A stretch of DNA of 38,731 bases from a virus. The notes beneath the pieces were generated by a model, which was not told where the DNA came from, made no database searches, and saw only the letters and a list, made by a program, of their open reading frames with translations. Every line of letters starts with the position of its first letter. Position 1 is the stretch's first letter. Positions 1-38,731 of the stretch are shown in pieces. Where the stretch lies: positions 1 to 38,731 of the IMG/VR virus record IMGVR_UViG_3300031227_000154; one strand, given 5' to 3'. The translations under genes were made by a program, and so were the position numbers.

Positions 1-194
1 TGATTGTCTTAAATATTTAGTAGCGAACAGACATGACCCGGCAGATTTGACATTATTAGAAGAATATAACCCATTATCAGCATGGGGTAAAGTAAACGAT
101 ATGAGAAAACGAGCTAAAAAAAGGAGATAATCATGGCAACGGCAAGAAAAGGTGACTGTGGACGGGGAACACCAAGAGTAGGGTCTAAAGGCGA
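1..194. repeat. Terminal overlap, left copy (matches 38538-38731)
   Basis: These 194 bases match the last 194 bases of the window with two differences: A64 against G38601 and T67 against C38604. Both are third-position transitions in terL that leave the protein unchanged. This is what a circular or circularly permuted genome looks like when the assembly runs past its own start. The two differences suggest strain variation rather than an exact physical terminal repeat. Confidence 0.93.
2..130 (+). CDS. terL: Large terminase subunit, C-terminal 42 residues (continuation of the gene at 37351)
   Basis: Partial copy of the end of the large terminase, created by linearising the circular genome here. 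The reading frame enters at base 2 and ends in a lysine/arginine-rich tail before TAA at 128-130. It encodes the same residues as the end of the full gene at 37351-38667. The Shine-Dalgarno (SD) sequence AAAGGAG for the next gene lies within its last codons, so the two genes are tightly coupled. Confidence 0.92.
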   Translation, partial: DCLKYLVANRHDPADLTLLEEYNPLSAWGKVNDMRKRAKKRR

Positions 195-264
195 TACAAA
201 ACCAAGTGGTGGGTCAAGACCTAGAGGTGGTTCAAGCAGAGGTACAGGCAGAAAAAGAAAATAA
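133..264 (+). CDS. Small Gly/Arg/Ser-rich basic protein, 43 aa
   Basis: A 43-residue protein starting at ATG 133, two bases after the terL stop, with AAAGGAG inside the end of terL as its SD. About half the residues are Gly, Arg, Lys or Ser, with runs such as RPRGGSSRG and a final GRKRK, so it should be strongly basic and probably disordered. It lies between terminase and portal genes, which suggests a nucleic-acid-binding packaging or head role, but no family was recognised. A partial second copy sits at the right end of the window because of the terminal overlap. Confidence 0.75.
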   Translation: MATARKGDCGRGTPRVGSKGDTKPSGGSRPRGGSSRGTGRKRK

Positions 265-291
265 AACTTATTATTTTAAGAAGGAGATAAC

Positions 292-516
292 ATGAGTATA
301 CCTTGGAAAACATACGGAGCAAGTATTAGTCTTACCAAGAGTACCCTAAAAAAAACACCATGTAGATCTAAGAGATATAAGGGTATCGGCAGACCAAAGA
401 AAACAGATTATGATTATTTAACACTACCAGAAGTTTTTGAGCGTGCAAGAAATGGTTTTATTAATCAGTTAAAAAACAACATACAAGAGGCATTCTGGAC
501 AAAGGAGAAAACATGA
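292..516 (+). CDS. Hypothetical basic protein, 74 aa
   Basis: ATG 292 is preceded by AAGGAGATAAC, a strong ribosome-binding site. The N-terminal half is lysine-rich (RSKRYKGIGRPKK) and the C-terminal half looks like an amphipathic helix (PEVFERARNGFINQLKNNIQ). The gene lies in the terminase-portal interval and its end overlaps the next gene by four bases (ATGA), indicating translational coupling. The family was not recognised; a small head-maturation or DNA-packaging accessory protein is possible. Confidence 0.7.
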   Translation: MSIPWKTYGASISLTKSTLKKTPCRSKRYKGIGRPKKTDYDYLTLPEVFERARNGFINQLKNNIQEAFWTKEKT

Positions 517-962
517 AACACGACATAAACGATCTATTCAATTTTGAGATAGTTGGGTACACAAAACCAAATATGCAGGAGTTGAAAGATATGTATACTA
601 AGATAATGAAAGGCAAGAAACGAGCATTTAACCGAGTTTGTATGATAGCCCCGGACAAGTTCTTAGAGAACAGCTTTGCAAGAACAGATGTAGTAAACGA
701 AGAAGTAAGACGTAAGGGTGATTTAGTTAAACCAATGTGGGCGTTACCATACGTTGATTTAAGACGTAAGAAAGCATTAGGTAGAGGCAGAGCCTTAGTT
801 TGTTATAAAGAGGGCGTAGAACTAATCCCTGTGCTTGTGGTAGGCAATTCAGAGGCAGACATAGATGCTTATGTTGAACAGACAGCTAAGAAGATAAAGT
901 TTGCTGATAAACCCAAGAAGAAAGTAATCAATAAGATTGTAAGGAAAGGCAAGAAAGTATAA
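513..962 (+). CDS. Hypothetical protein, 149 aa, upstream of portal
   Basis: Starts at ATG 513 within an ATGA overlap with the previous stop, after GGAGAAAAC. The N-terminal 45 residues look helical and the middle contains hydrophobic strands (ELIPVLVVGNSEAD). The end is very basic (KPKKKVINKIVRKGKKV), as in proteins that contact DNA. No domain was recognised. It is the last gene before a conserved regulatory-looking element (963-1009), so it may end the terminase-associated transcription unit. Confidence 0.75.
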   Translation: MKHDINDLFNFEIVGYTKPNMQELKDMYTKIMKGKKRAFNRVCMIAPDKFLENSFARTDVVNEEVRRKGDLVKPMWALPYVDLRRKKALGRGRALVCYKEGVELIPVLVVGNSEADIDAYVEQTAKKIKFADKPKKKVINKIVRKGKKV

Positions 963-1009
963 TCTATATATTTATAATACAGTAAAGTGTTGATTTGGGT
1001 AGTATATAT
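963..1009 (+). promoter_or_regulatory. Repeated AT-rich element upstream of the portal operon (copy 1)
   Basis: About 47 bases between a stop codon and the SD of the next gene closely match a second intergenic site at 34969-35016. The core at 985-1009 is identical to 34992-35016 at 23 of 25 positions (shared parts GTTGATTT and GGTAGTATATAT), and the flanking TCTATATAT is also shared. Both copies lie just upstream of an AAGGA ribosome-binding site at the head of a gene block. A TATAAT hexamer lies at 973-978, but no good -35 is at the right distance. A promoter or protein-binding site used twice is inferred. Confidence 0.55.
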
Positions 1010-1023
1010 AACAAGGAGAAACA

Positions 1024-1092
1024 ATGAGTGACTTAAAGAAAAACGAAAATGGTGAATATTTAATACCATACGCAAGTAAGGATGTGGGATAA
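1024..1092 (+). CDS. 22-aa small ORF coupled to the portal gene
   Basis: ATG 1024 follows AAGGAGAAAC, an excellent SD, and encodes 22 residues beginning MSDLKKNENG. Its TAA (1090-1092) shares a base with the portal ATG at 1092, a typical termination-reinitiation overlap. The portal start has no strong SD of its own, so translating this mini-gene probably feeds ribosomes to the portal gene. The product may be a real small protein or just a leader; no family is known. Confidence 0.6.
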   Translation: MSDLKKNENGEYLIPYASKDVG

Positions 1093-2948
1093 TGGGTAAA
1101 TTCAATAAAGCAGAGGTAAAGTTTTGGCTAGATGAGGCATCAAGTTGTGAACAACGTCAACGTAGAGAGCTTGTAACTCGTTGGAACTATCCCTTCTTGA
1201 TACATTACTACGAAGGTCAGATGAAGATAAACTCACAAGATCCTTATGTTATCAAACAACAGCAGTTATCGGTCATAAACGATTATTTCCCATCAACTAA
1301 TCAGTTAATATCCACAATAATGTACCAAAACCCTAATATAATGGCAGAAGCGGCTAAACCTGAAGCAGAAGAGCAAGAACCGTTGATGAAGAGTGCTTTA
1401 GAGTATTGGTTTAACCGATCTGATGCTATAGACGAGAACAGAATAGCATTATTTGATATGTTTGCTGCCGGATATTGTGGTGTTGAGGTCGATTATATGG
1501 GTGAAGTAGATGCTTTGGACAGGTTAATCAAGTTACCCACAGAAGATGAACTTGCAAGGCGAGAACAATCAGGTGTTCAAGTAGCTAAAGATAATATAAA
1601 GCGATATGCTAAGAAAGTATCGAATAATGATGAGGCAGAAGCTAAATTAGCACAGGAAGGACCAGATCCTAAATCAGCGTTCAGTACAAATGAAACGTTT
1701 GGTGATGGTGAGAAAACATATGTGCAGAGATGGAATCCTATAAACATATTGTTTGATTGGCGAGCAGAAAGACTTAAATTCAGACGATATTCACTTAAAC
1801 GAGTGTTAATGAGTAAAGCTGAATTTGATAAGAAGTATCCGGGATTCGAGACTAAAGTAGGTATAGGTGCAGATGACGATACGGTTAGCGTGTATCCATC
1901 ACATCTAGAACATGGCGTACATTCAGATCAGTCAATGAAATCTACTGTACTGCTATATGAGTTTCAGATAAAACGAGGTGTTAATGATTACTGGACTTTG
2001 GTAGTAGCACCGTCATATCCAATGGAAGAGATAGCATTATTCAAACGACCTTATGTAACTAACGGATTCAACCTTAAAATAGGTAATTTACATAAATATG
2101 GTGCTATGTACCCTGTACCTATGTTCCAGATAAACAAGAAGATGGCAGACGAGATGAACGAATATGTTATGTTCTTAAAAGATACTGCTGAGAAGAGTGT
2201 ACCGAAGATAGGGTATAACAAGAACAAAGTCAAACTTGATGGTGTAGAAGCATTATCAAGCGATGTTACTAACGATTTAGTACCTGTAGATGGACAGCCA
2301 AACACTAATATTCAGCCAATACAACCAGCTATCGTATCACCTGAGAACAAAGAGTTGTTTGCATTATGGAAAGAAAGATCCACTAAAGGTTGGAGTATAC
2401 CAGAAACCAGAATGGGTCAGAAATCCAATGTAAGGTTCGCTGAAGATTTAAAACAGCAAGAAGCAGGATTTGAGAGCAGCCAGATAGATATACAACAGGG
2501 TTTAAGGTCTTTAATCCGAGAAGAACTAAACACAGGTAAAGATATAATAGTCAATTTCTGGGATGGTGAGACATTCTTTAAGATAACAGGTGGCAAGAAA
2601 CCTGATTGGTATGAAGCTATAAATGTTAATGGAATCGTTATAAACCCACTTACAGAGCTTCTAACGGCAGATTATTATATAGATGTAGATATAATGACCA
2701 GTTTCAAGCCTAATACCGATAAAGAGAAGAATGATTTGGTGTTGTTACTTAGAGAATTATTAGGTGAAGGATCTATGATCTTGTTACAGCAACAGGGCAG
2801 ACAGATAAGTCCTGAGTTTATTAATAAGATAGTGGCTAAGTTCGGGTTAAATCCAGAGACAGTATTTGAAGATGCACCAGAACCCGTAGCAGAAGGTATG
2901 CCGGGAGAAGTTCCTCAAATGCCACCACAGGGAGTGCCAAATGCCTAG
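1092..2948 (+). CDS. Portal protein, 618 aa
   Basis: The portal forms the dodecameric ring at one capsid vertex through which DNA is packaged and ejected. Length, position (after terminase, before scaffold and capsid) and sequence style fit podovirus portals. The N-terminus is helical with a long polar first helix, followed by a tract typical of portal clip/wing regions. The middle has many aromatic and charged residues, and the C-terminus (about 590-618) is Pro/Met/Gly-rich, ending in PQMPPQGVPNA. The start ATG overlaps the stop of the 22-aa ORF, and the last 8 bases overlap the zinc-ribbon gene. The family call rests on context and overall resemblance rather than a catalytic motif. Confidence 0.85.
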   Translation: MGKFNKAEVKFWLDEASSCEQRQRRELVTRWNYPFLIHYYEGQMKINSQDPYVIKQQQLSVINDYFPSTNQLISTIMYQNPNIMAEAAKPEAEEQEPLMKSALEYWFNRSDAIDENRIALFDMFAAGYCGVEVDYMGEVDALDRLIKLPTEDELARREQSGVQVAKDNIKRYAKKVSNNDEAEAKLAQEGPDPKSAFSTNETFGDGEKTYVQRWNPINILFDWRAERLKFRRYSLKRVLMSKAEFDKKYPGFETKVGIGADDDTVSVYPSHLEHGVHSDQSMKSTVLLYEFQIKRGVNDYWTLVVAPSYPMEEIALFKRPYVTNGFNLKIGNLHKYGAMYPVPMFQINKKMADEMNEYVMFLKDTAEKSVPKIGYNKNKVKLDGVEALSSDVTNDLVPVDGQPNTNIQPIQPAIVSPENKELFALWKERSTKGWSIPETRMGQKSNVRFAEDLKQQEAGFESSQIDIQQGLRSLIREELNTGKDIIVNFWDGETFFKITGGKKPDWYEAINVNGIVINPLTELLTADYYIDVDIMTSFKPNTDKEKNDLVLLLRELLGEGSMILLQQQGRQISPEFINKIVAKFGLNPETVFEDAPEPVAEGMPGEVPQMPPQGVPNA

Positions 2949-3294
2949 ATATCTCTATCATTGTGATGAATGTGACGATAACATAGCTATAATGAAACCT
3001 ATGTTAAACAGTCAACGATCAGAGAAATGTCCTAAATGTGGTGTAGTTATGTGGAAAGATGTATCAAAGGTTGCAATAACAGGCACTAGAGATAGTTTCG
3101 GGATAGGTAAAGAATTTGTTGATGAAAAGTCAGGACAGATAGTAGATAATTGGCGTACACATGAGAAACTAGGGTACTGTGATGCTTTAGAACACCATGC
3201 ACACGCACCGAATAAGGTTAAAGAAGGTATAAAGAGTAAGATAGAGAGAGTAAAGAATAAAGGTGCTGAAAAGATGAAAACTACATTAGCGTAA
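2941..3294 (+). CDS. FmdB-like zinc-ribbon protein, 117 aa
   Basis: The N-terminus carries a four-cysteine zinc ribbon: C8-x2-C11 (YHCDECD) and C30-x2-C33 (KCPKCGVVMW), in the arrangement of FmdB/regulatory-type zinc ribbons often found beside phage portal genes. The rest is charged and helical, with a basic tail. It overlaps the portal by 8 bases, implying co-translation. Zinc binding is inferred from the cysteines and the molecular role is unknown. The last codons (ACT ACA TTA GCG TAA) form the left copy of a direct repeat that recurs after the next gene. Confidence 0.8.
   Translation: MPRYLYHCDECDDNIAIMKPMLNSQRSEKCPKCGVVMWKDVSKVAITGTRDSFGIGKEFVDEKSGQIVDNWRTHEKLGYCDALEHHAHAPNKVKEGIKSKIERVKNKGAEKMKTTLA
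3279..3293. repeat. 15-bp direct repeat flanking gene 3308-3778 (left copy)
   Basis: The sequence AACTACATTAGCGTA lies at the end of the zinc-ribbon gene and recurs exactly at 3777-3791, 498 bases downstream. The left copy encodes the last residues and most of the stop codon of the upstream protein. The right copy is noncoding and overlaps the end of the intervening gene. This is the expected footprint of a cassette gained by recombination or insertion. Confidence 0.85.
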
Positions 3295-3307
3295 AAAAAG
3301 GAGAAAT

Positions 3308-3778
3308 ATGTTAAAGATTATGAAATCAGAAACAGCAGACACAAGATCTGCAAAAGAAAAAGTAAAGAAAGAAACATTACTAGCAAGCAGTCACCAACAT
3401 GTCGGAGATGTGCAATTAGCACTTCATTGGATGGCTAGTCAATTAGGAGAATGTGCGTTGAAACATGATTGGACAAAAATTGATGGGATAGACCAGTTTG
3501 CTGAAGATTTTAAGTCTGTCCAAGAAGATTCTAGCATAGATTTTAAAAAATTACCTTGGTTTAAAAGGCATGTAACAAGTGAACGACATCACGTTAATGA
3601 TTTTTGTCCTGATGATGTGAACTTGTTTGATTTACTTGAAAGGGTAGCAGACATAACTATGGCTGGTATGGCAAGAACAGGAAAGATATATGATGATACC
3701 TTATCCCCTGAAATATTGACCAAAGCATATAAAAACACAGTAGAGCTTTTAAAGAAAAACATAGAAGTTTCAGAATAA
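3308..3778 (+). CDS. DUF5662-like small protein with conserved histidines, 156 aa; probable inserted cassette
   Basis: ATG 3308 follows AAAGGAGAAAT. The protein has a pattern seen in a family of phage proteins of unknown function: a KHDWTK motif (about residues 53-58), then W-x2-RH and HH in a central segment, then an acidic helix with LLE and ADITMAGMAR. The spaced His and Asp residues suggest a metal-binding helical bundle like HD-type proteins, but activity is unproven. Exact 15-bp direct repeats lie either side, and removing one repeat plus the gene would restore a continuous upstream-downstream junction. It therefore looks like a recently gained accessory gene inside the head operon. Confidence 0.72.
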   Translation: MLKIMKSETADTRSAKEKVKKETLLASSHQHVGDVQLALHWMASQLGECALKHDWTKIDGIDQFAEDFKSVQEDSSIDFKKLPWFKRHVTSERHHVNDFCPDDVNLFDLLERVADITMAGMARTGKIYDDTLSPEILTKAYKNTVELLKKNIEVSE

Positions 3779-3791
3779 CTACATTAGCGTA
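3777..3791. repeat. 15-bp direct repeat flanking gene 3308-3778 (right copy)
   Basis: Exact second copy of AACTACATTAGCGTA (first at 3279-3293). It begins in the stop codon of the inserted-looking gene and is followed by GGAGGATT, the ribosome-binding site of the next gene. In an ancestor without the insertion, this SD would have followed the zinc-ribbon stop directly. Confidence 0.85.
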
Positions 3792-3799
3792 GGAGGATT

Positions 3800-3988
3800 A
3801 TGATAATTACATTATCGGATTTATTTAAGAGTTTAAAAGGTGAAAGAGGCGATAAGACCTTAATGGCTATGAAGAAGTTAGATGACGAATATGTAGTAAA
3901 GAATCACATGATGGTCAAGAGTGTAGATTATTTTTTTGTTGAGAAGAAAGCAGTTAAGAAAAAACCTTCGGCAACGAGTGTTGCTTAA
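3800..3988 (+). CDS. Hypothetical protein, 62 aa
   Basis: ATG 3800 has a strong SD (AGGAGG at 3791-3796). The protein is short and mixed-charge with a lysine-rich tail (EKKAVKKKPSATS). It lies between the cassette gene and the scaffold gene and is probably translated with the head operon. No family was recognised. The last codons contain a weak 5-bp inverted repeat (GCAAC/GTTGC at 3971-3984) that lacks a U-tract. Confidence 0.65.
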   Translation: MIITLSDLFKSLKGERGDKTLMAMKKLDDEYVVKNHMMVKSVDYFFVEKKAVKKKPSATSVA

Positions 3989-4044
3989 GTCTCCAATAAA
4001 GGTTTCCTCACCTACTATCAACGAGGCTAACAAGGAGAGATAAA

Positions 4045-5076
4045 ATGACGGAAGAAAACACAGAGGCTAAAGAAATCGTAGAACAGAAAGAAACTCAAAA
4101 TGTTGCAGAAGAAACAAGAGAAGATGCTTCTGACAAGATGGATGAGATTCTCGATAACTACGAAAAAGGGTTAGATCCTGCTCCGGTTACCTCTACCGAA
4201 GAAAAATCTACAGATGAAGAAACAAAACCTGAAGAAGCCATCGTTGAGCCTGACAACGCTAAAAAGGAAGCTGAACCAGAAGAAACGAAAGAATCTGATG
4301 TAGAGGGTGAAATCCCACAAGAGTTCCATAAACATCCTGCTTGGATAAAACAGCGTGAGAAACTAGCTGAAGCCGAGAAGGTAGCACAGGAACTTAAAAC
4401 TAAGTTATCTACTGAAAAGTCAGTAGAGATTGAAAACGTAATTAATTCGCCAGCGTACATACGAGCAAAGATGGAAGGTGAAGGTTACAAGGAAGAAGTA
4501 ATTGGTCAAGCGTTGGAGAAAGCCGGGTATAAAGCACCTGTTGAATCTAAAGAAATGGTGGATACAGTAATTGAAAAACTTGGATATGATAAAGCAAATT
4601 TAACACAAGAGCAATTAGACTATATTCACGATATAACTAAGATCTCAAATATAATAAATCAATCTAGTGTTGATCCTCTAATACAGGAACGGCTAGAGAA
4701 AGTTGAAAATGTTATAAATGATGAATCTAAGATAGCAGGTGCTGAATCTTTAGTGGGAGAAATGCAGAAAACTGTGACAGGTGAGGGTATATTAGATTAC
4801 AAGATAGACATAGAACCTCAACTGCATAAGTATCTGGATGATAACCCACAGGCTACACAGCAGGAGATAAACGGTTACTTCAAAGACTTGAACCATAGCC
4901 TTGTACTTGAACGTGGCTCGTTGGCGAGCAAAAAGGCAGACCGAGACGTTAAGAAAGGTGTATTGAAACAAAATACGCATAGTGTTGGTAAAAGTGGGAT
5001 GCAAGTACCTGATAAAACAGGCGATCCTAATACTGATGCAGATAACTTTCTTGATTCTATCGGTATGCACAGTTAA
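4045..5076 (+). CDS. Capsid scaffolding protein, 343 aa
   Basis: Scaffold proteins guide procapsid assembly and leave before or during packaging. The call rests on position directly before the capsid gene and on composition. The first 90 or so residues are very acidic and Glu/Thr/Pro-rich, then comes a segment EFHKHPAWIKQREK leading into a coiled-coil helix (about 110-150). A helical middle follows, and the C-terminus ends in a short segment rich in Asp (DKTGDPNTDADNF). This acidic-coiled pattern is typical of phage scaffolds. Start ATG 4045 follows AAGGAGAGATAAA. Confidence 0.82.
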   Translation: MTEENTEAKEIVEQKETQNVAEETREDASDKMDEILDNYEKGLDPAPVTSTEEKSTDEETKPEEAIVEPDNAKKEAEPEETKESDVEGEIPQEFHKHPAWIKQREKLAEAEKVAQELKTKLSTEKSVEIENVINSPAYIRAKMEGEGYKEEVIGQALEKAGYKAPVESKEMVDTVIEKLGYDKANLTQEQLDYIHDITKISNIINQSSVDPLIQERLEKVENVINDESKIAGAESLVGEMQKTVTGEGILDYKIDIEPQLHKYLDDNPQATQQEINGYFKDLNHSLVLERGSLASKKADRDVKKGVLKQNTHSVGKSGMQVPDKTGDPNTDADNFLDSIGMHS

Positions 5077-5088
5077 AGGTGGTGAATC

Positions 5089-6114
5089 ATGGCAGAACAG
5101 AATGTAGCATACGCTAGTCAAGATGATATTCTGGAATCGTTAGTTCTGCACACACTTCCTGATTTTGGTCCTCATGGTGATGGTATAATAAACCAGAACC
5201 TATTGCTAGCTTATCTTAAAGGTAAGGGTTCAAGCAAATCTTTCAAAGTTAAAGATGGTGGATTGGAAATTTGGAAGGGAGTTAGAACAAAACAGAGTTC
5301 TAATTTTAAGTGGCAGGGAAAAAGCGATACAATGAACACAAACGAACAAGATCCCGACACAAGAATGAGATTTGATTGGAAAACATTTACAGGCTCAGTT
5401 GTGTTAAACTCGTTAGATAAAGCAAGAAATAAAGGTAGAGCAGCGATTAAAGATTTCGCACTAGAACTCAGAGAACAGGCAAATGATACTATCATGAACC
5501 AGTTTAATTCTGCGTTTTGGAAAAGTTCTCCTACAAGCGACGAACCTTCTTCACTTCCATCAATCATATCAACAACGCCAACTACCGGAACTATCGGTGG
5601 AGCAACCCGTTCTGCATCTAAAGCTTTGCAGAATGGTCTAGTTGACGATACGATTACAGATATAGGTTCAGAAGCAGGTATTAAAGCACTAAAACAAGCT
5701 CAGATCAGACAGACTATTCGTGCAAACGATATGGTCGATTTGATTATCATGGATGAAGGCAACTATTCTGGTTTAGTAGGTTATTTGGCTACACAGAACA
5801 GATTTATGCCTAATGATAAGATGGCAGATCTTAATATGGACACCATCAAATTGGGGAAAACAACTATCGGTTTTGAGAACACTTTACTTACAGATGACAC
5901 AGATAATACTATAACAGCAGGATATGTTTATGGTATCAATTCTAATCATTTGACATTTGAAGTTCTTAAAGAAGGTAACTTTATGTGGAATCCAGACGGC
6001 TTTGAAAGAGTTGGTGGAACACTTAATAAAGCGTTGTATTTTTGGGTGTTTTGTAATCTTGTAACTAATTTGCCAAAGGCACATTTTGTTATGAATGATG
6101 TTTCAACTGCATAA
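5089..6114 (+). CDS. Major capsid protein (HK97-fold type), 341 aa
   Basis: Expected to form the icosahedral shell. Position immediately after the scaffold, size and sequence style fit HK97-fold coat proteins. There is an N-terminal helical arm, a long E-loop-like segment (GGLEIWKGVRTK, then FKWQGKSD), the spine-type pattern RMRFDWKTFTGSV followed by a helix, a mid-protein axial region with short strands (VDLIIMDEGNYSGLV), and a C-terminal half with GYVYGINSNHLTF. SD is AAAGGTGGTG before ATG 5089. The next gene starts 12 bases after the stop, with AAGGAGGGTG between. Confidence 0.85.
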   Translation: MAEQNVAYASQDDILESLVLHTLPDFGPHGDGIINQNLLLAYLKGKGSSKSFKVKDGGLEIWKGVRTKQSSNFKWQGKSDTMNTNEQDPDTRMRFDWKTFTGSVVLNSLDKARNKGRAAIKDFALELREQANDTIMNQFNSAFWKSSPTSDEPSSLPSIISTTPTTGTIGGATRSASKALQNGLVDDTITDIGSEAGIKALKQAQIRQTIRANDMVDLIIMDEGNYSGLVGYLATQNRFMPNDKMADLNMDTIKLGKTTIGFENTLLTDDTDNTITAGYVYGINSNHLTFEVLKEGNFMWNPDGFERVGGTLNKALYFWVFCNLVTNLPKAHFVMNDVSTA

Positions 6115-6126
6115 AAGGAGGGTGAT

Positions 6127-6711
6127 ATGAAAAAAATACTAAGTTTAGTATTAATCGCCCTTATGGTTGCAGGGGTGGCATACGCTGCTACTCCGGGATA
6201 TAGACTTTCTCCGGGTATCGGTGAAAACATGACAACTGCACAAGGTGGTCAGCAATCAGATCCAGGCAAAACGTTTCGTATGGTACGATTCATGCCTGCA
6301 ACAGCAACAGCTAATTCTACAACACTTACAGCGGAATCTATTGTAATATGGGATTTAAGTTCCGATGATGGTGTTACAATAACAACAACAGAAACTTCTT
6401 ATGATTCTGCAGTAGCTGGAATTATAGTTCATGCGTGTTTGACACCTGAAACTATAGGTAATACAGCTGCCGTTGATCGTGGTAAGAGGAACTGGACATG
6501 GCTACAGACACATGGTTTAGCACAGGTAAGGGTGCAAAATCTTGGTTCAGTTGTGGTTGGTGAAGCTATGGCAACAAGTAACAATGAAGGTGAAGCAGGT
6601 TCTTTTGTAGCAAGTGCGAGTGCTGCAGGACTAAACGGAAATGCTGGATTCTTCTTTGATAGTGCCGCAGCGGATACAGATGATGTTGAGTGTTTTGTAA
6701 CTTGTGAATAA
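6127..6711 (+). CDS. Secreted capsid-adjacent protein, paralogue A, 194 aa
   Basis: Encoded directly after the capsid gene, where a head decoration or fibre protein would be expected, but it begins with a clear Sec signal peptide: MKK, a hydrophobic stretch and the cleavage motif AYA before ATPGYRLSPG. The mature part is Ser/Thr/Gly-rich and probably beta, with conserved segments GKTFRMVRF, IVIWDLSSDDGVT, RGKRNWTWLQTHG and a final ECFVTCE containing two cysteines that could form a disulfide in the periplasm. The gene at 6775 is a full-length paralogue of identical length. Function is unknown: an exported decoration protein, a periplasmic assembly factor or a surface-exposed protein are all possible. 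Confidence 0.82.
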   Translation: MKKILSLVLIALMVAGVAYAATPGYRLSPGIGENMTTAQGGQQSDPGKTFRMVRFMPATATANSTTLTAESIVIWDLSSDDGVTITTTETSYDSAVAGIIVHACLTPETIGNTAAVDRGKRNWTWLQTHGLAQVRVQNLGSVVVGEAMATSNNEGEAGSFVASASAAGLNGNAGFFFDSAAADTDDVECFVTCE

Positions 6712-6722
6712 TTGGTAAACAG

Positions 6723-6760
6723 TTTTAGAGGGTTTCTGTTGTAAAAAATCCTCTTTAAAA
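6723..6760 (+). other. Intergenic RNA hairpin after paralogue A
   Basis: The arm AGAGGGTTT (6727-6735) pairs with AAATCCTCT (6746-6754) to give nine base pairs with one G-U. Four more T-A pairs (6723-6726 with 6757-6760) lie beyond a two-base bulge. There is no U-tract after the stem, so it is not a standard intrinsic terminator. The matching hairpin after paralogue B (7373-7397) has the same geometry with different paired bases, which supports selection on RNA structure. Confidence 0.6.
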
Positions 6761-6774
6761 ATCAAGGAGTGACA

Positions 6775-7359
6775 ATGAAAAAAATTATAAGTATATTTAT
6801 TGTTGCCCTCCTTGTTACTGGGTCAGCATTTGCGGCTACACCGGGGTTTAGACTTAGCCCGGGAATAGGCGAAAATAAGACCTCGGTACAAGGTGGACAG
6901 CAATCTGATCCCGGTAAGACTTTTAGAATGGTAAGATATGTACCGGCTGGTGGTTCTGGTGACAGTACAACGCTAGTAACGGAATCTATAGTTATATGGG
7001 ATTTGGTCTCTGATGATGGAGTGACAGTAACAACGACAACCACATCACCAGATAGTGCGGTAGCTGGAATTATAGTTCAGGCAGCTTTATCACCTGAAAC
7101 GTTAGGTAATTCAGCTAAAGAAGATAGAGGTAAGAGAAATTGGACTTGGTTGCAGACACATGGAGTGTCACAGGTAAGAGTAAATGCGACTAATGGTGTT
7201 GTTGCTGGTAATTCTATGGGAACGAGTGCAACAGCAGGAGAAGCAGATATATTTGTAGCAAGTGCTTCCGATGCCACTAAAAACGGTAACGCTGGTTTCT
7301 TTTATGATACATCAGCAAAAGCACTAGATGACGTAGAGTGTTTTCTAATGTGTGAATAA
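6775..7359 (+). CDS. Secreted capsid-adjacent protein, paralogue B, 194 aa
   Basis: Full-length paralogue of the preceding gene. It has the same length, a signal peptide of the same type (MKK start, hydrophobic core, AFA cleavage motif before ATPG), and the same conserved blocks (RLSPGIGEN, GGQQSDPGKTFRMVR, DRGKRNWTWLQTHG, DDVECF..CE). ATG 6775 was chosen because AGGAG lies five bases upstream and the signal peptide starts at MKK; a GTG at 6769 is in frame but overlaps the SD. The pair arose by tandem duplication, and both copies keep the signal peptide and C-terminal cysteines, implying that export matters. Confidence 0.82.
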   Translation: MKKIISIFIVALLVTGSAFAATPGFRLSPGIGENKTSVQGGQQSDPGKTFRMVRYVPAGGSGDSTTLVTESIVIWDLVSDDGVTVTTTTTSPDSAVAGIIVQAALSPETLGNSAKEDRGKRNWTWLQTHGVSQVRVNATNGVVAGNSMGTSATAGEADIFVASASDATKNGNAGFFYDTSAKALDDVECFLMCE

Positions 7360-7372
7360 GTTATAAGGTTTC

Positions 7373-7397
7373 GTGGGGTTTCCCTAAAAAATCCCAC
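7373..7397 (+). other. Intergenic RNA hairpin after paralogue B
   Basis: GTGGGGTTT (7373-7381) pairs with AAATCCCAC (7389-7397), nine pairs including one G-U, with a seven-base loop. Against the hairpin at 6723-6760, the central GGGTTT/AAATCC is kept while outer pairs differ on both arms (AGA/TCT against GTG/CAC), so pairing is preserved by paired changes. No U-tract follows. It may set mRNA stability or dosage of the upstream gene. Confidence 0.6.
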
Positions 7398-7416
7398 AAC
7401 AAAAAAAGAGGTGAAT

Positions 7417-7800
7417 ATGAGCGAGAAAAAGAATAAAAGATTAAGAAAAAGGGTTAAAGATATTATGGAAAAGAACGGTATGAACAAAAACACTTTTAAG
7501 TTTCGTATGAAGGTAGCAAAGAGAGTATTTAAGATGGGGGCTATTACAGTATGTCTTGTTTGCATAGCATTACCATGTTTAGCAGATAAACTTATAGTGC
7601 CATTTGATTGTTACCCTAAAGAGATACAATCAGGATTTGCAGAAGCAGGTATGAAACTAGATTTATCAGGTAACGACAGAACAAGAGAATCATGGGGATT
7701 TATAGTCAATGAGGGTAGCCAATTTGTTATTTATACATATAAGAATGCAACACCGGAAGATTTTAAGATAATTATGGATATAATTCAAGGGAGTGCTTAA
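7417..7800 (+). CDS. Membrane-anchored or exported hypothetical protein, 127 aa
   Basis: ATG 7417 is preferred, with AGAGGTG just upstream; a GTG at 7411 is in frame but lies in that SD. Residues 1-40 are strongly basic (KNKRLRKRVKD). A single hydrophobic segment (GAITVCLVCIALPCLA) follows, then a soluble domain of about 70 residues with LIVPFDCYPKEIQ and NEGSQFVIYTYKN. This could be an N-in/C-out membrane anchor or an unusually long signal sequence. It continues the series of envelope-directed proteins after the capsid gene. Its stop overlaps the next start by one base. Family not recognised. Confidence 0.7.
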   Translation: MSEKKNKRLRKRVKDIMEKNGMNKNTFKFRMKVAKRVFKMGAITVCLVCIALPCLADKLIVPFDCYPKEIQSGFAEAGMKLDLSGNDRTRESWGFIVNEGSQFVIYTYKNATPEDFKIIMDIIQGSA

Positions 7801-9053
7801 TGGTCGCAATACCTTTAATGCCAAATATGTCTATGCCAACACAGATACCTACAATGTCTTTAGAGGATAGGTTAGCTTTGCGTAGAGTACAAGGTCAGAT
7901 GAAACCAGTAGACACTAAGACACCTGACGATTTGACACTTGAAGGTAGGATAAAGAAACTTATGCTAGATCAGGGTATAGAAGGTTTTGATAAAGCACCA
8001 CCAATGTCTAATATAGAATCAATCCCAATAACTAAACCATTATCAGATAAAGAAACAATCCCGATAACACCTGAAGATAGAGGTATAGAAGGGTTTGATA
8101 TAGCACCACCTATAAGTGATGTTGAAAGTGTACCTATAGAAGAAGCCCGACCTGAAGACCAGTATTCTACTATGGATAGTGGTGAAGGTAGTTTAGACCC
8201 ACAAGACTATGGTAGTGCTGAAGAGTTTGTGAAGGCGAAGTCTACGGAAAAAGCATTTTACAAAAAATATCATTCACAACACAAAGATATAGGTGGTAAA
8301 AGAGCCGGAACATCTGAAGAAAACAAGAAAAGCATACTATCTGAAGGGTTTAAACAGAGAGGGTTTAATGTAACAACTTTACCTGTTAATAAGGGATGGA
8401 AACCCACTTCTGGTAATGAAGGTATAATGGATTACACAGAAAAAGCATATGGGAACAAGAAGGGTGATGTTGTTTATCTTCTTCCTAGGGAAGCCGTTGA
8501 AAAAACAGGTAACGGCTATGTTCACAAAAAAGGATGGAAACCTTCTACCGAAGAAGTGGTAACAATAGAATATGATTCTCAATCAACTTACGAAGCATAT
8601 AAATCCCAACTAACCGACATCTACAACAAGGCACAGGGTGAGAGTAAAGCGACAAAAGTGCTATCTGAAAAAGTCCCGGGATCGTATGGTTTACTCCTTT
8701 CTCCTAAAACTATGGGTGGGAAAGAAGGTAGAGCGACTATTCAAGAATCTAAAGACTCTATAGATATTATACAGATACACAAAAACGATGCACCAAAGGG
8801 ACAAATGTCTAAAGAAATTAAAATACTTGAAGAAAGAGCCGCTCGTGAGGGGAAAGAAGTTAGAGCTATTGATGTAAGAGGTTCTATAAAATACTGGGAG
8901 GGTATGGGATACGACATTGTGCCAACTAATCTAGAGAATACTCCACGAGAACTTAAAATAGTTGATGCCCTAAAAACAACAAAACAACTAACCGACATCT
9001 ACAACAAGGCACAGGACAAAAATCTAACCAACAAGATAGCAAGGAGAAAATAA
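7800..9053 (+). CDS. Mosaic protein with ADP-ribosyltransferase-like and GNAT-like segments, 417 aa
   Basis: Three parts are visible. Residues 1-150 are low-complexity, with a 36-residue tandem repeat (GIEGFDKAPPMSNIESIP at 59, GIEGFDIAPPISDVESVP at 95). Residues 150-268 resemble ADP-ribosyltransferase-type folds of phage polyvalent proteins: YHSQHK, GTSEENKKSILSEGF, GDVVYLLP and EVVTIEY could supply an H-Y-E-like set. Residues 280-395 resemble a GNAT acetyltransferase (IHKNDAPKGQMSKE, LEERAAREGKEV, KYWEGMGYDI). The last part is flanked by exact 31-bp DNA repeats that encode QLTDIYNKAQ twice (270-279 and 396-405). Such proteins are sometimes packaged and ejected; that role and both fold calls are inference. 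It overlaps its neighbours by single bases. Confidence 0.72.
   Translation: MVAIPLMPNMSMPTQIPTMSLEDRLALRRVQGQMKPVDTKTPDDLTLEGRIKKLMLDQGIEGFDKAPPMSNIESIPITKPLSDKETIPITPEDRGIEGFDIAPPISDVESVPIEEARPEDQYSTMDSGEGSLDPQDYGSAEEFVKAKSTEKAFYKKYHSQHKDIGGKRAGTSEENKKSILSEGFKQRGFNVTTLPVNKGWKPTSGNEGIMDYTEKAYGNKKGDVVYLLPREAVEKTGNGYVHKKGWKPSTEEVVTIEYDSQSTYEAYKSQLTDIYNKAQGESKATKVLSEKVPGSYGLLLSPKTMGGKEGRATIQESKDSIDIIQIHKNDAPKGQMSKEIKILEERAAREGKEVRAIDVRGSIKYWEGMGYDIVPTNLENTPRELKIVDALKTTKQLTDIYNKAQDKNLTNKIARRK
8607..8637. repeat. 31-bp direct repeat flanking the GNAT-like module (left copy)
   Basis: An exact 31-base repeat with a partner at 8985-9015, offset 378 bases (126 codons), so both copies read in the same frame and encode QLTDIYNKAQ. 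Recombination between the copies would remove the GNAT-like module without a frameshift. Confidence 0.92.
8985..9015. repeat. 31-bp direct repeat flanking the GNAT-like module (right copy)
   Basis: Exact partner of 8607-8637. Sequence diverges immediately on both sides of each copy. Perfect DNA identity, including synonymous positions, indicates recent origin or ongoing exchange. Confidence 0.92.
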
Positions 9054-10054
9054 TGGGTAAATCAACAGTAAACAATATGCTTTCTAGTGTTAAACGTAGA
9101 GTTGATTACGATATAACAGATGACGATCTTGACACATTGTTACTAGATTGCATGGATGATGGTTTAAGACAGATGAAACAATGGCTGTTTGAGAACGACC
9201 TTAAAAACGATGTAAGTGAATCAGGTTCGTTTAAAACTATCGCAGGTCAATCATATAGAGATATAACAAAAGCCGTTATTGTAGGTGATTTGACTACATT
9301 TACGGGTCAAGCCGGTGATACTATAAATGTTCATATAGATGGCACAGATTATGATGATATAGACATAGCTGCTTGTACTACTATAGCATTAGTAGTTATA
9401 GCTATAAACGCAGCTACAAGTGGTTCGCAGGCTTCTAGTGACGATAATGGATATTTACAGATACTTTCAGGCACAACAGGGTCAACTTCTATAGTTACAA
9501 TAGCTGATGGTACAAGTACAGGTCAGACAGTAGTAGCCGAGTTGTTTTCAGTAGCCGCAGAAAGAACACAATCTGCGATAACTGATGTTGACGAGATTTA
9601 TCGGCTTACAGAAAGAGTTAATCAAACAGCAATAGATATGGTAGATTATTATGATTTAATTGCTATGAACCCTAAACCATCGTCAAGTACAGCAAGTACA
9701 CCTGATGTCGCTGCATTATGGGATGATAAGATATTCTTTTATCCAACACCGTCAGCAGCAAATCTTGTCTATATAGATTATTATATAAAAGTTACAGCAC
9801 CAGTAGCAGGTGCTAGTTTACCATTTGACCAGAAATATGATGCTATCTTAAAACAGTATTGCAGAGTAGAGTTCTTTGCATGGAAGTTTGCAGGTAGTCC
9901 ACAAGCACCACCTTTAATGAGAGAAGAAGGTAAGTTGAAACTATTGGTAGACCAGATAATAGTTAATTCTGCTAAAAATATAGGAAAGAATAGAGGACAG
10001 CGATCAAGAAGATCTGGTGGAACACCCGGACCAAGGAGGGCAATATCAAGCTAG
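9053..10054 (+). CDS. Head-tail adaptor (P22 gp4/phage adaptor type) with inserted beta domain, 333 aa
   Basis: Adaptors form a ring under the portal on which the tail assembles. The N-terminal helices (VKRRVDYDITDDDLDTLLLD, then GLRQMKQWL) and the C-terminal helical part (FDQKYDAILKQYCRVEFFAW, about 260-300) have the pattern of podovirus adaptor proteins, including a strand region KIFFYPTPS. Residues about 78-165 look like an insertion. They are Thr/Gly/Asp-rich with TFTGQAGDTINVHIDGTDY, ALVVIAINAATSG and NGYLQILSGTTGSTS, resembling small beta domains of sheath and flagellar hook-type proteins. The C-terminus is basic (RGQRSRRSGG). Its last codons contain the AAGGAGG that probably serves the next gene. 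Confidence 0.75.
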   Translation: MGKSTVNNMLSSVKRRVDYDITDDDLDTLLLDCMDDGLRQMKQWLFENDLKNDVSESGSFKTIAGQSYRDITKAVIVGDLTTFTGQAGDTINVHIDGTDYDDIDIAACTTIALVVIAINAATSGSQASSDDNGYLQILSGTTGSTSIVTIADGTSTGQTVVAELFSVAAERTQSAITDVDEIYRLTERVNQTAIDMVDYYDLIAMNPKPSSSTASTPDVAALWDDKIFFYPTPSAANLVYIDYYIKVTAPVAGASLPFDQKYDAILKQYCRVEFFAWKFAGSPQAPPLMREEGKLKLLVDQIIVNSAKNIGKNRGQRSRRSGGTPGPRRAISS

Positions 10055-10089
10055 ACATTAATAAAATAGTAAGGATATTAGTAGCTAGT

Positions 10090-11196
10090 ATGATTTTCTT
10101 AGCGGTAGCCGGATATAAAGGCTTACCACAAAGAGACTATGCACAAGCTATGTTTTGTCTTTGTACGTTTATAGTTTTTGGATTTTTACTTAGGAATATA
10201 TGGCTTTCACTCTTCGTTTTATGGACAGTAACGTTATATATTATGTTCGGGTTGGAGACAGGTGTAGTTTATATAACAAACATGTTTTTTGGTTGTGTAC
10301 TTTATTATGCAACAAAACAAGTCTATCAGAAGAAACATATAGACTTTTATATTAAGATATTACTTATATTCACAGGCTGCAATCTGGTGTATATGGGGTT
10401 ACAGATATTAGATTTTGATTTTTACTATTTAATGGTTATCAGAAACCTTCAAGGAGTGCTTTCTACAGTAAACAACACAGATCCATGTGGTTTCATGGGA
10501 TATAAAGCAGGAATGGGCATGTTAATGGCTATGTCTATCCCCTTAGTTGCCACCAGACGCTTCAGGTTCGCTCTAGTGACGAGTTTACTACTATTCGTGC
10601 CTATCTATATATCAAGGTCAAGTATATGTATTGTAGGCGGTATTGTGGGATATATGACAGTTTTATGGTTTCGTATCAGTAGACGTCATTGGTGGTCATT
10701 AGTAGTCATTATGGGTCTTTTGGCATCTCTGTATGTCATTAAGATAGATGCACCTATGGGAACGTTAAACACCAGACCTAAACAATGGAAAACTGTTTTA
10801 AGGGATTGTACTGAACATCCGATAAAAGGATGGGGATTAGATTCGTTTAGACACTTCACTAAACTGAAGAAAACGAACTATTGTGATTCTATAACAAAGA
10901 CAATAAAAGATGGTAAATCATCTGTTCATTTAGTTCAATGGGATAATCCACATAACTTACCTATCTCGATATTCTTTGAATGGGGTCTTATAGGGTTGTT
11001 ATTGTTAGGTGGGTATATAAGAGCGTGTTTTATCAGGTTTAAAGGAGCATTAAAATCTCCTAATACTTTAGCATTAACCGGGTTTATGATAGTGTTTTTC
11101 ATAGTATCATTAGCACAATTCCCGATATTTTTAGGTAAATTTGCAGTTTTCGTAATTCCACTTTTTGCACTTTACGAAATTTCTGTGGGGGATTAA
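10090..11196 (+). CDS. O-antigen ligase/polymerase-like (WaaL/Wzy_C type) membrane protein, 368 aa or longer
   Basis: A polytopic inner-membrane protein with about ten hydrophobic segments. The large loop before the last segments carries the signature of the O-antigen ligase/polymerase family: R229-PKQW, HPIKGWGLDSF (243-253), then NPHNL (286-290) followed by FFEWGLIGLL. In this family the loop Arg and His residues take part in transferring polyprenyl-linked glycan. A role in altering host surface polysaccharide, for example to block superinfection or change serotype, is inferred. It sits inside the virion operon, which is unusual. The ATG at 10090 lacks a good SD. The frame stays open upstream, and AAGGAGG (10033-10039) lies five bases before an in-frame ATC at 10045, so translation may start earlier at a rare codon. 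Confidence 0.78.
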   Translation: MIFLAVAGYKGLPQRDYAQAMFCLCTFIVFGFLLRNIWLSLFVLWTVTLYIMFGLETGVVYITNMFFGCVLYYATKQVYQKKHIDFYIKILLIFTGCNLVYMGLQILDFDFYYLMVIRNLQGVLSTVNNTDPCGFMGYKAGMGMLMAMSIPLVATRRFRFALVTSLLLFVPIYISRSSICIVGGIVGYMTVLWFRISRRHWWSLVVIMGLLASLYVIKIDAPMGTLNTRPKQWKTVLRDCTEHPIKGWGLDSFRHFTKLKKTNYCDSITKTIKDGKSSVHLVQWDNPHNLPISIFFEWGLIGLLLLGGYIRACFIRFKGALKSPNTLALTGFMIVFFIVSLAQFPIFLGKFAVFVIPLFALYEISVGD

Positions 11197-11240
11197 ATAA
11201 AGCGACCAAGATTGTTTCGCTTACGAGGATGTAATTTCAT

Positions 11241-11306
11241 ATGAGAAGAAGAAGAAGAAGTAAAGCACTTTTTGAACTGGAGGTTAGTAATGGGTCAACA
11301 ACGTAG
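11241..11306 (+). CDS. Possible 21-aa arginine-rich small ORF
   Basis: ATG 11241 opens with five consecutive Arg codons (MRRRRRSKALFELEV) and ends at TAG 11304-11306, 17 bases inside the next gene. GAGGA at 11225-11229 is a rather distant SD. It contains the SD of the following gene (GGAGG at 11279-11283), so translational coupling is plausible. Its size and lack of recognised relatives make it uncertain. Confidence 0.35.
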   Translation: MRRRRRSKALFELEVSNGSTT

Positions 11307-11607
11307 ATCAATAGAGACAGTACAAAACATGGCTAGAATCAGTAAAGCTCAACAACGAACAGCTATATCAATAACGGATGCTGATACTGAAGAAATAATA
11401 ATAGCTTCTAGTATGTTTGCTATAGAGATACAGAACAATGGAAACGAAGATGTTTATTATGGTGGTAGTGATGTAGCATCGTCAGATGGTATTGCACTCT
11501 ACTCTGGAGATAAACTAATGTTTACTAATGTTGAGAATACTTTTAGTATCTATTTCGTGGTAGCTGCTGGAAAGAACTCAGAATTAAGAATGGTGGAGTA
11601 TAAATAA
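11290..11607 (+). CDS. Small virion-associated beta protein, 105 aa
   Basis: ATG 11290 is chosen because GGAGG lies six bases upstream; an in-frame TTG at 11272 precedes that SD. After a polar N-terminal helix (QQRRSIETVQNMARISKAQQ), the rest reads as a beta-sandwich: AIEIQNNGNEDVYYGGSDV, DGIALYSGDKLMF, SIYFVVAAGKNSELRMVEYK. This pattern recurs in small proteins encoded beside phage adaptor and tail genes. A structural or head-completion role is inferred from context. Its stop overlaps the next ATG. Confidence 0.7.
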   Translation: MGQQRRSIETVQNMARISKAQQRTAISITDADTEEIIIASSMFAIEIQNNGNEDVYYGGSDVASSDGIALYSGDKLMFTNVENTFSIYFVVAAGKNSELRMVEYK

Positions 11608-12206
11608 TGAAGAATACAATAATAAAAGAGTTATTGCCGTATGTTGAAACATTTGCTAGTAGCTTAGCAGTAGAACATGAGAAGGTTAAGAAAGTACAGA
11701 AAAGTCTTGAAAGCCAAATAACGTCTATTAAAGAAAACGAGCAGAACAGAGTAGTTGCTCATCAACAGGCTAAAGAATCGTTATTGGCACAGGAAAAAGA
11801 ATATCGAGAATATAAAGAACATCTTGCTGTTAAAGAACGAGAGATAGAACTTGAAAAAGCTGAATATAATGCACAGAAGAAAGAATTTGAAAAACGTACT
11901 AAAGAAGTCGAGGATAATCTAGCTGAGATAAAGAATGTAAAAGCTATGAGTGCAGAACAGTTACAGAACAATAAAAAGATAGAAGATACTTATAGGAAAA
12001 AGCTAGAGTTCCTTAAAAAAGATGATGCTAGAATAGATAAGATGCAGAAAGATGCTAATGCTAAAGAATCTAGTCTTGATATGAGAGGTAAGATGCTAGA
12101 CGATAGAGAATATGAACTTGCACAAGTCAGAATCAAGTTAGATGAAAGATCAGATTTTGTTAAAATAAGTGAAAAACAACTTAAAATCAAACAAGCACAA
12201 GGATAA
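11607..12206 (+). CDS. Coiled-coil protein, 199 aa
   Basis: Almost the whole protein after residue 20 is a long charged coiled coil rich in Lys, Glu and Gln with heptad-like spacing (LAVKEREIELEKAEYNAQK, MRGKMLDDREYELAQV). It lies between the small beta protein and the tail nozzle. In this position a coiled coil could be a fibre shaft, a tail-assembly chaperone or an ejected protein. No catalytic motif and no recognised family. Confidence 0.7.
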   Translation: MKNTIIKELLPYVETFASSLAVEHEKVKKVQKSLESQITSIKENEQNRVVAHQQAKESLLAQEKEYREYKEHLAVKEREIELEKAEYNAQKKEFEKRTKEVEDNLAEIKNVKAMSAEQLQNNKKIEDTYRKKLEFLKKDDARIDKMQKDANAKESSLDMRGKMLDDREYELAQVRIKLDERSDFVKISEKQLKIKQAQG

Positions 12207-12209
12207 ACA

Positions 12210-13733
12210 ATGGATAAATTCTGGAAATTCGTAGGAAAGATAGACGATAGAAAACCAAGAAACGAAGGTGATTTTGCTTCTCCTGTAAAGTGTGAGAACT
12301 TACTATCCAGAGATGGTGTTTTAGCTACACCACCGGGAACGGTTAAAGATATTACTACTGAATTAACTGGCAGACCTACTTGGGGCGTAAGGTATGATAC
12401 ACAAGAAACTGGTGTAGTTAAAAAGCAGAAAAGTTTTTGTTATACAATAGACGGTAAACTATGGTTTTTAGATGAGGTTGCTAATACTGCTACGGAAATA
12501 AAAGATGGGTTAAACACCAATGCATATCCTAAAAGTTGGTTAGTTAAAGTAAACACGCAGACAATACTTTATTTCGTAGACGGATTAAAACTATATAAAT
12601 ATGATGGGAACAATGATAATACATTTAACGAGGTTAAAGTTGAAGATTCTAATGGAGAATCAGTAAAACCTATAGATTTGATAGAGCATAAAGATAGGTT
12701 GATACTAATAAGTCAGGATTTTGCTTTTATATCAAAGAATCTTGAATTTGATGTGTTTGATAATCCGGTAGATAGTATCCAATTAATTGTTGGGTCAGGA
12801 AAAGGAAGTAATCTAGCACTAGGTAAGATAGAAGATATTTTATATTTTATGAATACTCAAGGTATATTTGTTCTTAGAGGTGATTCGATAAGTGCTGTAG
12901 CATCTACATTCTCGATTGATTTAATAGAAGAAAGAAACATTGTTGCTGGAAGAACAGCTATCAAGGTAGAAAAAGCGATTAATTTTCTTGCTGCTACTGA
13001 TAAGAATATAGAACTATGGTCGTTTGATGGTGTAAACACTAAACTGTTATCTCATAACGAAAGGATACACGATAAGATAAATCTAAGTAAAGTAGCATTA
13101 GATAAAGCAGTAGCATATTATTACGATAACTATTATATGTTATCTTTTGTTGAGCGTGGAGAAACAGACAACAATTTAGAGTTCTGGTGGGATGCTCTAG
13201 GTGGTGCTGCTAGATGGGTACGAGGTAGAGATGTATCGTTTTATATGTCGGGTAACCCGACAGTAGAAGAACCGTTTTTATGGGTAGGTAGTTCATCAAG
13301 TAATTATGTATTAAGACACGCACCGGGTGAAAGAACATTTAACGGATCTAAAATACCTATATATATATTAACAAAAGATTTGACTATTTCTAAAGGTAGA
13401 AACGTAAGGATAACAGAGATATTTCCTGAAATTAAATGTACTGGTCAGAACAGTATAGATTTACGATATTTGCTAGATGGTAGGTTAAGTGATTTAGACC
13501 ATGAAGCAGAAACTACGGTAGATTTAAGTGGAGAAGTAAAAACATTAGGTTTAATTCGTATCCGTAACCAAGAAGGTGTTTTAAGCAGAGTGTTACCAAA
13601 GATAAACTATTCTAAAGGCGTGAGTATCGCATTTGAGATAAGAATGGATGTAGATTTTGATGTAGAGTTATTAGGTATTGGAATAAGCTACATTGACAAA
13701 GGTGATAAAAAGAATAAAAAAGTAGGAGCTTAA
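12210..13733 (+). CDS. Tail nozzle/stabilisation protein (P22 gp10-like beta-propeller), 507 aa
   Basis: This type of protein closes the short tail below the adaptor ring. The N-terminus has the typical pattern of the group: GDFASPVKCENLLSRDGVLATPPGT, a propeller entry strand seen in podovirus stabilisation proteins. Repeated WD-like blades follow (KLWFLDEVANTATEI, ILYFVDGLKLYKYDG, DILYFMNTQGIFVLRG, NIELWSFDG, YYMLSFVERG). The C-terminal 130 residues look like a separate beta domain. Location after the adaptor and before fibre and ejection proteins supports the call. SD AAGGATAAAC lies before ATG 12210. Confidence 0.82.
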   Translation: MDKFWKFVGKIDDRKPRNEGDFASPVKCENLLSRDGVLATPPGTVKDITTELTGRPTWGVRYDTQETGVVKKQKSFCYTIDGKLWFLDEVANTATEIKDGLNTNAYPKSWLVKVNTQTILYFVDGLKLYKYDGNNDNTFNEVKVEDSNGESVKPIDLIEHKDRLILISQDFAFISKNLEFDVFDNPVDSIQLIVGSGKGSNLALGKIEDILYFMNTQGIFVLRGDSISAVASTFSIDLIEERNIVAGRTAIKVEKAINFLAATDKNIELWSFDGVNTKLLSHNERIHDKINLSKVALDKAVAYYYDNYYMLSFVERGETDNNLEFWWDALGGAARWVRGRDVSFYMSGNPTVEEPFLWVGSSSSNYVLRHAPGERTFNGSKIPIYILTKDLTISKGRNVRITEIFPEIKCTGQNSIDLRYLLDGRLSDLDHEAETTVDLSGEVKTLGLIRIRNQEGVLSRVLPKINYSKGVSIAFEIRMDVDFDVELLGIGISYIDKGDKKNKKVGA

Positions 13734-13734
13734 T

Positions 13735-15174
13735 ATGAAAAAAATATTGATTATGTTTATGGGAATGATGATTTTAGCTAGTTCTGCATTTGCAACGGTG
13801 ACTACTTTATCGTATGTTTCACCTGAAGATGTATCTATTACAAGGTTGGAATCTAACAGACAGACTTTAACAGATGCAGCTAATAGTGTAGATGGTAGTT
13901 TAATTCAATCTGGGTCTATTGTCATAACAGCTTTAATTGATGATGCTAGAACCGATGTCAGGTGGAATGAAGGTTTTTCTGATTGGGTATATACAGGTTT
14001 AGTAGTACCTACAACTTCGGCTACATTGACAGCAACAACAACTTCAGGTACAGCTTATGTTTCTGGAACAAGAGTAGAAAAAGATGCTACAGCTAAACTA
14101 TACACAGCAAGTAAATGGACTTTTGTAGACCTTTCAAGTGATGGAGTTTACACTTATACCGAAACTGCTATTGCTGCGTCTGATCCTGCAATAACTGCTG
14201 ATTCTGTAAGATTATCTAGGGTATCTTCTGATACAACACAAGTATTTGCAGTAAGAGATGATCGTTTAACTGCTATTACTTTAGGCAGTGAACAAGAGAA
14301 TTATCAAAGAGAAAACTTTACTATATCGGTTGTAACGCCTGATGCGATAACATTAAGTCCGGGTATCATCTATAACGGAACAACAAGAATAATAAAAACG
14401 GCAGATACAGATCTTAATTTGGCAACTGCTGGGGATTGGGCAACTTCTGGTGGTTCAAGAGCAAATAGTACAAAAGGTTATGTTGTAGTTAATACTTCTG
14501 GAACACAATATAAATTATCAACTACTGATCCTACATTAACAGATACTTCAGGTAATACTGATGGTGAATTAAGATATTCAGTTATAGATTCAGTTAATTG
14601 GAGAGTTCTTGATTGGTTTTGGATGGATGCTATTGGTAGTGGAAACATTACTGAAGAAAGTTATGGTGCGTGGAGAGATAACGCTTTACCAGAAGAAATT
14701 ATACAAGTAGTAAACATACAAAACGGTGTGCCTGACGGTTCAACTGGAAATGGAACTAATGTACCCAACGATAACACAGTTCCAACTTGGGCAGAAGTTT
14801 ATAATTTCACAGCATTAGATACATCTATAGTGCCAACAAATGCTAACAATACATTAAGAATAGATGTTGTTGTTTCCCTATGTCCTGATTCTGCTGCTTC
14901 TATAGCTTACGGTATATGGCAAGATCCTTCTGGTACAGATGAAGCTTTATGTATTGGATCATCTTATAATGCTAGTTCTACTTTTGCAGATACCAAAACA
15001 CTTACTTATTATATGACCGCAGGAACTACAGATGCGACTATTTTTAAGATAGCTGCCGGTACTATCGGTGGAGCAGATGATGTTAATCTAAATTCTATAA
15101 CAGCACACGCAGCTAAATTTGGAGAATCATTAATTTCATCAGTAACAATAACAGAAATAAAACAAGGGGTATAA
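13735..15174 (+). CDS. Secreted tail-fibre-like protein, 479 aa
   Basis: Begins with a Sec signal peptide (MKK, Met/Ile-rich core, AFA before TVTT). The mature N-terminal segment (SPEDVSITRLESNRQTLTDA, SLIQSGSIV) and the beta-rich, Thr/Ser/Gly/Asp-dominated body (GTAYVSGTRVEK) resemble phage fibre or baseplate-attached proteins. A later part (NNTLRIDVVVSLCPDS, FKIAAGTIGGADDV) looks like a beta-sandwich of a receptor-binding type. A signal peptide is unusual on a fibre. It may be surface-displayed, periplasmic, or use the hydrophobic N-terminus in another way. Start ATG 13735 has GGAGCTTAAT upstream. Confidence 0.75.
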   Translation: MKKILIMFMGMMILASSAFATVTTLSYVSPEDVSITRLESNRQTLTDAANSVDGSLIQSGSIVITALIDDARTDVRWNEGFSDWVYTGLVVPTTSATLTATTTSGTAYVSGTRVEKDATAKLYTASKWTFVDLSSDGVYTYTETAIAASDPAITADSVRLSRVSSDTTQVFAVRDDRLTAITLGSEQENYQRENFTISVVTPDAITLSPGIIYNGTTRIIKTADTDLNLATAGDWATSGGSRANSTKGYVVVNTSGTQYKLSTTDPTLTDTSGNTDGELRYSVIDSVNWRVLDWFWMDAIGSGNITEESYGAWRDNALPEEIIQVVNIQNGVPDGSTGNGTNVPNDNTVPTWAEVYNFTALDTSIVPTNANNTLRIDVVVSLCPDSAASIAYGIWQDPSGTDEALCIGSSYNASSTFADTKTLTYYMTAGTTDATIFKIAAGTIGGADDVNLNSITAHAAKFGESLISSVTITEIKQGV

Positions 15175-15177
15175 AAG

Positions 15178-15396
15178 ATGGAAAGACCTAAAAAGACAAG
15201 ATTAAAAGATAAAGATATGAACGATAGGTTTGAGCAAGTATATCAAGATGGTATGGGTAACCCTGTAATATTGTCGGCAGCACCCACAAAACCTGCGGAT
15301 ATGAAAGCTAACACAATGGGATATTATGGAGATAAATTATACATACGATTTGCAAATGGCAAATTACAACAGTTTGATGGAACAGAAATAACATAA
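15178..15396 (+). CDS. Small virion-associated protein, 72 aa
   Basis: A short protein with a basic, polar N-terminus (RPKKTRLKDKDMNDRFEQV) and a C-terminal beta part (TMGYYGDKLYIRFANGKLQQF) of a kind often found beside phage fibre genes. It sits three bases after the fibre-like gene, so it is probably co-translated. A fibre-attachment or tail-completion role is inferred from position only. Confidence 0.65.
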   Translation: MERPKKTRLKDKDMNDRFEQVYQDGMGNPVILSAAPTKPADMKANTMGYYGDKLYIRFANGKLQQFDGTEIT

Positions 15397-15405
15397 GGAG
15401 CAGAC

Positions 15406-16260
15406 ATGGGAGTTTTCAATAGTATTGCTAACATATTCGGTTTGGGTAAAGATAAAGGTCAAGGACAAGCCCCTCAACGAGCTAACCGAACAACTTTATT
15501 GCAAGATAAACGAGGGTTAGACTTGTTTAATCGAATTAAGGCTAGATCGCAGGGTCAGGGGTTAGGTATAGCACAGAAAGAATTAGACCCGGCAAGTGCT
15601 ACCTTTGCAACTAGACAACGAAGAGCTTTTAATGAAAGCACTATGCCTATGATTTCACAACAGGCATCTTCAAGAGGTTTAGGTAAATCTACTATCCCAA
15701 TAAATCGTGCTGCTTTAGAAAAACAAAAAACTGAAGAAAGTATATCTGAAAGAATAGCTAATATCCAATTACAGAACGAACTATTAAAACGTCAAGAACA
15801 GAGTACAGCTATAGGCAGAGAAGGTGCTATGGTCGGAACAGATGTTAATCAACAGAACGCAGAAACACAAGCAGCTAATATGTTTCAACAGGCAGAGTTT
15901 TTACGGCAACAGGGTTATAGAGAAAGATCAGAAGCTAAAAAACAAGAAGGATTGAAACTGTTAGTCGGTGCGGCAGCACCTGTTGTAGGCGGTGCTTTAT
16001 CTGCTGTAGCACCAGCATTAGCTGGAATACCCGGAGTAGGTGGTGTGTTAAGTGCTGGTGCAGAAGGATTAGGACAGTTCAGTACAAATGTTGGTAATAT
16101 ATTAAATCCTCCTAAATCTAGTGGGTTAACCATTAATACAGGTGATAACACAAGTGCTGCACAAGTACAAATATCAGATGACGAAATAAATGCGATGGGA
16201 TTGAGTGACGAAGATACAGCGTTTCTGAAAACATTAAGAGATAACTTTGGAGGAAAATAA
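15406..16260 (+). CDS. Ejection/internal virion protein candidate, 284 aa
   Basis: The N-terminus (MGVFNSIANIFGLGKDKGQGQ) is Gly-rich. The centre is Gln/Ala/Glu-rich helix (residues about 90-180). A hydrophobic Ala/Gly-rich segment (LLVGAAAPVVGGALSAVAPALAG...) follows that could insert into membrane, then a polar acidic C-terminus. This layout resembles P22-type and T7-type internal or ejection proteins that form a trans-envelope channel for DNA entry. It is the first of three consecutive such genes. SD AAGGAGCAGAC precedes ATG 15406. Confidence 0.7.
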   Translation: MGVFNSIANIFGLGKDKGQGQAPQRANRTTLLQDKRGLDLFNRIKARSQGQGLGIAQKELDPASATFATRQRRAFNESTMPMISQQASSRGLGKSTIPINRAALEKQKTEESISERIANIQLQNELLKRQEQSTAIGREGAMVGTDVNQQNAETQAANMFQQAEFLRQQGYRERSEAKKQEGLKLLVGAAAPVVGGALSAVAPALAGIPGVGGVLSAGAEGLGQFSTNVGNILNPPKSSGLTINTGDNTSAAQVQISDDEINAMGLSDEDTAFLKTLRDNFGGK

Positions 16261-17498
16261 TGGCTAATCTTACACCTGAACGAAAACAACAATTAACAAG
16301 TATGTTCACACAAATGATGTCTAAAAAAGCCAGAACTAATAGTGGTATTTCTAGTGAATCAGTTGATACAGTAAATAAATTCGGTAGTCCAGATGTCGTT
16401 AAAAAGGTTCAAGACGTAGAAAAAAACGCTCAAGCTATTAATGTCGGTAATCTACAGCAAGACAGTCGGAGTGAAGCAGAAAAGACATGGGAGAATATGA
16501 CACCGGCAGTTAAAGAAAACTTTGAACTGATACCAACAATGGATAAAGGTGTTTTGACAATGGGTATAAGAGAAAAACCTGATGTTGTTACAGGCAGAAC
16601 ACAAAAAGCTAAAGTAGAAGAAGAAACTAGAAAAAGAGAAACTGAAAAAGAACAAGCACCGGGAGTTAGGCAAAAAGGTTTTGAAGATGAACAGTTAAAA
16701 TCATTACAAGAAGCTAGGGGAGCATCAAGGGTTGGTACTCTAGCATCTATGAATAATCTTGAAAATTTAACTGGTGTAGGTAGAGATTTTATGGATGTAT
16801 ATGCTAAAGGTGTTGATGAAGGAGGGTTAGGTGGGTTTGTACAATCCAAAAGAACAGCTTTAACTGCAGCCTTAGGAGAACCACCAAAAGCATTAAGGGA
16901 TATGGGTTTAAAGAAGTTTCCCGGAGCTTTAGATCCAGAAGCTTCGTTTTCGGAATCTTTTAGTGGTAAGAGACAAGAATTTTTATTAAAGATGATGCCT
17001 ATGCTAACACAACAAGCCATGAAATCTACTGGATCAATGAGAATAATTAGAGGTGTAATGCAGGCTTTAGGTCAAACAATACCAGATGAACAAACAAGAC
17101 CACAAGCAGCAAAACAGCAAGTAACACAATCTATCAGAACATTTTTTAGATTTGCTAGAGCAGCAGAGAATTTGGGAATGTCTATTGATGAAATATTAAT
17201 AGATTCTGAAACAGGTTTAATAAGAAAAGAAATAAAGAGTAACGAAATAACTGATTGGGTAGAAAAAGTAAATGAATTAACTGGCAAAATAGAATTATCT
17301 GCAGATGAACAAGACGCTTTGGATAACATGACAGGAGCGACCACAAAGCCAGTAACCGATTTGCTACAAAGACGAGAAGGAACAGAAAAAAGAATGGTTG
17401 GGGATATAGATTTTACTAAAGAAATAGAAGATGGAACACCAGATATTTTTAAAGGTATGACTACTGAAGAAATACAAGCGATAGCACAAGGGAGATAA
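16260..17498 (+). CDS. Ejection/internal virion protein candidate, 412 aa
   Basis: Starts one base inside the previous stop (TAATG). Mostly helical, highly charged and Gln/Lys/Glu-rich with no membrane segment. Regions such as KAKVEEETRKRETEKEQ are coiled-coil-like, and a middle part (FLLKMMPMLTQQAMKSTGSM) is Met-rich. Second of three genes that, by position and composition, should encode proteins packaged in the head and ejected with the DNA. No peptidoglycan hydrolase motif was seen. Family-level assignment is uncertain. Confidence 0.65.
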   Translation: MANLTPERKQQLTSMFTQMMSKKARTNSGISSESVDTVNKFGSPDVVKKVQDVEKNAQAINVGNLQQDSRSEAEKTWENMTPAVKENFELIPTMDKGVLTMGIREKPDVVTGRTQKAKVEEETRKRETEKEQAPGVRQKGFEDEQLKSLQEARGASRVGTLASMNNLENLTGVGRDFMDVYAKGVDEGGLGGFVQSKRTALTAALGEPPKALRDMGLKKFPGALDPEASFSESFSGKRQEFLLKMMPMLTQQAMKSTGSMRIIRGVMQALGQTIPDEQTRPQAAKQQVTQSIRTFFRFARAAENLGMSIDEILIDSETGLIRKEIKSNEITDWVEKVNELTGKIELSADEQDALDNMTGATTKPVTDLLQRREGTEKRMVGDIDFTKEIEDGTPDIFKGMTTEEIQAIAQGR

Positions 17499-17499
17499 A

Positions 17500-19212
17500 A
17501 TGGCTGACAATATACAACAGGCTAAACAAGAACTAGCTAGGCGCGAGGTATTAAGACGTAAAGGCTTAGAACAAAACTCTAAAAAGACTGGTTTGGCATT
17601 GGGTCTTGAAAGAGCAGGTAAACTTGCAAGTGATGTTGTTGGGCAAGCTCCTTTAATCGGATCAGTAGTAGCCGGTGCTGGTAGTGAAATTATACCTAAA
17701 CTTATTCCACCAGTACAAGCTGCAGAAGTAGTGAATCCCATACTTCCTAAAGCAAGACGGGTTTTGTTTAGTGGTTTAGGTGGAGCTAAAGGTGAAGAGT
17801 TCAAACAAGAGTTTGAGAAACAGCCTGTAAAAGCTACAGTAAGAGCCGCAGCAGATGTAGTTCAACCTATCGTTCCATTCGCACCGACATTGGCTGGAAT
17901 GATACCAAAACCAGAAACAACAGATGTTGAGAAACAGAAACAAATAGGAACAGGTGCAGGGTTAGCAACGCTAGATGCACTAGGAGAAACTATATTTCCT
18001 TTATTCGGTAAGGTTGGAAACGTTATAGGAAAGAAAGTATTTCCAAGAGCTAAAGCCATAACAAAGACAATTCTAAAAACATTACCTGATGATTTCACTA
18101 ATTTTCTTATAAAGCAAAAGGGTGTAGCTTCAGATTCAGTTAAGTTCTTAAAAGAAAAAGGTACTGAAAACGTAAAAAGAATAGCTGGCGATCTTACAGA
18201 CAATATAGATGATTTCTTTGTAAGGTTAAAAACAGGAGTACAGACTAAAATAGATGATGCAGGTAAAAGCCAAAAAGCAGTATTTGATAATGTTCCAAGT
18301 GATAGAAGTTTTAATATAAATGAATTTATAATAAAATCCAAAAAACGATTAGCTAGTGTCGGTAGGGTAACTAAGACAGGAAAACCAAGTGCTACCGGCA
18401 GACAGATAAAAGCTAATGCCTTAGACGAAGTTGATGATATTCTGAATAACTTATCTAAAAGACAGCAGACAGGGTTTGATATAGGAACAGGTAAATTATC
18501 GAAGAAACAAACTGTTGATGTATCAAGAAAAGGTTTAGGTGGAACGTTTGAGAAAAAGGTCGTAAGAACGAATGTTAATAAAGAAGAATTAAAGTTATTG
18601 AGAGATAGGTTGCAAGCATTAAGAAGTAACGCTAACCCTTCAGAAAAAAGAATATTAACTGACATAGTAAATAATCTTGTTGATGCAGGAGAGAATCAAG
18701 GTGCAGCAGGATGGAGAGCAGCACAGAAAAAATATACTCAAGCTAAAACGTTAGAGAAAGAGTTTCTGAATAGTTATGGTGATGTTAAAGGAGTAAATCA
18801 AGGCACAATAAAAGATTACTTTAAAGCATCTAAGGTTAATAAAGATAAACTTAGTAGACTAGCTACAGAGTTAGGTGACGAAACCTTAGAGAACGAATTA
18901 AAAATAGTAAGTGCAAATAAATCTTTGCAAAAAGCAGAGCAAGAATTTAGTGATGATAAAATACTATCAACGTTAAAAGGTTTACTTGATGATGATGTAA
19001 GGGTAGTAGCTAAGACAGAAAAGACATTAAAACACATGTTTGGTGATAAGGCAGAATCCATAATAAAACAAGTTTCAAATGTGAAAACTGCTGGAAAACT
19101 GAAAAAGGTTGTAGGTGTCACAGCCGGGTTGGGAGCAGCAGGTGGTACTGGAAAAGCAATATTCAACAAAGTTGCTGGAAAAAAAGAAGAAGAAACTATC
19201 CAATTACAATAG
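17500..19212 (+). CDS. Large ejection/internal virion protein candidate, 570 aa
   Basis: Third of the putative ejection set. Residues 30-200 contain several Ala/Gly/Val-rich segments (DVVGQAPLIGSVVAGAGSE, TGAGLATLDALGETIFPLFG) that could contact membrane. The middle is helical and basic, and the C-terminus holds another Gly/Ala-rich stretch (VVGVTAGLGAAGGTGKAIF) before a Lys/Glu tail. No lysozyme or transglycosylase active-site motif could be identified. Its stop is immediately followed by the SD of the big fibre gene. Confidence 0.65.
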   Translation: MADNIQQAKQELARREVLRRKGLEQNSKKTGLALGLERAGKLASDVVGQAPLIGSVVAGAGSEIIPKLIPPVQAAEVVNPILPKARRVLFSGLGGAKGEEFKQEFEKQPVKATVRAAADVVQPIVPFAPTLAGMIPKPETTDVEKQKQIGTGAGLATLDALGETIFPLFGKVGNVIGKKVFPRAKAITKTILKTLPDDFTNFLIKQKGVASDSVKFLKEKGTENVKRIAGDLTDNIDDFFVRLKTGVQTKIDDAGKSQKAVFDNVPSDRSFNINEFIIKSKKRLASVGRVTKTGKPSATGRQIKANALDEVDDILNNLSKRQQTGFDIGTGKLSKKQTVDVSRKGLGGTFEKKVVRTNVNKEELKLLRDRLQALRSNANPSEKRILTDIVNNLVDAGENQGAAGWRAAQKKYTQAKTLEKEFLNSYGDVKGVNQGTIKDYFKASKVNKDKLSRLATELGDETLENELKIVSANKSLQKAEQEFSDDKILSTLKGLLDDDVRVVAKTEKTLKHMFGDKAESIIKQVSNVKTAGKLKKVVGVTAGLGAAGGTGKAIFNKVAGKKEEETIQLQ

Positions 19213-19219
19213 GAGAATA

Positions 19220-22219
19220 ATGAAAAAAATAATCTTAATATGTTTATGTTTATTAATACCATTCACAGCACACGCAGGTATAAGCACTTCTACATCTAAA
19301 TTAAGAATCCAAGAAGAAGATGGATCTCCAACTGGTAGACCAAGAACACTAAAGGTAACTAATACAACTCTTACCGATAACGGTGATGGCAGTTTTAGTT
19401 TAGATACAACTGGAAAACCTGCACATACAGTAACAGTAGCCGAATCAGGTGGAGATTATACATCAATACAAACAGCACTTAATAATAATCGCACAGACAA
19501 TACTTTATTTATAATTTATCCTGATACTTATGTAAATGATACTATAAATTTCACAGCTAACGACCAATGTATAGTTGGGGCAGGTTTAACTGCACAATCT
19601 GTAATAACCAATACAGCACAGATAATTGATTATGGTGCTTATACAGGTTGTCGTATGAATAATATTAAATTAGTAGGAACATATACCACAGCGATAGATA
19701 TGATAACGGGTAGTGGAGGTTTAATAGCAAGGGATGTTCATTTAGAGGTAAATGTTTCGGGAGCAATCGCAGGAAGCCCAACGGTAGTAAATACAACAGG
19801 TTCATTTAAACAGGTACGAGGTTCGTTAATTTATAAGAATGATGCTATATCAACAGGACAAATTAAACAAGCTCTTACATTGGGTACGTCAGCTACGGTA
19901 GAGTTAAGACGAGTTATAGTAGATATAGACGGCTCAAATGCTTCCACGGCAATAACTTTAGGGTATGGTGCAGGTACAGGTGTATTAAATGCGTATCGTT
20001 GTAAGGTAGATATAGAAGATGCGGATGCAGTTATCGTAAATGGGTTAGCTTATCTTGGGGGTTCAGGCGACCACGAATATTTGGGTAACGACCTTCATGT
20101 AACTTGTGGTGGTGATGGTAAATTTGCTTATGGGTTTTTATGCACTACGGCTACGTCGTTATCTATCAGAAGTATGTTTAATCACTTACACATAGAAGAT
20201 GGCGGAGGTACAGGAAAAAGTTATGGTATGTCAATAGGTGCTGATTGTACGGTAGTCTCTCAGTTTGATGATATTGTAGCAGCGGATGGAGTTGTGAATA
20301 ATGGAACTTTTACGGTTGCAAATTCTACTGCTGATGGAGATTTCACAGCTACGGGAACAGTGGATAGTGGTAAGCTTGTAGTGGACACAGACACGCTTGT
20401 AGTAAATGCTACGGGGCATGAAGATAGGGTAGGTATAGGAACAGATAGTCCAAACAAAACTTTACATTTACACTCAGAAGATACAGGGACATATTTTAAA
20501 ATAACAAATGGAGGAACAGGTATAGGTGGCAATGATGGTTTTGATTTTGTTATTTATAATGATGATGTTTCTTTGATAAATAGGGAATATGGCTCTTTAA
20601 AATTTAGAACTAATAATATACATAGAATGACTGTTGATAAAGACGGCGATGTAGGTATAGGTACAGCTACGCCAACAGCTAATTTTCAAGTTTCACAATC
20701 AACTACTGGTGAAGGAACAGTAACCATCACAAGTACCACAGCCTGTGCGGGAACAGGAACAGACTTTCTTAATACTTTCAAAGTTGGCGATACTATTACA
20801 ATCACCGATACAGCAGAAACAAAGGTAATATCAGCTATTGCTTCTGATACAGCGATGACTATTGTAGCGGGTACAAATGTTGCAGATTCGGCTTATACTC
20901 TTGCTGGTGGGGATAGATTAAGTGTACTAGGAAATGGAAATGTAGGTATAGGAACAGCTACTCCAAATTCATTATTGCAAGTTGGAGATGGAACAGGAAA
21001 CCCTGAATTTAGAATTTATGGTGATGCTTCCACCCCAGGAACAGGAGCAAAATATGCGGCTTTAGATATTAATACCTGGGGAATGCTGAAGTTTTCTGGA
21101 GATATTGCTGGGGTTTATTATAATACAAATTTAATAATAAATGGTTCAAGCACAATAAAAGATAACACAAGTCAAGCTCAAATTGGTTTTGGAGATTCTC
21201 AAAGTTCAGGACAAACACTTATGTTTTATAATCTTATTAACAACAATATCTTTGCCAAAACGTTAGGATATGATTATGGACATTCTGCTCAAGATAATCC
21301 AACGGTTTTTATACATTCTGATAATAATTCTCAAACAGAATGGTTAAGTTTTACCCACGACCAAACAAACGGAGTTTTTGGATTGGGTTCTGGTGCTTAT
21401 ACATTTCCAGACGGCGATGTAGGTATAGGAACAGATAGTCCAGACTACCTACTAGATGTAGCTGAAATAGGTAATAGTGTGGGTGACTTTAAAATACAAG
21501 CTGATGTTCAAGGTGATGTTATATTGTTTGGTGATACTGATGTAGGAGATGCTGTAGATGGTCGGAAATGGATACTAAACCGTAAAGCTGCAGAAGGTGA
21601 CAGGTCTTTAGAAATGTATATAGACCAATATACTGACGGACATATTGATTTCAATACCTCACCAATGAGTTTACAATATCAGGGCAATAATGATGTAAAG
21701 TTTTTCACAGCTTGTGGTAGTGGTGATAACAGAAATGTAAGACAGTATGGGTATATAACAGCAGCGGGGGGTAGAAAATATATTAACTGGCAAGTAACGG
21801 CAGCAGGCAATTTTGAACTTACAAGAGAAGATTCCAACATAGGTAATTTTGATATACAAATGCCATTAATAACAGATGCCATAACAATGAGTGCTGAATT
21901 AGTAGCCACACCTGACGAAATAACAGCTACAAGCGAGGGTGTAGCCGCTTCAATAGTAACATTAAATACTGAAGTAACAACTAATGATGATAATGATTTA
22001 GATGTCGTAACGCTTGCTGATGGAACAAGTGGACAGATAAAACATATATACTGTGTAGCTTCATTTACAGGTGATACTTGGAAGATAACACCAACTACTT
22101 TATTGGGTGGAACACAGATAACTTTTGGTGATAATTCTATAGGAACTGGTTGCACTTTGGTGTTTGCGGATAGTGAAGGTTGGATTGTAGTGGGTAACAA
22201 TGGGGGAACAATAGCTTAA
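19220..22219 (+). CDS. Secreted tail fibre/spike with pectin-lyase-like region and VGIGT repeats, 999 aa
   Basis: ATG 19220 is chosen because AGGAG at 19211-19215 and a Sec signal peptide (MKKIILICLCLL..., AHA before GIST) fit it; an earlier in-frame ATG at 19115 lies inside the upstream gene. Residues about 75-330 look like a right-handed beta-helix (SGGDYTSIQTALNNN, LFIIYPDTYV), as in spikes that bind or cut polysaccharide. Four repeats VGIGT-x-[ST]P begin near residues 404, 478, 575 and 734, a motif of trimeric fibres. The last 100 residues form a Thr/Asp-rich beta domain (GTSGQIKHIYCVASF, GWIVVGNNGG). It is the likely receptor-binding protein, although a signal peptide on a fibre is unexpected. 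Confidence 0.82.
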   Translation: MKKIILICLCLLIPFTAHAGISTSTSKLRIQEEDGSPTGRPRTLKVTNTTLTDNGDGSFSLDTTGKPAHTVTVAESGGDYTSIQTALNNNRTDNTLFIIYPDTYVNDTINFTANDQCIVGAGLTAQSVITNTAQIIDYGAYTGCRMNNIKLVGTYTTAIDMITGSGGLIARDVHLEVNVSGAIAGSPTVVNTTGSFKQVRGSLIYKNDAISTGQIKQALTLGTSATVELRRVIVDIDGSNASTAITLGYGAGTGVLNAYRCKVDIEDADAVIVNGLAYLGGSGDHEYLGNDLHVTCGGDGKFAYGFLCTTATSLSIRSMFNHLHIEDGGGTGKSYGMSIGADCTVVSQFDDIVAADGVVNNGTFTVANSTADGDFTATGTVDSGKLVVDTDTLVVNATGHEDRVGIGTDSPNKTLHLHSEDTGTYFKITNGGTGIGGNDGFDFVIYNDDVSLINREYGSLKFRTNNIHRMTVDKDGDVGIGTATPTANFQVSQSTTGEGTVTITSTTACAGTGTDFLNTFKVGDTITITDTAETKVISAIASDTAMTIVAGTNVADSAYTLAGGDRLSVLGNGNVGIGTATPNSLLQVGDGTGNPEFRIYGDASTPGTGAKYAALDINTWGMLKFSGDIAGVYYNTNLIINGSSTIKDNTSQAQIGFGDSQSSGQTLMFYNLINNNIFAKTLGYDYGHSAQDNPTVFIHSDNNSQTEWLSFTHDQTNGVFGLGSGAYTFPDGDVGIGTDSPDYLLDVAEIGNSVGDFKIQADVQGDVILFGDTDVGDAVDGRKWILNRKAAEGDRSLEMYIDQYTDGHIDFNTSPMSLQYQGNNDVKFFTACGSGDNRNVRQYGYITAAGGRKYINWQVTAAGNFELTREDSNIGNFDIQMPLITDAITMSAELVATPDEITATSEGVAASIVTLNTEVTTNDDNDLDVVTLADGTSGQIKHIYCVASFTGDTWKITPTTLLGGTQITFGDNSIGTGCTLVFADSEGWIVVGNNGGTIA

Positions 22220-22235
22220 AAATTAAGGGGGAAAG

Positions 22236-22541
22236 ATGAAGAAGGTAATATGTTTAATTGCAATAAGTTTAATGGTTGTTTCAACTTGTCAGGCTAAGAC
22301 TATTGTGATAGCGGAAGACCAAGAACTGCAAGATATTGACGAAAAGCAAATTACAATAACTGACCAAGTAGAGGATGTTGAAAGCATAAGTATAAACCAA
22401 CTCAAACATGAGATACAGCAACATCAAGCAAGAAGTGATTACCAACTAGAACAAAAGGCTGAGAAGGTATCCAAACTTACTGAAATAATGACTGCGTTAA
22501 AGGTAACAGATACAGACGGTACTTTATCAATAGAGAAATAG
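22236..22541 (+). CDS. Exported coiled-coil protein, 101 aa
   Basis: N-terminal signal peptide (MKKVICLIAISLMVVST) with a likely cleavage after CQA, then an acidic segment and a Gln/Glu/Lys helix (INQLKHEIQQHQARSDYQLEQKAEKV). A short periplasmic coiled coil beside lysis-type genes could be a spanin component or fibre-related, but neither is proven. AAGGGGGAAAG precedes ATG 22236. It continues the series of Sec-targeted late proteins. Confidence 0.7.
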   Translation: MKKVICLIAISLMVVSTCQAKTIVIAEDQELQDIDEKQITITDQVEDVESISINQLKHEIQQHQARSDYQLEQKAEKVSKLTEIMTALKVTDTDGTLSIEK

Positions 22542-22552
22542 AAAGGTTTATC

Positions 22553-23068
22553 ATGTCTGACCTTCAAGAAGTAAGAAACAGATTAATAGTTTTAGAAACT
22601 CAATCAGAAGAACGGTGGAAATCTCATACTGTTCAGAGCAAGATAATATGGACAGTTATAGACGATAAACTAGACTTACTTATAAGGCATAAGGATGACC
22701 AACAGCTACATAAAGATAAGTGTATGCAAGAGGCTAAGAGCTACACTAAAAGCCTTGTAGGATGGGTTCTGGGCGTTCCTACGACCATTGGCACTATAAT
22801 AGGTATTATATGGGGTCTAAAACGTATATTATTGCTTAGTGCAGTAGTATGTTTGTTTCTTTGTGGGTGTGGTATCACAACAGAGTTTTATATTGCTGAT
22901 AAAAAGGTGGGACATATTAAACAAGATTCGGCAGGTCAGGCGATACTTAAAACTGAAAATATGGAAATGTCAGTAGATACACGCAAACCGTCAGCTTGGG
23001 AAAGATTCATAACACCTATGGTTTCCGGGGCGGTGGGAACAGCAAAAGAAGGTGCAGGTGCGTTATGA
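22553..23068 (+). CDS. Fused XhlA-like/lipoprotein-like lysis protein, 171 aa
   Basis: Residues 1-65 form a soluble helix resembling XhlA-type holin-associated proteins (MSDLQEVRNRLIVLETQ). A transmembrane segment follows at 68-89 (VGWVLGVPTTIGTIIGIIW), then after only KR a second hydrophobic stretch that looks like a lipoprotein signal (ILLLSAVVCLFLCGC) with a possible lipobox cysteine at 106. The last 65 residues are polar. A lipobox in the middle of a protein is odd: this may be a fusion of a holin-type gene and an outer-membrane spanin-type lipoprotein, or an ancestral start codon may have been lost. The stop overlaps the next gene. Confidence 0.65.
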   Translation: MSDLQEVRNRLIVLETQSEERWKSHTVQSKIIWTVIDDKLDLLIRHKDDQQLHKDKCMQEAKSYTKSLVGWVLGVPTTIGTIIGIIWGLKRILLLSAVVCLFLCGCGITTEFYIADKKVGHIKQDSAGQAILKTENMEMSVDTRKPSAWERFITPMVSGAVGTAKEGAGAL

Positions 23069-23250
23069 TGCCGGAAAAAGTGTTTTTAAACATGATTATG
23101 AACTATATTAAGAAAAGTGCCAGATTCTTTAAAGATTCTGATGCTATATTAAGGATGAGTGAATCGTGTCCGTCTAAAGAACTACATGAAAAAGGTATAG
23201 CAGTTCTTGATGATGTGATCATGAAAATATGTGAGAGGATGGGAAAATGA
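23065..23250 (+). CDS. Hypothetical protein in lysis region, 61 aa
   Basis: ATG 23065 overlaps the TGA of the previous gene, with AAGAAGGTG upstream; an ATG at 22996 is in frame but lies deep inside the previous gene. The product is helical with basic and Cys-containing segments (MNYIKKSARFFKD, ESCPSKELHEKGI). It ends in an ATGA overlap with the holin-like gene. No family recognised. Confidence 0.6.
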   Translation: MMPEKVFLNMIMNYIKKSARFFKDSDAILRMSESCPSKELHEKGIAVLDDVIMKICERMGK

Positions 23251-23432
23251 AGAATTTATTTAGTGGTAGATTTTGGTTGACTGTTATAGCTGGTGGGGTA
23301 TTTGCTTTTTGTTCTATAAATAAAGTCTTACCGCCTGAAGCGATTGCGACTATACTGGCAATGGTGTTTTCAAATTATTTTAACAAGGGTAGGATGGAAG
23401 ACAATGCTAAGTCAATCGACCATCAAAAATAA
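23247..23432 (+). CDS. Holin-like small membrane protein, 61 aa
   Basis: A short N-terminal segment with FSGRFWLTVIAGGVFAF leads into a first hydrophobic helix, then a second (ATILAMVFSNYFN), and a charged tail (GRMEDNAKSIDHQK). This matches small phage holins that start near a K/R-FW motif. Holins form lethal inner-membrane holes at the end of infection. Its last 26 bases overlap the tail of the convergent homing-endonuclease gene. No endolysin gene was recognised nearby. Confidence 0.6.
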   Translation: MKNLFSGRFWLTVIAGGVFAFCSINKVLPPEAIATILAMVFSNYFNKGRMEDNAKSIDHQK

Positions 23433-23925
23433 TTCCGTTATTAAATCCATTTCGATGGTGTTGAAGATGATAACCACAATTCTTAAAAAGAATAAGTTGT
23501 GTTATTCTGTTATCATTTTTTTCTCCAATATGATGAACAATCTCTTTGCTGGTCAGGTATCTTCCAATATGTTGCTCAACCATAAGTCTGTGTTCGGAAA
23601 CATATCCCTTTTTTGCAGATGGATGAGAAGGAATCCACACAAAGATATATCCATCTTGCACGTATCTTCCACCCTTCCAATTTCGAGAAGGTTTTCCACG
23701 CATACATTCGGAAAGTCTGTTCTTATGTTTTTGAGAAAGTTTTCTGTTTTTAGGAAGACCGTCTTTAATGTTTTGGATTTGCTCTGGAGTTCGCCTTTTG
23801 CCCTTATTCCCAAGTCCAATTTTTCTTTTAGTTTCTACTGTATGTGGAACTCGCTTTTTACCAATTTTTGCTTTAGACATACTTTCTCTGTGTTTTTTGG
23901 TTCTTTCATAAATTCCTTTTGGCAT
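23407..23925 (-). CDS. HNH homing endonuclease with NUMOD-type helices, 172 aa
   Basis: The only convincing minus-strand gene. The N-terminal third has repeated DNA-binding helices of NUMOD3 style (SKAKIGKKRV, KRKIGLGNKGKRRTPEQI, KNRLSECMRGKPS). The C-terminal part carries an HNH-type core: SEHRLMVEQHIGR, IVHHIGEKNDNR (about 129-140) and HLQHH (153-157), the His/Asn ligands expected for a beta-beta-alpha metal nuclease. A strong SD, AAAGGAGG, lies upstream of the ATG at 23925, and it has its own promoter (23951-23979). It is inserted antisense between the holin-like gene and the next + gene, which fits a free-standing mobile endonuclease. Confidence 0.85.
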   Translation of the reverse strand: MPKGIYERTKKHRESMSKAKIGKKRVPHTVETKRKIGLGNKGKRRTPEQIQNIKDGLPKNRKLSQKHKNRLSECMRGKPSRNWKGGRYVQDGYIFVWIPSHPSAKKGYVSEHRLMVEQHIGRYLTSKEIVHHIGEKNDNRITQLILFKNCGYHLQHHRNGFNNGIIFDGRLT

Positions 23926-23950
23926 AAACTAACCTCCTTTGTTTTAATCC

Positions 23951-23979
23951 ATACTAACATATTTCAAGAAAACTGTCAA
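23951..23979 (-). promoter_or_regulatory. Sigma70-type promoter of the homing endonuclease
   Basis: On the minus strand, a perfect TTGACA (-35, 23974-23979) is followed after 17 bases by TAGTAT (-10, 23951-23956), with TG one base upstream forming an extended -10. Transcription would run into the endonuclease gene at 23925. An independent promoter explains how this antisense mobile gene is expressed. Confidence 0.72.
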
Positions 23980-24010
23980 CTTCTTATTTTAACAAAAAGG
24001 ATGACAAATA

Positions 24011-24196
24011 ATGTTTAATCTATCAAAAATGGCAATTAACGATCTGTTAAAGGACTTTATCGCTAAACCATTAATACTTAAAGGCACAATAGATAACCTA
24101 CATCCTGATTATAAGCTGAATTACAATATTGAGTTGCAGTCGATAAAGATAGAAAAGGATAAAGACGTACCTAAAAAGAGTAATTTTAAAAAATAA
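24011..24196 (+). CDS. Hypothetical protein, 61 aa
   Basis: ATG 24011 follows AAAAGGATGAC. The protein begins with a short amphipathic helix (LSKMAINDLLKDFIAK), continues as a probable beta part (LILKGTIDNLHPDYKLNYNIELQSI), and ends in lysines. It probably belonged to the late operon before the homing endonuclease gene was inserted upstream. No family recognised. Confidence 0.6.
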   Translation: MFNLSKMAINDLLKDFIAKPLILKGTIDNLHPDYKLNYNIELQSIKIEKDKDVPKKSNFKK

Positions 24197-24208
24197 AGGA
24201 GGGTTAAT

Positions 24209-24481
24209 ATGTCAAGTTTCATGGATGCTTGGAAACGATGGTCACAAAGGCAATTTGATAGATGGGGATCTAAACTACAGGATAAAGCCGATAAAATACA
24301 GGCTATGGAGTTTCCTGATGATTTAAAGAAGGTATTGAAAAGTTTAAGTGAAGCATTACCTGAACAGATAGCTAAAAGTTTAATGGATTATATCATAAAC
24401 TTGTATCAAGAAAGAGGACCGAAATTCGCAGAGGATTACATAAGAACCCTCATTAAATATATCAAAACAATTCATTTCTAA
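24209..24481 (+). CDS. Hypothetical helical protein, 90 aa
   Basis: A strong SD (AAAGGAGGG) precedes ATG 24209. The protein is helical throughout, with an amphipathic Trp-containing N-terminus (FMDAWKRWSQRQFDRWG) and a long central helix (LKKVLKSLSEALPEQIAKS). It is the last gene before the late-block hairpin. An amphipathic membrane-active role is possible given the lysis-region context but unproven. Confidence 0.65.
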   Translation: MSSFMDAWKRWSQRQFDRWGSKLQDKADKIQAMEFPDDLKKVLKSLSEALPEQIAKSLMDYIINLYQERGPKFAEDYIRTLIKYIKTIHF

Positions 24482-24499
24482 TCACGAGCAACCCGACAA

Positions 24500-24533
24500 G
24501 GGCGGTAGGTTTTACTCTTTTCCCCTACCGCCC
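24500..24533. terminator. GC-rich hairpin ending the late block
   Basis: A perfect 10-bp stem, GGGCGGTAGG (24500-24509) with CCTACCGCCC (24524-24533), encloses a 14-base U-rich loop. It is the most GC-rich stretch in this 200-base gap and lies 19 bases after the last late gene. No U-run follows on either strand, so termination may be weak, factor-assisted, or replaced by mRNA 3-prime end protection. Confidence 0.5.
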
Positions 24534-24585
24534 AACCCTCTATAACCCCATATTTACGGCACTTTTCAAAAAATAATCAGCCTAA

Positions 24586-24603
24586 AAATAAATGATGTTA
24601 TTT
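24586..24603. promoter_or_regulatory. Possible operator beside the early promoter
   Basis: An inverted repeat AAATAA-(6 bases)-TTATTT lies three bases upstream of the -35 at 24606. Such a site could bind the ribbon-helix-helix protein encoded at 24907, which often autoregulates. AT-rich sequence makes chance symmetry plausible, so this is tentative. Confidence 0.25.
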
Positions 24604-24605
24604 AC

Positions 24606-24634
24606 TTGCTTTTTCTTCGGGTGTTCTGTATACT
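24606..24634 (+). promoter_or_regulatory. Early promoter, sigma70-like
   Basis: TTGCTT (24606-24611), a 17-base spacer and TATACT (24629-24634, five of six consensus) lie upstream of a 41-base leader ending in AAAGGAGTAGCC before the first early gene. Coming after the late-block hairpin, it should start the recombination/replication operon. Confidence 0.65.
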
Positions 24635-24681
24635 ATGTGTAAGGTTGTAAACGAACAAACACACAAAACAAAGGAGTAGCC

Positions 24682-24894
24682 ATGAAAAGAAGATTACAGA
24701 ATATGGGAAGAGAAGAACTAGCAAACCCTGTAGCAGAAGCATTAAGGAAAGCTAAAGAATGTGAAGAAAGATGTTGTGGCACTTGTGAACATTACAAAGC
24801 CGATAACGAAGATGGCTACCCTTTGAACTATTGCACATTTAACGACAGTTCAACAGATGAAGATGATTATTGTGACAACTATCAACAAGACTAG
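24682..24894 (+). CDS. Cys-rich small early protein, 70 aa
   Basis: First gene after the early promoter, with AAAGGAG upstream of ATG 24682. The C-terminal half has six cysteines in a metal-site-like arrangement (KECEERCCGTCEHY, NYCTF, DYCDNY) and many acidic residues. It may be a small zinc- or iron-binding host-takeover protein. No family was recognised. Confidence 0.65.
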   Translation: MKRRLQNMGREELANPVAEALRKAKECEERCCGTCEHYKADNEDGYPLNYCTFNDSSTDEDDYCDNYQQD

Positions 24895-24906
24895 AAAGGA
24901 GTAAAT

Positions 24907-25041
24907 ATGAAAGATCCAATGGTACTAATATCGTTAAGGATTTCACAGAAAGACAAAGACAGATTTCAGAAGAAAGCAGATAAGTCGAGTAGATCGTTAA
25001 GCAACTATATCCGGCTTATACTAAGTAAGGAAAGGGGATAA
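24907..25041 (+). CDS. Ribbon-helix-helix DNA-binding protein, 44 aa
   Basis: A complete but very short Arc/MetJ-type fold: a beta ribbon (MVLISLRIS), a first helix (QKDKDRFQKKADK) and a second helix beginning with SRSLSNYIRLILSKE. The ribbon dimer would contact the DNA major groove. AAAGGAG precedes ATG 24907. As the second gene after the early promoter it is likely a transcriptional regulator, perhaps of its own operon. Confidence 0.75.
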   Translation: MKDPMVLISLRISQKDKDRFQKKADKSSRSLSNYIRLILSKERG

Positions 25042-25042
25042 A

Positions 25043-25147
25043 ATGATATACACCATATTAGCTAGTATATTCATAATGTTTTGGATATTGATGTTCTCAG
25101 TAGTGTTTGTAGATATGGATAAGTTGAATAAAAAGGAGAGGGGATAA
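25043..25147 (+). CDS. Single-span membrane peptide, 34 aa
   Basis: ATG 25043 lies just after the previous stop, preceded by GGAAAGGGG. Residues 2-23 are almost entirely hydrophobic (IYTILASIFIMFWILMFSVV), followed by a short charged tail (DMDKLNKKERG). This gives one transmembrane helix with no other domain. It is tightly packed between genes with good SDs, which supports its being real. Confidence 0.6.
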   Translation: MIYTILASIFIMFWILMFSVVFVDMDKLNKKERG

Positions 25148-25148
25148 A

Positions 25149-25733
25149 ATGAAAAAGTTGATAGAGATACAAAGAAAGTTAAAAGCTCCTAAAGGGCAAA
25201 CTAATACCTTTGGGAAGTACAAGTACAGATCATGCGAAGATATACTTGAAGCTGTTAAGCCTTTATGTGTAGAAGCAGGTCTATTGCTTACATTAACAGA
25301 TGATATGGTTCTTGTTGGGGATAGGGTTTATGTCAAGGCAACTGCTTCTGTAAGAGAAGGGTCAGTAATGCAAATTCAGGTAACTGCTTATGCAAGAGAA
25401 TCAGAAAGTAAAAAGGGTATGGATGCTTCACAGATTACCGGAGCAGCATCAAGTTATGCACGAAAGTATGCACTAAATGGCTTGTTCCTTATAGATGACA
25501 CCAAAGATGCAGATACACAGGACAATTCTAAGGTAGAGATTGAGTATATAGATGAAACAGAAAAGAGTTCTATACTCGATTATCTGGATGATACATCAAT
25601 AGGGATAGACAAGGCAGTATTTCTAAAGTTCTTCAAGGTCGATAGCGTTGAGAAGTTACCTAAGAAACTGTATAATCAGGTCATTATTGCATTAGATACT
25701 CGCAAGAACACCGGAAAGGAAAAGGTATGTTAA
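25149..25733 (+). CDS. erf: ERF-family single-strand annealing protein, 194 aa
   Basis: ERF proteins anneal complementary single strands and support phage recombination and genome circularisation. The N-terminal half has the family layout: IEIQRKLKAPKGQTN, KYKYRSCEDILEAVKPL, and a diagnostic block GAASSYARKYALNGLFLI followed by DDTKDAD (about residues 98-122). The C-terminal part is a small helical region. It is followed with 7 bases of overlap by a YqaJ-type exonuclease, the usual annealase-exonuclease pair. Start ATG 25149 has AGGAGAGGGG upstream. Confidence 0.88.
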   Translation: MKKLIEIQRKLKAPKGQTNTFGKYKYRSCEDILEAVKPLCVEAGLLLTLTDDMVLVGDRVYVKATASVREGSVMQIQVTAYARESESKKGMDASQITGAASSYARKYALNGLFLIDDTKDADTQDNSKVEIEYIDETEKSSILDYLDDTSIGIDKAVFLKFFKVDSVEKLPKKLYNQVIIALDTRKNTGKEKVC

Positions 25734-26332
25734 AAGTTGACGTTGAACAAGGGTCTCAGATTTGGCTGAATCTTAAAGCCGGAGTTCCAAGTGCGAGTAA
25801 TTTTGATAAGATAGTAACCACGAAAGGAGTAAGGTCTAAAACGGCAGACAAATATGTTCTTCAATTAGCTGGTGAGAAAGTAACTGGGAAAAGAGAAGAG
25901 GGATATAAAAGTAAGCACATGATAAATGGCATAGACATGGAACCGGAAGCCTCTGGGTTCTACGAGATTGGCACAGGAGCGACTTTAGAAATAGTGGGGT
26001 TAGTTTATAAAGACGAGAAAAAGTCCTTCCTATGTTCGCCAGATCGCCTTATATGCGATTCTAAGGGGTTACTTGAGATTAAATGTCCTAAATTAACAAC
26101 ACAGGTTAGCTATTTACTTAACCCTAAGAGCCTAGAAAGTGCATATTTCCAACAGGTTCAGGGGCAATTGTTTGTTACCGGGTATGAATGGTGCGATCTC
26201 ATGTCTTATTTCCCGGGATTGAAACCTGTGATAATAAGGATAAAAAGGGATGAAGCGTTTATGTCTGCTTTGGAGTTCGAGTTGAAAGTTGTGTGTGCAG
26301 AGATTGAAAAAATTGTTGAAAAAATTAAATAA
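25727..26332 (+). CDS. YqaJ-family recombination exonuclease, 201 aa
   Basis: YqaJ/lambda-exonuclease proteins degrade one strand of double-stranded DNA ends and work with the annealing protein encoded just upstream. Visible motifs include the start QGSQIWLNLKAG-x-P-SAS, an acidic residue in GIDMEPEAS (about 68-76), the catalytic CSPDRLI with D106, and LEIKCPK with E117 and K119 (D...ExK nuclease core). The C-terminal segment FQQVQGQLFVTG is also typical. Length is normal for the family. It overlaps erf by seven bases. Confidence 0.88.
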   Translation: MLKVDVEQGSQIWLNLKAGVPSASNFDKIVTTKGVRSKTADKYVLQLAGEKVTGKREEGYKSKHMINGIDMEPEASGFYEIGTGATLEIVGLVYKDEKKSFLCSPDRLICDSKGLLEIKCPKLTTQVSYLLNPKSLESAYFQQVQGQLFVTGYEWCDLMSYFPGLKPVIIRIKRDEAFMSALEFELKVVCAEIEKIVEKIK

Positions 26333-26341
26333 GGGGGAAAT

Positions 26342-27265
26342 GTGACAAACAGTACAGAGTATATCAAAAAAGAGTTAGAGAAATACAATGTTACAAATAC
26401 GGCACTCGCAAAGTTAAAAGATGATTATATGGGGTTAAAGGTTGATGCAGTAGATGATATGGATAATTATTTAGTTTGCAAAGAAGCACATCAAGAGGTT
26501 AAAAAACTAAGAGTAAGTGTTGAGAAAAAAAGAGTAGAGCTTAAGGCCTCAAGCCTTGAATTTGGAAGAGCCATAGATGGTGAAGCTAAGAGAATTACTA
26601 TGGAAATAGAGGTAGTTGAGGATCATTTAGAAACACAGCGTAAAGTTGTAGAAAACGAAAAGAAACGCAAGATGGAAGAAGCTGCCCGGGAGGCACAGGA
26701 AGAGGCAGACCGTAGAAAGAAAGAGGAAGAGGATAGAATTGAAGCTGACCGTAAAGCTGAAGAAGAACGTCTTGAAGTAGTCCGTCTAGAACAAGAAGCA
26801 ATAGCCAAGAAACAGAGAGAAGATCAAGAAAAACTTGATACACAGCAAAGAGAACAAGACGAAAGAGGTCGAATACTAAAAGAGATGGCTGAACGGCAGG
26901 CAAGAGAAAAGATAGAAGCTGAAGAAGTTAAGAAGAAAGCCGAACAAGATGAACTAGACCGTATTGCTAGAGAAAAACGTCAAGCTGAAGAAGTAGAACT
27001 TGCAAAACAAGAAGCGGTGCGACAAGAGAAGATTCGCAAAGAAGAAGAGGAAGCCGAAAAAGTAAGGGTAGCACAGGAAGTAGAGAAGAAAGCCGAACAC
27101 GAAAGACAGACTGCTCCTGACAAGGAAAAACTGCATATTTTAGGACAAACACTTGCTGATATAAAATTCCCTGAAGTTCAAAGTCCTGAAGCAAAAGGAA
27201 CTTTACTAGCAGTCAAGGAATCTATGGAACACTTAATTGAAAGTTTATTTAACGCAAAACTGTAG
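26342..27265 (+). CDS. DUF1351-like coiled-coil protein, 307 aa
   Basis: A GTG start at 26342 is used, with AGGGGG four bases upstream. The N-terminal 90 residues (LKDDYMGLKVDAVDD, AHQEVKKLRVSVEKKR) resemble DUF1351 proteins that accompany phage recombinases. Residues 100-265 are an uninterrupted Glu/Lys/Arg/Gln coiled coil. The C-terminal 40 residues form a separate small helical part. It sits directly after the YqaJ exonuclease, so a recombination or replication accessory role is likely; the mechanism is unknown. Confidence 0.75.
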   Translation: MTNSTEYIKKELEKYNVTNTALAKLKDDYMGLKVDAVDDMDNYLVCKEAHQEVKKLRVSVEKKRVELKASSLEFGRAIDGEAKRITMEIEVVEDHLETQRKVVENEKKRKMEEAAREAQEEADRRKKEEEDRIEADRKAEEERLEVVRLEQEAIAKKQREDQEKLDTQQREQDERGRILKEMAERQAREKIEAEEVKKKAEQDELDRIAREKRQAEEVELAKQEAVRQEKIRKEEEEAEKVRVAQEVEKKAEHERQTAPDKEKLHILGQTLADIKFPEVQSPEAKGTLLAVKESMEHLIESLFNAKL

Positions 27266-27273
27266 GAGAAAAG

Positions 27274-27480
27274 ATGAAAACGCAAATTGAAGAACTAATA
27301 TTTAGCATGGTAGACACAAAACATAACACAGTAACAAAGATGAACAAGTCTTTCTATATTGATCTGGGAGATATAGTTAATAGCTTAGAAGATATGGCTC
27401 GATATGTGGAAGATGGTGTTTATAATATGACAGCAGATGAGATAATAGCAGAATCAGAATCGTTTGATCCAAGAGTGTAA
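27274..27480 (+). CDS. Hypothetical protein, 68 aa
   Basis: AGGAGAAAAG precedes ATG 27274. A small acidic protein, mostly helical (LIFSMVDTKHNTVTKM, LGDIVNSLEDMARYVED). Co-transcribed within the recombination operon. No family recognised. Confidence 0.65.
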   Translation: MKTQIEELIFSMVDTKHNTVTKMNKSFYIDLGDIVNSLEDMARYVEDGVYNMTADEIIAESESFDPRV

Positions 27481-27503
27481 ACCAACAACAAAAAGGAGAA
27501 AAA

Positions 27504-27731
27504 ATGAAGTATCTAGACATCGTAAAAAAGAAAACATTTATACAGAATGGCGAAGAAAAGACTAAGTGGCTGAAACCTGCCGGAACACTAAAAATTAACG
27601 ATAACGGAAAAATGTTTATCGAAATGAATGATGGTGTTGAATATTTTGTGTTTGAGCAGAAGGATAGAGAAGCGAAGCCTATACAGGAAGCGACTATTAA
27701 TGTTGATGAAACAGAAAGCATCCCCTTCTAA
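27504..27731 (+). CDS. Small protein with SSB-like acidic C-terminal tip, 75 aa
   Basis: The first 50 residues look like a beta-rich domain of a phage family (MKYLDIVKKKTFIQNGEEKT, GTLKINDNGKMFIEMNDG). The last residues, DETESIPF, match the pattern of the acidic IPF tip by which bacterial single-strand-binding proteins recruit RecO, PriA, exonuclease I and others. The gene lies between recombination genes, where an SSB is often found. It is much shorter than an OB-fold SSB, so it may be a minimal ssDNA-binding protein or a tip mimic. Confidence 0.6.
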   Translation: MKYLDIVKKKTFIQNGEEKTKWLKPAGTLKINDNGKMFIEMNDGVEYFVFEQKDREAKPIQEATINVDETESIPF

Positions 27732-28153
27732 TGAAAATCAAAGCTAGGGTCATAAAAGTAAAAGGCAATAAAGTCCTGTTAGAAGTTAACGGTAGACCAC
27801 CGAAAGAGGGCATCATCGTTACAATCAAGCATGGTCGGATAAGATCACTTAAATCTAATGCCTTGTACTGGCTTCTCCTTAACTGGTATATCGAGCATGG
27901 TGGCATTAAAGACCAAGGCTACATAGATGCTCAGGAGCTTCACGAATCGCTTAAAGGCAGGTTATTATGTAAGAAGGTAGAAGCTAAAGGTGGTTTTAAA
28001 ATCATACAGGTGGGGTCAACGGCAGACCTCACCATGCGTGAATTTTCTGATTATATGGAGAAGTGCGAAGTGTTGATAAAGGAGTATTTTGGGGTAACGG
28101 CTAGTGAATTTTGGGAAGAATATCAAGATAGTTATAGTAGTGGTGGAGAGTGA
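27731..28153 (+). CDS. NinB-like recombination accessory protein, 140 aa
   Basis: Starts in the stop of the previous gene. After a short beta N-terminus, the segment IRSLKSNALYWLLLNWYIEHGG, the central LHESLKGRLL and the C-terminal pattern GSTADLTMREFSDYMEKCEVLI-x-E-YFGV match the spacing seen in phage NinB/Orf-type proteins that bind ssDNA and SSB. It is the last gene of this operon; a strong promoter follows ten bases after its stop. The call is by pattern and context, without a catalytic motif. Confidence 0.68.
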   Translation: MKIKARVIKVKGNKVLLEVNGRPPKEGIIVTIKHGRIRSLKSNALYWLLLNWYIEHGGIKDQGYIDAQELHESLKGRLLCKKVEAKGGFKIIQVGSTADLTMREFSDYMEKCEVLIKEYFGVTASEFWEEYQDSYSSGGE

Positions 28154-28162
28154 AAATAGTTC

Positions 28163-28191
28163 TTGACAAGATTGGTGAGAAATGGTAAAAT
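28163..28191 (+). promoter_or_regulatory. Strong sigma70-type promoter
   Basis: TTGACA (28163-28168), an exact 17-base spacer and TAAAAT (28186-28191), with TG one base upstream of the -10. This is the closest match to consensus on the + strand in the window. Transcription should begin near 28198 and first produce a long structured leader (28198-28325). Confidence 0.8.
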
Positions 28192-28197
28192 GCATTA

Positions 28198-28325
28198 TGG
28201 AAAATATAAGTACAATGAAACTAAAATCACAAATTAATTTAATGTACGGACAAGGTCGCCTCTCTTCGGTTCTCTACGAGCCTTTGTGCTTAGGCATTCC
28301 AGCCTTGTTCGTACTTTAATTTTAG
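28198..28325 (+). ncRNA. Structured leader or small RNA
   Basis: A 12-bp stem (28244-28255 with 28303-28314, one G-U) closes a 47-base apical region containing a short hairpin (GCCT 28280-28283 with AGGC 28292-28295). An outer helix, CTAAAAT (28221-28227) with ATTTTAG (28319-28325), abuts the SD AGGTGG of the next gene. An upstream AAGTAC (28208-28213) could pair instead with GTACTT (28311-28316), so two mutually exclusive folds exist. Promoter-proximal position and contact with the SD fit a cis-regulatory RNA; it could also be a free small RNA. No known family was recognised. Confidence 0.6.
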
Positions 28326-28335
28326 GTGGTGAACC

Positions 28336-28506
28336 ATGAAAACTAAGATCAATATTCCCTCAATACTCAAGCGATTGGGCATCCAGAAAAACTCAAAATG
28401 TCAAGGTGATTACGAGATTATGAAGCGGTGGATCTATTATCAACCTATAGATCAGGCGGATTTTGATATGTACCTTAAACAAGCAATCAAATATATTGGG
28501 GTTTAA
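28336..28506 (+). CDS. Hypothetical protein, 56 aa
   Basis: ATG 28336 has AGGTGGTG upstream, partly contacted by the leader-RNA outer stem. The product begins MKTKINIPSILKRLGI and has a helical end (ADFDMYLKQAIKYIGV). Its stop directly abuts the methyltransferase ATG. No family recognised; being first after the structured leader, it is the gene most likely regulated by it. Confidence 0.65.
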   Translation: MKTKINIPSILKRLGIQKNSKCQGDYEIMKRWIYYQPIDQADFDMYLKQAIKYIGV

Positions 28507-29196
28507 ATGTATAAAATAGACGATATTATAAATAAGGTGCATTGTGCTGATTGTCTGTCTTTTATGAAGCAAATGCCGGATAATTGTGTTGATTTGGTGC
28601 TGACAGACCCTCCTTATGGGATAAACTACACACGACACATAAAGGAAACTAGACATATAAAAATCGAGAATGATAATGATCTAAAATGGTTGCCAGAATT
28701 TATTAGTCAAACATCTAGAATATTAAAATCACATGGAAACCTATATGTTTTTTGTAGTTGGCATAATGTAGATATATTTAAGGTGGAACTTTCTAAGTTT
28801 TTTTCTATACGAAATATGCTTGTATGGGATAAGGGTGGTCAGGGTATGGGTGATTTAAAGACAACCTATGGATGTGTGTATGAACTTTGCTTTTTCGCAA
28901 ATACAAAAACTTCGGAATTAAATGGAAAAAGAAACAGTGATGTTATCCGATTTTCAAGCACTCATAGAACTGGTAACGTTTATCACCCAACACAGAAACC
29001 CACAAGTTTAATGGGATTTCTGATTGAAAAGAGCAGTAAAGAAGGTGATGTTGTCTTTGATTCATTTTTAGGCTCAGGTACAACGGCAGTATCCTGTAAA
29101 GAACTTAATAGAAAATACATAGGCATAGAAATAAACCCAGAATACTGCAAGATAGCAGAGAAACGAATATTTAACACACAGGGAAGCTTGTTTTAA
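28507..29196 (+). CDS. DNA methyltransferase, N6-adenine/N4-cytosine type, 229 aa
   Basis: Transfers a methyl group from SAM to an exocyclic amine in DNA. Motif IV DPPYGI (34-39, in LTDPPYG) comes first, and the SAM-binding motif FLGSGTT (187-193) with the following EINPEYC comes last, the beta-group order. HPTQKP (160-165) is the usual motif X region of this family. No cognate restriction enzyme is visible, so it is probably a solitary protective or regulatory methylase. Recognition sequence unknown. Confidence 0.88.
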   Translation: MYKIDDIINKVHCADCLSFMKQMPDNCVDLVLTDPPYGINYTRHIKETRHIKIENDNDLKWLPEFISQTSRILKSHGNLYVFCSWHNVDIFKVELSKFFSIRNMLVWDKGGQGMGDLKTTYGCVYELCFFANTKTSELNGKRNSDVIRFSSTHRTGNVYHPTQKPTSLMGFLIEKSSKEGDVVFDSFLGSGTTAVSCKELNRKYIGIEINPEYCKIAEKRIFNTQGSLF

Positions 29197-29206
29197 GGAG
29201 TATAAA

Positions 29207-29800
29207 ATGGCAAAACGATTCACAGATAGTAGAAAATGGGATGATCCTTGGTTTAGGAGATTACCTTCAGAATATAAGATTGTTTGGATATATCTCTTAG
29301 ATAAGTGTGACCATGCCGGAGTTTATCAGGTAGACATAGATTCTATATCTTTTCATATAGGTAAACCATACACAGAACAGGCGATTATCAAGGCATTTAA
29401 CAGCAAAATACAAGTTGTTAGACCTGATAAGTGGTTTATACCTAACTTTATTAAATTCCAGTATGGAGAGCTAGAAGAAGTTAATAGGGTACATCAATCG
29501 GTAATTAATATACTAAAACCTTTAGGGGCTTATAAGGGGCTTAAAAGGGGTATACAAGGGTGTAAGGACAAGGACAAAGACAAGGATAAGGACAAGAACA
29601 AGGACAAGGACTTTATAAAAGAGCTATCAGATAACTCTTCTTATGCCCATATAGACATTAAAAAAGAACTAGGTAAAATGGATGCTTGGTTATCTGCCCA
29701 TCCCGGCAGACAGAAAACTAAAAAATTTGTTATAAATTGGCTTAATAAGATAGAAGTTCCTTTAAAAGCAGAGAAAAGGAGTAAATACCATGTACGATAA
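29207..29800 (+). CDS. Replication initiation/helicase-loader type protein, 197 aa
   Basis: The N-terminus (KWDDPWFRRLPSEYKIVWIYLLDKCDHAGVYQVD) has the pattern of phage replisome-organiser proteins with a winged-helix origin-binding domain. Residues 120-135 are a Lys-Asp repeat encoded by a hexanucleotide repeat, acting as a linker. The C-terminal 55 residues (IKKELGKMDAWLSAHPGRQKTKK) form a helical domain probably contacting the helicase. It overlaps the DnaB-like helicase gene by 11 bases, the normal initiator-helicase arrangement. Confidence 0.75.
   Translation: MAKRFTDSRKWDDPWFRRLPSEYKIVWIYLLDKCDHAGVYQVDIDSISFHIGKPYTEQAIIKAFNSKIQVVRPDKWFIPNFIKFQYGELEEVNRVHQSVINILKPLGAYKGLKRGIQGCKDKDKDKDKDKNKDKDFIKELSDNSSYAHIDIKKELGKMDAWLSAHPGRQKTKKFVINWLNKIEVPLKAEKRSKYHVR
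29564..29611 (+). repeat. Imperfect hexanucleotide tandem repeat (AAGGAC) in the initiator gene
   Basis: Eight near-identical six-base units encode alternating Lys and Asp. Unit changes are multiples of six, so length can vary without breaking the frame. Only a few units are altered (AAA, GAT, AAC). Confidence 0.85.
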
Positions 29801-30782
29801 CAACACAGGCTTTTACAAGTTTGGTCAGTATGTAGATGAATCGTATCTTGATCTTAAATCAGGAAGTGGTAAATATGACATAGAGTTCCCTATATCTTTC
29901 TTATCTGATGCTTTATCAGGTATGACTAAGAGCGAATTGATGGTTATAGGTGCAGATTCCGGTGTAGGCAAGAGTGAATGTGTTAATAAAATAGCCTTTC
30001 ATAATGCTAAAAAGGGCAAGAAGGTATATATGTTCTCTTTGGAAGGCGATAAATACGACCTAATCAATCGTGTGAGATACGAATATTATATTAAATATCT
30101 TAAAAAGATGAAGAATTATGGTATGTGGTGTTCTTACCGGGATTTCCTCATAAACAGAGAGTTAAATCAAGAGGCACTAGAAACAGTTGATTCTATGTTA
30201 AAAAACAATCTTGAGACACTAAAAGTATTTAAAAGAGAAGATGAAATGTCATTGGGATTGTTTGAATCTCATCTAGCTATGATAAACAATACAGCAGATT
30301 TAGTTATTATAGACCATTTGCATTATTTTGAGTTCCACAAGAAAGAATATGAAGCTATAAACGAGATAATGAAGAAACTCAAGAAGTTACAAGAAAAGTA
30401 TAGGTTACCGATAATACTTGTAAGCCACCTACGGAAAAAGGATAAAACTAGGTCGTTTCCAGATCAAGAGGACTTTCATGGTTCGAGTAATATAGTCAAA
30501 CAGGCAGACACTTGTATAGTTATGGCACATATAGATAATAACGAAGAAGATGCAGAAAAACAAATATCAGATAATACATATAAAACTGGTATCAGGATAG
30601 TCAAGTCAAGAACCGGGTTCAGTTCAAAACTTATAGGTGTAATGGACTACAGTTTAGAAGAAAGAACATACAGCGATAAATACGATCTAATGGTATGTGG
30701 TAATAACTATATGTCAGATGTTACTAACGATAATATTCCAAAATGGGCTGTCAACGCTAGGAGAATAGATGCAAAACTTTAA
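29790..30782 (+). CDS. DnaB-like replicative helicase, C-terminal type, 330 aa
   Basis: A RecA-type motor that unwinds DNA at the fork. Walker A is GADSGVGKS (54-62). Walker B is LVIIDHLHYF (171-180). Further motifs are VSHLRK (211-216, sensor/H3 type) and FHGSSNIVKQADT (229-241). The usual DnaB N-terminal domain is missing; only about 45 residues precede the motor, so this is a shortened helicase that may depend on the adjacent initiator for loading. No primase or polymerase is encoded, so host proteins must complete the fork. Confidence 0.86.
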   Translation: MYDNNTGFYKFGQYVDESYLDLKSGSGKYDIEFPISFLSDALSGMTKSELMVIGADSGVGKSECVNKIAFHNAKKGKKVYMFSLEGDKYDLINRVRYEYYIKYLKKMKNYGMWCSYRDFLINRELNQEALETVDSMLKNNLETLKVFKREDEMSLGLFESHLAMINNTADLVIIDHLHYFEFHKKEYEAINEIMKKLKKLQEKYRLPIILVSHLRKKDKTRSFPDQEDFHGSSNIVKQADTCIVMAHIDNNEEDAEKQISDNTYKTGIRIVKSRTGFSSKLIGVMDYSLEERTYSDKYDLMVCGNNYMSDVTNDNIPKWAVNARRIDAKL

Positions 30783-30972
30783 TCTAACAGCTAAAAAGGA
30801 ATTATTGGGTACAACTTATAATCTTATAGATACCTTAGAGCATACATTAAAAACTTTAAGAGTATTATATAAGACATTTCCAGAGTGTAGAGAAGAAATA
30901 TTAAAAGCTGCAGAAGGTGTAAAAAGAGAAATTGCAGAAGAAAAAGCGAGCATTAAAGGGATAAGGAGTTGA
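30769..30972 (+). CDS. Hypothetical helical protein, 67 aa
   Basis: Overlaps the helicase gene by 14 bases. Mostly amphipathic helices (LLGTTYNLIDTLEHTLKTLR, LKAAEGVKREIAEEKASI). It may be a helicase-associated or loader peptide; no family recognised. Confidence 0.65.
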   Translation: MQNFNLTAKKELLGTTYNLIDTLEHTLKTLRVLYKTFPECREEILKAAEGVKREIAEEKASIKGIRS

Positions 30973-30973
30973 T

Positions 30974-31135
30974 ATGAAACTAATTATCGCACTAATAATA
31001 TGCGTATTGTTATTTGCTGTTTACAAGATGGGTTACACAGACGGTTATAAAAGAAGATCCGAACAAATAGAAAGTTCTATTATAAAACATTGGGTAGATA
31101 AATATGACATAACAGAAATAGAGGTGTCAGAATGA
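30974..31135 (+). CDS. Single-span membrane protein, 53 aa
   Basis: ATAAGGAGTTGAT precedes ATG 30974. An N-terminal hydrophobic helix (LIIALIICVLLFAVYKMGY) is followed by a charged cytoplasmic or periplasmic tail (KRRSEQIESS, VDKYDITEIEV). Its ATGA end overlaps the next gene. Function unknown. Confidence 0.65.
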   Translation: MKLIIALIICVLLFAVYKMGYTDGYKRRSEQIESSIIKHWVDKYDITEIEVSE

Positions 31136-31299
31136 CCATACAGAAAAGTGTAACTTGTAACAACGTAGAACTTACCAAGAGAGTAAACGCTATGTGTGGT
31201 ATGCACAGAAAGTTAAAATCAATGCCACCAAGTCAGAGACTAAAATATGGGTTTAAGTGGGATAATGATAAAAAAGAAATGGTTAAGGTGGGGAAATGA
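31132..31299 (+). CDS. Hypothetical basic protein, 55 aa
   Basis: Starts in an ATGA overlap. A short basic product with two Cys residues (SVTCNNVEL, NAMCGMHRK) and a charged end. It overlaps the C5 methyltransferase start by four bases, indicating translational coupling across three genes. No family recognised. Confidence 0.6.
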   Translation: MTIQKSVTCNNVELTKRVNAMCGMHRKLKSMPPSQRLKYGFKWDNDKKEMVKVGK

Positions 31300-31919
31300 A
31301 GGTGTTGAACTTGTATGCCGGGATCGGGGGGAATCGAAAACTTTGGAAAGGTGTAGATGTAACAGCAATAGAAATGAATCCGAAGATTGCAGCCATATAC
31401 CAAGACTTCTTCCCAGATGATAAAGTTGTAGTCGGTGATGCTCACCAGTATTTACTTGAACATTTTGCAGAATATGATTTTGTGTGGTCTAGCCCGCCTT
31501 GTCCTACCCATAGTAGATTTAATCTTCTAAGTAACGTTCAAGAAGGTAAGAGTGTAAAATACCCGGAAATGGCGTTATATCAAGAAATACTCTATCTAAA
31601 ACATTGGTATAAGGGAAAATGGTGTGTAGAGAATGTTATCAGTTACTATGAACCGTTAATAAGACCACATGAGATAAATAGTCATTATTTTTGGAGTAAC
31701 TTTCATATATCTAATATTCCCAACAAAAAAAGAGGTATCAGGGGACAACATAAGGATTACCGTGAAACTTTATTGAAACAAGATGGCATTGACGTAGATC
31801 ATTACAAGATAACAAAACAGTTAAAACATAAAATCCTAAATAATTGTGTTGAACCACAAACTGGTCTACACATATTAAATGAATCAAAAAGAGAAGTGCA
31901 GCCAGATATGTTTAAGTAA
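31296..31919 (+). CDS. C5-cytosine DNA methyltransferase, short form, 207 aa
   Basis: Methylates cytosine C5 in DNA. SAM motif I is NLYAGIGGNRK (5-15). Motif IV is SSPPCPTHS with the catalytic cysteine at 69, and motif VI ENV is at 112-114. Ordinary enzymes of this group exceed 300 residues; this one has a very small target-recognition region, and the C-terminal motif is represented by NCVEPQTGLHI. It is the second methylase of the genome and has no obvious restriction partner, so anti-restriction is the likely purpose. Confidence 0.85.
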   Translation: MKVLNLYAGIGGNRKLWKGVDVTAIEMNPKIAAIYQDFFPDDKVVVGDAHQYLLEHFAEYDFVWSSPPCPTHSRFNLLSNVQEGKSVKYPEMALYQEILYLKHWYKGKWCVENVISYYEPLIRPHEINSHYFWSNFHISNIPNKKRGIRGQHKDYRETLLKQDGIDVDHYKITKQLKHKILNNCVEPQTGLHILNESKREVQPDMFK

Positions 31920-31928
31920 AGGGGAATA

Positions 31929-32303
31929 ATGGCAAAGAAACGAACACTTAAAAGATGGAAGTTTTTAGCATGGCAAGCACTCAGCCGGAAGAAACGAAGT
32001 ATTGGAGTTTGTCAAAGGTGTGGCAAGCCAAAAGAACCCAAGAACCTAGACGGACATCATATAATCCGTAGAAGTAAAGGCAACTATGCTATGTTCTGTG
32101 AAGATAACATAATAGTTTTATGTGATTATTGTCATAGAAGATGGTGGCATGGTATATCAACTTGGGATGAGCAGAGAGATTTAGTATCTAAGACTATTGG
32201 GTTAGATCGATATGAAGAACTAAAGAGTTTGTGCCAAGCTACAATAAAGTATAAAGATTATGATTATGAAGAAATGATAAAAAGGTGGACAACGGATGGA
32301 TGA
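31929..32303 (+). CDS. HNH protein with zinc-finger cysteines, 124 aa
   Basis: The basic N-terminus (KKRTLKRWKFLAWQALSRKK) leads into a cysteine pair CQRCG, then the HNH segment LDGHHIIRRSKGN, then LCDYCHRRWWHG. This Cys4-supported beta-beta-alpha metal motif is found in NinG/Rap-like and small phage HNH nucleases. It lies directly after the C5 methylase. It could be a recombination nuclease or a small endonuclease; the fold is clearer than the role. Confidence 0.75.
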   Translation: MAKKRTLKRWKFLAWQALSRKKRSIGVCQRCGKPKEPKNLDGHHIIRRSKGNYAMFCEDNIIVLCDYCHRRWWHGISTWDEQRDLVSKTIGLDRYEELKSLCQATIKYKDYDYEEMIKRWTTDG

Positions 32304-32430
32304 GTTTAAATTTGACGAACTATCAGAGTTAGTAAGACAAGGTATAAAAATAATGAAGTTAGGTATATCTGATGAAGAGAAGTCGGATAGGATAGTCGAG
32401 TTGATAGAACAATATAGAAAGGTGAAATAA
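32296..32430 (+). CDS. Hypothetical acidic protein, 44 aa
   Basis: Overlaps the HNH gene by eight bases, starting at ATG 32296. An acidic helical product (MDEFKFDELSELVRQGIKIM, KSDRIVELIEQYRK). No family recognised. Confidence 0.6.
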   Translation: MDEFKFDELSELVRQGIKIMKLGISDEEKSDRIVELIEQYRKVK

Positions 32431-32432
32431 TT

Positions 32433-32609
32433 ATGGATAAGAAAAAAAGTAACTGTATCATTAGTATCTATAGTCGTGTCACAGGTTACTTCCAACCTTT
32501 AGTTCAATGGAATCCCGGTAAAACCAAAGAGTTTCATGATCGCAAAGAATATAACCTGAAAGGAGCAGAAAATGGAAAACAAAGAGAAGATAAACCTGAT
32601 AACAAATGA
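32433..32609 (+). CDS. Stand-alone glycyl-radical-type peptide resembling NrdD C-terminus, 58 aa
   Basis: The segment IYSRVTGYFQPLVQWNPGK with following EFHDRKEY resembles the C-terminal glycyl-radical loop of some class III (anaerobic) ribonucleotide reductases, where an RV-x-GY motif carries the radical glycine; here that would be Gly18. No catalytic NrdD body, activase or other reductase gene is in the window. By analogy with GrcA/YfiD, which replaces a damaged radical domain of pyruvate formate-lyase, it may be a spare radical domain for the host reductase. The C-terminal 16 residues are polar and overlap the next gene. Confidence 0.62.
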   Translation: MDKKKSNCIISIYSRVTGYFQPLVQWNPGKTKEFHDRKEYNLKGAENGKQREDKPDNK

Positions 32610-32742
32610 GCTTTTACCAAAGATAAAGAAACTGCTGATACAGGAAATTAATCTTGGTAATAGAAGCGAAGCTGACAGGCATTGGAAAGCCTATTGGGAG
32701 TATGTAGAGTTAAAGAATGAGTATAGATTGGGGAGTAAATAA
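32572..32742 (+). CDS. Hypothetical helical protein, 56 aa
   Basis: ATG 32572 has AAAGGAG upstream within the end of the previous gene, overlapping it by 38 bases in another frame. Helical and charged (ITNELLPKIKKLLIQEINLG, DRHWKAYWEYVELKNEYRLG). The stop shares a base with the next ATG. No family recognised. Confidence 0.6.
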   Translation: MENKEKINLITNELLPKIKKLLIQEINLGNRSEADRHWKAYWEYVELKNEYRLGSK

Positions 32743-32963
32743 TGGATTGGGTAGCCGGGATATTAGAACTTACAGCACTATATATAGTCGGGTGCAAAAA
32801 CAGATTCGGGTTTATCTTGAATGTATGTTGTGGTATTTGTTGGATTATATATGTTGTTATGAGTAAAGGATCGTATGGGCTGTTAATCGTAGTTGTTCCG
32901 GCACTATTTATTAACTGCATAAATTTCCTGAAATGGAGCAAAGATGAAAATCAAAACACATAA
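32742..32963 (+). CDS. Small membrane protein, PnuC-like pattern, 73 aa
   Basis: Three hydrophobic stretches: WVAGILELTALYIVGC, FILNVCCGICWIIYVVM and GLLIVVVPALFINCINFLKW. The repeated Trp-rich pattern resembles part of nicotinamide riboside transporter (PnuC)-type proteins, which are longer. It could be a half-size relative or an unrelated membrane protein. It overlaps the zincin gene by 20 bases. Confidence 0.6.
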   Translation: MDWVAGILELTALYIVGCKNRFGFILNVCCGICWIIYVVMSKGSYGLLIVVVPALFINCINFLKWSKDENQNT

Positions 32964-33234
32964 ATTTCGGCTAGGAAAATATCATATAGAGTTTGGTGGT
33001 AGGTTTGATGGTGCTACTGACGTTCCAGATGCTAGACCTTGGAATGAGCAAATCCATCTTATGCAGATATTAGACGGTAATAGTTTCAAGTCATTAAACT
33101 CGGCATTACACGAAGCTATGCACGCAGAAGGGATACCGGATAAATACTTGCATACTAAAGACGGATATTCAGATACAGAACGACTAACTCGTTTTTTATG
33201 GCGATTAGGATACAGAAAGGTTGGCGATAAATGA
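32944..33234 (+). CDS. Small putative metallopeptidase (HExxH), 96 aa
   Basis: Contains HEAMH (56-60) in the helix SLNSALHEAMHAEG, the zinc-binding and catalytic motif of zincins, with E79 in DTERLTRFLW as a possible third ligand. At 96 residues it is far shorter than most peptidases but similar in size to small phage metallopeptidase-like proteins. The N-terminal half is beta-type (KYHIEFGGRFDGATDVP). Substrate unknown. It overlaps both neighbours by a few bases. Confidence 0.68.
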   Translation: MKIKTHKFRLGKYHIEFGGRFDGATDVPDARPWNEQIHLMQILDGNSFKSLNSALHEAMHAEGIPDKYLHTKDGYSDTERLTRFLWRLGYRKVGDK

Positions 33235-34046
33235 AACCTAAAACAAGATACGGATTATTAATGGGTGATTTTCATTGTGGACATCTCGTTGGATTAACTC
33301 CACCGGATTGGCAGGTAAAATATTCACCTTTAAGTACCACTAAAAGACGTAAATGGGCTTATATTTGCCGAGCATTGTGGGGTGCTTTTGATGAGATATT
33401 ACACGAACTACCTAAGTTAGACTTTGTAGTTGCCAATGGAGATCTTGTAGATGGTAAGGGTAAGAAATCAGGTGGTACTGAATTAATAACAAGTGATATG
33501 AACGAACAATGTGATATAGCTATAAGCATCCTTAAATATGTTAAAAAGTTTTGTAAGAAAGATGCACCGTTTTTTGGTACTTATGGAACTGATTATCATA
33601 GTTCCGTTCAAGGTGATGAATGGGAGAACATAATAGCTAAAGCTGTTTTTGATAAAATCGGATCACATGAATGGATAGATGTTAATGGATGTATATTAGA
33701 TATTAAGCATAAAGAGGGTAGTAGTTCTGTTCCCTATAGCCGACATACTGCTCCGGCAAAGTCAGGTGTATGGAATAATATATGGGCTATGCGAGATGAA
33801 CAACCAAATTCAGATTTAATAATAAGAAGTCATGTGCATTATTACAGTTATTGTGAAACACCAGATTATGCAGCATTAACTCTTCCGGCACTTCAAGGTA
33901 TGGGAAGTAAGTTCGGAGCAAAACAATGTATCGCAACGGTAGATTGGGGAGTTGTGCTAATAGAGATATTTCCAGACGGACATTTTATGTTACATCCGAA
34001 ACTAAGAAAGATAAAAGAGCAAAAAACAAAGGCGGTGGTGATATGA
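33231..34046 (+). CDS. Calcineurin-like metallophosphoesterase, 271 aa
   Basis: Dinuclear metal phosphoesterase signature: GDFHCGH (12-18), NGDLVDG (69-75), an altered third motif GTDYHS (119-124) in place of GNHD/E, and SHVHYY (200-205). These supply metal ligands Asp13, His15, Asp71 and His residues. Possible substrates are nucleotides, nucleic acids or phosphoproteins; phage members are mostly uncharacterised. The variation GTDYH replaces the usual Asn ligand, so activity needs care. The end overlaps the next start (ATGA). Confidence 0.8.
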   Translation: MKPKTRYGLLMGDFHCGHLVGLTPPDWQVKYSPLSTTKRRKWAYICRALWGAFDEILHELPKLDFVVANGDLVDGKGKKSGGTELITSDMNEQCDIAISILKYVKKFCKKDAPFFGTYGTDYHSSVQGDEWENIIAKAVFDKIGSHEWIDVNGCILDIKHKEGSSSVPYSRHTAPAKSGVWNNIWAMRDEQPNSDLIIRSHVHYYSYCETPDYAALTLPALQGMGSKFGAKQCIATVDWGVVLIEIFPDGHFMLHPKLRKIKEQKTKAVVI

Positions 34047-34273
34047 AAAAGAAATCTATAGATGTAAGTGGTTGGAGAGAGTTGTTGGAAGATGTAGCAG
34101 TATCTACACCAGAAAAAGATTATCATAATGCTTCTTATATTGCGGGTGAACTTGGTGTAAACACTATGCTAGTCCGAAGGCGAATGAAAAAGATGCGAGA
34201 GACAAACAGAGTAGTAGCAAAACAGTTCAGGAATCCAGAAACAGGTAAAGTTGAATGGTATTACAAACAATAG
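34043..34273 (+). CDS. Winged-helix DNA-binding protein, 76 aa
   Basis: ATG 34043 is chosen because it is coupled to the upstream TGA with GGCGGTGGTG just before it. After a short N-terminus, NASYIAGELGVNTMLVRRRM gives a helix-turn-helix, and NRVVAKQFRNPETGKVEWYY is a beta-wing. A small transcriptional regulator is the probable role; the target is unknown. Confidence 0.65.
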   Translation: MKKKSIDVSGWRELLEDVAVSTPEKDYHNASYIAGELGVNTMLVRRRMKKMRETNRVVAKQFRNPETGKVEWYYKQ

Positions 34274-34281
34274 AGGTGGAT

Positions 34282-34410
34282 ATGGAAGCGATCAGAAAGA
34301 TATTTAAAGCCATATATTCGTTATTAGTTTTGTTTTGTCTTATATTTCTGTTTTGTATTGTGATGGTAACAAGTAAGTTACACAGTTTTTTCAAATGGAT
34401 TAATGGCTAG
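34282..34410 (+). CDS. Single-span membrane peptide, 42 aa
   Basis: AGAGGTGGAT precedes ATG 34282. A basic N-terminus (MEAIRKIFKAIY) is followed by a long hydrophobic helix (SLLVLFCLIFLFCIVMV) and a short basic tail. First of the accessory small-membrane-protein series. Function unknown. A 66-base gap after it shows weak inverted repeats but no recognisable RNA gene. Confidence 0.6.
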   Translation: MEAIRKIFKAIYSLLVLFCLIFLFCIVMVTSKLHSFFKWING

Positions 34411-34476
34411 GTTCTTTGCTGAGAGATCAGATCAGATTAAATGTCGAATCAGGCAGCCTAGTCACGAAAGGATGAG

Positions 34477-34629
34477 ATGATGAAAGAATATAAATATTTA
34501 ACTGAAATAAACAACCAATATACAATATCAATTCCTGAAAAAATACTAAATCAATTAACATTAACTGATAAATTACATATTTCTATTAAAGTTAAGGAGG
34601 ATAAACAATGGCTAAAGCTAAACAAATAG
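34477..34629 (+). CDS. AbrB/MazE-like small DNA-binding protein, 50 aa
   Basis: GAAAGGATG precedes the double ATG at 34477. The segment NNQYTISIPEKILNQLTLTDK followed by LHISIKV resembles the swapped-hairpin fold of AbrB/SpoVT and MazE antitoxin-type regulators. No toxin partner is recognisable downstream. It overlaps the next gene by 22 bases. Confidence 0.5.
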   Translation: MMKEYKYLTEINNQYTISIPEKILNQLTLTDKLHISIKVKEDKQWLKLNK

Positions 34630-34727
34630 AACAGATAGCAGAGATAATATATGATGAGACTAATTCTAAATGGGAAGTATGTCTCATGTGTGCTGAGAGG
34701 ATTTTTAATGAGGATTGGAGGGTGTAA
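34608..34727 (+). CDS. Small protein with CxxC, 39 aa
   Basis: AAGGAGGATAAAC gives a strong SD for ATG 34608. A helical N-terminus (KAKQIEQIAEIIYDE) and a cysteine pair (WEVCLMCAERIF). Its stop overlaps the next ATG by one base. No family recognised. Confidence 0.6.
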   Translation: MAKAKQIEQIAEIIYDETNSKWEVCLMCAERIFNEDWRV

Positions 34728-34963
34728 TGAAAGTTAAATGCTGTAGTTCTTGTAGAACAATATTCAACTGGTGGGATAGATGGTGTAAAGGTGGAATGTG
34801 CTGTTGCAAGCATTCATATATGATAGATACAGCAACAAATGAAGTCTGTAAAATGATTCAAGAGGAATTTATAACTATGAGTAAAGGTAAACAGATATTG
34901 GGGATTAGTCTTATGGAGATGAGAGAGATGTTTAATGAATGGGTTAAGGATTGGAGAAAGTAG
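34727..34963 (+). CDS. Cys-rich small protein, 78 aa
   Basis: Starts in the TAATG overlap at 34727. The first 30 residues hold seven cysteines (VKCCSSCRTIFNWWDRWC, then GGMCCCKHS), probably one or two metal sites. The remainder is helical (TNEVCKMIQEEFITMSKG, LMEMREMFNEWVKDWRK). It is the last gene before copy 2 of the repeated regulatory element. No family recognised. Confidence 0.65.
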   Translation: MKVKCCSSCRTIFNWWDRWCKGGMCCCKHSYMIDTATNEVCKMIQEEFITMSKGKQILGISLMEMREMFNEWVKDWRK

Positions 34964-34968
34964 TCTAT

Positions 34969-35016
34969 TCTATATATGTAATAATATAACAAAGAGTTGA
35001 TTTAGGTAGTATATAT
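34969..35016 (+). promoter_or_regulatory. Repeated AT-rich element (copy 2) before the accessory block
   Basis: Second copy of the element at 963-1009. The core 34992-35016 matches 23 of 25 bases, and the shared TCTATATAT starts each element. It separates the Cys-rich protein gene from a new block of small genes. Two copies at heads of gene blocks favour a shared promoter or regulator-binding site. Confidence 0.55.
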
Positions 35017-35038
35017 TAAATAAGGAATGGAGGAAATG

Positions 35039-35491
35039 ATGAACAGAAAAGAAGCTATTGAAATTGCTGAGAGGGAGTTACCTAAACCAAAGGATATTCT
35101 AAACGCAAATGATGTTCCTTTTAATTTTGGATTTGGATTTAATGAAATGAGATTTAAAGCCATACCTCTACTGGCGGATAAGATAATGCAATACGATGAA
35201 CTACTAGAACAGTATAAATGTCTATCCGAAGTAAGAACAAAAGAGTTTGATGGATTGATAACTGAAAATACTGAACTGCAACAAAAACTAGATAGGGTTA
35301 CAGAATCCGATGCTCACAGAGAAATGGATGTGTTTTACTGGAAAAAGAAATATGAATCTCTCCAAGATAGGGTGCTTGGGTTGGATATTGAATCTATATG
35401 TAATGAATTTGATATTTGGGGAGCAGACGAAGAAGGATTGATAAAAATACTTAAACAAAAAATACAAGAAGTAGTAGAACATCAAAACTGA
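35039..35491 (+). CDS. Coiled-coil hypothetical protein, 150 aa
   Basis: ATG 35039 is preferred because GGAGG (35029-35033) lies five bases upstream; in-frame ATGs at 35027 and 35036 are too close to their SDs. The N-terminus (RKEAIEIAERELPKPKDIL) is followed by a long coiled-coil helix (LLEQYKCLSEVRTKEF, TENTELQQKLDRV) and a helical C-terminus ending in LKQKIQEVVEHQN. No family recognised. First gene after element copy 2. Confidence 0.65.
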   Translation: MNRKEAIEIAERELPKPKDILNANDVPFNFGFGFNEMRFKAIPLLADKIMQYDELLEQYKCLSEVRTKEFDGLITENTELQQKLDRVTESDAHREMDVFYWKKKYESLQDRVLGLDIESICNEFDIWGADEEGLIKILKQKIQEVVEHQN

Positions 35492-35528
35492 TATATAAAG
35501 ATACAATTAAAGGGTTAAGGTGTCAATT

Positions 35529-35633
35529 ATGATAGATAGAATCATATTAAAACTACCTATAAGGATTATAGCACTACTGGTATTATTTGAACCTGTTAAA
35601 TGGTGGAGGAACTATGTTAAAAAATATCTATAG
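35529..35633 (+). CDS. Hydrophobic basic peptide, 34 aa
   Basis: TTAAGGTGTC lies upstream of ATG 35529. One hydrophobic segment (PIRIIALLVLFEPV) lies between basic residues, ending WWRNYVKKYL. It overlaps the next gene by 20 bases and contains that gene's GGAGG. Probably a membrane-associated peptide. Confidence 0.45.
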   Translation: MIDRIILKLPIRIIALLVLFEPVKWWRNYVKKYL

Positions 35634-35736
35634 AATAGCTATGGTAATTATCACATTAAGTATTTATGGTAAGTTAGGATATATAAATGAGACTTTGAGT
35701 GAGGTCTTAAAAGCGTTACAAACAATAGGAGGTTAA
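35614..35736 (+). CDS. Small membrane peptide, 40 aa
   Basis: GGAGG lies five bases before ATG 35614. An N-terminal hydrophobic helix (YRIAMVIITLSIYGKL) and a short amphipathic tail (ETLSEVLKALQTIGG), whose last codons include the SD of the next gene. Function unknown. Confidence 0.5.
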   Translation: MLKNIYRIAMVIITLSIYGKLGYINETLSEVLKALQTIGG

Positions 35737-35737
35737 T

Positions 35738-35866
35738 ATGTTATTATTGGGAATAGGTGCGATCGTAGGTAGTATGTTTCATGCAGGGTTTTGGATAACA
35801 CTAATGAGTAGTGTAGCTTTTTTCTATGGGGTAGAAGTAGCTAAACTTTTAGTATTGTTTAAGTAA
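35738..35866 (+). CDS. Small membrane protein, 42 aa
   Basis: AGGAGGTTAAT directly precedes ATG 35738, a perfect SD. Almost entirely hydrophobic with Gly and His (LLLGIGAIVGSMFHAGFWI, SVAFFYGVEVAKLLVLF), probably one or two membrane spans. Function unknown. Confidence 0.6.
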   Translation: MLLLGIGAIVGSMFHAGFWITLMSSVAFFYGVEVAKLLVLFK

Positions 35867-35876
35867 GGGAGATGTG

Positions 35877-36026
35877 ATGATAAATAAAGGATTAGGGAGC
35901 AGATTGAATGTTTGGAAGAATTGGTTGACTTGGAGTATATTGATTGTGTGTACGCTTATTCTCGTTGTTGGATGTTTTACTGGATGGATTTGGTGGGGGG
36001 TGTGGATATGTGGAAAATTATTTTAG
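35877..36026 (+). CDS. Small Trp-rich membrane protein, 49 aa
   Basis: AAGGGAGATGTG precedes ATG 35877. A basic N-terminus with three Trp is followed by a hydrophobic span (SILIVCTLILVVGCFTGWIW) and a short Trp-rich end. It overlaps the next gene by 19 bases. Function unknown. Confidence 0.55.
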   Translation: MINKGLGSRLNVWKNWLTWSILIVCTLILVVGCFTGWIWWGVWICGKLF

Positions 36027-36319
36027 TAATTATGATGTTGTTTTGTAGTGCCGGATATGGTTTAGAAGTTGGAGAAATGCAAAAGATAGGTATTATGGAA
36101 GTAGAATTTAATGGTTCAGGTTGGTTTAATAAGAAGGCCTCATACTCAACTGTTTTTGAGGTGATAGAAATAGAAAAGAAGGGAAAATACTCTAAAATAG
36201 AAGTCCATCATATCTCTGGAATTCCTGAACGATTTAAAGAAGAGGCAGAAAAATTAATTCCAGATTGGATAGAAAGTTCGAGAGTAAATTGGTTTGTAGA
36301 AACAACAAGAACAAAATAA
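36008..36319 (+). CDS. Exported hypothetical protein, 103 aa
   Basis: ATG 36008 is chosen because the product then starts with a signal-like sequence (MWKIILVIMMLFCSAGYG) just before a soluble domain; an in-frame TTG at 35912 would add a segment out of context. The soluble part is beta-rich (MQKIGIMEVEFNGSGWFN, STVFEVIEIEKKGKYS) with a helical tail (RFKEEAEKLIPDWIESS). A small periplasmic protein is likely. No family recognised. Confidence 0.6.
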   Translation: MWKIILVIMMLFCSAGYGLEVGEMQKIGIMEVEFNGSGWFNKKASYSTVFEVIEIEKKGKYSKIEVHHISGIPERFKEEAEKLIPDWIESSRVNWFVETTRTK

Positions 36320-36330
36320 AGGAGATAGAT

Positions 36331-36477
36331 ATGCCAGAATTACTTGACAAACTAGACGTATGGATGTTTGATAGAGGTGGAGAGAATTATATATTTGCTG
36401 TTATAGGCATAAGTTTTCTAATGTTGATATGGTTGATCGGATATTATTGTGGTAAAAACGAAGGGAGTGTCAAATGA
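36331..36477 (+). CDS. Small membrane protein, 48 aa
   Basis: AAAGGAGATAG precedes ATG 36331. A charged N-terminus (MPELLDKLDVWMFDRGG) and one membrane span (FAVIGISFLMLIWLIGYYC). Its stop overlaps the next start (ATGA). Function unknown. Confidence 0.6.
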   Translation: MPELLDKLDVWMFDRGGENYIFAVIGISFLMLIWLIGYYCGKNEGSVK

Positions 36478-36665
36478 AGTTTAAAGAATTTTTGTATTTC
36501 TATGGGTTTAAAACAGGTATAGCACTAATAATAGCACCGATAGCTTGGGATGTGTTAATGCTAGGTGGTAGGAGTGCTTTGATATGGTCGGTAGGTTGTG
36601 TTGGGATGTTAGTTCAGATTGTTGGTATTGTGTTGATGATGATTGGTGGGCGTGACAGTAAATAA
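36474..36665 (+). CDS. Small two-span membrane protein, 63 aa
   Basis: Coupled to the previous gene. Two hydrophobic helices (TGIALIIAPIAWDVLML and ALIWSVGCVGMLVQIVGIVL) separated by GGRS and ending in GGRDSK, giving a hairpin topology. The Gly-rich turns resemble small holin or antiholin-type proteins, but it lies far from the lysis genes; function unknown. Confidence 0.6.
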   Translation: MKFKEFLYFYGFKTGIALIIAPIAWDVLMLGGRSALIWSVGCVGMLVQIVGIVLMMIGGRDSK

Positions 36666-36679
36666 AAGGAGCGTGATAA

Positions 36680-36865
36680 ATGCCATTTACAAGATTCCCG
36701 GCACATAAGATAGACATAAAGAAAAGATCCTGTTTAACCTGTGGTAAGATGTTTACCAGCCAAAGTGCTGTAAACAGAAGATGTAAGAAATGTAAGTATA
36801 ACGCTAAAAAGATGGGTGATCTACCGGATAAGCTAACAGTACATAAATATAATGAATTAGGATAA
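36680..36865 (+). CDS. Small zinc-finger-like protein, 61 aa
   Basis: AAAGGAGCG precedes ATG 36680. A CxxC pair (KRSCLTCGKMF), then RRCKKCKYNAKK, form a four-cysteine zinc site in a strongly basic protein, suggesting nucleic-acid binding. It is the last gene before the terminase promoter. Role unknown. Confidence 0.65.
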   Translation: MPFTRFPAHKIDIKKRSCLTCGKMFTSQSAVNRRCKKCKYNAKKMGDLPDKLTVHKYNELG

Positions 36866-36872
36866 TATGATA

Positions 36873-36900
36873 TTGACTAAGTTGTTATATATGATATACT
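36873..36900 (+). promoter_or_regulatory. Sigma70-type promoter upstream of terS
   Basis: TTGACT (36873-36878), a 16-base spacer and TATACT (36895-36900), with TG one base upstream of the -10. The predicted start is near 36906-36908, at an ATG that opens a 17-codon ORF. The resulting short RNA ends at a strong intrinsic terminator. Confidence 0.7.
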
Positions 36901-36907
36901 TTGTTGT

Positions 36908-36961
36908 ATGGAGAAGTGTATCAACTTTAAACCTATAGGAGATAAGGCAACGCTTAGTTAA
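36908..36961 (+). CDS. Possible 17-aa leader peptide inside the terS leader
   Basis: ATG 36908 lies at the predicted transcription start and reads 17 codons (MEKCINFKPIGDKATLS), ending at TAA 36959-36961 inside the loop of the downstream terminator hairpin. Having no upstream SD, it could only be translated leaderless. The placement resembles attenuation leaders but may be coincidental. Confidence 0.25.
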   Translation: MEKCINFKPIGDKATLS

Positions 36962-36980
36962 GCTAGGTGTTGTCTTTTTT
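36946..36980 (+). terminator. Intrinsic terminator in the terS leader
   Basis: A continuous 12-bp stem (36946-36957 with 36963-36974, including several G-U pairs), a five-base loop and six T residues (36975-36980). It ends three bases before the terS ATG, so transcription from the promoter at 36873 would normally stop after about 75 bases unless antitermination occurs. Confidence 0.75.
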
Positions 36981-36983
36981 ATT

Positions 36984-37418
36984 ATGAAGAAGTTTCAAGA
37001 GGACAAAATCAAGGGAATAAACAGACTAAGAGATGGCAAAATATGTGTTCTCTGGGTTAAATATAATAAATCTGCAAAAGAACTTTCAGAAATCTACAAA
37101 TTAACGGAACGTCGTATACAGCAAATACTTAGAAAGAATCATGCTTTCGTGCCAATTGATAAAGAGTGGGAAAAAAAGAAACGCATAAAATGGATAGAAA
37201 ACCAGATAAACAAAAGAGAAGATAAAGGTGAACTATCTAGAAAAGATTTGGCTGATTTATACGAACAACACCGTAAGGAAATAGAAGGCGATAAACCTTT
37301 GATAGATAACAGCATTAACACTACATACCAAAAAGTAAAGGTGATAATTGATGATAACTCCAGAATTTCATCTGCACTCAAGTCAAGGATTAATCCTAAA
37401 CGACCCAAGCAGGTTTAA
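36984..37418 (+). CDS. terS: Small terminase subunit candidate, 144 aa
   Basis: Binds phage DNA and presents it to TerL. The N-terminal domain has a helix-turn-helix: SAKELSEIYKLTERRIQQIL (about 32-51). A charged helical middle (KKKRIKWIENQINKRED, RKDLADLYEQHRKEI) fits the oligomerisation domain of small terminases. It directly precedes and overlaps terL by 68 bases. No SD precedes ATG 36984; the upstream bases are the U-tract of the terminator, so expression may depend on readthrough and an atypical start, or a downstream start may be used. Confidence 0.72.
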   Translation: MKKFQEDKIKGINRLRDGKICVLWVKYNKSAKELSEIYKLTERRIQQILRKNHAFVPIDKEWEKKKRIKWIENQINKREDKGELSRKDLADLYEQHRKEIEGDKPLIDNSINTTYQKVKVIIDDNSRISSALKSRINPKRPKQV

Positions 37419-38667
37419 GGTACTTGATGCTGGAAGAAGATGGGGTAAGTCGTTTTTAGCTTTAATTGCTCTTTGTTTAGAAGGACTAGAATACCCCGAA
37501 GCAAGACTATGGTATGTCGGTCCGACTTTCCGGCAGAGTAAACAGATAGCTTGGGTACTACTAAAGAAACTGCTAGAGGGTGTAGACGTAAAATGGAACG
37601 AGAGCGAATTAAGTGCTTTGATAAGGCAAACAGGCTCTTTGATAGAATTGAAAGGATCTGATAACGAAGATTCTTTAAGAGGTGCAGGACTAGGAACTAA
37701 GCAGCATTACGGTGGATTAGCCTTAGTAGTTGATGAGTTTGCTAGTATCTATGATAACTGGTCAGTATGGCATGAAGTATTAAGACCGATGCTATCCGAT
37801 CATAAGTCAGGTGCTATGTTTATATCAACACCAAAGGGTAAAGATGCTTTCTGGGAGCTATTTATGAAAGGTCAGCGAAGTGAAGATGGGTGGAAGAGTT
37901 GGCAGTTACCAACAGTAAACAACCCATACATAGACCCTGAAGAGATAGAAGAAGCTAAGAAAACGATGCCGGAACGATATTTCAGACAAGAGTACGAAGG
38001 TAGCTTTGAAGATTTTGTAGGTTTGATATACCCTGAGTTTAGCGAGAACCATCATGTTGTAGAGCCGTATTTCGTACAGCAAGTATATCCTAAGTTAGGA
38101 GTTATAGACCCAGCACTAAGCGGTACAACAGCAGGACTAAAGTCTTATATTGACGAAGCAGGTTATATAGTAATCTATGACGAATACTATGAGAAGGATA
38201 AGCGAGTATCAGAGGTTTGTGCTGAGTTTAAGGGTGAAGAAGAGATTAAATGGTTAATTGACCCGGCAAGTAAAGCTAAGAGTGTAGAGCGAGAAGGTAA
38301 CTTATATAGTTTATATGACGAGTATCACCAATATGGTATCACAGCAGAAACAGCAGAGAACGATGTACTTGGTGGTATAAACAGAGTAGCAGAGTATTTT
38401 AAGACTAACCAGATAAAGATATTCAAGAACTGTACTAATCTTATTTGGGAGCTAGAACGGTATCATTGGACAGAACCTAAAGAGACAGCTAAAGGCGAGA
38501 TTAAAGCAGAACCTTATAAGAAAGACGATCATTTATGTGATTGTCTTAAATATTTAGTAGCGAACAGACATGACCCGGCAGATTTGACATTATTAGAAGA
38601 GTACAACCCATTATCAGCATGGGGTAAAGTAAACGATATGAGAAAACGAGCTAAAAAAAGGAGATAA
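37351..38667 (+). CDS. terL: Large terminase subunit, 438 aa
   Basis: Motor and nuclease that packages DNA into the procapsid. Walker A is GRRWGKS (28-34), Walker B LVVDE (125-129) after the SLRGAGLG motif, and the coupling motif is ISTPKG (about 158-163). The nuclease domain shows VIDPALSG with a metal-binding Asp near 253 and the terminal motif DDHLCDCLKYL. Length is normal for the family. ATG 37351 is preferred, with AAGGTG upstream; a TTG precedes it. The last 43 codons also appear at the left window end because of the terminal overlap. Confidence 0.93.
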   Translation: MITPEFHLHSSQGLILNDPSRFKVLDAGRRWGKSFLALIALCLEGLEYPEARLWYVGPTFRQSKQIAWVLLKKLLEGVDVKWNESELSALIRQTGSLIELKGSDNEDSLRGAGLGTKQHYGGLALVVDEFASIYDNWSVWHEVLRPMLSDHKSGAMFISTPKGKDAFWELFMKGQRSEDGWKSWQLPTVNNPYIDPEEIEEAKKTMPERYFRQEYEGSFEDFVGLIYPEFSENHHVVEPYFVQQVYPKLGVIDPALSGTTAGLKSYIDEAGYIVIYDEYYEKDKRVSEVCAEFKGEEEIKWLIDPASKAKSVEREGNLYSLYDEYHQYGITAETAENDVLGGINRVAEYFKTNQIKIFKNCTNLIWELERYHWTEPKETAKGEIKAEPYKKDDHLCDCLKYLVANRHDPADLTLLEEYNPLSAWGKVNDMRKRAKKRR

Positions 38668-38731
38668 TCATGGCAACGGCAAGAAAAGGTGACTGTGGAC
38701 GGGGAACACCAAGAGTAGGGTCTAAAGGCGA
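38538..38731. repeat. Terminal overlap, right copy (matches 1-194)
   Basis: Matches the first 194 bases with two synonymous differences, at 38601 and 38604. It covers the end of terL and the start of the small basic protein gene. Joined at this overlap, the genome is a circle of about 38,537 bp. Confidence 0.93.
38670..38731 (+). CDS. Small Gly/Arg/Ser-rich basic protein, N-terminal part
   Basis: First 20 codons of the same gene that is complete at 133-264, cut by the window end. The sequence is identical in the shared part. It is not a second gene but the continuation of the circular genome. Confidence 0.9.
   Translation, partial: MATARKGDCGRGTPRVGSKG

Follow-up and report, generated by a model that had tools for sequence, protein, structure and literature searches.

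Assembly of tailed phages is taught as entirely cytoplasmic until lysis. The locus studied here raises the question of why probable outer virion proteins of a tailed phage should begin with export signals, and what would become of such proteins outside the cytoplasm. The window (the whole 38,731-nucleotide stretch analyzed, IMG/VR record IMGVR_UViG_3300031227_000154) contains five genes, at 6127-6711, 6775-7359, 13735-15174, 19220-22219 and 22236-22541, all on the + strand, in which the first-pass annotation had noticed an MKK start, a hydrophobic core and an A-x-A-type site. A cleavable Sec-type signal peptide was called on 5/5 of them by a rule calibrated on Escherichia coli, thus bearing out that observation. 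With the slash marking the predicted cut, cleavage would occur after residue 20 in genes 6127 (MKKILSLVLIALMVAGVAYA/A, site AYA/A, score 14.9), 6775 (MKKIISIFIVALLVTGSAFA/A, site AFA/A, read from the ATG backed by a Shine-Dalgarno sequence) and 13735 (MKKILIMFMGMMILASSAFA/T, site AFA/T, score 13.5), after residue 19 in gene 19220 (MKKIILICLCLLIPFTAHA/G, site AHA/G, score 16.0), and at CQA/K in gene 22236 (MKKVICLIAISLMVVSTCQA/K, score 13.7). The N-termini displayed a positive n-region, a hydrophobic core, a small-x-small site and a start supported by a ribosome-binding site, as expected for Sec and signal peptidase I substrates. Shine-Dalgarno-like stretches at normal spacing preceded the assigned ATG in all five genes and no downstream in-frame start in any of them had a better one, which indicated that the signal peptides are not start-codon artefacts.

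The predictor was a simple rule written for this analysis and not SignalP. Applied to 98 kb of E. coli K-12, it recovered 17/17 known Sec substrates and gave false calls on 8 of 60 other proteins, seven of these eight being membrane proteins. The extra filters used on phages (a minimum score, a short n-region and no other membrane helix) left TolA as the sole false call among the 60, judging from the listed scores. On antisense ORFs of the phage family the rule fired in 3 cases out of 222. Among the 368 ORFs of seven control phages, which included lambda, P22, T7 and Mx8, the rule made 10 calls. These fell on Rz, Lom, Bor, Mx8 p64 and small ORFs, and none on a protein annotated as structural.

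Twelve relatives were found in IMG/VR, giving 13 contigs with the window, none of them from an isolate; the family is one of little-known, uncultured tailed phages. Searched by tblastn against 50,697 phage records, four proteins of the window (capsid, decoration, nozzle and Wzy_C) gave no match, and its terminase matched many phages at only about 30%. No close relative emerged when 84,980 species genomes were scanned twice for a host or prophage, and the two terminase relatives present in those genomes carried none of the families of the module. The signal-peptide pattern recurred in 12/12 related contigs. Across the 13 contigs, counting related genes that are not independent observations, signal peptides were called on 15/15 copies of the gene following the capsid gene and on seven of the eight fibres of the 13735 type (fibre A), as against 0/85 core virion proteins; none was called on the 13 capsid homologues. 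Most other large fibres, including some of different sequence, also carried one; in relative G003 a fibre-like ORF at 28683-30431 had none. The signals were conserved across approximately 30-70% identity, and their codons were under purifying selection where this was measurable (dN/dS 0.26-0.57). Taken together, these sequence comparisons strongly indicated an export signal on the cement proteins and most fibres, in 13/13 phages, and never on core proteins. The open-access papers searched contained no description of Sec signals on cement or fibre proteins of tailed phages. Target proteins of phage diversity-generating retroelements are stated to lack signal peptides, unlike the surface-displayed bacterial ones (PMC6199706).

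The products of 6127 and 6775 are very probably capsid cement (decoration) proteins. The major capsid gene (5089-6114, + strand; phrog_9953 major head protein, E 8.7e-23), which lacks a signal peptide, was followed directly by a decoration gene in 13/13 contigs. In the window this slot is duplicated, 6127 and 6775 being 69% identical and alike in slot and fold. The structure predicted for 6775 was of low confidence (pLDDT 54 with 15 sequences, 34 with nine), and the first 16 PDB matches of this model by Z were phage capsid or appendage chains (Z 4.7-7.3); MoeA, a molybdopterin enzyme, and its relatives were rejected as structure matches, with Z of about 2-4 and only some 60 residues covered. 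None of the 15 members matched a Pfam or PHROG family. Profile comparison gave a tentative link between the decoration protein and the p49-type slot of Mx8, at E 9e-4 with a probability of 23%; p49, in the same gene slot as 6775, bears the annotation of a major virion protein.

The product of 13735 is fibre-like; a single-sequence search for relatives of fibre A and Pfam and PHROG scans of it gave nothing useful. The large fibre-like protein of 19220 (999 aa) consists of the signal peptide followed by an EEDGSP...TLTDNGDG domain, an arrangement also present in L041, L045, L046, L047 and G005. Of the five supposed virion-module proteins, those of decoration and fibre type held up, whereas the 101-aa product of 22236 is probably lysis-related and not clearly a virion part, as suggested by a match to the PHROG Rz-like spanin that was weak (E 0.011 only). 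The next gene, 22553, contains a lipobox-like stretch, and might thus encode the lipoprotein partner expected in a two-component spanin. As regards composition, exported proteins were not enriched in cysteine, and disulphide bonding was rejected as an explanation for their export. Serine and threonine were strongly enriched in comparison with core proteins and only marginally in comparison with ordinary fibres, and for the latter reason this enrichment was not taken as proof.

Two parts of the module had been overlooked in the first-pass annotation. One is a small protein with a hydrophobic signal or anchor segment (7417-7800, + strand), whose 12 homologues all adjoin the decoration gene and in 8/12 cases were called as having a signal peptide. 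The other, at 10090-11196 (+ strand), is a membrane enzyme of the Wzy_C superfamily (O-antigen ligase / protein O-oligosaccharyltransferase; PF04932, E 3.7e-12, 46.7 bits against a cut-off of 31.7), whose true start may lie slightly upstream of the assigned one. Among its homologues R229, P244, G249 and H288 are conserved, with R229 and H288 invariant. Homologues occurred in 11/11 contigs reaching the position of the gene. A search with Wzy_C only retrieved five more phages, all five with a signal-peptide-bearing cement protein and fibres, and eight capsid relatives lacked both Wzy_C and a signal peptide on the decoration slot. In L007 the capsid grouped with the Mx8 clade, yet Wzy_C and signal peptides were present. 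The association of Wzy_C with signal peptides may partly reflect shared ancestry.

Genes for Wzy_C enzymes that act on proteins typically adjoin their exported target and lie outside LPS loci (PMC3643930). Gene 10090 likewise stands beside exported candidate acceptor genes, outside an LPS locus and within the structural cassette, and this resemblance supports an enzymatic step on the exported proteins; glycosylation of cement and fibres by 10090 can be put forward tentatively on these grounds. It is also quite conceivable that 10090 has no relation to the exported proteins and serves instead in serotype conversion, or as an O-antigen ligase or polymerase, to alter host LPS. D3 and VarioGold provide examples of such phage Wzy_C genes (PMC9658991), and in the PDB 10090 matched a single protein by sequence, the O-antigen ligase WaaL (7tpg; E 1.1e-5 over 167 positions), in a region common to the whole superfamily. 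The PglL_A motif (PF15864) was absent from the six homologues scanned, which would also fit an LPS gene, PilO being likewise devoid of it (PMC3643930). Against this explanation, all members have the gene embedded among their late structural genes and none has it in a moron cluster, the window yielded no integrase, and the presence of Wzy_C tracks that of the signal peptides.

Sec export followed by cleavage of the cement and fibre proteins is highly likely from their N-termini. It appears somewhat probable that the proteins become part of the virion after export, and the chances that they are exported and then join it seem evenly balanced. The first-pass annotation had offered three readings of the shared signature, namely maturation in the periplasm, display on the cell surface and a function outside the virion; the signature proved conserved and lineage-wide and the options were well chosen, although the linked Wzy_C enzyme, a clue in favour of periplasmic maturation, was missed. 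In a role outside the virion, cement- or fibre-like proteins in the envelope would mask or saturate the phage receptor, for superinfection exclusion or for shielding released virions from debris. Delivery to the envelope is what Sec signals would be expected to achieve, phages do export envelope proteins such as Lom and Bor of lambda, and a linked Wzy_C could change surface glycans simultaneously. We nevertheless consider this role unlikely, since 6775 is cement-like and lies directly after the capsid gene in the slot of an Mx8 virion protein, a cement fold has no obvious envelope use, and no second set of cement proteins or short fibres devoid of signal peptides was seen in most members.

Less likely still is the other alternative of the first-pass annotation, that the N-termini are uncleaved inner-membrane anchors tethering cement and fibres during assembly, or tags removed later. 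Hydrophobic N-terminal segments of such length can anchor, and the 7417-type protein has, in the window, L005 and L002, a long cationic extension resembling a signal anchor (in the window about 45 aa before the hydrophobic segment), where other members have a plain signal peptide. In decoration proteins and fibres, however, a small-x-small site follows the hydrophobic core almost without exception, as in the Sec substrates of the E. coli calibration, and the mature part of an anchored protein would face the periplasm and not the cytoplasm. Spurious calls or wrong start codons, conceivable with a simple rule that misjudges some membrane proteins, are extremely improbable given the contrast between decoration or fibre genes and core genes, the rarity of antisense calls, the Shine-Dalgarno-backed starts and the retention of the signals in divergent relatives.

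Periplasmic maturation, the reading preferred here, suggests that a portion of the particle could be made outside the bacterial cytoplasm, unlike in textbook tailed phages. DNA-filled heads (portal, scaffold, major capsid, adaptor, nozzle and ejection proteins) would be built in the cytoplasm, while precursors of the cement proteins 6127 and 6775 and of the fibres 13735 and 19220 would be exported by host Sec, cut by signal peptidase I and kept in the periplasm or envelope. There, 10090 might place an undecaprenyl-linked host glycan on them, perhaps helped by 7417. Exported proteins would meet the heads only once lysis had breached the inner membrane, and particles would gain adsorption competence while leaving the cell. 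The complete scheme, in which a phage enzyme decorates periplasmic cement and fibres with host surface glycan and sugar-coated virions are completed at lysis, is speculative. A conserved set of Sec signals on cement and fibres would imply that the completion of virions can be divided between the two sides of the inner membrane, with lysis setting its timing. Should the Wzy_C enzyme act on exported proteins, it would offer phages a route to glycosylate their own surface with host polysaccharide, and would represent a candidate new class of O-glycosylating enzymes with natural acceptors of phage origin.

Known systems share some of these elements. Mx8, Mx9 and their relatives BUCT555 and ppBjS10J-1 present the same order of terminase, portal, scaffold-type, capsid, decoration-slot, adaptor/tubular, nozzle-type and ejection-type genes, with a decoration slot related to that of the window at profile level. 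In these modules the decoration protein has no signal peptide and a Wzy_C gene is missing, whereas the window family has both; the one signal-peptide-bearing fibre-like ORF of Mx8, p64, is located outside the structural block. Cement proteins (the phi29 gp8.5 base, Pam3, XM1, T1, TW1 and lambda D) occupy the same post-capsid slot and resemble the low-confidence model of 6775 in fold. To our knowledge, known cement and decoration proteins are cytoplasmic and none has a signal peptide, in contrast with all 15 homologues described here.

Use of host Sec by phages is itself established, as for the endolysin Lys44 of fOg44 and the SAR endolysins (PMC6116005). Together with Lom, Bor and spanins, these are likewise placed outside the cytoplasm via host Sec, but they are lysis or envelope proteins and not components of the particle. 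D3 and VarioGold encode O-antigen polymerase/ligase genes whose products are, like 10090, phage-encoded Wzy_C membrane proteins (PMC9658991); these genes are of the moron type, belong to temperate phages and stand outside the late module, whereas 10090 lies inside the late cassette of a window in which no integrase was found. PglL, PilO and TfpO share with 10090 the Wzy_C domain, the conserved Arg and His, exported candidate neighbours and a non-LPS locus; in contrast to PglL, PF15864 was undetected in 10090, which is phage-borne and has a predicted transferase role.

The late module of the window (38,731 bases, the whole IMG/VR record) runs from left to right. Among its genes, named here by their starts, are those for a portal (1092), a scaffold-type protein (4045) and the major capsid protein (5089; phrog_9953, E 8.7e-23). 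Two paralogues (6127 and 6775) come next, then the gene of a small protein (7417), that of the adaptor (9053; PF24175, E 2.3e-5, slightly below its cut-off) and that of a multi-membrane-helix Wzy_C protein (10090; PF04932, E 3.7e-12). A nozzle-type protein is encoded at 12210, a fibre-like one at 13735, ejection-type proteins at 15406-19212 and a large fibre at 19220, with a lysis-type region from 22236 onward. No integrase was found among the inspected ORFs of the window. Within a single ORF at 22553-23068, a membrane helix precedes another hydrophobic stretch that contains a lipobox-like LFLCGCG; the ORF looks like a fused holin-like part and lipoprotein.

The first-pass annotation had assigned Sec signal peptides to the products of 6127, 6775, 13735, 19220 and 22236; the five N-termini were as described, with starts backed by Shine-Dalgarno sequences and no better starts downstream. 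Signal peptides were called with a home-made rule-based predictor calibrated on 98 kb of E. coli K-12, where it recovered 17/17 Sec substrates and wrongly called 8 of 60 non-substrates, of which seven were membrane proteins. For phages a stricter version was applied, demanding in addition a minimum score, a short n-region and the absence of further membrane helices; it would keep just TolA among these 60. It was positive for 3/222 antisense ORFs of the phage family and for 10/368 ORFs of seven control phages, the latter being Rz, Lom, Bor, small ORFs and Mx8 p64, with no annotated structural protein among them. Mx8 p64 (L031:22782-23855, in an isolate phage), fibre-like and 357 aa long, has a strongly predicted signal peptide and is encoded outside the structural block.

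The pattern recurred as a family trait across IMG/VR relatives gathered by scans with the decoration and capsid proteins. A scan with the Wzy_C protein, blind to signal peptides, added five relatives with the same set in each, and a final scan, based on a broader capsid alignment, brought back ten members already known plus one distant contig (L064) with neither Wzy_C nor signal peptides. When the ORFs of L064 and of the 13 member contigs, which are partly interrelated, were assigned to families, predicted signal peptides occurred on decoration proteins (15/15), on the 13735 fibre family (7/8) and on the small protein (8/12), and on none of 85 core proteins (portal 0/13, scaffold 0/12, capsid 0/13, adaptor 0/10, coiled-coil protein 0/9, nozzle 0/10, 15178-type 0/8, ejection 0/10). 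The eighth 13735-type fibre, in G007, reads MKKLLQVISLISILLFCKESSA before the site and G after it, failing only for charged residues close to the site. Large fibres of differing sequence also carried signal peptides, several immediately preceding an 'EEDGSP...GTLTDN.DGT' domain; a fibre-like ORF of G003 (28683-30431) had none. Signal-peptide codons were under purifying selection where measurable (dN/dS about 0.26-0.57), and the signals are therefore maintained rather than decaying.

Other features were recorded in these genomes. In the window (at 7417-7533), L005 and L002, a cationic cytoplasmic extension of ~45 aa stands ahead of the hydrophobic segment of the small exported protein; it is absent from other members. 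Beyond the late module, a 103-aa ORF (36008-36319) has a predicted signal peptide, MWKIILVIMMLFCSA followed by G. Mature exported proteins (13735-22219 and homologues) were poor in lysine, at 2.2%, compared with 7.2% for core proteins and 4.2% for the control set of fibres and decoration proteins. In L002 (1258-3372), the terminase large subunit is split by an intein-like insertion following the motif KKDDHL.

The product of 6775 had no match in Pfam or PHROG. Its low-confidence AlphaFold2 model (15 homologues, pLDDT 54) gave, as the first 16 PDB matches by Z, only phage capsid-decoration or appendage proteins (Z 4.7-7.3; HFTV1, Pam3, phiCD508, FCWL1, XM1, T1, TW1, Sf11, E217, phi29 and others), and Foldseek agreed. 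The equivalent slot in Mx8 is occupied by p49, annotated as a major virion protein, which lacks a signal peptide; comparing profiles of 6775 and the family of that slot gave E 9e-4. Because of these model matches, the comparison with the p49 slot and the absence of a signal in p49, 6775 most likely encodes a capsid cement protein that acquired a signal peptide. No database named 13735 or 19220; position, length and repeat-rich sequence suggest fibre-like proteins.

The product of 10090 and its homologues form one Wzy_C family, with PF04932 above cut-off in the window and four of five scanned relatives and marginally under it in L007. R229, P244, G249 and H288 are conserved, as is G247 except in L007. 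The spacing R-x14-P-x2-G-x-G is identical to that of R298-P313-G316-G318 in the oligosaccharyltransferase PglL, whose two glycines are conserved in PglL and not in the O-antigen ligase WaaL (PMC3643930). This resemblance to PglL is no more than suggestive, since the PglL_A motif was not found in the six homologues scanned and the one match of 10090 among PDB sequences was a WaaL ligase (7tpg). Additional glycan genes occur in two relatives: L003:1095-2126 encodes a PMT_2-like GT-C protein that scores under the Pfam cut-off, and L018:3473-4174 (minus strand) a CMP-sugar-type cytidylyltransferase, CTP_transf_3.

The Wzy_C gene was present in all 11 contigs extending to its position, and eight capsid relatives (Mx8, Mx9, BUCT555, ppBjS10J-1, MT835830, MW202489, MW202803 and L064) had neither this gene nor a signal peptide at the decoration slot. 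Shared ancestry may account for this link. L007 carries the Wzy_C gene and signal peptides on its decoration protein and one fibre, and yet its capsid protein clusters with the Mx8 clade and not with that of the window (split 100/100, long branch); the link may thus have arisen or moved repeatedly.

In the route that we propose, heads would be assembled in the cytoplasm, whereas export of cement and fibres through Sec, followed by cleavage, is strongly indicated by their N-termini. The exported proteins would remain in the periplasm and attach to heads once the inner membrane opens. In a tentative and rather doubtful further step, the Wzy_C enzyme might attach a lipid-linked glycan to them in the periplasm. 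Such a route might time adsorption competence to lysis, mask receptors or provide camouflage by glycans.

Phages are already known to use Sec with endolysins, with SAR endolysins and with envelope proteins (PMC6116005); Lom and Bor, positive under our rule, are examples of the last group. Phage Wzy_C genes have a known role in serotype conversion (PMC9658991). We found no report in the open-access literature of Sec signals on cement or fibre proteins of tailed phages. Each component is of a known type, and it is their combination, with the assembly route it implies, that appears to be undescribed.
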